DNA from: Spinacia oleracea
Taxonomy: Eukaryota; Streptophyta; Magnoliopsida; Caryophyllales; Amaranthaceae
Assembly: GCF_020520425.1 (NCBI RefSeq)
Contig: NC_079491.1
Location: forward strand, 4,637,143-4,701,142
Length of the DNA: 64,000 nt
Direction: 5' to 3'
The translations under genes were made by a program, and so were the position numbers. Under the pieces are notes generated by a model. The model had not been told where the DNA came from and did not search any database. It saw nothing but the letters and a program-made list of their open reading frames with translations. Each line of letters starts with the position of its first letter. Positions within the stretch are counted from its first letter, which is position 1. Of this stretch, positions 1 to 64,000 are shown piece by piece.

Positions 1-124
1 TGTTCCTCTTGTTTTACATCTTTTAAACTTTTTTGTTTCCATATAACGACGAGTATAACTGGACTGACGGCAATACCTTTTCTTTTTTGCTTTTTTTTTT
101 TCCGAAGAAAAAACTTCAAATCTT

Positions 125-580
125 CTATGCACCTAAAGCAGCAAATCCACCACCTTTCATCATTTGCTTAAACTCTTTATAATTAACCATTCCATCACCA
201 TCAACATCCACTTTGCTAATCATCTTCTTACAATCATCAATTGTTCTTCCTTGTTTTAACCCTAATGATTGTAAAACCGATCTTAATTCCTCAACGGTAA
301 TAAAACCGTCACCGTTTTGATCGAACACGTTGAATGCCTCCCTCATGTCTTCTTCCTCGTCCCTTTCGTCCATTATTGTTTGGTATAATGCTCCAAATTC
401 TTCCATGTCGACGAAACCGTCTTTATTTACGTCGATTTTTTCGATCATTTGAGAAAGCTCTCTATCTGGGATGTATATTCCCAAATTTTGTAGGGAGTCG
501 TTTAACTCCTTTTTTGTGATTTTTCCATCTCCATTTCGATCAAACATTTGGAAAACTCGTTTAAGCTCGGCTTGATCCAT
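125..580 (-). CDS. CML7: Calmodulin-like protein, CML7 type (151 aa, four EF-hands)
   Basis: Predicted calcium sensor that would bind Ca2+ and relay it to target proteins; likely cytosolic. Single exon. Four EF-hand loops are complete: residues 14-25, 50-61, 87-98 and 125-136, each starting with Asp and ending with Glu at loop position 12, so all four should bind Ca2+. An acidic linker (residues 71-78) separates the two EF-hand pairs, and a Gly-rich tail (KGGGF) ends the protein. The start ([10 protein letters not shown]) and tail closely match Arabidopsis CML7 as I remember it. Length is normal for the family. No palmitoylation or prenylation Cys is visible. The class is certain; the exact orthologue is likely. 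Confidence 0.93.
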
Positions 581-1370
581 CTTTCTTTTTTATAATAAAC
601 TAAATTTCTCCAAATAAACAAACAATGATGTTTGTTTTACGTAACTTTCTTTTATATGTAGATGATATCTATATCGAATCTCCGAATTTTGGAGATGATT
701 AAATTTTGATTTAATGGTTTCGAAACGAAAAATCGAGGTTTTGAGAAAAGGGTCAAATTGAAGAAATGCAAGAACCAATTATGGGAAAATTGATTAAGGG
801 GATGGAAAAAATTGTTTGAGAAAGGAGGGCCAAAAAATTTATACCCCTCTAAAAAAAAGAATTAGATGGAAATTAGTTGGAAAATTAAGAGAGAAAGCAA
901 GAAATTCGTTAAGTCGTTGATTTTTTATGAAGAAGCTAGTTGGAAATATATCCAATTTAAAAGGGGTTAGATCATGCAATTTATCACAATTATTTAATAA
1001 TTTTATTTGAGGAGTTGGAATTGGCGTGTATTTAGTCGTGGGAAGCTTGTTCTTAATTCATGGAGTCCATAATGTAATGAATTACTTGGTCTATAATTGC
1101 ATGTGTTTGACCTTAATGATTGAGAAATCTATAACTTAAATACTCTTGTTTTGGACTTGGTATGGTAAAGTACATGTGTACAACCGTACAACTAACTTTT
1201 TATCGTGTATGTACGTGGATGTCAACTAACCTAGTTGATAATTTTGAATAGCTTACATGACTGATACATAAGATCTTGGATCGAATCACGTCTGCATTAA
1301 TTGTTGGCTTGCTTTTTGGCTCTCTTTACACCCAAAAAAACTTCTTTATTGCGTGCAATTTTTTATTTTT
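581..1370. other. Upstream region of the CML gene, no gene seen
   Basis: AT-rich DNA holding the 5' leader and promoter of the minus-strand CML gene. Short ORFs here show no recognisable protein. I see no gene. Confidence 0.5.
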
Positions 1371-1371
1371 T

Positions 1372-1497
1372 ATTTTGTGTGCAAATGAGCCACAAAGACA
1401 ATGTAAATTTTAAACGGAGAATGCATAATTCTAACTCACCAGTTACTGCCTATTGTATACCGGCCCTAAGTCTACAATGTCGAATTCGTTGACAAAG
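1372..1497 (-). repeat. Degraded tRNA-derived SINE, same family as the copy at 7192-7310
   Basis: Read on the minus strand, it shares the 3' module of the intact copy near 7.2 kb (TTGTGGCTCATTTGCAC followed by an A/T-rich tail) and a decayed body with GGGCCGGTATACAATAGG. The B box is no longer clear, so this copy is older. Confidence 0.55.
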
Positions 1498-2340
1498 AAG
1501 GATTAAAGAATTTGAAAGGAGGTGTGATAAACGTCTTTGCCTATATATAGGAAGACTTGGTATAACCTTTAGTAATTAGTATGTAGGGTTGTGTTTGTTA
1601 ATTTGTTTACCAAGTCAAATTGGAAAGCTCCTCATGATTGAAATTTTAAGTCAAATATGGACTGAATTATTTTCATTTTTTTATAAAAGCTAGCAAAAAC
1701 TCCTGACAATTGTAACTTCAAGTCAAGTAAGTTTTGTAGGTTAGTTTTAGACTTAAGTAGCCCTTACTAATTTATGATATATGCATTGTTTAATATAAAT
1801 AATACATTGTGATTTTTATCTGAATGAGTTATGGGGAATTCACCTTGTGACTTGGAGGTTACAGGGTCGGGCCCCATCAGATGTAAGATACTTGAGACTT
1901 GAGAGTAGCCCAAGCGAAAATATGGATAGCTGGGTTGGCTAACATGTGTTAGATGTTAATTCAGTAGATTCCTTTTTCTTACCTATTAAAAAAAAATTAA
2001 CGGGAGAGAGGGATTTAAATGTTTGACTTATCCTACAAAAGCCTCTATTCTCTACCGCTACACCGAACCCGTAATTGGCATTCTGTATTAATCTAAGAGT
2101 GTATGATAATCACATATTCACACATAGGTTTGTGTTGTTAATATATGATTGTACATTTTCATTCTAATCGATCTTCATATAAGGAGTACTCCATAGTCTT
2201 AGACTCTTAGTGTTCTTACAAACATGTCACTACTTTGATTTAACCTTTAACCAGTTAATCCTTTCTAAATTTTAAAAAATAAATATTTGAAAATATATGT
2301 TGAGATAAACATATAAAATATAAATACAAATTTTTTTATA

Positions 2341-2574
2341 GGCGGTCTTACACAAAAGACCACCCTGGTATCATATAAGTTAAGGAATGGAACCAATTAG
2401 TTAAGCACTTGAACTAATTAGTTAAGCACTGAAACCAATTAGTTAAGCAAAAAATATAAATTAGTTAAGCAATTGAATCAATTAATTAAACAATGTAACC
2501 AATTAGTTAAGAAATGAAACCAATTAGTTAAGCAACCAAAGTGGTCTTTCCGGTAAGGCGGTCTTACACAAAAG
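2341..2574. repeat. Direct-repeat-bounded element with internal minisatellite
   Basis: GGCGGTCTTACACAAAAG occurs at 2341-2358 and again at 2557-2574. Between them is a row of about eight imperfect units built on the core AATTAGTTAAGCA, spaced about 20-30 bp. GACCACC just inside the left edge is mirrored by GTGGTC near the right edge. No coding potential is visible. It looks like a non-autonomous element carrying an internal array. Confidence 0.6.
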
Positions 2575-3285
2575 TTGTCGTTTAAAGCGGCGGTAGTCCG
2601 AATAACTCAAAAAACAGAATCTGCGAATCATATTCACTTATTACAGATTTACAGCTTTGATTTGAAGTAGTTATGCGTAGGGGGTTTGATAGGGTTGAGT
2701 AAAAGGGACCAAATCAAACAAATACCTAAATAAGCCCATTCTTATGTAAGTAAAATTGCTTGCAGCATTTTCATTAAAACAAAAGTTGTATTGCTTGCAA
2801 CATAAAAGAAATGCTACATGCACTAAACTCATAATTTAATATAAAGAGAGAAAATAAAAAAAAAATTAAAAAAATATCATGTACACGTGTTCATAATCAA
2901 CATACAATCACCCCTCATGCCTTTAATTGTCTGATAATCTGGCCGAAATCGACCTGGAACTTTATAATCCGACCAGAATCTTTTCCAATTGAAATTACTC
3001 GAGTCTAAATCATCCCAACCCGAGTTTAAATCATCCCAACCCGAGTTTGACATGCCCAAACCTATTTGAACTCGACCAGGTTTCACCTAGTCCGTTAATG
3101 ATTCGAATTGAACTTGACCCGATCTGAAATTGACCCGACAGCACTTAACTCCAATTGACCCAAACCAAATAGACCAAATCCGAACCCGACACTTTTGACC
3201 CGCACTTGACGTGAAACTAATAGACCAACATGTCGTAGATTAAGCCAAAATTCATCCAATGACCCTATTAACACCTCTACTTGAG
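2575..3285. repeat. Intergenic DNA with AACCCGA-type repeats
   Basis: The part at about 2930-3290 is dominated by AACCCGA/GACCCGA-like words, including an exact duplication of CATCCCAACCCGAGTTT near 3012 and 3033. It resembles the larger block at 26.2-27.2 kb. No gene is visible. Confidence 0.45.
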
Positions 3286-3741
3286 TCACGCCTTAAACGG
3301 TCTAGTTATCGGACCGCGACAAATAGGACAAGTTAAATTATAGTTGAAATACCACGTCTCAATACAATCCGTATGGAATTTATGTCCACATTGTCTCAAA
3401 ACCGTAATCGTCCTACCAACCTTACTAATATCGTCATCCTCTAGATTAATGAGTATGATAACTCTATCGTTATGTTCATCGTCAAAACTTTCCAAACAAA
3501 TCGGACACTTGATGCAACTCGTAGAAATTTTAGTAATCGTATTATTATCGCCGTCGTCGTCGTCGCCGTCGCTGATGTGGTCTAACATCAATGGTCCATT
3601 TTTCCAAAGATAAAGAAAAAAATTAATTTCCCGGCGGTAACGCATTATCAAATACAGAATCAAATAACAAAATGATGCTATGGCCAGCGGTATCATCAGG
3701 ATACATAAAGTTATGAGATTAAAGAAATAATTCATCGCCAT
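3286..3741 (-). CDS. Membrane-anchored RING-H2 finger protein (ATL-like), 151 aa
   Basis: Predicted E3 ubiquitin ligase held in a membrane. One hydrophobic segment (residues about 5-32) is followed by a basic stretch (RYRR), an acidic Asp/Asn run (58-67) and a C-terminal RING-H2. The zinc ligands are Cys79, Cys82, Cys118, His120, His123, Cys126, Cys138 and Cys141, in C-x2-C...C-x-H-x2-H-x2-C-x11-C-x2-C order. The gap between the second and third ligands is 35 residues, much longer than usual in ATLs, and holds an acidic loop. No clear GLD motif is visible. Single exon, like most ATLs. On the minus strand a TATATATA-like box lies about 100 bp upstream (around 3836-3845). RING identity is firm; the ATL assignment is tentative. 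Confidence 0.85.
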   Translation of the reverse strand: MAMNYFFNLITLCILMIPLAIASFCYLILYLIMRYRREINFFLYLWKNGPLMLDHISDGDDDDGDNNTITKISTSCIKCPICLESFDDEHNDRVIILINLEDDDISKVGRTITVLRQCGHKFHTDCIETWYFNYNLTCPICRGPITRPFKA

Positions 3742-4033
3742 TGTAGAACAATTAAGGGAAGTAATATCAATGAGATTGACAAACCTAACTATTAAATAGC
3801 ATCATTGTAATTAATTAATTGATAGAAGTACTTCTCTATATATATGGAACTTCCAAAGTGACCCTTTAAAAAGTTGTTTCCTATACCGAATAGAAAATTC
3901 TATTTCCTAAATCGAATAGAAATTAGTGAAATTAATTAACTCTACTAGTATAAGTCCAATTCGGGAATTATGGACAATGGCGCACCTAAAAGAAAAGGCA
4001 TTATGACGATTAATACTCCAAATCAGATGACCT

Positions 4034-4356
4034 AGACCTGATCAAAAGCCAGACCAGGTTCGTGCCAAGCCAAGGGCATAAAAATAAACTCATTATATGT
4101 GGCTGGGCCGGGCCAAGCTTTATGCCAATTTTGTGTGCCCAAAATTTGCTGTTTCGGGCAAAAAATAATGGGTTTTCGGGCCAATCGGACCATACCAAAT
4201 TTATAACTAAAGTTATTGTCTTACGTGTCCCAAAGCCACAAGTTTTTAAAATGTCCAGGCCAGACCGGGCACAAAAATCGGGCCGTAATATTCTGTCACA
4301 GCCCGTAATTTTCAGGTCATGCCGGGCCAGCGGGCTGAGCCATGTTTATCATCTCT
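4034..4356. mobile_element. AGACCTGATCA-TIR element (non-autonomous, GC-rich)
   Basis: Begins AGACCTGATCAAAAGCC and is full of GGGCC/CGGGC words. It is flanked by CAGATGACCT (4024-4033) and AAGATGACCC (4357-4366), an 8/10 target duplication. The 3' terminus is decayed. It belongs to the same family as the elements at 21.3, 37.9, 39.3, 41.4, 46.5 and 50.4 kb. No coding capacity. Confidence 0.65.
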
Positions 4357-4547
4357 AAGATGACCCAACTAATCAAGTACTTGCTAAAAATGTCAAATTT
4401 AACAATGCCGTAGAAATATTCTCAAGCACACCCTTCAAAAACAAATTTCAAGTCCGATTAAATTTTCAGTCCAACTAATTTGAAAGTTCTTAACTAAGAT
4501 TTTCCTTGTGATCAGATTAAATAGAAACCTGGCAAACAGGTCATTTT

Positions 4548-4925
4548 AGATCACTCTTACTATGGATCCGCTTTATTAAGAATTCGGGTTAAGTTCAGAT
4601 CCTTTTAGATCACTCTTACTATGGATCCGTAAGAATTCAGGTTAAGATCCGTTTATTAATGGTCAGATCAAGTCAATAATCGGGGTTAATATCAATCTGG
4701 TTGATATTAGATCAGTTGAAAATTTAGAATTAGAGCCGGTAAACATGTGGTGTCAAATTGTGATCGTGTGAAATATAAACGGGTTGGAAAAGTCTGAACA
4801 ATAACCCGACCCGTTTAATAAACATGTCTGTGTTAATCTGATTTTGATAGGGTGGAATATATACTGGTTGGAAAAGGTCTCAACACTAAACCGACCCGTT
4901 CAATAAACGTGTCGTGTTAATCTGT
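4548..4925. repeat. Two short tandem duplications
   Basis: A unit of about 60 bp containing TTTTAGATCACTCTTACTA is repeated twice (about 4544-4646). A unit of about 75 bp containing GACCCGTTTAATAAAC/GACCCGTTCAATAAAC is repeated twice (about 4785-4920). No gene is visible. Confidence 0.55.
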
Positions 4926-5470
4926 CTAACTAATCGTGTAAATTATTGGTTGATTTAACACTAAGATTTTTCTATAGTTAAAATAACACAATTTTTTGGG
5001 TTGAGTTTTCGGTGTTATACTAAAATTTCGAGGTAAAAGTTTTGATCGGGTCATTTCCCTTGGATGTAAAAAGTTTCAATTATCAATTTTATTATTATGC
5101 ATAAATCTCAAATTACAGACCACACCCTTAAAAAGTTAAATAAAATAGTTTTCAAAATCAATTAGAAAATGTGAGAAGGATTTAGTAGACAAGGAGCAAG
5201 AATTAGCAACCCCATCTGTGGATCCATCACTACGGTTGTCTGGCCGCTGCTGCCTTTTGTTCTTTTGATTTTCACCAAAAACAACAAATTCAGCTATTTC
5301 TTTACGCATCTTAGATCAAAGGCCCCCATTATTGTATAATTAAGTGGGTACCAAATATATACAAGATGCGAATTTAATCATTTTACCAAGAACACAAACT
5401 CCAGAATTAAACATATGTCAAAAATAAAAAATTAAAGAGATTAGGAGGGAGATAAATGGATGTAATCCAA

Positions 5471-5545
5471 CTACGGGACCAACATGATCATCGGAATGAA
5501 GAACATATGGGCGATTAAAATGGAAGCTGGAATTGAAAACTTCAT
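5471..5545 (-). CDS. Tiny hydrophobic ORF (24 aa) in a transcript-like context
   Basis: The minus strand encodes MKFSIPASILIAHMF followed by more hydrophobic residues and ends at TAG (5471-5473). Upstream on the same strand, about 5,700-5,950, is pyrimidine-rich leader-like sequence. The segment TCTGATCTTTCAG at about 5,690 could be a 3' splice site. I do not recognise the peptide. The longer 77-residue reading through the same frame starts further upstream and is less hydrophobic. It could be a real single-pass micropeptide or chance. Confidence 0.2.
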   Translation of the reverse strand: MKFSIPASILIAHMFFIPMIMLVP

Positions 5546-5949
5546 TAATTTTGCAAACGAAGAAATTGCCTCAAAACATGGAAAATGGTTATGGGACAGA
5601 GTGCGTTTGCTATAACCAAAACAATTTGAAGAAATGAGATTATAGAAATGAAATTGAAGATGATATTTCAGTATATAAGGGCCTGAAAGATCAGATAGAT
5701 TCAAAATCAGGCGAGTGATACTGATAAATTAGGTTTTGCAAGGTTCCGATTCAGGAAAAATTGGTTGGATTGTTGATTATAATTCGAAATCCACTCAAGA
5801 AGCTACCTTGCTTTTCAACCAACTGTATAACTACAAATTCATACAAAATTTAAAAAAATAAAAAAATTGCAGAGATGAGAGAGAAACGGGGGAAGGGGAT
5901 GACTGTAGAGACGGGTCAGAAGGGCACGAATGATTAGGGTTCATGAGGG

Positions 5950-7150
5950 AGCGGAGTATTTATAGCAACTAGTTTGTGGTTAACGGATTTGGAACCCTAA
6001 TTACATGTGGTTCAAAGGCCAAGCCCATATATAACAGCCCACCTAATGTCTATTCTTAGACTTCTGTCAAGCTTTTAACCTAATGAAGTTCAATTACACT
6101 AATTTTTTTAAGTTACTAGGTCGGGCCAAAAATTTCAAACATGTGGATGTGGCCCATACCCACCTACCCTCATGCCATGTCGGACCGTCGTGCCTAAGAT
6201 TCGAGTAATTTTAACGAGCACGAGTAGATCAATGGGCTCTCGTGTTTAGAGAGTTTGAGTTGTGCGTGGTTTGAGTAATTTCGAATTGAGTCGAGCACAC
6301 CTCAACTTGTGGGTTGTGGCACCCCTAATTGTGACCTATAGAGGTTAGTTTTGATTGTTCGAGTTATTTGCGAATTTATTCAATTTTGATGAAAGTGGTC
6401 ATTTTTGTTGTTACCCCTATAAAGATGATTATGGGTCGAGCTCATGGGCAGTGGGTGTGAACGGGCCCGACCCACAACAAATCCCTTTGTACCAGGTCGG
6501 GCTGGACATTTCAAAAACGTGGCCCATACCCACCTACCTTCATGCCAGGCCTCACCGTCGTCCCTAAGACTAAATCCAGCGTGTTATGCTGAGTTGTGTC
6601 GTGTTTTTATGAAAACAATATAGGCCCAGACCCGACTCATGTCCACAATTTTGTGCCTGTCCTCTGCCGTACTTTTTTCATGTCGAATAGGACCTCCGTC
6701 CGAGCTGACTCACAACTTTATTTAGACCCATAGAGATCTGATTATTTTTGTTGTGATTAAGAAGGTCATTTTTAAAGATCCATAAAGATCGATTATACTA
6801 CATATAAAATATCATATGTGACATCGTTGATACAATTGAATAAAATTATATGCTTACTATTTGATTTTATTTGGATATAGTTTATTCCTTACAGCAACAG
6901 GGTGCTAAGCTATTTATAGCTTATTTGTGGTGGGTGTAAACATTGGGCACTAAAAGTGAAAAGGGACTTGAGGACTACTCCCTATTTCATCCTAATTATT
7001 TTTGTTGATTGGGTATGTTCCTATAATCAACCTAGCTTATTTATTAATTTGGATGGGGTAAAAATTGGATAATTTTCTAATTTTGTATTTCATAATTTGA
7101 AATTTTGTCATTTACTATCTAGGTTGTCAGAGAGTTTTTTAATTACTATA
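5950..7150. other. Intergenic, decayed GC-rich repeat fragments
   Basis: Holds GGTCGGGC/GGCCCATACCCACCTAC fragments in two related blocks (about 6115-6200 and 6495-6570), resembling internal parts of the TIR elements listed elsewhere. No gene is visible. Confidence 0.4.
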
Positions 7151-7191
7151 TAAATTGTTAAAAGTTGTCAATTACTAATTGCCGTTCTAAC

Positions 7192-7310
7192 CAATGATGT
7201 CTTGGCCTAGTGGTTAAGACTGAGGGCCTGTGTGCAATAGGTCTCAGGTTCGAATCCCCTCGTCCCCATTTGTAATTTATATTGCCCTTGTGGCTCATTC
7301 GCACCAAAAA
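7192..7310 (+). mobile_element. Short tRNA-derived SINE with perfect 18-bp target duplication
   Basis: A tRNA-like head carries an A-box-like TGGCCTAGTGG and a canonical B box GGTTCGAATCC, followed by a short unrelated 3' module (CCTTGTGGCTCATTC) and a short A tail. It is flanked on both sides by ACTAATTGCCGTTCTAAC (7174-7191 and 7311-7328), identical over 18 bp, so insertion was recent. It is only about 119 bp long and non-coding. Not a functional tRNA: the acceptor stem does not close. Confidence 0.88.
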
Positions 7311-7400
7311 ACTAATTGCCGTTCTAACAATTGATATCAATTGCTACCTTAAAATACATATTTTGGTAATTGACAATTCACATCAATTGAGTGAAATGTA

Positions 7401-7695
7401 CTACCTCCGTTTCAAAATGATCTTTACATTATCTGCTTTAGTCTATTTCATAATGTTCTTTACGCTTTACTTTATTCTATTTTTGGACATGAAAATTTAC
7501 TACATTACCCTTCTAATCCCACAATATTTACAATATTCCACTCAGATTCTCTTACTTTATTCATTTTTTACCCACCTACTTTTTTACACATTTTTCTTAC
7601 TTTATCCATATTTTATTATTTTCAACCAAATTTTCTACTTTTGTCTTAATATTTGACAAACATTAACTGTAAAGGTCTTTATGAAACGGAAGTAG
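7401..7695. mobile_element. Stowaway-like MITE
   Basis: The termini CTACCTCCGTTTCAAAATG and CATAAAGACC...TTTACAGTT form inverted repeats of about 30 bp, flanked by TA on each side (7399-7400, 7696-7697). This matches Tc1/mariner-derived Stowaway MITEs. The AT-rich interior has no credible coding; the 124-aa ORF reading through it is chance. Confidence 0.8.
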
Positions 7696-7830
7696 TATGT
7701 GATAATTGACAACCTTTAATAACTTAGATGATATTTTGTAATTAACAAACTCCCAACCAACGTAGATAGTAATTGAGATGCATGTAGATAGTAATTGACA
7801 AATTTTCGTTGCTAATAATTCTGGTAACAG

Positions 7831-8034
7831 GGGACATGTATTCTTTCACTCGCAACAGCAAGCTTAGTGGGAGGAGCAATGTTATATGCTTCCGATATTG
7901 GACGTGTTGGTGATTACAGCCCAACCACCGGTATTTACGGCGTGAGTATACTATCTGCTGTATGTGGCATGATTAGTTGGTTTATGATATTTGTGTCTGC
8001 CATTGTTGAGTTTTTGACTTTGGCTTCCATGTGA
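7831..8034 (+). pseudogene. Orphan terminal exon of an unidentified membrane protein
   Basis: A 68-codon reading frame opens right after a possible 3' splice site (GGTAACAG) and ends at TGA 8032-8034. It encodes two hydrophobic stretches around a polar turn (ASDIGRVGDYSPTTGIYG). The composition is protein-like and unlike the AT-rich flanks. I cannot find upstream exons or a start codon in the surrounding repeats, and I do not recognise the family. It may be the last exon of a lost gene, or a captured fragment. Confidence 0.35.
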
Positions 8035-8933
8035 TGCAAGTATTATATTATTTTTATTATAGGTCATAAGTATTATATTTTATACACATATTGCACATAT
8101 ATTATATGTTATACATATATTATACAAATATCGTACATAAATTGACATATGTGATAATATAACTTTAAAATTGGTAATTGCATTAAAATCACATGTTATC
8201 TTTCTCTATTAACTAGCTAAAGTAAGGCATCATATATTCATATTCATATTTTAAAGAAATATATGGATTAAGTGATGTCAAATGACCTCTATTATTTAAT
8301 CATAACTTCGCCCCAGTCTCAAAATACAAAACTATTTTGTTTGAGAATAAAACATAGAGATCTAAATTTTAGTATGTTTGTTGTAACTTTTTTCGGAGAA
8401 AATTAGAAAATTGACTTTCGGCCGACCCAATATAAAAATGTTGCCGCTGTAGGCTACAATACATAGCATAAAGGAAGCCGTAGAGAAGATGAATTCCAGA
8501 ATCCCGAGCTTCAAGCTAGCCTTCGTCCAGGGTAGCAACTCGACAAACGATGGAGTTGAATATTCATATAAGAGATAATATATATGAATATGTTCATTCT
8601 GGTTTCGAATTTCACCAAAAATATACTTTCGTATAAATCAACTTTCGTATTAATCAACTTTCGTATATAATATCTATTCAAACAAAAATTATATCAAAAC
8701 TCGAAAATAAACAAAGAAAGGAGGGAAGAGGTGAAGAGAATAAGAGATTACTAACCTTATTCTGGAATACAAATGAATCAAAACTAAAGAAACGACTATT
8801 ATATGAATCTCATTTTAATTTGTACTCCGTAAGTAATAAGTTATGTTTCCTAAAACATAATATAAGAAAAAGTCTGATTGTAAGAAAATCAGGGGAAGAG
8901 TAGAAAACAGAGTCAAAGAGAATACATTAGCAC
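8035..8933. other. Intergenic, nothing recognised
   Basis: AT-rich DNA with short ATATAT runs. No ORF, RNA or clear element was recognised. Confidence 0.4.
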
Positions 8934-9192
8934 TTTCTCTGCTCATAAATACTCATAACTTTTTGAATTTTTACACTCTTCACATATTTCACTTTGACTA
9001 TTGTTGGTGATTTATAAGTCAAATAAAACATAGTCATGTGAGATCTTTTTAGATTCATCTCATTACGTACTTTTAAAATATCAATTTTTTTATATAATTT
9101 TTGCTTGAAGAGAATTTAAGATATTAACGATCTAAATTGTGCATTGGCATACGTAAAAGTGACAAACGTTGCGAGTATTTATGAACGGAGGA
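8934..9192. mobile_element. Stowaway-like MITE, diverged
   Basis: The left end CTCTGCTCATAAATACTC and the right end GAGTATTTATGAACGGAGG are inverted repeats of about 25-30 bp, typical of CTCCGTTCATAAATAC-type Stowaway elements. The interior is AT-rich and non-coding. Confidence 0.65.
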
Positions 9193-9960
9193 ATCACATG
9201 TTAATTTTGGTTGTTTCTAATTTTGAATTTTTGATGAAGCAATGGTGGGTTTCGTCGCGGAAAATGACGTTGAATTATTGTTTCATTCTTTGCCTTAAAT
9301 ACTTTTGCTCTTAACTATTGCAAGCAAGCGTATCACTTGGTCATTCGTTGCCTTTGAGTTGCGTTCCAGAGTAACTCTTTACCTTTTTTTGCTATCTCCA
9401 TAACCAAAACGACGAACTTTATCAGTATCCTTTCAGCCTTCCTCCGAAAACACGTCGTTCTGACTTCTAACTGGGGTTATATTTAACACATGCTGAAGAG
9501 CACTTTTTCATGTAAGGTTGCGGCAATCTTTTAGGAACGGTGGGAATACAATTTATTCCTTACTTCATATCATTGATTACTTTTTCGCTTTTTTTATTTA
9601 TTAGGGACATTTGGTAATATTAATCCAATTTTTGGTCAATTTTCTTTTATTAAGCTTATCTACGACATATTTCTTTTATTAAGTGTTTAGGTAAAAGTTA
9701 GCAGTAAAGTCAATAGTTAAGTAGCTTTTGTGAAACGTTAAAGTAGTAACATTTGAAAATAACGGGTAGCAATTGATAAAATTCGAGTAAAGTTTAAAAC
9801 AATACACCGTATGTGGTTGTAGCAGCAAGAAGGGCAGTGGAGAATCGAGTATGGAGTAGGCTGGCAGATAAGGTCCCTGACTACGGTTATGGATGTTCCA
9901 TCAAGTTATTTTGCATACTGTCAAGCGTTTTGATGTTTAGGGACCAATATGTTGTTTTTA
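9193..9960. other. Intergenic, nothing recognised
   Basis: No gene, RNA or repeat could be supported here. Confidence 0.35.
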
Positions 9961-9961
9961 G

Positions 9962-10173
9962 GAGTCCACATCCTCTAGAGGTTTAATAAAACTCTACAAG
10001 GTAGAGTTGTATATAAATCGTACATTTTAAAATCAATGGCTCATATTGATGATAAAAAATAGGGGGAATTTCGAAAAGATAATATCTAAACCATTGGTTT
10101 TTCATTCAATGGTTAATATGGCTCAAACTCTACCTTTGTAGAGTAATTTTAAAACTCTAGAGGATCCAAAACC
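9962..10173. mobile_element. Mutator-like MITE with perfect 9-bp target duplication
   Basis: Terminal inverted repeats of about 50 bp are marked by CATCCTCTAGAG on the left and CTCTAGAGGATCC on the right, and by CTCTACAAGGTAGAGTT against AACTCTACCTTTGTAGAG further in. Both flanks carry TGTTTTTAG (9953-9961 and 10174-10182). A 9-bp duplication fits Mutator-like elements. No coding capacity. Confidence 0.78.
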
Positions 10174-10327
10174 TGTTTTTAGGGTAAATATTTAGGATGT
10201 TGATTACATGTTTCGGGGTTGCAAGTTTTTGGTGTCATACCTTTTTGTAAAGATACATGATTCAACACTAATAATTTTAAGACTCATGAAATGTAAGGGT
10301 ATTCTTGAGCGCCAAACACGATCCAAA

Positions 10328-10508
10328 TTACCAATTGATTGTTGGTTCAGTGGTGATTGGGGCTGAATTTGGTAGGGAGAACCCGTGTTCGATCCCCCGC
10401 AACAACAATTGAGAGGGGAATGGAACCTAACCACCCAGAACTCGCCTCGAATCCGGATTAGCCCTAAGGGTGAACCGGGTGCTAACACTAAAAAAAAAAA
10501 AAAAAAAA
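10328..10508 (+). mobile_element. tRNA-derived SINE with poly(A) tail and target duplication
   Basis: Carries an A-box-like TTGGTTCAGTGG (about 10343-10354) and a B box GTGTTCGATCCC (10385-10396). The body of about 165 bp ends in about 20 A (10490-10510). ACACGATCCAAA occurs immediately before the head (10316-10327) and again after the tail (10511-10522): a target-site duplication. This is a different family from the SINE at 7.2 kb. The ORFs across it are chance. Confidence 0.85.
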
Positions 10509-10529
10509 AAACACGATCCAAACTCATGT

Positions 10530-13500
10530 GCCACCGTGCAGTGGGTCGTGCTTGTGCACTTAAGCTAAAAATTTAGCTAGGGTATTATATAATGTCGGGC
10601 CATTTCTCACCGTGATTTTCCCAAAATAATGCGGCCCAAGAACACATAATAACGATTCGTGCCGTGTTCTTTTTCCCGTTGGGCTGGCCAGAGTAATGCC
10701 ATCTATAAATATAACCACACCCTTCTAGAGCAAACCTGTCACGAAACTAATTTTAGCTGAACTTGTTGGAGATGGACAGATGGTCCATAAACTTATTATC
10801 TACATTTACTAATGCAAAAAAATGACACAAAAAGTTGAATCCAAACTCAATATGGATTACGAAGTATATGATCTTCACATGTCCCTGTTTGTACCAAAGG
10901 AAATGTATACTAACCCGATCCAAATGAATACTTTGGAAGAATACTAGATTGCCACAGCTTGGACAAATGTTTATTATATCAAAATGACTAACTGAAGGCA
11001 GATGCCAGATAATGTATTTCTCAACTTGCTTCTGTATAAATGTCGAATAGAAATATGGAAGCCGTTGAGTTCATTGGCAATGAACTCAATGGCGCAACAT
11101 TGTCCTTAGTTTCATCAATAAGCAAACGATAATGGTGATACGAGTAGATGGGAGATATGAAACCAAGATCATTCACTGCCACATGAAAAACAAAACGGTG
11201 CAACTTGACCAAGTAGCTTATGTGACCAATGCGGCGATACAGTGACCAATGCAACAATGAACCTTTAGGCAATTATATGAATCAAGAAAGAAAGCTCAGT
11301 GCCTTTAGAAATTAGCACAGCGATGGCAACAGGACCATAGCAAACTATCTTTAGGTAGTTAGAAGCTAAGAGAACATTCAATCATGAGTGCTTAAATATC
11401 TTCCTCCCAAGTCCCAACTTGATTTACCAAGTGGAAAAGCTAAAACTTCTACCTCCTGCCAACATGGCATGATTTGAATGAGAACAAAGGGGAGGGGCAA
11501 ACCAAGATGCTGACTAAAGTCATTTCCCTAATTCAAACTTATGCATATGAAATTACAGATAATGAGGATAATTTTCACTAGTACAGAACTATATCTCTGT
11601 ATACACATATTCATATGTCACCGAGATCAGAGTCCAATAGAACTGCAAGAAAACATAAGCTTAATACTAAGTTTGGATAGGAGGATTTGGAGGGAAAGGA
11701 TACCCATTCCTTTTAAGCATCCAATCTATACTCCCTTTCATGATTTCAACCAAACAAACTGTGAGAGCAATCAGGAGAGTCTTCCTCCTGCTGCAAGGCT
11801 TCCTGAGTCATTCTATACTGATATCTTACACTTCTCTGTGGCAACAAAATGTTCCTGCCTTTAAAAAGTACTGCTCATGCATAGGCTCCAGAACATCCTA
11901 TGTACAAGACCAAAGTACTCGAAATAGATGAGAAAAGCCTAATAAGTTTCAAGGATATCTCTGATGACAGTACAAGTGTACCACCTAAGCAACTAAAGCT
12001 AATGGTAAACCATAATCTTTTAAATTGCACGAGTCCCACATTACTCAAGTTATTAACCAGTGTTTCGCAGCAAGGGTCCTAGAGCCTAGGTGGAAAGCAC
12101 AAGGATGCGACACGCGCTTAGTTGAAGTGAGGTGCAATTCTTAAAATAAAATATTACGTGGGTTAAACAAGGTTGTAGACAGTAGGGCTCTGGGGAAATT
12201 AATGTAGTCTCTACACCTTAGTGTGGCTCATCAAAAACCTCTTCCTACGAATTCCCATGTGCTTTGGTAGCAGCCCTTTAAGCTTCATAAGTCATAACGG
12301 AAGGTCTGTAGAATTAGGGAACATATGATTTGCTTCAACTACAAGCTGTTTGTTCTGCGGTCACTTCCCCCAAGTGACTTGGCTTACATAGGTAACATTC
12401 GACGATGGTCGATCATCTGTCCAATGACTAGGTCAGGCTTCCTCACACTAGGATGATAAGCATATATCTCATCAAAGGCCAGACAAAATTTCCCTCAAAC
12501 AACTGCTGGATAAACAGCCATGTTTTTTTTTACCTAAACAATGCCACAACTTTTACAAAAGTGTAATCAAACCAGAGCATTGTGTTTCAGTTTTTCGCAA
12601 GGAGCAAAATTTTCCCACAACATAATTCAACAAATCAAACAAGTATGTACCACACATTTCAATTCCACTAAGACATAGGCACTTATTTCTTTCTATAATT
12701 CAAGAAGAATATCAACTTCCTCCTACAGTTAAATGTATAGCTACTAAAGTTCAGCTTCGACATACTATGGACCACAAATATTCGCTCTAGTCCTCTGTCA
12801 GCTTAACGCTGCAAACAACATTTTCCCTACATAATTCGGTCATCAATGTCCCATAAAATAGAGGAAAGCACCAAACCTGTATTATCATTTAAAAGACACA
12901 ATGCCAAACTTCTTCACAACATAATGGTATTACTTATTTCATCATTTTCTTCCTCTAAGACGTAAGAACTAATTTCATCTTGAATTTCCAAACTTGTTCA
13001 TGGAAACTAAAATTCATTGAACGTACCCGAATCTCACAGTAACCCTTTCCCAATTTCCTAAGAATTTGTACTCCAGGTCTCATCTACTAAAGCTACTACA
13101 GCAAATAAAACCTGTACAGAAATCTTCCAATGCCATCAATTAAAATCACTTCAGCTCCTCAAATCACACTTCTAACAGAGACCACAATTTCTTCAATGAA
13201 ACCTTAATCAACACAACTTCTATCCCACATAACCACAATTTTTCACACATAAAGAGAGTTATGAAATTCAGTCTTTAGTCAATTTCGACAATCAAGTTCG
13301 AACATTACCTTCCACTAGCATACAACCTCACCTCAAAACATGCCTAATATAAGCTCCAAAAGGACCAAAACTATAAAACCCACCCCTACAAAGAAAATCA
13401 CACAACAATCCCCCACAATTGTAGCTCTAATCTAAGCAGTGGAGAACAATCAACAATTACTACAAACATAAACCAGAAACATTACGCAAACCAATATCAC

Positions 13501-13771
13501 AATAAATCCAACATAGTCTGCCCAATTATAAGAAATTTCAAAGTTTAATAATTCAACAGAATCTGGAATGCAGCAAATGTTAATCAGAACTTACAAAAAT
13601 TCCACATTGTTAACAGCAATTACGCATCGTCGTCATCATAACAATAACAACCCAGAATAAGCACCCCAAATTGGTCAATTGTATCAAACCCTTATTATCA
13701 AAATCAAGGAATACTGGAATACCAAAGAAAGGCTTACAATTTCCGAACTTGAAGACCCTAACCAAACAAAA
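10530..13771. other. Long intergenic stretch / 3' side of the C1-FDX gene
   Basis: Mostly T-rich on the minus strand, like plant UTR or intron sequence. A block at about 12,070-12,140 (AGCCTAGGTGGAAAGC and following) looks like the worn GC-rich repeat that often litters plant genomes. Small ORFs (for example 11,021-11,272 minus) show no family signature. No gene could be supported. Confidence 0.4.
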
Positions 13772-14275
13772 TTAGGGAGTATCCCATGGCTTAGGTTCGG
13801 GAAGAGCGACAACCATACCTTGATGCTCCTGAGTGAGGACAACCTGACAGCCCAACCTGGCGTGCTTGTTAAGAACACGGTTGCGCTGATTCCTACGCAG
13901 CACATACTGCTCGTCATATGAAGCCTCAGGAAGCTTCTGGAGCCATTCTTGAGCAATGTGAACTTCGCATTCAGAGGAGCAGGCGTCGATCTCTTCCAAG
14001 CGGTGAGAAGCAGGATCAATTAGACCGTGATTTGTTAGGGCTTTCAGTAGGGTTTGTCCTGTGAGACCGATGATTTCGCGCTTTTGCCCTTCGAAATCGA
14101 TTGCGAAGAGTTTTACGATTCGATCCGAGACTTTCCTGGAGCCGCCGGTGGATGTAGCAGCGGCGGTTGTGGTGGTGCGGGTGAGGAGGGATTTGGAGAG
14201 GAGAGAGAAAGTGGAGGAAGTAGCGGTGGTGCGGTGAAGGTGGGTGGAGAGACGTTGGAGACCTGCGATCGCCAT
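13772..14275 (-). CDS. C1-FDX-like ferredoxin-fold subunit of plant mitochondrial complex I (167 aa)
   Basis: Resembles Arabidopsis At3g07480, the 2Fe-2S ferredoxin-like protein described as C1-FDX, which bridges the carbonic-anhydrase domain and peripheral arm of plant complex I. Residues 1-45 are rich in Ser, Thr, Arg and Ala and lack acidic residues: a mitochondrial presequence. The mature part has a ferredoxin-like beta-grasp pattern. Of the four cluster Cys expected (C-x5-C-x2-C...C), this protein has Cys99, Cys103 and Cys143. The third position is His106 and the first spacing is shortened, so an ordinary 2Fe-2S cluster is unlikely. Single exon; the start is the only Met that retains the presequence. 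C-terminus PKPWDTP. Confidence 0.85.
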   Translation of the reverse strand: MAIAGLQRLSTHLHRTTATSSTFSLLSKSLLTRTTTTAAATSTGGSRKVSDRIVKLFAIDFEGQKREIIGLTGQTLLKALTNHGLIDPASHRLEEIDACSSECEVHIAQEWLQKLPEASYDEQYVLRRNQRNRVLNKHARLGCQVVLTQEHQGMVVALPEPKPWDTP

Positions 14276-14339
14276 TGTTGAGGTTGAGTTGGGGTTGGCG
14301 ATGTGGGGAAATGGTTTGGGTCGGGTAAGTAAACAGCAA

Positions 14340-15621
14340 GGATTAATTTTCTTTTCTTTTCCTTTTCTTTTTCTTTTTTATTATTCTTTTTCTTTTTAAA
14401 ATTTTAAACCTATGTAACATTTCTCAATTGAGAAAGTATTGAATAATTAATCAATTTTTGGGTAGTATAGGAGATCTTACAAAGAAATGAATTGAGACAA
14501 GTTGCCTGTTCTTATAAAATTAGATAAAATTGGAGCGATACTGAATAAACAAGAAAAAATATTAGTGTATGTTACACAGACCAATCTAAAATAGAGTACC
14601 AAACCAAAAATATAATGGAATAGAGAGGAAACCTGGAAATAGACATTCCCTCTTTATCACTCAAAATATCATTGACTACGGACTCACGGATACACTATAT
14701 TCTACATGCATGTTTCTATTACTCCAAATGACCAAAAACTAGCAAATACAATATCACAAATGACCAAAATCTCAGGGGCCGAACCATATAGGGGTCAAAT
14801 TTTTACATATAATTTTGTATCAATGAAAAAACATAAAATAAAAAACATAAAATAAAAACCAAGTATATTGAGGGAGTTATAATTCAAACCTTGTACCTTC
14901 CCAAGGAGCTCTAACTTTTAAGGAAAATAATCACTTGAGATATACTAGACATGTGCTTTGTAGTGCATATTTAATATTTAAACATAGCGGGAGCATGGCT
15001 CCCGCCAGCCCCCCTGATTCCCTTGCAAAACCGGACATATACACATGAATAACAAGAGCAACAAAACCAATGCCTTATTTCCAAAGTGATGAAGTCTAGT
15101 ACATGATCCGAGAGTGATATAGTAAACGATTAAGAAAATTCAGAAAAAGTTCAACACTTGTGAAGTTTTGAGAACTAAAAGTTTCTATACTTTCAGCAAA
15201 TACATAGGTGAAATCAAGTACAAAACTCAGTAATTGACATAGAATTTGTGCCATGGTAAGTAACTAATGGTAAGTAACTAGCCAACTAGGCACTTTTACA
15301 GTTTAACAAATGCGCATGCACCACCAGCAATCACATCCTCGTTGACCATGACTTCGGTGCATGCCACTAGCAAGCTGAGGCATCAGTGCATCACTGCATA
15401 ATCCAGGGACTGATGAGCGTACTAGGTTAGGGTTTGTTTGGGTTAAGGTAATTCCAAGAGGAATGAGTAATCTTCAATCCAAAACAAAAAAAACCTTTGA
15501 ACTTCTTTCTGAAGGGTTGAAGCGCGTGAAAGCTGATAACTCTACAACTTGAACTCCTTGATTTCCCACAAAAATAATCAATACCTTGCATTTTAGAAGT
15601 GAATGTTACCATTTCTGTTGA
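14340..15621. other. Intergenic, no gene seen
   Basis: Begins with the pyrimidine-rich (TTTTC)n leader/promoter side of the C1-FDX gene (about 14345-14400). A GC-rich scrap at about 14,985-15,030 (GCGGGAGCATGGCTCCCGCC) is a short palindrome. The rest is AT-rich. The end near 15.6 kb is probably the 3' UTR of the oxidoreductase. Confidence 0.4.
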
Positions 15622-18600
15622 TTAGCAGCATCGACCTTCCACAGCAAAAGGTTTACAATCAAGTTGCAAAGGATTATCCAAGATCATATCAGTGACCATT
15701 TCAGCTGTTCCCAAAGCCTGACAATTAAAAACATTCAGAAAAATCCTAGAATTCTATTATGTAGTACTCTTACTGCCCGTTTTGTAGCCGGTTATAAATG
15801 GTGTCAATAGGAATGAATTTGTATGTAAATTTGTAAGGAAAACCAATATCCATTCCCATGGTAATGCTAGTTCACTCAAAATTATCTCTTTTTCTTTATA
15901 AGTTTCCATTACCATTTGGGGAGTAGTATTAGGTGGGAATGCAAATTTATGAAGAAAAACACCAAGTTTGAGACAAAATTTCATTACCATGGACATCATG
16001 ATGTTATTTTCTTGCCAAATAACACTAAGATTTATTCCCATTCCCACCATTCATTACCGGCTACCAAACGGGCCGCTAGTACATAAAGGCAAGATTGAGG
16101 AAGAGTTTTACCATGCTAAGTCCTCCTCCTTCATGTCCACTTGCAATGAAAAGATTGGTTATACCAGGAACTGGACCAATAACTGGCTTGCCGTCAGGCA
16201 CTGAAAAACGAAAAAGCATCAGTTTAAAAATCCTAATTTGCAATTTCATATGGTGACTTTTATTGTAACAATTGTTTTACTGGCAGGACTTACTGTAAGG
16301 GCGTAATCCTATTCTGACATTCATTTGTTCACTCAAGTTTTTGACAGAGAATTCTTTTAAAGAAGGGAAAAAATCTTGAGCACGTTCCCATATGCGATCA
16401 ACAATGAACGTATCCAATTCAGTGTTAAATCCAGCAAACTGTCGGCTACTTCCTGAAGTTGTGGGACAACAGATGGAATAAATATAAGAACAAGACACAT
16501 GATTGTGAAGGTTATAAGAAGAGAAAAAAGAATATTCGACATGCAAAGGTAGTGCAAAAAAAAGCTGAACGCTGAAACAATTACCAATAAGAAGATTCCC
16601 AGATGCATCTCTTGTTACTGTCATTGAAATAGACAAGGCTTCGTTACTATCAACCTTATCTGATGCAGATATGACGGATTTTTGATGATCAACATAGCCA
16701 GCTTCCATAAGACCATGCGTAACTCTAAGGTTATTGAAGTTCTCTAGGGCCAGCAGAAAACCCTACAAACATATAGTATTAGAAATAGTAAATACACGAA
16801 CATGTAAATTAGGTCTAACATTCATGAACAAAGTTAGAATACCATTACAATTCATTTAGAAGAAACGGTAGTAGTATATTTCAAAAGCTAATTTGTAATC
16901 CACTAGATATACAATTGAAGCTGTCCGAACGGTAAAAGAGTTATGGGCATTAAAACTTAAGCTGAATTCATGCTCCAGATATTACAATTTAATATTAGGG
17001 AACAGTTAAGTACTTAGGAGTTATTTATTCATTTGCTGATATAAGTTAATCTTTCTCAATTTCTTCTATAAACTCACCTTCCGTGGCTGAATGGGAACAT
17101 GTAGCACAATATCTGAATTCTGAAGTAGCTTGTCCATCAAAGATCCAGTCCAACACCCTGCTGCAATTATAGTGGCCTTTCGGCCATATAATGTGTTCTT
17201 TTGAGTTTTGATACCATCAATCTTTCCTTTTCCATTCGATCTAAAAGTAGATAGAATGTAAATGTTATTCCATCTGTATTTGTAATTCAGGCAACAGTAC
17301 CAAGTTCCTAATTTTGGGAAGAAAGAGAAGACATTTGCAATTTGGTAAGACCTTATGAAACATACAGCTGGATCATGATAGAACTCCGCATATCTGCCTT
17401 GGGATAAAAAGAGCCTGTTATCCTGGAAATTAAGTTACGAACCATAACCAACCAGAAAAAGATTTATATTGGTGATGGTAGCAACATCTAACAAATCCTG
17501 ACCTGATCTAGGAGATGATTGCACAGACCTTTTCTATAAACGCCATTGTACGATGAGCATCTAATTGGCAATCGTCCGGCAGAAAGGCAGCACCACTTTG
17601 CTGGTTAATTGCAAGTTCAGGTTCCCTAATAGCTAGATCATTGTTTGACAAGTACTCTGCCCTAATCCCAGCCATAGATAGTTGCTGCACCCGGCTCTTT
17701 AATTGATTTAATTGTGCCTCTGTTTTTCCAATTAACAAGCTTCCTACAAATACAGGCACCGATATCAGAGTATTCCAACTCTAGCATTCATCCAAAGCTT
17801 TACGCAGACAGCCAATACTAATAGCCAATATATTAAGTGATGTCACAGCATTTTTATGGAAAAGCTAGACCATTTGAAGTCCAGCAAACACTTAGGCCAT
17901 GTTTGGATTAAGCCCATTAAGGTTAATCAGTAAATACAATTAAGCAGTAAAAGGGTAATAAAAGTCAAACTGAGGAAAATGAAGGTGAGTAGAGGTTTTG
18001 GTTAATGTGATGAGGTGGTGGTAGAGGGAATAAGATACCGTTGCTATGAGCAAGAAGGAAGGATGAGAGGAATTATTACCCTCACAATGGGAGTAATAGT
18101 TACCCACCACCACCCTAGGATAACTATTAGTTTATTACCCTCCATATAAGGGTAATGTATTCCCCTTTCTCCCTTTTTCATCACACTTCCATTACTTCAT
18201 CCCCCTTACAACCACCTTGTCTCACCTTCATTTTCTTTTGTTTGACTCCCCTTAATGCATTGCCTTCAATCCAAACATGCCCTCAGATGAAAAAGAGATA
18301 CTACACTCGAAGTTTATCCCCCTCCCCGCTGTTGGCAAGATATGAGAAGAAACTAACAGAGACACAAGGAGGTACCATGGTAACATAATGATGGCAAGTA
18401 TCGCAGAGACCCAAAGCACATGATCAATAAATTTTTAGCTTACTCATAACAAATTTGAGTTGCATCCATCTCTTGGATAAATATTGAGATGTTAATGACT
18501 GGACTTCGGAGAGGACACACACACACCCACACCCACACCCACACCCACACCCACACCATGGAAGAGAAGCACAAACCATATACAAGTGCAAGGTAAGCTC

Positions 18601-20120
18601 CATTCAGGAAACCGATTTATAGTCAAAGGAACACTTCCTTATTAGGTGGGAAGAACTTATAAGGGTTATTCAGATGTACATTTGGAATATTCGCAAGAAA
18701 TTAGGAAACTCAAGAGAAATAACAAATGGTGGCACCATATTATGTATTGACTATTCTTAAAAAGAATAAGATTCTACATTTCTTACGCATATAAATTATT
18801 AACTTGTGAAGATTTACATATATAAATATACTAAGGTAATTAGAATGTTTTCAAGGGATTTTGCTACATTGCTTATGCACATTAACTTATGAAGATTTTG
18901 CTTATGCAAATATGCAATTAGCATACAAAATTACAAATGCTACTTAGCATACCTGTTTTTTTCCAGCCCAATGCTTCCAAGGGATCAGAGCCTTGATCCT
19001 GTAAATTATCTGCCAACAACTGCCACAATTTCCGGCTTCTCATTGCGAGATCCCATACTTCAGTACCAGGTGTTTTGTGCACCATCCATAAGTAGCCCTG
19101 TCCTGCAACAGTTCAAATGTCAAGCTGCGGCTGTGATATCATTCAATCAATCCTAAATGTGAACAAATGACAATGTTAAGCATCTTTGCTGAATTGATTA
19201 CTGGCAAGGAAAAGGAGCTTCAAATGAGCTTGGAAGAATTCTCAACAAAATAGCTCCTAAAAGCCATTGCAACTTCAACATAAAACTACAATATGAAAAG
19301 TAAAACAAAAGAACCATTTTAACCGTTATTAGGTAAAAAATCTAGTTACCAAGAGCACAAGTACAGGTTATTTGGAAAAAGTCCCAGATCCCATCATATT
19401 CAATTCCACTGGTTATTTGGGTTGGAGTTTTTCGAATATTCCGGCTTAGCTCAATCATTAAAATTCAGATTTTCAGATTGGATTTAAACTCAAGTTTTAG
19501 ATCAACTGATCATATGGTTCTTTAATAGCATCCACATTCTAAGTAGATAGCGACGTGCTTTAATAAATACCTCTTCAATCCAAATTTCAATTTTCATACA
19601 ACATTTACACCAGAATTTAAGTCCGACTGACTCTACGGCAAATCAAACATACAGGTGATTCAACATATGAAGTATATCAGAGAATAGAATGATTGTAGTA
19701 AAATCATACGAATGGCATAGCGTTAATCCAGTTCAAAATAAGCTATTCGGCAACAAATAAGCAGAATAACAGAAAACAATCAGTAGAACCAATCTGTAGT
19801 GAGTATAATGTTAATTTACCGGCACCCGTAGCACCGGAGCAGGGAACGGCGGCGTCTACGACGGCGACAGATAGATTAGACCGGAGAAGTAGATCTCTGG
19901 CTATGATCAATCCAATAATTCCAGCTCCCACCACCACCACGTCAAAATTATGCGTCGCACACACCGCACCCATCCCCAAGTTACCTCCATTTCTGCCTCT
20001 AATTTTTCTCGTCGGCGGCGAAATTGAAAACAGCTGCTTTCTTTGATTGAATGAACTGCGAAATTGGAGTTTGAAATTCAGGCTAGGGTTAGGGTTGAAT
20101 TGAACTGAAACTCCCGCCAT
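15622..20120 (-). CDS. FAD-dependent oxidoreductase, DAO family, plastid-type (9 exons, 473 aa)
   Basis: Glycine/D-amino-acid-oxidase-like flavoprotein (DAO fold), similar to the plant family of Arabidopsis At5g48440; the substrate is unknown. Exons on the minus strand: 19820-20120, 18953-19102, 17529-17743, 17352-17422, 17078-17240, 16585-16762, 16294-16452, 16112-16200 and 15622-15717. All have GT-AG borders, and the phases join into 474 codons including TAA. Residues 1-55 (Ser/Arg/Asn-rich) look like a transit peptide. The Rossmann motif G65-x-G67-x2-G70 is preceded by VVVV. Further landmarks are ATGAGQGYLW at the exon 1/2 join, AAGCWTGSL in exon 5 and the C-terminal FAD motif GPVPGITNLFIASGHEGGG in exon 8. 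Introns 2 and 8 carry MITEs. The frame is intact. Confidence 0.9.
15773..16075. mobile_element. Tourist-like MITE in intron 8 of the oxidoreductase
   Basis: The left end CTGCCCGTTTTGTAGCCGG and the right end CCGGCTACCAAACGGGCCG form an inverted repeat of about 25 bp that continues into AATGGTG/CACCATT. Flanks are TTA (left) and CTA (right), a 3-bp target like PIF/Harbinger MITEs with one mismatch. About 303 bp, non-coding; the two ORFs across it are chance. Confidence 0.72.
17895..18282. mobile_element. Tourist-like MITE in intron 2 of the oxidoreductase
   Basis: GGCCATGTTTGGATT at the left is inverted as AATCCAAACATGCCC at the right. Flanks are TTA (17892-17894) and TCA (18283-18285), an imperfect 3-bp target. 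About 388 bp with an internal purine/pyrimidine-rich mirror. No coding. Confidence 0.72.
18514..18556. repeat. (CCCACA)n microsatellite
   Basis: An ACACAC run passes into about five ACCCAC hexamer units. It lies in intron 2 of the oxidoreductase. Confidence 0.9.
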
Positions 20121-20410
20121 TTCTATTCCCTCTATGTTTCTGCAAATGCTGAAGTTCCTTTTCTTTGTTAATGGAGTTTGTTAAGGAGTATTTTCGTCGA
20201 TTTTTATTTGCCGGTATTGACCGCTATAGTCTATTCATCTTAATACTCCTCGCCTTATTTTTACTTATTTTACAAAAAATGAATTAAGAATCTTATTATC
20301 TTAATATCAAATAATTTTGAAATGTGTTAGGAATTTAAATATGAATTAATTTTAAGAAAAATAATGGCTAAATTCAATTTGCAACTTAAATAATGTCCCT
20401 TTTTTTTATT

Positions 20411-20651
20411 AGGACTTGTTAGTTATTAGCTGATAGCTGGTTTGACTAGCTGTTAGCGACTAGCTGTTTGCATTAGCTGATTTGACTAGCTGGTTGCATT
20501 AGCTAATGCAAACCAGCTAACAGCTACTCCGTAACAACTTCTTACCAAACAGGGCCTGTATGTAGTATGTACTCTCAGCTAATGCAAACAGCTAGTCGCT
20601 AACAGCTAGTCAAACCAGCTATCAGCTAACAACTCCTAACCAAACAGGACT
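20411..20651. mobile_element. Foldback (long inverted repeat) element
   Basis: The left arm 20411-20480 and right arm 20575-20651 are inverted copies: GACTAGCTGTTAGCGACTAG against CTAGTCGCTAACAGCTAGTC, continuing through TGCATTAGCTGA/TCAGCTAATGCA. The spacer has its own smaller palindrome (GCATTAGCTAATGC). The right end carries ACCAAACAGGACTA, the same style of terminus as nearby MITEs; the left end is slightly eroded. Non-coding. It lies just upstream of the oxidoreductase gene. Confidence 0.75.
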
Positions 20652-21328
20652 AATATCTAAATAATTGACATAAGTTTAAGAAAAAGCTCATACTTCTTGC
20701 GAATTACAGTATAAGTTAAGCTTAAAAAAAGTGTAAATTTCTTTTGACGGGAAGAAAAGAAAATTCAAACAAGTTATTGTTCCAAAATTCTCCATTTCAA
20801 CCCCGTAAATTTCCATACGAAGTGTTTAACACGCTAGAGATGATCAATGAAAAACATGTGCATGCTTAACCAAGTGATCTTTCATCTATAACATGTAAGA
20901 ACACTCCCAAGAACAGTGACAAGGTTCACTCAGAGCATATACAACCAAATCAACTACTACATAAATTAAAACCATGTAATGTTTTACAAGGAGAGTATAT
21001 CCTAAATTCCTATCTAACATTAGCGGTAGGAGAAAAGAATAAACGAATCCCATACCAAAGTCTCTCCTCTAGCATCACTATGATCACTCAGCAAAGTGTA
21101 AGTTGTCACTCAACATCTGACTTCCAATTCTTCAGTTCTTCAGTTCTGTATCTTACTTACCAGTCCACCACCTATTGTAGTAACTGATTCAAGTTCAGAA
21201 AAACCAGCAATGGTTTCAGTTTTCCTGTCTTATCAGAGATATGGAGCCTCTTGCATAACGCCAAGGATTCCGGATACAGAAAGAAATCAAGTATTCTGAT
21301 CATTTCTTGATGAATATATATATACACT

Positions 21329-21594
21329 AGACCTGATCATCATGAGCATGGCCAGCTGGCCCGACTCGACCCGGCCCGAAAATAGCAGGGTTAGGGCAGA
21401 ATTTTTACCGATTTTTGGACAATTCAAAATTGCAAGGTAGTTATAAATCTGGCCGGCCCGGAATGGCCCGAAAACCCACTATTTTGGCCCGAAATAGTGA
21501 GTTTAGGGCAGAATTTGTTGGCCCGGCCCGACACATTGGCATAACTTTTAAGTCATGACCCGCCCCAAACCCGACCCGCAATTTGATCAGGTCT
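21329..21594. mobile_element. AGACCTGATCA-TIR element (both ends intact)
   Basis: Starts AGACCTGATCATCATGAGC and ends AATTTGATCAGGTCT. Flanks TATATACACT and AATACACACT match at 8 of 10. The interior is rich in GGCCCG/CGGGCC. It lies just downstream of the PARN-like gene. No coding. Confidence 0.75.
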
Positions 21595-21610
21595 AATACA
21601 CACTCAATGT

Positions 21611-24600
21611 TCACAGGTCATCAAGGTTGAGGACAGTATCGTCATCCCACCAGATTTCATACGGGCTTCTTCCATGACTATTATCAACAGGAAACTGGTC
21701 AGCTGACATCAGAACTTGGTCCAAAGAATCAGCCAAATTAGAGTCCCACTTGCTCATGTTACATGCAAGCTTGTAAGTTCCATAATCTGCTGCTCTCAAA
21801 CCCTCTGATAACAATTCCTTCAACCCTCCTTCATGGCAACCTCCTCCAGATTCCATAGCTTTTACAAAAGCTCCTGCAAGTCCAGGCTGCTGTAAAGCAG
21901 CCACTGCGCAGCTTTTATCAACTAGTTGGACATCAAACTCTGCAGAGAAAGCTTCATGGGACCCACTGAGGAGTGTTTTCAGCTCTCCAGTTGACAACCC
22001 ACTCCTGAATCCCCATATGAACACCATATTGTCACAGCTCAGTTTTCTCAAACTACCTGATGAAATCCTGACATCATCATCGTCAGAGTTCTCAGGGAGT
22101 GGACTACTGTACGGGTCAAAGACGTTTGCAAAGTTGTCAAGTGCTAAGATTTTATCCTCACTAATAACATGGTGTTGACCGCGGTTAATTATTGTATTGA
22201 GTTTTGCAAAAAGATGACTTAATTGTAAAACATTTTGACCGTTGATCTTCCCTTCACTCATCTCATCTGGTGTACCTGCATTCCCGATAACAAGTAAACT
22301 TAGTGCGTGTTTGGTATGAATATAGGAAAGGAAATGGATTGGAAACATTTAAGAAGGAGAAATGGTAATGTTAAGTGTTATTATATTTGTTGTTTGGTAT
22401 ACCTAAGGAAAGCAATCCCTTGTATCAAATTAGGATTATTAGGGATTGGGGAGGGTAACACTTTGTTACCACAAGGATAGGAGAGGTAACAAATTGGTGG
22501 TAATGGTTACCCTTTGGAAATGGAGGGCGTTACCCATCTCTCATACCAAACAATAGGTAGTGAAATTAGTTAATTGATCCAATTTCCAACACTTGAAAAA
22601 TGATATACCAAACATGCTCTTAGCAAAAATCACAAGGCACAAAATTAAAATGTAGGGCCACAAATGCTATATTTTTGGGTAATACAACCAAGACCTAGGC
22701 TCTGATAGCTTAGATCCTTCTGAAGGCAGTGCTGTAAAGATATGGCATATGGTAAATGCATATTGATTGCAAATATGATATTATTAAATAGAAACTTGCC
22801 TTTGATAGGAATGTCCATATCAATAGGTGCGAAGAACCGACTTCTCAAGAAAGATGAAGCTGCAGGTATATTGTTCATGTTTCTACTACGGTTGAATTCC
22901 TTTGTTACATGGCCCATGTCAATGATATAAGGGAAGAATGAGCTCAAAGAGTGTTTGAACTCGTCTATAGTTGGAGGTAAAGTGCTCAGAAATTTTGAGT
23001 GAATGAACGTAAAATCTGTATAAGAAAAAAAATGTTAAAAGGTTAACAATCACAATTAGAAGATGGAGACTGATTAAGATGAACAGCCCATATACAGAGA
23101 AACAAACCATCAAGTGAGTTGTGGGCAATAACAGGTTTCCCTGAGGCAGAAATCAGATCGATCACTTCTCTAAATCCACGCACATTCTTACTTTGCTCCT
23201 CCTCCAAATCTTGAAGTTCTTTCTGCAAATTTAACCCACGATTTAATAGACCAGTGAAAACTTGTTTCCAAAATGCAACAAAAAAAAAAATCTTACCTGG
23301 AAAAGAATTTTGTCCTGTTCCGAACTTGTCAAAACAATCCGAAGCCCTTGTGTGCCCCCACGCTTTGCAGGGATCAACAAAGGGACAGTGTCATCAGAGT
23401 ATTCCTTCATAACCTGCAGCAAAATAATGAACTAAGGATATTGCTGAATTCTTCAAGAACAAAATGACAATAGTAATTCCATCTAATTAACATTGAGCAA
23501 CACACATCCAGAAAATTATTAATGGATTAAAATAATCCAAGAATATCAGAATATGTAACCTCGAGGACAAGTTGCACTTGGCGCTCACTGCAAACATCCA
23601 AATCAAGACAAGGTCTGGATCCATGTTCACCCATAATAACTTTTCTCAGAGCTCTGACCATAGGATCTGCACAATACAAATGTTCCATTTTCAGCTAAGA
23701 AGGGACGAGATCACGAGAATAACTTCCCTTACAAAGAAGAATTATTCAAACCTTCATTAAGTCCTTTTGAGTCTTTGCAAGCTTTTATCCAGGTTTTGAC
23801 TCGTGTTTTAATCCTCTGAATATAAATAGAATCAGCAACTGATACAGCTGGTGAAGATTGCGATGCATGTGCCCGCAGCATAGTATTTCCCGGAAGATGT
23901 TTCATACTTGATTCCTGAGCTCTGGATATGTATGAGATTCCTGCCCAAGAATCGAAACAGTAGTGATGAGAAGAATCTCCTGGGGAATATCATGAATCCA
24001 GGGAAGGGGATAGTCAATGACATACAAGAATGATGAAAACACAATTCTAGAAAGGTACTGTTATAACAAATAATATATTAGAAAAAACCCTTTTCTAAAT
24101 ATCTTATAATAATGCAAAGCTTTTTCAACAAAAGATTTGATCCCTATCCCTATAACACTGGGAACAATAGCTCACCAAGCCTGAGGCCTTCAAAAGCAAC
24201 ACCTCGTAGAACCACGACGTAGTAAGGATGTAATTTTGAATGAAAAGCATTGCAGAAATGGCTTCATACTTAGTCTAGAAATTACCGTCATATATGCAGG
24301 AATTAAAATCAAAACCAAGTCGAGCCATGGCCGTCAAATATGATGTTTGACATGCAAAACTGTAAGAAGGCATCCCAATTTTCAGTTCATCTCTTGGAAA
24401 TAGGTGGAAATTATATCTGCACATCATAAGAGAAAATAGAATCACAACTTAGGCATACCAAAACAAGATAACTTCACACATGAAATAACGAGATCATGCT
24501 CATCCTCACAGCTATTCCCACTCAGAGCTTTTACAAGAGAATCCATGGCCTAAACAAGGAATGCTTCCATGCTAGGTGATGGAGTCTTGGTCTGTGCTTA

Positions 24601-26066
24601 TGAAGTAGGGGCCTAACACAGGTGTACACATAACTCATTTCCAACACCAAATAAATCGAATAACAAAAGAAAGAGATCTATAAAAAAATTCCACTATTGA
24701 GAAATTTCTATAGAGAAAGTCACATCAATTCTGGAAAATGTCATTATGTCTAAGCACTCACTAATTGCAACGAATAACATCTTTCATAACTTTTCTGTAT
24801 ACTAATAGAAATCCGAATACTCCAACTGTAGTCACTTGAAAACAAGGTAGTGTCATGTTGAAACCTTATAAAGCCATCAACTCAATGCTCAATATTTCTC
24901 AGTTCTCACCAGACCGATATACCATACAAGCAGTCAAGCATTATCATTTCTCCTTTTAGGTGGATATGATGCCACTCGACTTCAAGGTTGAAGACTTCAG
25001 ATTTCCAATTCTATTATGGCAAATGATAAAAAGTGTGCTCCTATAACAGACATTTAGTTCACCTCTAATAGGAAGCATACACATACCTTGAATACAAACT
25101 GCAGAAGGTAAAGCATACAGTTTTAATGATTTATTCCCCAATTTGAAGGATTCAACTTAATTGACACCGCTAGATCCCTAGAGTCTAACGCCATAAACTA
25201 GTGACTTTTCCAACAGTATGAACAACAATTCCTTCAACAAAATATGGTTCTCATATGTAGAGTAAAATAGACATCTTCATGTTGCTGAAACAGTTTGCTC
25301 TAAAGTTCACATTATCCAATGCATCAAATTTTTGACACATATTCACATGATCATTCTCCTCTATCAAAACATACGAGCCAAATTCCTATAATCCAACTAA
25401 ACCAATCACAAAACAACAACACCAAGAACAACTTGCTAAAACCCCACTAAAAACCCAAATTAACAAGCCTAAATTAGTTAACATACAACATTCAAACATC
25501 ATACCCCAGTAAATAACAAGCTAAATTTAATGCCCCTGTAATAAAACCAGAAAAATACTAGCTAAAACTAAGACCTCCAATAAAAATTAGCTAAAACTAA
25601 GACCTCCAATAAAAATTAGCTAAAACCAAAATCCCAGAAAAATTCACCCCATAAAACCCATCAAAGCACCAAATTAAAGGATTAAAATCAAACTAAACAT
25701 GAAAATAAAGACGAAAAGGGGAAATACATACGGGTAAGCAGTAAGCTTAGAAGCCCTAAGGGTGAAAGGGCAGACAGCAAACTGAAGAACCTGAAACCTC
25801 TCTGCTGAACGCTTGGCCTTCAAATAGGAAATTTCTGGAGTATCAAAGGGAAGAACTCTCTGCCATGGCGATGAGTATGAGCCAGTTTTCTGGAGAGAAA
25901 TTGCAATAAAATCGGAATTGGAAATGTGGGGCTTGATTTCGTCCAAAACTTGGCTGAAATTGGACTTTTTAACTTGCTTGATTATCCATTTTTTGCTTAA
26001 ACTAGTGTTTTTAATGGTGTTTTCAATTTGAATTGCAGCTTGAGTGCAGAACAGGCGCTTCTGCAT
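21611..26066 (-). CDS. PARN-like poly(A)-specific ribonuclease family protein (8 exons, 624 aa), probably catalytically dead
   Basis: Similar to the second plant PARN group (Arabidopsis At3g25430-like) rather than AHG2. Exons on the minus strand: 25732-26066, 24286-24416, 23752-23940, 23560-23666, 23297-23413, about 23108-23222, 22800-23015 and 21611-22275. Phases join cleanly. Intron 7 uses a GC donor (AAAG/GCAAGT). The start is taken at MQKRLFCTQ (26066), which gives a basic mitochondrial-type N-terminus; an in-frame Met 41 codons upstream also exists. CAF1/DEDD nuclease fold: the usual D-x-E of motif I is Ser57-x-Gln59; motif II Asp332 after HN is kept; motif III (usual H-E-A-G-Y-D) reads R-A-A-D-Y-G at 564-569. 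Loss of four acidic/His residues argues for a non-catalytic role. The frame is otherwise intact. A MITE sits in intron 7. Confidence 0.88.
22303..22619. mobile_element. Tourist-like MITE in intron 7 of the PARN-like gene
   Basis: GTGCGTGTTTGGTAT is inverted as ATACCAAACATGCTC. A perfect TTA target duplication is present (22300-22302, 22620-22622). About 317 bp, non-coding. It begins about 25 bp upstream of the exon 8 acceptor, so it may supply part of the branch-point region. Confidence 0.82.
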
Positions 26067-26219
26067 CGTCGTGTTTTTGGAGCTGCTGTTGTTGCAATGG
26101 CTTCCCGGGTTCTCTGGTTGGAGGTTTGTTTGATTGATGGACCGGATGAATATGGGTCGGCCCATATTCATGGACATAACCCAAAACAAAAACTATATAA
26201 CGCAAAAACCCTGGGCTGC

Positions 26220-27355
26220 CAAAATGTGGCACGATCAGAAAAATCGACCGAAATCAACTGACATCAAAACTCAATAAATCCGAAAGGTAGTAAGATCAAA
26301 ATAGACCCGAATCAATCCATTGTTGACCCAAAATCCGATCTAACCTGTGAATTCAAAACCCGAATCGCTAGCAACCCAAGGAGACCCGAAACCCGATTTG
26401 TGTCTGATAACTTTTAACGGACCGAACCCGCATCCAATCCAATATCAATCCGAAAATCGATTTTAACCGGTAACATCCACAATTAACCCGACCTGACAAA
26501 ATCCGTTACCTAATTTAACCCGACTCACTTCTATCTAAATCAACCAAATTGTTGCTAATCCGACCCGATTAAATCCGACATCGGAAAATAAGCTGACTCG
26601 AATTTACTCGATAAATGAAAGTCACCCCAGATACAAAAAAAAAAAAAAAGAAAAAAAAAAGAACCTATTTTACCCGAATTCTATTCAATTTACTTGTCAT
26701 TGATCTAACTCAAGTTAACCGAATTCAACTATTAATTTTGCAAATCCAACTCGATATATAAAAAATTTATTCTAAGTTATGATTATATTAAATAATTTGG
26801 ATACAAAGTAATAAAAGTCTAAAAAATCTTTATTTGAAATGAAATCATAGAATAATAAAGCAATCTGAATTTTTATCGCGAATTCGAGAGTCACTCAATT
26901 ATTGAAACACAAGATTACAAACTAAACTCGATTAGCCGAACCTAACTCAATCCGAACCAAATCAAACCGATACAAAACCGTTTTAAAATCAAACAAGTTC
27001 CAACAGAACCTGAGATTGACCTGAACCGAAGGTAGCTGAACCAAAATCGAGTTCAATCTGGAACAATTTATAACCCGGCCTCACCCAAACCGAAGGTTTC
27101 CGAATCGAGCCAAATCAACCCGAGTATAAATATTGACCCGACATTAACCGATTTTGACGTGACCCGGATTGTTTATAACCGATATGAATTGACAACCCCT
27201 TATGCATACAGAATATTATGGATGTCAACGAGTCGAACAGAGCTGAGTATTCGATTGCTCGAGTTAAGTATGATAAGAAAATTTGGAGCTGGAGCTCAAC
27301 CGAACTTTCGCAAATTCAAGCTTGACTCATTTGAGTTTCAATGTTCGAGTTAATA

Positions 27356-27414
<59 letters not shown>

Positions 27415-27545
27415 CTACTTATTATTTATATTATTATTATATATAATTAATTACTCCGTATCTATTACTTATAACTAATAGGAACGAAACAAATGCTAAA
27501 GACAAAGTTTCTAGCCTGCTAATCCGGACCGGGTTGACCTGTACG
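26220..27545. repeat. AACCCGA-rich repeat block with (ATT)n microsatellite
   Basis: From 26,220 to about 27,190 the sequence is dominated by CCCGAA/AACCCGA/CCGAACC words without a reading frame, like a worn form of the GGGTCGG-rich elements elsewhere. A poly-purine tract lies at about 26,634-26,662. A perfect ATT microsatellite occupies about 27,357-27,411. No gene was found. Confidence 0.55.
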
Positions 27546-27643
27546 GAGTTCCCGCCCGATAAGACACTCCATTTAACATTCATAAAAAAAAAAAGAAAAA
27601 AAAAAGAAGGAAAGAAACAAACGCCACACGAGGGTTTAGCTTA

Positions 27644-28497
27644 GGGGCCGTTTGGTTGGAGAAGGGGAAAGGGAAAGAGAATGAGAATGAGAATCAAGGA
27701 GAATGGAATGAAAACCCTTTGTTTAAGAATGTTGTTTGGTTAGTCCATTCTTCTCCCCTCTCTCTCTTCTAAGTAAGATAATATATAATATATAATAAAT
27801 AATAAATAATAAATATTTATTAATTAATATTTATTATTTATTATTGATTATTAATTATTAATTATTATTTATTTATTATTTAATATTCATTATTTATTAT
27901 TAATTATTTATTATTAATTATTTATTATTAATTATTTATTATTAATTGTTTATATTTATTATTTATTATTAATTACTAATTATAAAGTATTAATTATTAA
28001 TTATTAATTATTAATTATTAATTATTAATTGTTAATTATTAATTATTAATTATTAATTGTTAATTATTTATTATTAATTATTAAGTATTAAGTATTAAGT
28101 ATTAAATAGTAATTATTAATTATTAATTATTAATTGTTAATTATTAATTCATAATTGTTAATTGTTAATTATTAATTATTAATTATTAAGTATTAATTAT
28201 AAATTATTAAGTATTAATTATAAATTTTATTAATTATTAATTATTAATTATTAATTATTAATTATTAATTATTAATTATTAATTATTATTATTTATTATT
28301 ATTTATAGAGATGGTCAAAGGAAAGGGAATGACAAACCTTGGGGGTGGTAGGGTATCATTGTAGAGGGATTTCGGGGTAAGTGAAAAAGAAAATAGGGTA
28401 AAGGAAATGACAAAAACCACCAAACAAACGACAACAAATGAAATGAAACCCCACCATTCCATTTCCCTTTCCTGAAAACCCCCAACCAAACGCCTCC
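27644..28497. mobile_element. Tourist-like MITE with about 500 bp of AT-only internal expansion
   Basis: GGGGCCGTTTGGTTGG at the left is inverted as CCAACCAAACGCCTCC at the right, flanked by TTA on both sides (27641-27643, 28498-28500). The interior from about 27,778 to 28,306 consists almost only of TTAATTATTA-type units. The outer arms hold GGGAAAGG/CCTTTCCC runs. The right end is about 50 bp from the start codon of the F-box gene at 28,550. Confidence 0.82.
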
Positions 28498-28549
28498 TTA
28501 GGGTGTTGAATCCGGAGGCGGCGAAAATTAGGAAGAGTGAGGAAGAGAG

Positions 28550-31500
28550 ATGATGCAGAGTTGTAGCTCTACTCGCCAGAAGGTGAGCTGGTCAGATCTC
28601 CCTCAACCATTACTTCAATCCATCGTCAAATTACTGGGAAATGATCTTAACAGCTTGCGCCGTTTCCGATCAGTCTGCAACAATTGGCGCCAATCAACTG
28701 CTTATCCTGTGCCGCCTTCCGTCAACAACCACATCGAGTTTTCTTCCTCCGTCATCCTCCTCCGCCGTGGTGGCTCAGACTCTATCTCCACCCCGTGGAT
28801 GGTGTTTTCCGTCAATATCGCCCCAGGTATTACCTCCTTTTCCACCCTTTCTCCGGTACTCCTTTCATTAATCTTCCCCAAAACCTCAGTCACACTTCAG
28901 AATTTTATACAGCTACAACTATGTACCATAAGGGTGATTCAATTACCAGTGAGATTGTCAGCCTGTCCCCTCTCTTCAGCCCTAAAAGAGTTGCATTGCG
29001 GAATGAACCAACTGATAAGTGTGACGACATTGTGCATTTTAGGCAGTTTGATTACTCTGTAGATTGGAAAGGAAACCTGTATTACGTTTCTCAGAAACAT
29101 TTAATTCCAGTTTGTAAACCTACTGCTTGTAACGAGGTGGAATTACATGAAATGGCATATAGAAAGCGCCTTGTCACAAGAACATGTTTTCAGAACCTGT
29201 TTTTGGTTGCGAGGAACAAGGACATGTTGAGGGTTTATTAGCGTAGTTTTCGGGGTATGTTAGGATGTCTTATTGAGGTTCAGAGCTTTGGTTTCCCTGA
29301 TGTGGTGCTGTTTGTCACTAGAGATTACAGTTTCTTTGTTTCCAGTAAGCAATTTCCTGGTTGTCAATTAAAGGATTGTATTGTTTTCACCTATGACGCT
29401 TTCCCTCCTTATTCGGGTATTGATTTGGAGATCCCTAAAGATGATGGAGGGGGGATGTACATTTTTAAGATTTGAAGAAATAATCATGCTTTCATGCCGA
29501 TTTCTTCTTACCCGGGTTTCCCTCTTCATCTTTGCTCACCTCCATCTTGGGATTTACCGCCCCGCCCTCTTCATCTTTGCTCACCTCCATCTCGGGTTTT
29601 GCCGGTGCCACTGCCTCAAGTTGATAGGTATTTAATTACTAATTAGTCAACACTGATTTTTCATGTATGTTGTTTTATCATGTATAGTTCTTCAAATTTT
29701 GAGATTTTTTCGCCACTTCAAATCCTTATTGAGTTTTTATTTGGAGAAGAAAGTACTAAATGTAGCACTTGTGAAATATGTTATATGTTGCACGGAAACA
29801 GAACTTAGAATTAGAAATGGCAAACAAGTAAACACAAATTCAATGTAGGTTTTAGGAAATGTAGAACCTACAAGGTGAATTAATACTTTGTGATAAATTA
29901 TTTTGTTTTAAAAATCAAAAGTTCTTTGTAGATGGTTGTAACAGTAATGTACGAGAAAAAGTAGTCAGCGTATGTTTAGGTATATTTTAACAGAATATAA
30001 GAAGTAGAAGAAAAGGTTTATTAAGGGTAAGTATACGCTGTCATATAAAAATGGCTTCCCCTGAGTTTCTTCTGAATAGGAAAGTTGATCTCCATGAGAG
30101 TATTGTGCATGTTAGAGATATGTTGCAACATGTTTTCTGTATTCAAGGATATTGGCCTTGTTGGTTTGGATTAAAGACTTGCTTTCCTGTTGTTTTCTCC
30201 TCAACGGGAACTTTTTATTTGATAACCTAGCTTGTTGGTATTGTTATAGTTCATAAAATTGAAGAAACAATGAAACATAGAATTCTCTCTAATAATCCAT
30301 AGTTGTAGTTTCAGGCTTTCAGCTTGAAGAGATATCTATACTATCATTTTATGATTGGGAAATTTAAAGTAACTTTAAAGTTCCACTTGTCCTCTTTTTG
30401 TTTCTTTTTCTTCTGAAACATGGATTTATCTGTTACTCCTGTCATTTCACCTTCTGACTTCCCCTTTCCCAAACCATTTACCACCTCACCTGTCATAAAA
30501 ATATCCACATCAATAACCATTGGCACATCTTCAACCGCTTCTTCTCTCAATCTCCTCCTCCTTACGAATTCTCTATTTTCCATCTCAGGGGTCAAAATTT
30601 CTTTTTGTGTTGGGCGAATTTATATTGAGAATAATAGAATCCTCCTCCCTTTTGTTAGTCTTAATGGGTAGGTGTGAAGTCAAATACTTCGTATCCTATC
30701 TCATCCTATTACAAAGTAATAAGAACGTCAATTTGTCTAATATCACTCTAAACCCCAATGATTATGTGCACTCTTTGTGATTATACTTGCACAAATTAAG
30801 AACCCGGTTATAATACAATCTATATAACTAACTGCAGTTTCTTTTCCAATCCATTGCATTCATTCATCACAAATTATCAATATTTTATCAGTTTAAAAAC
30901 CTTATGACATGATTTTGTGTGGGCTTTTTGTACATGTTTGATTTGGGATCTTTGATGTATAAATTTTTTGTTCTAAAGAAAATAAAATTGTGCAAATGTG
31001 ACATTACAGTTCAAAAAACTCAGAATACAATCTTCTATACAGCTTGTTTGGATAGACATTTAGGAAGGAAAGGGGGGGAAGGTAAGCGAAACGAAGGGGG
31101 AGTGAGGTGAGGGAAGAAGAAAACAATTTTTTTGTTTGAATAACATAAGAGTATGAGGGAAGGGAAAGGGAAGCATTGCTTTGAGGTTATTTTCTTTTTA
31201 TTTTCAATCAGATTATCACCCTTATTCAATAGCACTTATGAGCCTCCTCTCTCACCCACCAATTCTTTGTCGCGGCCGTTGGTCACAGCATGAACACCTA
31301 TAAGACCATGTTATTGCATTGAAGACGCCGGCTGCCTTCCCTGTTAATTTCATTAGCGTGATTTCATGAACAACGATGAAATTGGAAATTTGGAATCCTA
31401 ATTTGAATCCTAATTATGAATTGGAAGAAGTAGCTTGATATTATCGAATCCCATACTCGCAGATCATAGGAGAGAGAATTCAGAGAAAGTTGCAAAGGAA

Positions 31501-33569
31501 TTACTATGGTGTCTTGTGGATGAATGAGAAAGAGAGAAATGCCAGACTTGTGGAGGAACAATGGAACCAGGTTGGGTAAAACACTCCTATCAATGTCATT
31601 AAGCCTAATGTTTTCATTTTCCTTTCACATCTTTCCAGTTCTGGAGAGAAACATTTCTTAAACAATGAAGGTAAGAATTTCCTTCCATTTCCCTCAACCC
31701 CCGAATTTGCTATCCAAACGAAAGAAACTACACCCCTCCCTTTCCCTTCTCTTCCTTTCCCTCCAAAACCATCTATCCAAACAAGCTTTTAGTAATAGTT
31801 TGATGTTGCCATTAGGTTTTCGGCATGAATAATTCTGCTTGGACTTAAAATTCTAAATCAAGGTGTTGGAATTGGATGGAAATACTGCAAGGGACAACAA
31901 GAACAAGAATATCCCGATGCATAGTACTGTTGTGTCGAACAATGCCGCACTGGGAAATTCATTGGTGTGAGTGGCCGTGTGACTATTCTGCATACCAATT
32001 GCACATTCTAATGTGGCTATGATATAGCAGTTTTGGATGATGTTGATCGATATTTTGACAAATATGGGTGCATAAAAGGTTTAGATAGTATCAAATTGTA
32101 CGAGAAATGTGTTTTCCTTACTCATGAGCCGATGAGGCAGTGTTTGCTGCTTCATATACCCTAACTGATATACACCTTATTGTTGTAGTTCACTTCTTTT
32201 ATAAGATTGCAATGATGTTAGATTGTTGTTGTTGCTATTAATTTCTCTTCTAAAATGGTAATTACGTAGGTTGTTGTTCTCTCATAAGATGGCATTAAAG
32301 TAGGATCTGTCTAGGACTACATTGAAAGATACATTTCTTCGCCCTTCTAATTTACTACGTGTTCTGTTTTGTCACCGACCTGTATTTTTCTAAAATCTAA
32401 CAATCTAAGGCTATAAACAACAGCTGCTGCTTCTTTGGGAACAAGCACACTTTGATATGACATGATAATATAATTTTTTTTTAATGTGAAGTGAGGTTTA
32501 AATAATAATTCTAATGCTTAATCACATGTTTGTGTAATGTGAAAAAGAGTTCTTGAATTTGAAGTTTGATGTGTGTTTGTGAAAGGTCTCAAAGGAGGCT
32601 GGTAAGAATAAACAGAAAGAAGATTCCTGTCCGAAGACGTCAGAAGAGCACACAACAATTTGAACCTGAGACACATACCTCTGAGACACATACCTCTGAG
32701 ACACATGCTGTTTCTGCAGATGGAAGGAACACTACAGGAACTCCTACTACCGTGAATGCTCTAAACAATTTAGCTGAGCAAGGTAATATTGCGTCAATCT
32801 ATATAAAGATCTCTGACATCAGACAATTCCCCCTTAGATTTTGATATAAACACTGTTCTTGTTGTTTAGGGCCTTGTCCGGATATTTTGAGGGAAGATAT
32901 CGTACACTCTGTATCTCGGGCTTATATAACCTCTATAAACCAGGTAATAGTTTAATTATGGATATTAATTGTGCTTATCCAATGATACATTTTCAATTTA
33001 TCCCACTTCTAGGACCTAATACGATGCCCCCTTTCATTCTTTTTGGCAGAACAACAGAAGTGATAGCTCAACAATCAAATTCGAAGGACTTGATATAAAA
33101 CCTAGTCTAGTTCCCAACATTGCAAAAGATTTGGACAAAGCACGGAAACATCATAGAAAATAGCCTAATGTGTAACGGTGACACGATTGCTAGAGCGCTA
33201 GAGTCACTTGCTACCGTGGTACTCATTCTTGAGGATAACTCAGTCAGGTCTTTGAATGATTCCCAAGTTGATTATTTGAGCTCTGCATTGTCGGACTTGA
33301 AATGTATGCGCTTTGAAGTAGAGTGGCTAGCTCCTTGTGTTGAGAAGGCTGTTGGACTATACAAAAACAAGCCCGTGATAGAAACTTTCAACAAGCTCAG
33401 CCAGTTAGAAGACCAAGCCACGAAACGCAGATCAAACCTCCTTGAGGAATTAGCCAAACTTGATGAGATGCAAAAAGAACTGAAAGAAGACAAGGCAAAA
33501 CTATCTAAGATTATGCAATTTTCTGGAGAAGTGGATTTGGACATACCTTTAGGAGGGGGATTGTCATAA
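28550..33569 (+). pseudogene. Decayed F-box/DUF295 gene with PEARLI-4-like C-terminal domain (paralogue 1)
   Basis: Paralogue of the intact gene at 42,692-45,647, with the same four-exon plan. Exon 1 is 28550-29634: F-box at residues about 11-48 (SWSDLPQPLLQSIVKLLG), then DUF295-like sequence. Exon 2 is 32588-32781 (basic, then three THTSE-like repeats). Exon 3 is 32870-32943. Exon 4 is 33050-33569. Splice phases match the intact paralogue. Lesions: a frameshift near 28,826; an in-frame TAG at 29,239-29,241; a second stop at 29,473-29,475; and a 1-base frameshift near 33,118. Beyond each lesion the homologous frame continues, ending GGGLS before TAA. Intron 1 is about 2.95 kb and holds a MITE. 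The transcript may still be made, but no full protein can be. Confidence 0.8.
31040..31790. mobile_element. MITE in intron 1 of the decayed F-box gene
   Basis: AGCTTGTTTGGATAGA is inverted as TCTATCCAAACAAGCT, continuing into GGAAGGAAAGG/CCTTTCCCTCC. About 750 bp, large for a MITE. It carries no transposase; the target duplication is not clear. Confidence 0.7.
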
Positions 33570-35583
33570 ATAGAATGAATGTGGGTTCTAAATACCTATT
33601 AGTAAATGTTAGAGGTCATTATTAACTGCTAATTTTAGTTATGTCTGTTATTTTGGTTGGCTTAGTGTAAATGAATGTGGGTTCTAAATACCTAGTAGGT
33701 TTTCTTGTAACAAACTAACAATAATTGAGTTTTCAAGATGTGGACCCATATTAGTTATAGGATATTTTAAAAAGAATACTCCCTTTGGCCCAAAATTTAC
33801 AATTTAAGGGTTTGTCACATACTCACATGTCATAATATTTGGGTTGTAGTGTTTACACCAATGCATTATGATGTTCTAAATATCATCTTCGACAGGGTTA
33901 AAACATGGGCTAAAGATAAGTTAGTGCATAAATATATATAAAATGTGGATTGCTTAATATTTTGTGTCTTTGAATAATAATTGAGAAGTGGCTGTTTGAG
34001 AGTCTTATCATTGGATGTTTGTGTTTCAAAAGTAAAATAGAAATTGGGTCTCAAGGTTGAAGAAATTAAGTACTCCTTTTATTTCAGATTATCTGTAATA
34101 TATTTTTTCCTTCCCATCTGTTTCGATTAATTGTAACACAATTTTTGGGGAAGGTTCTACAAATACTTTGTAGTTCGTACTATAATATCCAACTAACTCC
34201 ACTTTATAATTTAATTTAAAAATTTTCATTATTCCTTTTCAATAAAAAATCTTTTTGTTATGTTAGTATGCTTTATTGGTTCAATTCTTACAAAGTTTGT
34301 TCTCTTCTACTCTAATTGAAGAATTAAGTTGAGTAGTGAAGTGTTTATTTTTTATTTGTAATACTTCATATTTATCGATATGCAATTAAAGATAGAATGA
34401 TCAAAGATAACCGCGTATCTTAAGCCAAGTTTTACTTGTTTACAATAAGATAAAACTGAAACCTACTACAGTAAGTAATAATACCAAAAACATAAAAGCA
34501 TTATGCTTTGGAATGAATGTAAAATAACCACTCTTACTTATTTGAGTAAGATAAAGCAAAACAAATAACTTTATTATTTCGTAAATCAAAAGGTAGTGGT
34601 TGTTTCATGCTTGTGCGCATGCATGTCATTACTTATTACGGAGTATGTCAATGACTTATAATTGTTATTTTTAATACATCATATGATAATGTTTTTTTTT
34701 TTTTTATATATATAACATAAAATAAATTAACGTATAGATACGATTAAAGTTTAATATAAATATAGATCAGATCAGAATGATCAGACCAAAAAAATACAAC
34801 CGTATTTGACCAAATCGTAACCATACAAGACAATCTCATTACGAGTGAAGTGAACAAGTTCATAGTTTTGTATAGTTATGAGTAATATATTTCGGACGTT
34901 GTGAGATAATAAGAGTGTAATTTTACAATAGGATGAAGGGTTGGATGAACAATCATAAACTTCCAAAAACAAATACATACAACTATATACAGAGTACATA
35001 CTACTCCGTAGTACATGTTCTTAGTAATACAGTACTTCGTATGTCGCACGGGATATAACGCATGATGTATAATCACAACTTCACAAGTATTCTCTTATAA
35101 TCTTTACTGAGCTCTTTAACACTAATCCGTTTTTTTCGTGTCCAATTCATGTCGTGTATCACCTAAAAAAGAAGATAAGTAAATCACTTTTGGATGTTTG
35201 TGAATAATGGAAGGAAAGCCATTAGCAATAATGAGGTTTATACTTGTAAGTTCAATCCCACACCCATTAGGGATTTAGGGAGAAGGCAACGTCCTCATTT
35301 AGTTTGCCCACTTGTTTTTCCATTTGGACTATTTGGGTTTTACTCGAAGCCAAGCCACCTTTTTGGATCCATTTACTCAAAAATCACTAGAAGTTGCCCT
35401 ATCGATTCCCATAATTGTCACTTTGTCATCCTAGTGCTTGTTCCTTTTTTGTCTTTTGGAGATTGAGTCATTTACTTATTCACTCCATATTTAAGGGTCC
35501 TGTTCGTTATCGTAACAAAAATATGGAAATCACAAAAAAACAGTTTTCAGTTTTTTTAACGATTTCAAAATTAATAGGATTAT
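33570..35583. other. Intergenic between the decayed F-box gene and the tandem duplication
   Basis: AT-rich. Stowaway-like fragments with TACTCCCTTTGGCCC (about 33,777) and TACTCCTTTTATTTCAG (about 34,072) are one-ended remnants. Nothing else was recognised. Confidence 0.4.
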
Positions 35584-37129
35584 TATAGAGATAATTTCTT
35601 TTTATTACGTATTGTAGTTCATAATTCAACCTAATTTATATGCTTTTAAAAGTCACAAAACCAAAAACTAAAAACTAACAGTAGTATCAAACGTCCTAAC
35701 GCGGTCCATTCATATCATGAAAGTATATAAGAGTGATATAAGAGTCCCTCAATACTCAATAGTGATTGGAACTTTTTAAATGTATGTGGGAGCTTACGTC
35801 TCAAAGTTACGTGAAATCAATTTTGTAATGGAAAAAGAAAGTGGTCCATTCCTTTATCTTTGTCTCACTTTTTTTTAGCCATAACATAATAATGCCCACA
35901 TATATTCTTAACAAATTTATGCTACCAATGATTTTCTTAACGATCTGGTTTTCAAGCCCATACGAGTACACATTAGTACATTATATGTAAGATAAAAGAA
36001 TCTCGGTCATTTAGACCAGACACATACATTCAAGATAAAAGAGTCTCGACGATTGAACCAGTGAATTGCTTGGTTATAAATCACAAAAAAATTGATATGT
36101 TAAAGTGTGTCAATAGAGTCAAAATAAAAATAGTGCAGTCATTAAAAAAACGGAAGAAGTAAACATTTTATGAATTTAACTTATTTCGCGCTCAAAATCA
36201 AACATCAATTACATCATCCAGTAAAGTCCGATAAATAGTTATTTGGTATCACCAATTTTACCACACTATTTGCATGGTCGCAATTTTATGCTTACGAAAT
36301 GCTAACCGCACAATTGCACAATTTGCACTTCACGTCATCATTCCCTTGTTCATACTTGATGGTTGAGTACTTGAAAATATAAAATGGTCTCAAACCCGAA
36401 TAATAAGGGTCAAGTACATAAAATCTGAATATTCCTCTTATCTTGACGTTGACCATTATGATTCCTTCTGGGACACTCATTTATGAAGTCGAAATCAATA
36501 TTTGAAGAAATATCTTTACCATTTTACCTCTTACCCTAATTGGATATGTTAATTACTTAATTTTATTTACTTAGTAAAAGCTTTTTAAAACACATTCACG
36601 TACCGCTTTTCGCTTCGATCAAAGCTTTATAACTTTTTAGGTAATAATATTTATTGATACGATTTAATCATCATATCGAGTTCTGATTATAAACAATACC
36701 AATGAATCATGAGCACACGAACATTGACACTTGACACTTTAAGCAAATACGAAGTACATAATTCATCGTATGGACCCGATACACCGTAACAACAATAATT
36801 ATCTCGAAATCGGAGCATTATTATTATTGTTAACAAATGTAGTAACAATTGATTAAATTGGTGCTCCATAATCACAATTCAATTCCTTAATTCTTTCCAC
36901 TATCTAAATGATCTTCCTTTTCCATATCAATCTTAATTTAATCACCCCAATCTTGACTTCTAAGCAACAACAAAAACATATCCAATTAGCTCACGTTTTG
37001 GGGGCAACCCATCCATCATATCCCAAACGTTACTATAAATTTGTTCATTATATTTCACATTCAAAACTCATAACTTTGCTCCAAAATCCCATCTTTTTCC
37101 CCTTTCTTTCAAAACTCTATAATTTAGGC
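35584..37129. promoter_or_regulatory. Upstream region of the SCPL20-like gene, copy 1
   Basis: About 1.5 kb of AT-rich DNA without a gene. Because the duplication starts here, this is the whole upstream sequence shared by both SCPL20 copies; beyond it the two copies have different neighbours. GTTACTATAAATTTG near 37,028 (about 100 bp before the ATG) is a candidate TATA box. Confidence 0.4.
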
Positions 37130-40100
37130 ATGGATAATCACCATTTTCATCTTAATTATATCATGAAATCACCATTAATAATGTTGATAATGGTGTTTTT
37201 CCTCTGTTTCATTGTTATTACTGAATCTGCCCCTCAAACTGCTATTGTTACCCAACTTCCTGGCTTTAATGGCACTTTTCCCTCCAAACACTACTCCGGG
37301 TATTCATTTTATTATTGCTTTCAACATAATCTTCCTCCTTTTTTTTACTAATATTTTTATAAGAAATGTTTTCTTTTTGGATTCTTGTTCTGTTTTTGTT
37401 GTTTTAATGGTAAATTTTGAGTATTTTTCTGACATGATTTTTATTATCTTGTTATGAAATTTGAAGGTATGTAACAGTTGATGAAAATCATGGGAAGAAA
37501 ATGTTTTACTACTTTGTTGAATCAGAAAGAAACCCATCACAAGATCCTGTTGTTCTTTGGCTTAATGGAGGACCCGGGTGCTCGAGTTTTGATGGTTTTG
37601 TCTATGAACATGGTATGTACATCTTCCAATTCCAACCAAGTTTTAATGGATTAGTCTAATTAATTTAGTTTTGCTTATTAATTTAGTGAAAGTTTATAGA
37701 GTTGAAGTAGTAATTTGATGTATAATTGTATATATATATATATTTCAGGTCCTTTCAATTTTGAGGCAGCAAAAACAAAGGGAGGCATGCCAAAATTGCA
37801 TCTTAATCCCTACAGTTGGTCCAAGGTCACACAACCTGCCTCGTGTTTTCCCATGAATGGGCATAATTTTGATTACTTCATCATTGTTACAAACTAGACC
37901 TAATCAAATTGCGGGCCGGGTTATGACTTAAATTCTGCCCACTATGTCGGACCGGGTCGGATTGGGCCAAACATTTCTGTCCCAAAACCCGCTATTTGGG
38001 CCAAAAATGGCAGGCTTTACGGGCCATTCGGGCCGGGCCAACTTTACAACTAAAGTTGCAATTTTGAGTTGCCCAAAACCCACGCAAAAATGAAAAAAAA
38101 AAACTGACTGGGCCCAAAAATCGGGCCTAAAAATTCTGCTCGGGGTCCGCTATTTTCGGGCTGGGCCAATTTACAACTAAAATTGCAATTTTAAGTTGCC
38201 CAAAACCCACGCTAAAATAAAAATTTGGCACAGGCCCGGAAATCGGGCCTAAATTTTTTGCTCTAGATTCGCTATTTTTCGGGCTGGGCCAAATTTACAA
38301 CTAAAATTGCAATTTTGAGTTGGCCAAAACTCACGCCAAATAGAAAAAACTGCCCGGGCCCGAAAATCGGGCCTAAAATTATGCTCGGGATCTGCTATTT
38401 TTCGGGCCTTGCCAGCGGGCCAGGCTCATGATAACCAGGTGTGTTACAAACTCATTTTGTTTCAAAATTCCAGGTTTCCAACATGATCTACTTGGACTCA
38501 CCATCAGGAGTTGGATATTCTTACTCACAAAACACAACTGATTTTAATACCGGGGATCTCAAAACCGCATCTGACACTCATACATTCCTGCTCAAGGTTC
38601 ATTTTCATTTATTAATCACTGTAATATAATGAATATGGTTAAATTTTTACTAATTTACTGTACTGATTGTTGTTAATATGGTGCAAACAGTGGTTTGACA
38701 TCTATAAAGAGTTTGCTGCAAACCCATTTTTCATAGCTGGTGAGTCTTATGCTGGGATTTATGTGCCAACACTTGCTTCAGAAGTTGTCAAAGGTAAATT
38801 TTCCTTTAAAAACTTGTAAGAAGATTATGGTTTGATTCGATTTTATTCGATTTTATTCAAAGAGTAATAAACTGAGAGGTATGCAGGACTTGATGCTGGT
38901 TTGAAGCCTGTTATCAATTTGAAGGTAATAATTTAATTTACTGTAACTTTGTAGATTAACTGTGAGTTTGAATCAGATTTTCTAATACTTTAATTACTGT
39001 CTTGATATTCAGGGTTATATGGTAGGAAATGGAGTAACAGATGAAACCTATGATGGAAATGCTTTAGTCCCTTTTGCACATGGGATGGGTTTGATCCCTG
39101 ATGAACTATACCGGGTACAGAAAGTTTTCCTCTTCATTTTTTTTGATTCTTGAACTTTTTTCAGATTTTCTGATGATTCTATTGTAGCATATTTATGTGT
39201 TCTTGGTTTATGAGATGCCAGAATCAAGCTACATGAATTTTTTTGCTGTCGTTTGCATGATTGCATCAATTGTTTACTGATTTGGAAGCAAACCTGTCAA
39301 TTTTTAAAAAGCAGAACATGTTACAGTTATTTAAATATACCTGATCAACATGAGCACGGACGCTAGCGCGGAAAATAACGGGCTTTTTGGGAAGATTTTT
39401 AGGCCCGTTTTGGGGACTGGCCTAGCCTGATTTTAAAAAATTTAGGGTGGGTTTTGGACAACTCAAAATTATAATTTTAGTTATAAATTTGGACCGGCCC
39501 TAAAATGGCCCACAAACCCACTATCTTTGGCCCTAAATAGCAGTTATTTTACCTATGGGCAGAATGTTTAAAGCATGGCCCGGCCCACAATTTGATCAGG
39601 TCTAAGTAGATGTGATCAAAATTCGGGCCGGACCGGGTTTTAACACTAAAATTCATGCCCAAACCCATAAAATTGGCGCGGGCATCGCCGGCCGAAACTT
39701 GGCCGGGCTCGGGTTTTGGTATAAAATGCATATTTTAGGCTACCCAAACCCATATGACAGAATATATAAAATTGGTGTGGGCATTGCCGGCCGAAACTTG
39801 ACCGGGCTCGGGTTTTGGGGTCGGGACCGGGTTGGGTCGGGCTGCGCGGGCCGAGCTATAGTTGATCAGGTCTAGGTCTAAGTTATCATTTTGTTAAGAA
39901 TAACCTTACCAAGCAAACATCCCTTGCGATATATGACAGATTATAGTGTAATTCTGCAGAGGATCGTCACAGAGTGTGAAGGAAACTACTACAATCCAAC
40001 CACTGATGGTTGTGATGCCTTGATTTCAAAAGTTAACCAGGTTAATTATTTCCACTTTCCTAATCATGTAACTTAATTTCATTACATTCTATATTGATTT

Positions 40101-42024
40101 GGGTTAGCTTTCTGCTTAAACATAATGCATTATGTTTAATCACTTGCAGGATGTTGATGGATTGAATATATATGACATTCTGGAACCTTGTTATCACTCC
40201 CCTAACTCAGGTATACAGAACACTACTACTCATCTAAGACTACCTTCAACAATTTCCAGCTTCAAGGCATTAGGAGAAACCGAAAGGCCTCTTCCTGTGA
40301 GGAAAAGGATATTTGGTCGGGCTTGGCCCCTTAGAGCTCCTGTCAGGCCCGGGAGAGTTCCTACCTGGCCCGAAATCGCCAACAGCGTTTCTGTTCCTTG
40401 CATTGTAAGTTACTCGATTACAGTACCTTCAGATTTTTTTGAATGAGCAAGTAGTACTAGACCTGTCAAACGGGTCGGTTGGGTCGGTTTGTAGAAAAAA
40501 TTACTTTCGCGGTCGGGTTAATTCGAGTCGGTCACTTTCGGGTTTGGATTTACAAATGCTTATTCGAGACCAGAAGTTTCGGGTTTGGGTCGAACCGATG
40601 GGTTTAGAGATTCTAAAACGCTATTTATATTTTTATTAATTTGGATAATAAATACGGAGTATACAAAATATGTGTATAAATTAACAAATTTTCATACACA
40701 AGTTTACATTTGGTCAAATTCAACCATAAAATGACATAGTTCAAATCAAAATTATATTACATACAGCAATAGTAACAACATGTTTAATGTGCTTAAAATT
40801 CTTCGTACTCTCATTTATTATTATAAATACAACGATAAAACGAGTTCGGTCGGGTTTTGACCCATTACTTTTCTGGTAGTTTGGGTTCGTATAAAATCGG
40901 GTTACGGGTCACGAAATCTTGTTCAAGACCCACTACTTTGGGTCGGGTTCAGGCCGGATCGGGTCGGGTCGGTTTTTGGCAGGTCTATGAGCAACCACTA
41001 CATGGAGGACTAATAACAATGTGAATGTGTATTTAAACTTATAGAATGATGAAGTTGCAACTTCATGGCTGAATGACAAGGCAGTAAGAAAAGCACTTCA
41101 TGCTGATGAGGTAAGAGTATCACTTTCATCTCTTTTCTTCTGCAGAAAGAAATACAAATTTAGTACAAAGGTTTTCTATATGCCAATCTGATTGTTCTTC
41201 TGATTATTGCTTCAGGAAAGTGTAGCAGGTCCTTGGGAACTGTGCACAGGCAGAATTTCTTTCGACCATGATGCAGGAAGCATGATCAAATACCATAAAG
41301 ATCTCACTTCTCGAGGCTACCGAGTCCTCATATACAGGTAAATCAGTTTCTGATAACCATAAAAATAGACCTGATCAACTACTGACCGGCCCGCTGGCCC
41401 GACCCGAACCAATCTGTAAAAAAATGTGGGTCTGGACAGCCTCAAATACGATTTTTGATATATGTTTTGGGTATACATATTTGTGTTAAAACCTGGCCCG
41501 ACCTGAATTTTGATCACCTCTGCATAAGCATGATTTCACTGATAAATGTGATTTTTGTTCTGATTTTTTTGTTCTGATTTATCAACATATGACAGTGGAG
41601 ACCATGATATGTGTGTTCCATACACCGGGAGTGAGGCATGGACGAAATCTATTGGATACAAAGTAGTAGACGAGTGGAGGCAATGGGTTTGCAATGAACA
41701 AATTTCTGGGTTAGTCTTTACTTTTCAGATTATATGTTCAGCAAATCTATTGTGTAGTAATGAAATGATTAACTGGTATTCACTACATATTTGCAGGTTT
41801 ACACAGGGGTATGAGAAGAATCTCACTTTCCTTACCATAAAGGTAAACAGAATTTAAATTTCTTAGTTCAATCCATGTTTTGGAAAACATGAAATCTTCA
41901 ACATGAGTCTGAATCTGCAACATGAACATTTGTTGTGCAGGGGGCAGGACATACAGTACCAGAATACAAACCGCGAGAAGCACTGTATTTTTATAGCCAG
42001 TTTTTGGCAGGAAAAAGAATATGA
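37130..42024 (+). CDS. SCPL20: Serine carboxypeptidase-like 20 (SCPL20), copy 1 (14 exons, 508 aa)
   Basis: Secreted or vacuolar S10 serine carboxypeptidase. Exons: 37130-37299, 37467-37612, 37749-37825, 38474-38596, 38691-38793, 38887-38924, 39013-39114, 39960-40040, 40150-40404, 41045-41110, 41216-41337, 41596-41709, 41797-41842 and 41941-42024. All are GT-AG and phases join into 509 codons. A signal peptide covers residues 1 to about 34. The substrate loop [10 protein letters not shown] is at 88-97, with catalytic Ser191 (GESYAG), Asp432 (SGDHDMC) and His485 (GAGHTVPE), all intact. Several N-x-T sites are present. Residues about 290-365 are the long linker typical of SCPL20/21. ATG 37130 is preferred over an in-frame ATG 11 codons later because both keep the signal; an upstream in-frame ATG at 36,908 would add an unlikely leader. 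Introns 3, 7, 9 and 11 carry repeats. Confidence 0.93.
37896..38442. mobile_element. AGACCTGATCA-TIR element in SCPL20 intron 3, perfect 10-bp target duplication
   Basis: GTTACAAACT flanks both sides (37,886-37,895 and 38,443-38,452). Starts AGACCTAATCAAATTGC and ends CAGGTGT. Inside is a unit of about 122 bp (GGGCC...TTACAACTAAA...TTGCAATTTT...CGGGCCTAAA) repeated three times. Non-coding. The same element is in copy 2 at about 52,896-53,441. Confidence 0.85.
39337..39873. mobile_element. Two adjacent AGACCTGATCA-type elements in SCPL20 intron 7
   Basis: The first (about 39,337-39,603) starts ATACCTGATCAACATGAGC and ends TTTGATCAGGTCT. The second (about 39,607-39,873) starts AGATGTGATCAAAATTCGGG and ends GTTGATCAGGTCT. 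The second carries a duplicated GCCGGCCGAAACTTG block. It is repeated in copy 2 (about 54,336-54,872). Confidence 0.7.
40451..40986. mobile_element. GGGTCGG-rich TIR element in SCPL20 intron 9
   Basis: AGACCTGTCAAACGGGTCGG near the left end and GGTCGGTTTTTGGCAGGTCT at the right form terminal inverted repeats. ATGAGCAA flanks both sides (40,443-40,450 and 40,987-40,994), an 8-bp duplication. It is a related but distinct family from the AGACCTGATCA elements. Repeated in copy 2 (about 55,450-55,985). Confidence 0.7.
41367..41521. mobile_element. Short AGACCTGATCA-type element in SCPL20 intron 11
   Basis: AGACCTGATCAACTACTG at the left and TTTTGATCACCTCT at the right. Flanks CCATAAAAAT and GCATAAGCAT match at 7 of 10. 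Only about 155 bp, an internally deleted form. Repeated in copy 2 at about 56,366-56,520. Confidence 0.65.
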
Positions 42025-42338
42025 AAATATTTCATGTTTAGAGACTCGAATGTAATTTCATCTGACAAATAAGTTTCTGTAGGATTACAATTTGAAAGAA
42101 ATATACATGGTTATACTTCAGATGCAGCAGACATGCTGATGCATTTGTTTACTTTGCTAGTTTTCTTTGCTGGTATTACATCAGAGACTTAAGACAAGTC
42201 TGCAGTGGCATAGAGAAAGTATGTGATTATGCGATTTCAACAGAAATGGAAAACTGAAAACATAAAAGATAACACACTACGAGGTCAAAAAAATAAATTC
42301 TCAACCCATCTGATAAACCATTTTGACACGTTTAGCGT

Positions 42339-42380
42339 AGACCTGATCAACATGAGCTCGACCAGCTGGTCTGGCCCGAA
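42339..42380. repeat. One-ended fragment of an AGACCTGATCA-type element
   Basis: AGACCTGATCAACATGAGC followed by a CTGGCCCGAATTG scrap, then unrelated sequence. It lies between the convergent SCPL20 and F-box genes. Confidence 0.55.
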
Positions 42381-42691
42381 TTGATTCAAATATGAAACAA
42401 TCAATTGAAAGATTACAAACAGAACAATCAGAATGCTGTGAGGATCAAGGCATTTTTCCATAATAAAAATGATAAAGGCATTCATAAAAGCATATGACAA
42501 ATTAGACTAAAAGTCTCAAAATTCCTGCATTTCTTCATAATTCCTGCATTTTTCCATAATAAAAAGGATCAAGACATTCCTAAAACATACCATATTCCTA
42601 AAACATAACATATTCCTAAAACATAACATATTCCTAAAACAAACACAAGGACTGTCAGAAGACGTACTACACAGCAAATTGCATTTACAAA

Positions 42692-45647
42692 TCAGAGAAG
42701 TCCCTCTCCCAGACACTGATCAAGATCTATTGGTTCCGGAAATGGAAGTTTGGCGGACAAACAAGCTTTTTTCTCATCAAGTTCTTGCTTCACTTTAGCA
42801 CTACGAGCAAGGAACTCTCTTTCCTTTTCATCAATTTGAGCTTTTGACTTGTTAATAGCCATTATAGACTCAATCAGAGGCTTACTTTTATGCAGTGTCA
42901 GAACCCACTCAACAAAAGCAACTAACCAGTCTACCTTTAAGCCTACACATTGAAGGTCATGCAGATTGGATGCGAGTTCCTGAGCTAAGGAATCAGTCAA
43001 TGTCCTCAGTGTAGTCTTTTGGAGAAATATTATGATATTTGCTAGTGATTCTAAGGTAAGGGTTAACATGACTTTGCTGCGCACGGTTTTTTCTCCAATA
43101 AGGTTCCCATGCTTGTTCCAAATCATTTGCAAAGTTGGCAATAGATTGGGCCTGATACCCAGAGATTCTAAACCTTGAAGCCCGATGTTTGGTTCACAAG
43201 CCTGTGAAGCATACAACATTACAAAAAGATAAGAATGTTTCAGTGATGCCTACATAAAATTTTGAAGAAAAAAAACAAGCATCCTTACCAGTACTGAAGA
43301 AATAACAGGTGGAAAGTCCGCGATAGAAACTTTATTTTCTGAGATATCTGGTGCTGAGTGTGAATGGAAATCAAGTCAGAAATCATGCAAGGGAAAGAGA
43401 GTTCAAACTTCAAAGCATTAAGCAAAAATCTGCGAATTCAGACTAAAACACAAGTTACCTTTTTTGTGCTGAATCTCAGAAACAGGCAAATGGGATGAAG
43501 ATTTCCCTTGAGTTGCCGAGGTTGAATGGATTTTAGTGTTCTGTTTCTCAGATTTAGGTGTATTTGAGGGAGCTGAGCCATGAGTTTGTGAAGATGCACC
43601 ATTTTGATTGGTTGCATCTGATTCCATCATTTCATCTTCCTCAGGATTACTTCACAAATATAGGCAGATGAAAGTTCAGATTTCAAGCATTATTCTAATA
43701 AACCATTCAGCAACTACATGTGGCTATGCAGATAAAAATGGTTAGCTACTTATCTCTATCGTACAGGATCATGGTTTAAAATTTTCTGAAACAAAGAAAA
43801 TTTGCCATCTCAAAATAACTGTTTTGTACAGATAATACTGCATATTTGACTTTGATCCCATAGTTTCTCACTGTCGACCTTTTAAGATGACACATCCGGC
43901 ATTTTTTTGGACGAAAAGGTAACACACACTCTAACAAAATTAAACACTTCATCAACCTATACTGTGTACTTAAATCTTGAAACCTTGAGATGCCTTGCAT
44001 AACATACAGATAAGCCACTTTCAACCCTTAAAGTTTCAGCCATAAAATTCAAATTTAATGCCTCAGAATTGTTACTCTCTATCTATTTACAGTATAAGAC
44101 ACAGAACATTAAAGAAGTGGCAGCTAAGAAAATTTGCTGCTCCCTAATGTTCACATTGCACATTTGGAATAAATAAACATCAACAGCAGCAACAACAACA
44201 ACAATAACAAGGTCAATAACAACCAGGTCAACAACAATTCAAACAATCCAGCACAATCTCCATATTATAGGAAACACAAATCATCTAAGCTTTGTTTGGC
44301 TGAGGAAATGTCCTGAACTAAGAAAATAGTTTTAGATGTCCATGTTCAAATTTCTAGTTCATATCACAAGTCAAATCATTGATCCTACAAACATCAGATA
44401 TCCATCATCACAAAAACCATAACTTTGAACTCTAAAGAACTAATTAATATGACCACTATTGATTACCTTTGATAATGTGGCGGAGATGGAGATGATTGAG
44501 CCTGCAAGGCCCATTCCGGCACAGAAAAAAGGCCAGATTTCAGGAAATCTGCAATTGGTTTGAAATCCGCAATAGGCATGAAAATATGTCCTCCTAACCA
44601 GAAAATCTGAATATTTTCTTTAGAAAACTTGGATTCATTAGGTTTACTATAGGGATGGAAGGCGTCATTGGAGAAGACAATGTAGTTGTCAAATCCGAAA
44701 CCAGGGAATTCAGCAGCTGAAACAAAGAAGCTGTAAACTTTCGAAACAAACAACACCATAGGATCATCCCCAAAACTCTTAACCTTAACCCAACTCCATG
44801 ACTTCTTGTTATGAACCTTACACAACTTGAAAACTTTAACCATTTCATTGATCCGCATAATCATAAACAAATCCCCAGATTTTGATGATCCCACCAAACG
44901 TTTCCCCCACCCCTTGTTTACGCAATCCGGCTTAATCACCGGCTTTTCAACTAAGGTTTTAAGTACTGCAAACTGATCAGTAAACATCCTGTACAACTTC
45001 CCAAGTCTATCCAATGCATAAATTACACCCCTAAAACTCAGAATATCATCAAATTTGTCAAGTGAACCATATGATATGTCAAACCATGGAAGTTCCGTTC
45101 CATACTGATACTCCGGCTTAACTGGTGGAGACCCACCTAATTGACCCCCTCTAAATAAAACCAACAAAGAACCATCATCAACCATGGACGGAATACTCCG
45201 ATCCTTGAAAAAAAGCAACACTTTCTCATGATATGAAAGTGCCCTCGAACAATCATTCATTTCCTCTTCATCAGCCATATGGTAATCAACAGAAAGACGA
45301 CGAGGTTGAAACCGATCTAAGGTAAAATTCTCAGGAATATCAAAGAGAGGCTCACCGGAGAGAGGATTGCAGAGTTCGAATTCCCCTTTGGTAATTTCCA
45401 CAGAAGCGACAATCCACGGTGTGCCGGAAACAGGAGGGCGGATGAGATAAACGGAGGAAGAAAACAGAGTTTCGGAACCCATGACGAAAGGCAAGAGGGC
45501 GGAGATAGCGGTGGCTCGCCGCCATTTCTTACAAACTGATCGGAAGTTTTGCACGTCTTTGCGGTTTCCCTTGAGGTGGATGGCGATAGAACGGAGGACT
45601 TCAACGGGAAGTTCCGACCAGATTACTTTCTGGCGAAAATTCCGCAT
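42692..45647 (-). CDS. F-box/DUF295 protein with PEARLI-4/MATH-CC-like C-terminal domain, copy 1 (4 exons, 646 aa)
   Basis: Predicted SCF substrate-recognition subunit. Exons on the minus strand: 44467-45647, 43459-43649, 43289-43347 and 42692-43201; GT-AG borders, and phases join to 647 codons with TGA. The F-box is at residues about 8-46 (VIWSELPVEVLRSIAIHL...FRSVCKKW), followed by a SKIP23-like DUF295 region to about 375. Exon 2 is a Ser/Asn/Gln-rich linker (SNPEEDEMMESDATNQNG). Exon 4 has a domain (LLPTLQMIWNKHGN...ALESLA-like helix...GLKVDWL) ending in a charged coiled coil. The exon 4 pattern resembles the region after MATH in Arabidopsis MATH/coiled-coil proteins and PEARLI-4; that match is from memory. 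The frame is fully intact. It converges with SCPL20. Confidence 0.85.
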
Positions 45648-47632
45648 TTTAGGGTTTCAATCAGTTTTATAAGCTGTATTTGGGGTTTCAATTAGGAAGC
45701 AAAATGGACTTACAAGGTTTTTCTGGAGAGGTTTGCCGATGTAACGGAGGATTTAACCGGGAGCTCCTACCAAATTATATTTTCCGGCGAGAACTCCGCG
45801 TTTTTAGGGTTTTGATTTGGGAGAAAATTGTAGGTGAAAGAGAAGAGGTACTCCGTACTAATCTGCAATAACTTTCCGTTTCAATTGCTTTTTCGTTTAG
45901 AAAAAATACAGTAAAAAAAAAACGGTAACTTTTTCGTTTCAATTGCTTTTTATGTTCCCAATATATTTTTAAACTTTCCCGCGCAATGTTGTAGATTATG
46001 TAGCAAGAATTGGTAATGGGCTCGGCCCTAAATAACCTCATTTGGGCCTTTATCATGTGATGTAGCATGTAAACACAATCTTGTCAATTGCCAAGTCAAA
46101 TTAGTCTCTTAAAATAGCAACATAAAAATAACCTTGTTAATTTCCCTCCAAAGTATTTTAATTGGGCACATAGAATTAGTGGAGGTCTAGTTAGTGACCC
46201 GAACGATTTTCCGGATTATTGGATAATGTGAAGCACGGAGTATATTGTAACTACAGGTGCCAATGACTCTAAAGCTCGAGTTATAATGTCACAAATAGAA
46301 TTAGATATTATGCAATTTAGCTCTAGTGATCATGTCCCATGTTGCGACCATATCTTTTTCAATGTTGGGATGAGACTAAATCAGACCTTGTGTAGAGTCC
46401 ATCAAATCTTGTTGGTGGAGTCCGTATCAGAATTTGATCACTAGTAAAAGCAGGGAAGGAGTTTGGACAAGAAAAAATTATTACCAAACTCATAGAGGTT
46501 ATATAAGCCCTAATATAGCAATACAGGTGTACGTTATTTCAACATAGACTTGATCAAAAGCCAGGCCGGACTGGGTTTGGACTGGGCAACAACCTAAAAA
46601 TCAGCTCAATAAGTCCGATTGCCAGACCGGGTTTGGACTGGGCAACAACCTAAAAATCAGCTCAATAAGTCCGATTGTGCCGAATTTTGGGTTGATTTTA
46701 TGCGCCCAAAATCTGTTGTTTCGGGCTTAAAATAGCGGCATTTTAAGGCTAATTTTGGACGTATCAATTTTATATCTAAATTTGTGGTTTAAAGTTGCCC
46801 AAAATCCCATCCAAAAAATTAGAAGGGATCAGTCCAGGCCCAATTACCTAGCCTAATTTTGCCAAAATCGTTATTTTTGGACCGGGACAATTTTATAACT
46901 AATTTTGTGTTTTAAGTTGCTTAAAACCCACCCCAAATAGAAAAAATACAGGACGGGCCAGACCCGACAAAACGGGCTTAAAAATTCGCCAAAAACCCGT
47001 TGTTTTGGGGCCGAGGCAGGCTCTAAGTGGATCAGGTCTACTTCGATACCCTCATTTGGAGCTAAATAGCCAATAGGTCAAGTGCTGAAAAACAACTACA
47101 GAAAAATGACACAAGTTGAATGCAAACTATGTCATTAGTTACCTTCCTCAACATTGTACATGACATAAAAAGTTCCTATAGTTTTCTCTTTAATTAGCAG
47201 CAAATGTAGTGTAGATAACATTGCAGCATTTCATTTTCCTCCCTGTTTGAACCAGATCCTACCCAGGCTTACTTGATAATTAAAGATCATTAAATTCTTC
47301 TTGAAACTACACGATCATGTAGTTTTAACACAAACAAAATGATATCTGCTTCAAATAACATACAAAATGATGCTTTGTTAATTTGCCATCAAAGGTGGCA
47401 GAGTATGAGGTTCAGATCAACCTTAGACCATATTGACATCAGTTCTAAGCAAAATAAACTTAATACCAAAATATACTGATCTGAAATCACAGTGCCTGAA
47501 AATCATCCAGATCAATAATCTTATCAGAACTCAGAAGAAATAATACCAGTAGACAAACGAGTCATCTTCTCCTCTAATTCTCTCCTTTTCTTCGCGCTTC
47601 TTTCCATGAACTCCTTTTCCTCCATGTCAATT
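45648..47632. other. Intergenic between the two F-box-family genes, copy 1
   Basis: Starts with the promoter and leader of the 646-aa F-box gene. Contains the TIR element at 46,546-47,039. No gene was found; small ORFs near 45.7-46.0 kb are shadows of leader sequence. Confidence 0.4.
46546..47039. mobile_element. AGACCTGATCA-type element between F-box genes, copy 1
   Basis: Starts AGACTTGATCAAAAGCCAGG and ends GTGGATCAGGTCT. Near the left end a unit of about 62 bp (GGGTTTGGACTGGGCAACAA and following) is duplicated in tandem. Flanks ATTTCAACAT and ACTTCGATAC match weakly (6 of 10). Present in copy 2 at about 61,545-62,038. Confidence 0.65.
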
Positions 47633-48586
47633 TCAGCTTTTCTCGATCTTCTTCAGCATCTTTATCCTCTCCATTCTCAGCTTCTTTTCATTATGTTGTG
47701 TCTTTGCCTCCTCAACCATGGGAGCTAACCAGTCCACTTTTAAGCCTACGCGGTTGAGATCATCTAGAATTAATTGTATCTCATCTACTGTCGAATCAGT
47801 CAAGTCCTTTACTTTAGCCCTTTGGAGTGTGATGTTGAGCTTTGCTAATGACTCTAAGGCATAAGCTCGCATTGCCTTGCTACGGACAGAATTTTTACCG
47901 AATAGGGTACCGTGTTTAGCCCAAATTGTTTCTAATGTTGGGAGGAATTCAGACCTGATATCAACCCCTTCAAAGTTTACAGTTGATGAACCAGTTTTAC
48001 GAGTCTGCAACAGGTCGAAAGAGTCAAAGAGTGCAATATTTGAGAATGCTGTAATCTTACTACGCAACTGAAAATAAAAAGCATTCTCGAGAATTAATTA
48101 TGGTTACCTGTTGTACAGTTGAAGGAGTTACAGGTGTGGAATTTGCAATGAAAACTCTCCCTTCTGATAAATTTGGACCTATATACATGAATATAATTAG
48201 AAATCCTTGTATAATTGAGTTAATGACTTGAAAAACACCTTCACAAATACCTAATCTTTCTTCTTCGACATGAAAAATGACTTTTCTGATGTCAATTAAG
48301 AATCATTAAATGGAAAAAAGTATACGAGTTCATCACTAGTTAGCTAGGGGGTTAATTAGTATTACCTGTACTTCTTCCATTTGGAGTAGGTCTTATTTCA
48401 TCAGAGTGATTTGCTGCACAAGAATGTGGTTGTTCATTGAAAAAACTTGTCCACGCCTCTTCTTCTTCTTCATCCTGCTTGAAATTGGTTGTTCTGTTAA
48501 GTTCACTTGATTCGGAAAACTCCTGACTAGAGGAATCATCCACCACTCCATCTGAAGCTTGCTGGCGGGAAGGGCCTGCCTTTGTC

Positions 48587-48630
<44 letters not shown>

Positions 48631-48631
48631 T

Positions 48632-48662
<31 letters not shown>

Positions 48663-48703
48663 CATCTTCATCATCATCTTCATCATCATCATCATTGCGT
48701 TCA
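47633..48703 (-). pseudogene. F-box-family paralogue 3, 3' exons only, copy 1
   Basis: Exons matching exons 2-4 of the 646-aa gene: 48366-48703, 48108-48178 and 47633-48004 (an alternative acceptor would start exon 4 at 48067). Exon 2 encodes a long Asp/Glu run from a GAT/GAA repeat, then a Ser/acidic linker. Exon 4 keeps LPTLETIWAKHG and GLKVDWLAP. It stops early (TGA 47633-47635) through a 1-base frameshift: the next frame continues KAEIDMEEKEFMERSAKK and ends about 39 codons later, as in the paralogue. No F-box exon is found between 48,704 and the duplication junction at 50,583; it probably lies beyond the unit, so this copy lacks its 5' end. Confidence 0.75.
48586..48695. repeat. (ATC/GAT)n trinucleotide repeat, coding for poly-Asp on the minus strand
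   Basis: About 35 ATC/TTC triplets in a row. On the minus strand it reads in frame as Asp with scattered Glu inside exon 2 of paralogue 3. Poly-His, poly-Ile and poly-Met readings in other frames are artefacts. Confidence 0.9.
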
Positions 48704-50195
48704 CTTCAAAAGCAAACAAACATCCTGTCAGAGCTCTGATGAACAACTATGGAACATATTATTGACTCATAAAGAACAAAACCACTTCATATAATCATAT
48801 TGCTATGGTTTAAGCTTAGTAGTAGTAGACATCTATTGTAATTAATAACTTCATTGCTTATCAGACAAGCTTTTTAGCCATATGCAACCATTGAATCACA
48901 TCAACTGTAACATGTACTGTTACAAACTGTACTTTGAAATATGAAAACGAAATTATAGAAACTAGATTAGGACGAGATTATCTCTGTCCTTAGGATAATA
49001 TTAGCCCCCACTATAATTGCTGATGAGATTCAAAGCTAATCTACCCCCAGGATTCCCTAATCATATGAACGGATTACAGCAATATCATCCATTCTCAAGA
49101 ACATGTGTTTATCAGAAATATGAATGAAAAACGTAATTAACATTAACCTTCTGCCTTAGGTTAAATAGGAAAATAATATGGCAGTTACAAAAGTAACCGC
49201 CTCTGATATTATCCTATTTAATTAAATCGTTAATTAGATCCTTAAATAAGCCGTGCGCGTGCCGGCTAGCAACTAGCTTGTTATTTAAATGGTCTAGCTA
49301 TTAGCTTGAAATTTATAAAAGTTTCAAGCTAGTCCCTCTCCCTAGCTACAACCATTGGAGATGCTCTTATTAACCCAATTAACCCAACACTAGCAAACAA
49401 GCCCAATGCCCCACTTGGTCCAATGACTCAAGGCACAACATATTTAATAAGTCAAGCACATGGGTATATTTAAAGATATACAAAGGTTCATATTTCTTCC
49501 ATGTGAGAGAAAACTCCCACATAACAAAGTGAAGACTATTATATCTAACATGTACTTCATCCATTATACATATATAGTTCTAACTTCTAAACTCCAAGTA
49601 AGCAACTTCTTTTCATCCATCGAGTTACGAGTGTGTTACATAAAACATTGACTAGTACTTTACAACGAGACAATATAAATGATTATGAAATGCTCAAACT
49701 CAGCTCGATCTCTCAAGTCATGTAATCATGGAAAATGCTTTTGATTGTTACCTTTTCCTTAATGAAAATTAGCAATGACAAATCAACAATTACTTTAATT
49801 TGATAATTGGTTACAACGATCAAAAGGAATATATTTGTCACCCTAAACCAGAAAGTTCAAAAAAAAAAATCATATGATTAATTACTGATTACAGAATAGC
49901 TTGAATAAGCATCATCAACAGCCAACACAAGCCCTTCAACAAAACTTAATTTACTATTTCCATGATATATAGTACACCAACATTTTACCATTTTCATGTT
50001 ATAGTACAAAACAACACCCAAAAATACAAAAGGAGAAGCTTGCAAAAGTGAGTAATTCCACATAAAACAGGGGAAAACGGAAAGTGAGTAATTTACGATT
50101 GGTGACCCTATCAAACCAATTTTAATTTTCTTACAAACCTTGATACTTTGATCAATAATACGAAGCACATATTACCGATAACAAATTCACAATTA

Positions 50196-50286
50196 CTCCC
50201 TCCGTTTCATTATATTTGCTCCGCTTTGACCAAAAAGCCCTGACAAAAATTGGTCAAATGGAGCGAATAAAATGAGATTGAGGGAG
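50196..50286. mobile_element. Short Stowaway-like MITE
   Basis: CTCCCTCCGTTTCATTATAT at the left and ATAAAATGAGATTGAGGGAG at the right, flanked by TA on both sides (50,194-50,195; 50,287-50,288). Only about 91 bp. Confidence 0.8.
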
Positions 50287-50428
50287 TATGAAATATTTCT
50301 TCATGACTAGGCCAAAAACGAGACGTACAATTTGATTGCATAGCTACTTAATTGTTTTGTTTCCTAATTTATTAGTACCCTGCGCAGTACACATACTGAC
50401 TTACATAGAACACGCAAATAAAAAAACT

Positions 50429-50583
50429 AGACCTGATCAAGACAAGCCCGGCCTGGCCCGCCCGAATTTTTTGTGAGTTTGGGTAGATTTTTCCGGCCCG
50501 GTTTCCGGGCCCGGTCCGAAAAATTAATTTTTCTGGGACGGGTTTGGAAAACACAAAAATACACTTTTTAGTTATAAAAAGTG
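50429..50583. mobile_element. AGACCTGATCA-type element cut off at the duplication junction
   Basis: Starts AGACCTGATCAAGACAAGC and runs through CGGCCCG-rich sequence, but stops without a right terminus exactly where copy 2 begins. Its missing half should follow copy 2 outside the window. Confidence 0.75.
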
Positions 50584-52129
50584 TATAGAGATAATTTCTT
50601 TTTATTACGTATTGTAGTTCATAATTCAACCTAATTTATATGCTTTTAAAAGTCACAAAACCAAAAACTAAAAACTAACAGTAGTATCAAACGTCCTAAC
50701 GCGGTCCATTCATATCATGAAAGTATATAAGAGTGATATAAGAGTCCCTCAATACTCAATAGTGATTGGAACTTTTTAAATGTATGTGGGAGCTTACGTC
50801 TCAAAGTTACGTGAAATCAATTTTGTAATGGAAAAAGAAAGTGGTCCATTCCTTTATCTTTGTCTCACTTTTTTTTAGCCATAACATAATAATGCCCACA
50901 TATATTCTTAACAAATTTATGCTACCAATGATTTTCTTAACGATCTGGTTTTCAAGCCCATACGAGTACACATTAGTACATTATATGTAAGATAAAAGAA
51001 TCTCGGTCATTTAGACCAGACACATACATTCAAGATAAAAGAGTCTCGACGATTGAACCAGTGAATTGCTTGGTTATAAATCACAAAAAAATTGATATGT
51101 TAAAGTGTGTCAATAGAGTCAAAATAAAAATAGTGCAGTCATTAAAAAAACGGAAGAAGTAAACATTTTATGAATTTAACTTATTTCGCGCTCAAAATCA
51201 AACATCAATTACATCATCCAGTAAAGTCCGATAAATAGTTATTTGGTATCACCAATTTTACCACACTATTTGCATGGTCGCAATTTTATGCTTACGAAAT
51301 GCTAACCGCACAATTGCACAATTTGCACTTCACGTCATCATTCCCTTGTTCATACTTGATGGTTGAGTACTTGAAAATATAAAATGGTCTCAAACCCGAA
51401 TAATAAGGGTCAAGTACATAAAATCTGAATATTCCTCTTATCTTGACGTTGACCATTATGATTCCTTCTGGGACACTCATTTATGAAGTCGAAATCAATA
51501 TTTGAAGAAATATCTTTACCATTTTACCTCTTACCCTAATTGGATATGTTAATTACTTAATTTTATTTACTTAGTAAAAGCTTTTTAAAACACATTCACG
51601 TACCGCTTTTCGCTTCGATCAAAGCTTTATAACTTTTTAGGTAATAATATTTATTGATACGATTTAATCATCATATCGAGTTCTGATTATAAACAATACC
51701 AATGAATCATGAGCACACGAACATTGACACTTGACACTTTAAGCAAATACGAAGTACATAATTCATCGTATGGACCCGATACACCGTAACAACAATAATT
51801 ATCTCGAAATCGGAGCATTATTATTATTGTTAACAAATGTAGTAACAATTGATTAAATTGGTGCTCCATAATCACAATTCAATTCCTTAATTCTTTCCAC
51901 TATCTAAATGATCTTCCTTTTCCATATCAATCTTAATTTAATCACCCCAATCTTGACTTCTAAGCAACAACAAAAACATATCCAATTAGCTCACGTTTTG
52001 GGGGCAACCCATCCATCATATCCCAAACGTTACTATAAATTTGTTCATTATATTTCACATTCAAAACTCATAACTTTGCTCCAAAATCCCATCTTTTTCC
52101 CCTTTCTTTCAAAACTCTATAATTTAGGC
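50584..52129. promoter_or_regulatory. Upstream region of the SCPL20-like gene, copy 2
   Basis: Same sequence as 35,584-37,129. Here the flanking DNA is the distal end of copy 1, so the second gene may sit in a different regulatory setting beyond 1.5 kb. Confidence 0.4.
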
Positions 52130-55100
52130 ATGGATAATCACCATTTTCATCTTAATTATATCATGAAATCACCATTAATAATGTTGATAATGGTGTTTTT
52201 CCTCTGTTTCATTGTTATTACTGAATCTGCCCCTCAAACTGCTATTGTTACCCAACTTCCTGGCTTTAATGGCACTTTTCCCTCCAAACACTACTCCGGG
52301 TATTCATTTTATTATTGCTTTCAACATAATCTTCCTCCTTTTTTTTACTAATATTTTTATAAGAAATGTTTTCTTTTTGGATTCTTGTTCTGTTTTTGTT
52401 GTTTTAATGGTAAATTTTGAGTATTTTTCTGACATGATTTTTATTATCTTGTTATGAAATTTGAAGGTATGTAACAGTTGATGAAAATCATGGGAAGAAA
52501 ATGTTTTACTACTTTGTTGAATCAGAAAGAAACCCATCACAAGATCCTGTTGTTCTTTGGCTTAATGGAGGACCCGGGTGCTCGAGTTTTGATGGTTTTG
52601 TCTATGAACATGGTATGTACATCTTCCAATTCCAACCAAGTTTTAATGGATTAGTCTAATTAATTTAGTTTTGCTTATTAATTTAGTGAAAGTTTATAGA
52701 GTTGAAGTAGTAATTTGATGTATAATTGTATATATATATATATTTCAGGTCCTTTCAATTTTGAGGCAGCAAAAACAAAGGGAGGCATGCCAAAATTGCA
52801 TCTTAATCCCTACAGTTGGTCCAAGGTCACACAACCTGCCTCGTGTTTTCCCATGAATGGGCATAATTTTGATTACTTCATCATTGTTACAAACTAGACC
52901 TAATCAAATTGCGGGCCGGGTTATGACTTAAATTCTGCCCACTATGTCGGACCGGGTCGGATTGGGCCAAACATTTCTGTCCCAAAACCCGCTATTTGGG
53001 CCAAAAATGGCAGGCTTTACGGGCCATTCGGGCCGGGCCAACTTTACAACTAAAGTTGCAATTTTGAGTTGCCCAAAACCCACGCAAAAATGAAAAAAAA
53101 AACTGACTGGGCCCAAAAATCGGGCCTAAAAATTCTGCTCGGGGTCCGCTATTTTCGGGCTGGGCCAATTTACAACTAAAATTGCAATTTTAAGTTGCCC
53201 AAAACCCACGCTAAAATAAAAATTTGGCACAGGCCCGGAAATCGGGCCTAAATTTTTTGCTCTAGATTCGCTATTTTTCGGGCTGGGCCAAATTTACAAC
53301 TAAAATTGCAATTTTGAGTTGGCCAAAACTCACGCCAAATAGAAAAAACTGCCCGGGCCCGAAAATCGGGCCTAAAATTATGCTCGGGATCTGCTATTTT
53401 TCGGGCCTTGCCAGCGGGCCAGGCTCATGATAACCAGGTGTGTTACAAACTCATTTTGTTTCAAAATTCCAGGTTTCCAACATGATCTACTTGGACTCAC
53501 CATCAGGAGTTGGATATTCTTACTCACAAAACACAACTGATTTTAATACCGGGGATCTCAAAACCGCATCTGACACTCATACATTCCTGCTCAAGGTTCA
53601 TTTTCATTTATTAATCACTGTAATATAATGAATATGGTTAAATTTTTACTAATTTACTGTACTGATTGTTGTTAATATGGTGCAAACAGTGGTTTGACAT
53701 CTATAAAGAGTTTGCTGCAAACCCATTTTTCATAGCTGGTGAGTCTTATGCTGGGATTTATGTGCCAACACTTGCTTCAGAAGTTGTCAAAGGTAAATTT
53801 TCCTTTAAAAACTTGTAAGAAGATTATGGTTTGATTCGATTTTATTCGATTTTATTCAAAGAGTAATAAACTGAGAGGTATGCAGGACTTGATGCTGGTT
53901 TGAAGCCTGTTATCAATTTGAAGGTAATAATTTAATTTACTGTAACTTTGTAGATTAACTGTGAGTTTGAATCAGATTTTCTAATACTTTAATTACTGTC
54001 TTGATATTCAGGGTTATATGGTAGGAAATGGAGTAACAGATGAAACCTATGATGGAAATGCTTTAGTCCCTTTTGCACATGGGATGGGTTTGATCCCTGA
54101 TGAACTATACCGGGTACAGAAAGTTTTCCTCTTCATTTTTTTTGATTCTTGAACTTTTTTCAGATTTTCTGATGATTCTATTGTAGCATATTTATGTGTT
54201 CTTGGTTTATGAGATGCCAGAATCAAGCTACATGAATTTTTTTGCTGTCGTTTGCATGATTGCATCAATTGTTTACTGATTTGGAAGCAAACCTGTCAAT
54301 TTTTAAAAAGCAGAACATGTTACAGTTATTTAAATATACCTGATCAACATGAGCACGGACGCTAGCGCGGAAAATAACGGGCTTTTTGGGAAGATTTTTA
54401 GGCCCGTTTTGGGGACTGGCCTAGCCTGATTTTAAAAAATTTAGGGTGGGTTTTGGACAACTCAAAATTATAATTTTAGTTATAAATTTGGACCGGCCCT
54501 AAAATGGCCCACAAACCCACTATCTTTGGCCCTAAATAGCAGTTATTTTACCTATGGGCAGAATGTTTAAAGCATGGCCCGGCCCACAATTTGATCAGGT
54601 CTAAGTAGATGTGATCAAAATTCGGGCCGGACCGGGTTTTAACACTAAAATTCATGCCCAAACCCATAAAATTGGCGCGGGCATCGCCGGCCGAAACTTG
54701 GCCGGGCTCGGGTTTTGGTATAAAATGCATATTTTAGGCTACCCAAACCCATATGACAGAATATATAAAATTGGTGTGGGCATTGCCGGCCGAAACTTGA
54801 CCGGGCTCGGGTTTTGGGGTCGGGACCGGGTTGGGTCGGGCTGCGCGGGCCGAGCTATAGTTGATCAGGTCTAGGTCTAAGTTATCATTTTGTTAAGAAT
54901 AACCTTACCAAGCAAACATCCCTTGCGATATATGACAGATTATAGTGTAATTCTGCAGAGGATCGTCACAGAGTGTGAAGGAAACTACTACAATCCAACC
55001 ACTGATGGTTGTGATGCCTTGATTTCAAAAGTTAACCAGGTTAATTATTTCCACTTTCCTAATCATGTAACTTAATTTCATTACATTCTATATTGATTTG

Positions 55101-57023
55101 GGTTAGCTTTCTGCTTAAACATAATGCATTATGTTTAATCACTTGCAGGATGTTGATGGATTGAATATATATGACATTCTGGAACCTTGTTATCACTCCC
55201 CTAACTCAGGTATACAGAACACTACTACTCATCTAAGACTACCTTCAACAATTTCCAGCTTCAAGGCATTAGGAGAAACCGAAAGGCCTCTTCCTGTGAG
55301 GAAAAGGATATTTGGTCGGGCTTGGCCCCTTAGAGCTCCTGTCAGGCCCGGGAGAGTTCCTACCTGGCCCGAAATCGCCAACAGCGTTTCTGTTCCTTGC
55401 ATTGTAAGTTACTCGATTACAGTACCTTCAGATTTTTTTGAATGAGCAAGTAGTACTAGACCTGTCAAACGGGTCGGTTGGGTCGGTTTGTAGAAAAAAT
55501 TACTTTCGCGGTCGGGTTAATTCGAGTCGGTCACTTTCGGGTTTGGATTTACAAATGCTTATTCGAGACCAGAAGTTTCGGGTTTGGGTCGAACCGATGG
55601 GTTTAGAGATTCTAAAACGCTATTTATATTTTTATTAATTTGGATAATAAATACGGAGTATACAAAATATGTGTATAAATTAACAAATTTTCATACACAA
55701 GTTTACATTTGGTCAAATTCAACCATAAAATGACATAGTTCAAATCAAAATTATATTACATACAGCAATAGTAACAACATGTTTAATGTGCTTAAAATTC
55801 TTCGTACTCTCATTTATTATTATAAATACAACGATAAAACGAGTTCGGTCGGGTTTTGACCCATTACTTTTCTGGTAGTTTGGGTTCGTATAAAATCGGG
55901 TTACGGGTCACGAAATCTTGTTCAAGACCCACTACTTTGGGTCGGGTTCAGGCCGGATCGGGTCGGGTCGGTTTTTGGCAGGTCTATGAGCAACCACTAC
56001 ATGGAGGACTAATAACAATGTGAATGTGTATTTAAACTTATAGAATGATGAAGTTGCAACTTCATGGCTGAATGACAAGGCAGTAAGAAAAGCACTTCAT
56101 GCTGATGAGGTAAGAGTATCACTTTCATCTCTTTTCTTCTGCAGAAAGAAATACAAATTTAGTACAAAGGTTTTCTATATGCCAATCTGATTGTTCTTCT
56201 GATTATTGCTTCAGGAAAGTGTAGCAGGTCCTTGGGAACTGTGCACAGGCAGAATTTCTTTCGACCATGATGCAGGAAGCATGATCAAATACCATAAAGA
56301 TCTCACTTCTCGAGGCTACCGAGTCCTCATATACAGGTAAATCAGTTTCTGATAACCATAAAAATAGACCTGATCAACTACTGACCGGCCCGCTGGCCCG
56401 ACCCGAACCAATCTGTAAAAAAATGTGGGTCTGGACAGCCTCAAATACGATTTTTGATATATGTTTTGGGTATACATATTTGTGTTAAAACCTGGCCCGA
56501 CCTGAATTTTGATCACCTCTGCATAAGCATGATTTCACTGATAAATGTGATTTTTGTTCTGATTTTTTTGTTCTGATTTATCAACATATGACAGTGGAGA
56601 CCATGATATGTGTGTTCCATACACCGGGAGTGAGGCATGGACGAAATCTATTGGATACAAAGTAGTAGACGAGTGGAGGCAATGGGTTTGCAATGAACAA
56701 ATTTCTGGGTTAGTCTTTACTTTTCAGATTATATGTTCAGCAAATCTATTGTGTAGTAATGAAATGATTAACTGGTATTCACTACATATTTGCAGGTTTA
56801 CACAGGGGTATGAGAAGAATCTCACTTTCCTTACCATAAAGGTAAACAGAATTTAAATTTCTTAGTTCAATCCATGTTTTGGAAAACATGAAATCTTCAA
56901 CATGAGTCTGAATCTGCAACATGAACATTTGTTGTGCAGGGGGCAGGACATACAGTACCAGAATACAAACCGCGAGAAGCACTGTATTTTTATAGCCAGT
57001 TTTTGGCAGGAAAAAGAATATGA
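52130..57023 (+). CDS. SCPL20: Serine carboxypeptidase-like 20 (SCPL20), copy 2 (14 exons, 508 aa)
   Basis: Protein identical to copy 1. Exons: 52130-52299, 52467-52612, 52749-52825, 53473-53595, 53690-53792, 53886-53923, 54012-54113, 54959-55039, 55149-55403, 56044-56109, 56215-56336, 56595-56708, 56796-56841 and 56940-57023. The one base missing relative to copy 1 is in the A-run of intron 3 (53,093-53,102), so it does not touch coding or splice sites. The catalytic triad and substrate loop are intact. The upstream 1.5 kb is also identical, so expression should be near-equal unless distant elements matter. Confidence 0.92.
52896..53441. mobile_element. AGACCTGATCA-TIR element in SCPL20 intron 3, copy 2
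   Basis: Same insertion as in copy 1 with the same flanking GTTACAAACT duplication, so it predates the 15-kb duplication. One A shorter. Confidence 0.82.
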
Positions 57024-57690
57024 AAATATTTCATGTTTAGAGACTCGAATGTAATTTCATCTGACAAATAAGTTTCTGTAGGATTACAATTTGAAAGAAA
57101 TATACATGGTTATACTTCAGATGCAGCAGACATGCTGATGCATTTGTTTACTTTGCTAGTTTTCTTTGCTGGTATTACATCAGAGACTTAAGACAAGTCT
57201 GCAGTGGCATAGAGAAAGTATGTGATTATGCGATTTCAACAGAAATGGAAAACTGAAAACATAAAAGATAACACACTACGAGGTCAAAAAAATAAATTCT
57301 CAACCCATCTGATAAACCATTTTGACACGTTTAGCGTAGACCTGATCAACATGAGCTCGACCAGCTGGTCTGGCCCGAATTGATTCAAATATGAAACAAT
57401 CAATTGAAAGATTACAAACAGAACAATCAGAATGCTGTGAGGATCAAGGCATTTTTCCATAATAAAAATGATAAAGGCATTCATAAAAGCATATGACAAA
57501 TTAGACTAAAAGTCTCAAAATTCCTGCATTTCTTCATAATTCCTGCATTTTTCCATAATAAAAAGGATCAAGACATTCCTAAAACATACCATATTCCTAA
57601 AACATAACATATTCCTAAAACATAACATATTCCTAAAACAAACACAAGGACTGTCAGAAGACGTACTACACAGCAAATTGCATTTACAAA

Positions 57691-60646
57691 TCAGAGAAGT
57701 CCCTCTCCCAGACACTGATCAAGATCTATTGGTTCCGGAAATGGAAGTTTGGCGGACAAACAAGCTTTTTTCTCATCAAGTTCTTGCTTCACTTTAGCAC
57801 TACGAGCAAGGAACTCTCTTTCCTTTTCATCAATTTGAGCTTTTGACTTGTTAATAGCCATTATAGACTCAATCAGAGGCTTACTTTTATGCAGTGTCAG
57901 AACCCACTCAACAAAAGCAACTAACCAGTCTACCTTTAAGCCTACACATTGAAGGTCATGCAGATTGGATGCGAGTTCCTGAGCTAAGGAATCAGTCAAT
58001 GTCCTCAGTGTAGTCTTTTGGAGAAATATTATGATATTTGCTAGTGATTCTAAGGTAAGGGTTAACATGACTTTGCTGCGCACGGTTTTTTCTCCAATAA
58101 GGTTCCCATGCTTGTTCCAAATCATTTGCAAAGTTGGCAATAGATTGGGCCTGATACCCAGAGATTCTAAACCTTGAAGCCCGATGTTTGGTTCACAAGC
58201 CTGTGAAGCATACAACATTACAAAAAGATAAGAATGTTTCAGTGATGCCTACATAAAATTTTGAAGAAAAAAAACAAGCATCCTTACCAGTACTGAAGAA
58301 ATAACAGGTGGAAAGTCCGCGATAGAAACTTTATTTTCTGAGATATCTGGTGCTGAGTGTGAATGGAAATCAAGTCAGAAATCATGCAAGGGAAAGAGAG
58401 TTCAAACTTCAAAGCATTAAGCAAAAATCTGCGAATTCAGACTAAAACACAAGTTACCTTTTTTGTGCTGAATCTCAGAAACAGGCAAATGGGATGAAGA
58501 TTTCCCTTGAGTTGCCGAGGTTGAATGGATTTTAGTGTTCTGTTTCTCAGATTTAGGTGTATTTGAGGGAGCTGAGCCATGAGTTTGTGAAGATGCACCA
58601 TTTTGATTGGTTGCATCTGATTCCATCATTTCATCTTCCTCAGGATTACTTCACAAATATAGGCAGATGAAAGTTCAGATTTCAAGCATTATTCTAATAA
58701 ACCATTCAGCAACTACATGTGGCTATGCAGATAAAAATGGTTAGCTACTTATCTCTATCGTACAGGATCATGGTTTAAAATTTTCTGAAACAAAGAAAAT
58801 TTGCCATCTCAAAATAACTGTTTTGTACAGATAATACTGCATATTTGACTTTGATCCCATAGTTTCTCACTGTCGACCTTTTAAGATGACACATCCGGCA
58901 TTTTTTTGGACGAAAAGGTAACACACACTCTAACAAAATTAAACACTTCATCAACCTATACTGTGTACTTAAATCTTGAAACCTTGAGATGCCTTGCATA
59001 ACATACAGATAAGCCACTTTCAACCCTTAAAGTTTCAGCCATAAAATTCAAATTTAATGCCTCAGAATTGTTACTCTCTATCTATTTACAGTATAAGACA
59101 CAGAACATTAAAGAAGTGGCAGCTAAGAAAATTTGCTGCTCCCTAATGTTCACATTGCACATTTGGAATAAATAAACATCAACAGCAGCAACAACAACAA
59201 CAATAACAAGGTCAATAACAACCAGGTCAACAACAATTCAAACAATCCAGCACAATCTCCATATTATAGGAAACACAAATCATCTAAGCTTTGTTTGGCT
59301 GAGGAAATGTCCTGAACTAAGAAAATAGTTTTAGATGTCCATGTTCAAATTTCTAGTTCATATCACAAGTCAAATCATTGATCCTACAAACATCAGATAT
59401 CCATCATCACAAAAACCATAACTTTGAACTCTAAAGAACTAATTAATATGACCACTATTGATTACCTTTGATAATGTGGCGGAGATGGAGATGATTGAGC
59501 CTGCAAGGCCCATTCCGGCACAGAAAAAAGGCCAGATTTCAGGAAATCTGCAATTGGTTTGAAATCCGCAATAGGCATGAAAATATGTCCTCCTAACCAG
59601 AAAATCTGAATATTTTCTTTAGAAAACTTGGATTCATTAGGTTTACTATAGGGATGGAAGGCGTCATTGGAGAAGACAATGTAGTTGTCAAATCCGAAAC
59701 CAGGGAATTCAGCAGCTGAAACAAAGAAGCTGTAAACTTTCGAAACAAACAACACCATAGGATCATCCCCAAAACTCTTAACCTTAACCCAACTCCATGA
59801 CTTCTTGTTATGAACCTTACACAACTTGAAAACTTTAACCATTTCATTGATCCGCATAATCATAAACAAATCCCCAGATTTTGATGATCCCACCAAACGT
59901 TTCCCCCACCCCTTGTTTACGCAATCCGGCTTAATCACCGGCTTTTCAACTAAGGTTTTAAGTACTGCAAACTGATCAGTAAACATCCTGTACAACTTCC
60001 CAAGTCTATCCAATGCATAAATTACACCCCTAAAACTCAGAATATCATCAAATTTGTCAAGTGAACCATATGATATGTCAAACCATGGAAGTTCCGTTCC
60101 ATACTGATACTCCGGCTTAACTGGTGGAGACCCACCTAATTGACCCCCTCTAAATAAAACCAACAAAGAACCATCATCAACCATGGACGGAATACTCCGA
60201 TCCTTGAAAAAAAGCAACACTTTCTCATGATATGAAAGTGCCCTCGAACAATCATTCATTTCCTCTTCATCAGCCATATGGTAATCAACAGAAAGACGAC
60301 GAGGTTGAAACCGATCTAAGGTAAAATTCTCAGGAATATCAAAGAGAGGCTCACCGGAGAGAGGATTGCAGAGTTCGAATTCCCCTTTGGTAATTTCCAC
60401 AGAAGCGACAATCCACGGTGTGCCGGAAACAGGAGGGCGGATGAGATAAACGGAGGAAGAAAACAGAGTTTCGGAACCCATGACGAAAGGCAAGAGGGCG
60501 GAGATAGCGGTGGCTCGCCGCCATTTCTTACAAACTGATCGGAAGTTTTGCACGTCTTTGCGGTTTCCCTTGAGGTGGATGGCGATAGAACGGAGGACTT
60601 CAACGGGAAGTTCCGACCAGATTACTTTCTGGCGAAAATTCCGCAT
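57691..60646 (-). CDS. F-box/DUF295 protein with PEARLI-4/MATH-CC-like C-terminal domain, copy 2 (4 exons, 646 aa)
   Basis: Identical to the gene at 42,692-45,647. Exons on the minus strand: 59466-60646, 58458-58648, 58288-58346 and 57691-58200. Frame and splice sites are intact. It converges on SCPL20 copy 2. Confidence 0.85.
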
Positions 60647-62631
60647 TTTAGGGTTTCAATCAGTTTTATAAGCTGTATTTGGGGTTTCAATTAGGAAGCA
60701 AAATGGACTTACAAGGTTTTTCTGGAGAGGTTTGCCGATGTAACGGAGGATTTAACCGGGAGCTCCTACCAAATTATATTTTCCGGCGAGAACTCCGCGT
60801 TTTTAGGGTTTTGATTTGGGAGAAAATTGTAGGTGAAAGAGAAGAGGTACTCCGTACTAATCTGCAATAACTTTCCGTTTCAATTGCTTTTTCGTTTAGA
60901 AAAAATACAGTAAAAAAAAAACGGTAACTTTTTCGTTTCAATTGCTTTTTATGTTCCCAATATATTTTTAAACTTTCCCGCGCAATGTTGTAGATTATGT
61001 AGCAAGAATTGGTAATGGGCTCGGCCCTAAATAACCTCATTTGGGCCTTTATCATGTGATGTAGCATGTAAACACAATCTTGTCAATTGCCAAGTCAAAT
61101 TAGTCTCTTAAAATAGCAACATAAAAATAACCTTGTTAATTTCCCTCCAAAGTATTTTAATTGGGCACATAGAATTAGTGGAGGTCTAGTTAGTGACCCG
61201 AACGATTTTCCGGATTATTGGATAATGTGAAGCACGGAGTATATTGTAACTACAGGTGCCAATGACTCTAAAGCTCGAGTTATAATGTCACAAATAGAAT
61301 TAGATATTATGCAATTTAGCTCTAGTGATCATGTCCCATGTTGCGACCATATCTTTTTCAATGTTGGGATGAGACTAAATCAGACCTTGTGTAGAGTCCA
61401 TCAAATCTTGTTGGTGGAGTCCGTATCAGAATTTGATCACTAGTAAAAGCAGGGAAGGAGTTTGGACAAGAAAAAATTATTACCAAACTCATAGAGGTTA
61501 TATAAGCCCTAATATAGCAATACAGGTGTACGTTATTTCAACATAGACTTGATCAAAAGCCAGGCCGGACTGGGTTTGGACTGGGCAACAACCTAAAAAT
61601 CAGCTCAATAAGTCCGATTGCCAGACCGGGTTTGGACTGGGCAACAACCTAAAAATCAGCTCAATAAGTCCGATTGTGCCGAATTTTGGGTTGATTTTAT
61701 GCGCCCAAAATCTGTTGTTTCGGGCTTAAAATAGCGGCATTTTAAGGCTAATTTTGGACGTATCAATTTTATATCTAAATTTGTGGTTTAAAGTTGCCCA
61801 AAATCCCATCCAAAAAATTAGAAGGGATCAGTCCAGGCCCAATTACCTAGCCTAATTTTGCCAAAATCGTTATTTTTGGACCGGGACAATTTTATAACTA
61901 ATTTTGTGTTTTAAGTTGCTTAAAACCCACCCCAAATAGAAAAAATACAGGACGGGCCAGACCCGACAAAACGGGCTTAAAAATTCGCCAAAAACCCGTT
62001 GTTTTGGGGCCGAGGCAGGCTCTAAGTGGATCAGGTCTACTTCGATACCCTCATTTGGAGCTAAATAGCCAATAGGTCAAGTGCTGAAAAACAACTACAG
62101 AAAAATGACACAAGTTGAATGCAAACTATGTCATTAGTTACCTTCCTCAACATTGTACATGACATAAAAAGTTCCTATAGTTTTCTCTTTAATTAGCAGC
62201 AAATGTAGTGTAGATAACATTGCAGCATTTCATTTTCCTCCCTGTTTGAACCAGATCCTACCCAGGCTTACTTGATAATTAAAGATCATTAAATTCTTCT
62301 TGAAACTACACGATCATGTAGTTTTAACACAAACAAAATGATATCTGCTTCAAATAACATACAAAATGATGCTTTGTTAATTTGCCATCAAAGGTGGCAG
62401 AGTATGAGGTTCAGATCAACCTTAGACCATATTGACATCAGTTCTAAGCAAAATAAACTTAATACCAAAATATACTGATCTGAAATCACAGTGCCTGAAA
62501 ATCATCCAGATCAATAATCTTATCAGAACTCAGAAGAAATAATACCAGTAGACAAACGAGTCATCTTCTCCTCTAATTCTCTCCTTTTCTTCGCGCTTCT
62601 TTCCATGAACTCCTTTTCCTCCATGTCAATT
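60647..62631. other. Intergenic between F-box-family genes, copy 2
   Basis: Same content as 45,648-47,632, with the TIR element at about 61,545-62,038. No gene was found. Confidence 0.4.
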
Positions 62632-63585
62632 TCAGCTTTTCTCGATCTTCTTCAGCATCTTTATCCTCTCCATTCTCAGCTTCTTTTCATTATGTTGTGT
62701 CTTTGCCTCCTCAACCATGGGAGCTAACCAGTCCACTTTTAAGCCTACGCGGTTGAGATCATCTAGAATTAATTGTATCTCATCTACTGTCGAATCAGTC
62801 AAGTCCTTTACTTTAGCCCTTTGGAGTGTGATGTTGAGCTTTGCTAATGACTCTAAGGCATAAGCTCGCATTGCCTTGCTACGGACAGAATTTTTACCGA
62901 ATAGGGTACCGTGTTTAGCCCAAATTGTTTCTAATGTTGGGAGGAATTCAGACCTGATATCAACCCCTTCAAAGTTTACAGTTGATGAACCAGTTTTACG
63001 AGTCTGCAACAGGTCGAAAGAGTCAAAGAGTGCAATATTTGAGAATGCTGTAATCTTACTACGCAACTGAAAATAAAAAGCATTCTCGAGAATTAATTAT
63101 GGTTACCTGTTGTACAGTTGAAGGAGTTACAGGTGTGGAATTTGCAATGAAAACTCTCCCTTCTGATAAATTTGGACCTATATACATGAATATAATTAGA
63201 AATCCTTGTATAATTGAGTTAATGACTTGAAAAACACCTTCACAAATACCTAATCTTTCTTCTTCGACATGAAAAATGACTTTTCTGATGTCAATTAAGA
63301 ATCATTAAATGGAAAAAAGTATACGAGTTCATCACTAGTTAGCTAGGGGGTTAATTAGTATTACCTGTACTTCTTCCATTTGGAGTAGGTCTTATTTCAT
63401 CAGAGTGATTTGCTGCACAAGAATGTGGTTGTTCATTGAAAAAACTTGTCCACGCCTCTTCTTCTTCTTCATCCTGCTTGAAATTGGTTGTTCTGTTAAG
63501 TTCACTTGATTCGGAAAACTCCTGACTAGAGGAATCATCCACCACTCCATCTGAAGCTTGCTGGCGGGAAGGGCCTGCCTTTGTC

Positions 63586-63629
<44 letters not shown>

Positions 63630-63630
63630 T

Positions 63631-63661
<31 letters not shown>

Positions 63662-63702
63662 CATCTTCATCATCATCTTCATCATCATCATCATTGCGTT
63701 CA
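62632..63702 (-). pseudogene. F-box-family paralogue 3, 3' exons, copy 2
   Basis: Exons 63365-63702, 63107-63177 and 62632-63003, identical to copy 1 including the C-terminal frameshift. In this copy the expected 5' F-box exon may still exist beyond the window, so this could be the 3' part of a complete though C-terminally shortened gene. Confidence 0.72.
63585..63694. repeat. (ATC/GAT)n trinucleotide repeat, copy 2
   Basis: Same as 48,586-48,695 with no visible change in repeat number. That is notable, since such repeats change length quickly. Confidence 0.9.
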
Positions 63703-64000
63703 CTTCAAAAGCAAACAAACATCCTGTCAGAGCTCTGATGAACAACTATGGAACATATTATTGACTCATAAAGAACAAAACCACTTCATATAATCATATT
63801 GCTATGGTTTAAGCTTAGTAGTAGTAGACATCTATTGTAATTAATAACTTCATTGCTTATCAGACAAGCTTTTTAGCCATATGCAACCATTGAATCACAT
63901 CAACTGTAACATGTACTGTTACAAACTGTACTTTGAAATATGAAAACGAAATTATAGAAACTAGATTAGGACGAGATTATCTCTGTCCTTAGGATAATAT

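What the first reader, a model, noticed from the sequence alone, without database searches (positions are those of the whole stretch)
35584..64000. 15-kb direct tandem duplication, identical apart from one A in a homopolymer
The offset is exactly 15,000 bp up to the A-run at 38,093, then 14,999 bp to the window end. Introns, MITEs and even the GAT microsatellite are unchanged over about 13.4 kb. Either this is an extremely recent duplication that doubles SCPL20 and an F-box gene, or an assembly artefact: a homopolymer-length difference is just what long-read error or two poorly merged haplotypes would leave.
Basis: seen in the sequence. Interest (0 to 1): 0.85.

Follow-up and report, generated by a model that had tools for sequence, protein, structure and literature searches.

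The report
Recent 15-kb tandem duplication in spinach
A 15,000-base stretch carrying about four genes sits twice in a row on a plant chromosome (most likely spinach), and the six odd bases at the seam look like the scar of a known DNA-break repair process, so it is probably a real, very young duplication and not an assembly mistake.

Summary
Sequence fetched beyond the window completes it: copy 1 is 35584-50577 (14,994 bp), then six extra bases AAAGTG (50578-50583), then copy 2, 50584-65576 (14,993 bp). The copies differ only by A11 versus A10. The exact 15,000 period is 14,994 + 6.

Real or artefact? The seam favours real. Both outer breakpoints cut repeat elements that are whole at the outer edges (39 of 39 and 38 of 38 other scored genome matches run across them) and truncated at the seam, so the seam is the new junction. 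Its six bases, with their neighbours, form a perfect 12-bp inverted copy of adjacent sequence: what polymerase-theta-type snap-back end joining leaves, and hard to get from overlapping contigs. There is no N within 112 kb.

The assembly (894 Mb) matches the spinach inbred Monoe-Viroflay by size; if so, unmerged haplotypes are unlikely. A10/A11 may be a sequencing error. The unit carries an SCPL gene, an F-box/KIB gene and two PEARLI-4-type genes, inside a 1-Mb F-box/PEARLI-4 array. No read data were available, so spanning reads and depth remain the decisive test.

The parts
35584..50577 (+). Copy 1 of the duplicated unit, 14,994 bp
50578..50583 (+). Six-base filler AAAGTG at the copy 1/copy 2 junction, absent from both outer junctions
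   Evidence: printed beside both ancestral junctions
50584..64000 (+). Copy 2 as far as the window shows it; it continues to 65576 (C5:4702718), 14,993 bp in all
50559..50586 (+). Perfect 12-bp inverted repeat with a 4-nt loop (GTTA) spanning the junction: the right arm is partly genomic (TAA, 50575-50577), partly filler (50578-50583), partly the start of copy 2 (TAT, 50584-50586)
   Evidence: z -4.83, 0 of 200 shuffles as stable; a 29-base word across the junction occurs once in the genome
35514..35693 (.). Short repeat element of about 180 bp (MITE-like is my guess) cut by the left breakpoint (35583|35584); whole here, truncated at the start of copy 2
   Evidence: 39 of 39 matches other than the two own ones run across the breakpoint; 18 of 18 fetched copies aligned across it
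50428..50577 (.). Truncated half of a repeat element of about 317 bp cut by the right breakpoint; the whole element is at the end of copy 2 (65427-65743, beyond the window)
   Evidence: 38 of 38 matches other than the two own ones run across the breakpoint; 8 of 8 fetched copies aligned across it
38093..38103 (+). A11 run in copy 1, A10 at 53093-53102 in copy 2: the only difference between the copies
36908..41857 (+). Serine carboxypeptidase-like gene (Peptidase_S10 in the frames 37465-37659, 38435-38629, 41564-41857; span approximate, no gene model built); copy 2 at +15,000 up to the A-run, +14,999 after it
42692..43249 (-). PEARLI-4-type exon (PF05278); copy 2 at +14,999
44463..45656 (-). 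F-box / KIB1-4 beta-propeller gene, 397-codon open frame, without stops in both copies; copy 2 at +14,999
47633..48097 (-). Second PEARLI-4-type exon (PF05278), without stops in both copies; copy 2 at +14,999

Best explanation
A genuine, very recent head-to-tail duplication of one 14,994-bp segment. Shown: the two outer edges are the old, undamaged junctions and the middle seam is new; the seam carries a six-base insertion that, with its neighbours, is an inverted copy of the sequence next to it, and then a 3-bp match to the start of copy 2. Inferred mechanism: a broken or replication-born end at the right breakpoint, finishing in ATACACTTTTTAGTTATAA, folded back on itself (TAA pairing with TTA across a four-base loop). 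A polymerase, most likely polymerase theta, copied nine bases (AAAGTGTAT). The new end then let go and annealed through TAT to the other end at 35584, on the sister chromatid or a re-replicated strand, and was sealed. The result is a second copy of about four genes. The A10/A11 difference is either one replication slip since then or a consensus error that short reads could not correct in identical copies.
For: Identity over 14,993 bp but for one A, and exact limits. Both parent repeat elements are whole at the outer edges and truncated at the seam. The filler plus neighbours match an inverted local template of 12 bp; 19 of 20,000 random joins with random six-base fillers did as well. The seam forms a hairpin that 0 of 200 shuffles match. 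The 29-base junction word occurs once in 894 Mb. No N in C5:4617143-4729142; false duplications are most often separated by a gap (PMC9516828, passages). Templated insertions are described as a hallmark of polymerase theta in plants and metazoans (PMC12426944, passages); tandem duplications in worms lacking BRC-1 or BRD-1 are mostly about 10-20 kb and polq-1 knock-out suppresses them (PMC7368036, abstract passage and section 6). The genome has one HTH_61 match and, on the same strand 5-8 kb on, three DNA_pol_A matches, the layout I recall for plant polymerase theta.
Against: No read data: spanning reads and depth were not seen. Only one assembly was available, so presence in other plants is untested. 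The filler is short and the templating test was designed after the junction had been seen; the 3-bp match TAT is weak on its own in AT-rich DNA and was not tested apart. The single difference is of a type typical of long-read consensus error. 8 of 8 aligned copies of the right-hand element read A where this locus reads T just after the breakpoint, so the filler could be five bases. Wild-type worms gave no tandem duplication in 240 generations, so such events are rare without repair defects. The link from seam to enzyme is inference.
Confidence: 0.75

Rival explanations
1. Assembly false duplication (homotype): overlapping contig ends, wrong gap filling or a chimeric read left the same 15 kb twice.
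For: Zero substitutions, one homopolymer difference; a period on the scale of a long read; the matching published assembly was made from PacBio CLR reads with Canu, Arrow and Pilon, and its authors themselves broke five misassembled contigs (PMC8668906, passages). Some false duplications are joined without a gap by wrong gap filling (PMC9516828, passages).
Against: The ends would have to meet with six bases found at neither outer edge that happen to complete an adjacent inverted copy (19 of 20,000); no N in 112 kb; contig N50 of about 23.8 Mb in the matching assembly.
Confidence: 0.12
2. Real duplication, but the circle route: the segment was copied or excised as an extrachromosomal circle closed by templated end joining, and the circle then recombined into the intact locus. 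The final sequence is the same.
For: A circle's closing joint would be identical to the seam seen here (reasoning). Large tandem duplications were found in Arabidopsis ddm1 lines, a background with high circle load (PMC10462705, passages).
Against: Needs two events; that paper found no circles corresponding to its large duplications.
Confidence: 0.05
3. Real duplication by replication template switching (MMBIR/FoSTeS type), the filler being a short extra switch onto the other strand.
For: An inverted template beside the break and a short match at the join fit a template switch too.
Against: No further complexity at the seam; a nine-base copied stretch is in the range reported for end joining (templated insertions generally under 25 bp; PMC12426944, passages).
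Confidence: 0.05
4. Two haplotypes placed in a row.
For: A one-base difference between copies.
Against: [quoted passage not shown] the seam carries sequence found at neither outer edge.
Confidence: 0.02
5. Unequal crossing over between repeats flanking the unit.
For: Both breakpoints lie in repeat elements, and a 29-bp stretch at 86% identity lies near both (35524-35552 and 50545-50573).
Against: That stretch ends 31 bp before the left breakpoint and 4 bp before the right one, out of register with the duplication; the two elements otherwise show no similarity, and the seam is not a hybrid of one repeat but carries filler.
Confidence: 0.01

Closest known systems
[quoted passage not shown]
   Same: 10-20 kb size class, microhomology and occasional insertions at the seam (section 6); here 15 kb, 3-bp match, six-base templated insertion
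   Different: No genetic test here; a plant line; mechanism inferred from one seam
Large tandem duplications in Arabidopsis ddm1 lines (PMC10462705)
   Same: Direct tandem duplication in a plant
   Different: The two sizes in the passages read are 55 and 56 kb, in mutants; those passages describe no templated filler
False homotype duplications in assemblies (PMC9516828)
   Same: Near-identical copies side by side
   Different: Most often have an assembly gap or unsupported sequence between copies; no N here and the seam is templated; read support and depth untested

Membership tests
TMEJ-type tandem duplication | New junction joins two sites without long homology | tested here: met
   different repeat elements, 3-bp match at the join; longest similarity near both breakpoints 29 bp at 86%, out of register
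TMEJ-type tandem duplication | Short insertion copied from sequence beside the break | tested here: met
   12-bp inverted match; 19 of 20,000 random joins reach it (test designed after the pattern was seen)
TMEJ-type tandem duplication | Dependence on polymerase theta | not testable with these tools
   Only the presence of a candidate gene was seen
False (homotype) assembly duplication | Gap or unsupported sequence between copies | tested here: inconclusive
   No N in 112,000 bp; read support not available
False (homotype) assembly duplication | Read depth below the expected level per copy | not testable with these tools
   No reads held
False (heterotype) assembly duplication | Haplotype differences between copies | tested here: not met
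   0 substitutions in 14,993 bp, one homopolymer difference
Non-allelic homologous recombination duplication | Long homology at the two breakpoints | tested here: not met

The most novel reading that the evidence does not exclude
The 1-Mb spinach array of paired F-box/KIB and PEARLI-4 genes is still growing, and this step was driven not by unequal crossing over but by templated end joining of breaks inside short repeat elements, which in this way act as seeds for gene-cluster expansion.
Probability: 0.25. Interest if true: 0.5.

Novelty: new member of a known kind. Interest (0 to 1): 0.35.

Why it matters
It shows how far a suspicious, almost perfect 15-kb duplicate in an assembly can be judged from its seam alone: a templated filler, and parent elements whole at the outer edges, point to biology and not to software. 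It may also catch one of the youngest steps in the growth of a plant F-box gene array, before the copies have diverged, with the repair scar still legible.

Tried and rejected
Unequal crossing over and unmerged haplotypes were considered and rejected (reasons under the rivals). Transposition of the unit was set aside because the copies are adjacent and both edges lie inside other elements (reasoning, no separate test). Self-alignment for terminal inverted repeats did not define the two elements cleanly, so their limits come from the genome copies. The tRNA scan found nothing in the window; the Rfam scan at gathering threshold found one match, outside the unit. A paper search for spinach, tandem duplication and serine carboxypeptidase listed 2 papers, by title neither on this locus; a search for PEARLI-4, F-box and gene cluster (two of three terms) showed 6 of 1,566 papers, by title none on the pairing. 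I make no claim that either is absent from print.

Not obtained: copy number of the SCPL gene elsewhere in the genome (searches did not complete); full gene models; read depth; other spinach assemblies.

No other odds changed.

Full report
Where it is. The window lies in an assembly of 894,210,420 bases in 242 contigs, at C5:4637143-4701142; window position p is C5 position 4637142+p. The size agrees with the spinach inbred line Monoe-Viroflay, reported as about 894.3 Mb, 307 contigs, most of it in six pseudomolecules (PMC8668906, passages); the matches listed in my genome searches all fall on C1 to C6.

The observation. At offset 15,000 the window is identical to itself from 35584 to 38102, and at offset 14,999 from 38094 to 49001, where the second copy meets the window end. 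With the flanks fetched, copy 1 runs 35584-50577 (14,994 bp) and copy 2 runs 50584-65576 (14,993 bp), and one A fewer in an A11 run is the only difference. Between them lie six bases, AAAGTG, that belong to neither copy. The round 15,000 is therefore 14,994 + 6, a coincidence. There is no N in the 112,000 bases from C5:4617143 to 4729142. In a search with the first 1,001 bases of the unit, only the two copies match in full; the other 40 of 42 matches are about 60-105 bases long (40 of 158 candidates were scored).

Which junction is new. The left edge (35583|35584) lies inside a repeat element at about 35514-35693. Of 41 matches in the genome, two are the own copies; the other 39 of 39 run across the breakpoint (40 of 205 candidates scored), and 18 of 18 fetched copies align across it. 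The right edge lies inside another element (50428-50577 in copy 1, whole at 65427-65743 at the end of copy 2). Of 40 matches, two are own; 38 of 38 others run across the breakpoint (40 of 751 candidates scored), and 8 of 8 fetched copies align across it. The two outer edges are thus the old arrangement, and the seam between the copies is new. Similarity between the sequences upstream of the two copies is limited to 29 bp at 86%, out of register, so recombination between repeats is not a good account.

The seam. The right-hand end reads ...ATACACTTTTTAGTTATAA, then comes AAAGTG, then copy 2 begins TATAGAG. The stretch TAAAAAGTGTAT (end of copy 1, filler, start of copy 2) is the exact reverse complement of ATACACTTTTTA four bases upstream. 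In 20,000 random joins with random six-base fillers, 19 reached a templated match of 12 or more. This test allowed direct or inverted templates within 50 bases of either break, but it was designed after the pattern had been seen. As single-stranded DNA the region folds with z = -4.83, and 0 of 200 shuffles fold as well. The 29-base junction word occurs once in the genome. One caveat: 8 of 8 aligned relatives of the right-hand element have A where this locus has T directly after the breakpoint. If the locus once had A, the filler is five bases; the reading does not change.

How it probably arose. This is what is expected when a resected 3' end snaps back, is extended for nine bases on itself, then dissociates and anneals through three bases (TAT) to the other end. 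Templated insertions primed by minimal pairing are described as a hallmark of polymerase theta in plants and metazoans, up to about 35% in A. thaliana (PMC12426944, passages). Worms lacking BRC-1 or BRD-1 accumulate tandem duplications, mostly about 10-20 kb, with microhomology and occasional insertions; polq-1 knock-out suppresses them; wild type had none in 240 generations (PMC7368036, abstract passage and section 6). This genome has one HTH_61 match at C1:123418109-123418375 and three of its eight DNA_pol_A matches at C1:123410573-123413143 on the same strand, the domain order I recall for plant polymerase theta (TEBICHI). The step from seam to enzyme is inference. A circle that later recombined in, or replication template switching, would leave the same or a similar seam.

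Artefact or not. False duplications in assemblies are most often separated by a gap, sometimes joined by sequence without read support, and show low depth (PMC9516828, passages). There is no gap here; the read criteria could not be tested. An overlap of contig ends would not be expected to add six bases that complete an inverted copy of the sequence next door. [quoted passage not shown] the same paper reports five misassembled contigs that had to be broken, so the assembly was not free of error. The A10/A11 difference is weak evidence either way: in identical copies short reads map ambiguously, so a long-read homopolymer error can survive polishing (general knowledge).

Age. No substitution in 14,993 bp gives a 95% upper bound of 0.0002 per site, or under about 14,300 years at 7e-9 per site per year (the rate is recalled).

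Content. I gave Pfam 10 of the 61 open frames listed; four had no match. The rest show a serine carboxypeptidase-like gene on the + strand (Peptidase_S10 in three frames; E 2.8e-24, 9.7e-12, 3.9e-8), and on the - strand an F-box/KIB1-4 gene with a 397-codon open frame (KIB1-4 E 4.5e-17; F-box-like just over its cut-off) and two PEARLI-4-type exons (E 2.4e-12, 2.7e-15). Both breakpoints lie in repeats outside these frames, so the frames are present whole in both copies; no gene model was built. From the open frame I judge that about 1.5 kb separate the left breakpoint from the likely SCPL start (inference).

Setting. The F-box protein has 73 matches in the genome, 47 of them (my count of the rows; 26 elsewhere) at C5:4.66-5.67 Mb. 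The PEARLI-4 exon has 29, 28 of them at C5:4.67-5.61 Mb. Of 40 merged F-box loci in the array, 21 have a PEARLI-4 match on the same strand within 5 kb downstream, against a mean of 3.5 and a maximum of 12 in 2,000 random placements. The counts include both copies of the duplication, and uniform placement ignores local clustering, so the control is loose. The one PEARLI-4 match outside the array, on C6 near 137.85 Mb, also lies about 1.5 kb downstream of an F-box match on the same strand. So the duplication adds one more module to an old array of paired genes.

Verdict. A real, very young tandem duplication with a repair scar is the best reading (0.75). It is a new example of a known kind. Reads across the seam would settle it.

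Noticed in passing
C5:4.66-5.67 Mb of G000; in the window 42692-48097 and copy 2: F-box/KIB1-4 genes and PEARLI-4-type genes are interleaved: 21 of 40 F-box loci have a same-strand PEARLI-4 match within 5 kb downstream (random mean 3.5, maximum 12), and a lone pair in the same order sits on C6 near 137.85 Mb.
   Followed up: partly
window 5167-5313 (-): snoRNA snoR143 (Rfam RF01432, 69.4 bits, full model), outside the duplication.
   Followed up: no
window 27810-28306: About 71 copies of a 7-base TAATTAT-type tandem repeat.
   Followed up: no
window 38027-38407 and 46769-46983: Three-copy tandem of a 124-bp GC-rich unit between two SCPL exon frames; part of it is about 70% like the element cut by the right breakpoint, and the A-run that differs lies in it.
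   Followed up: partly
window coordinates 28530-33598 against 75272-83003: Older, diverged direct repeats (67-82% identity, up to about 1.2 kb) on both sides of the duplication, as expected in a gene array.
   Followed up: no
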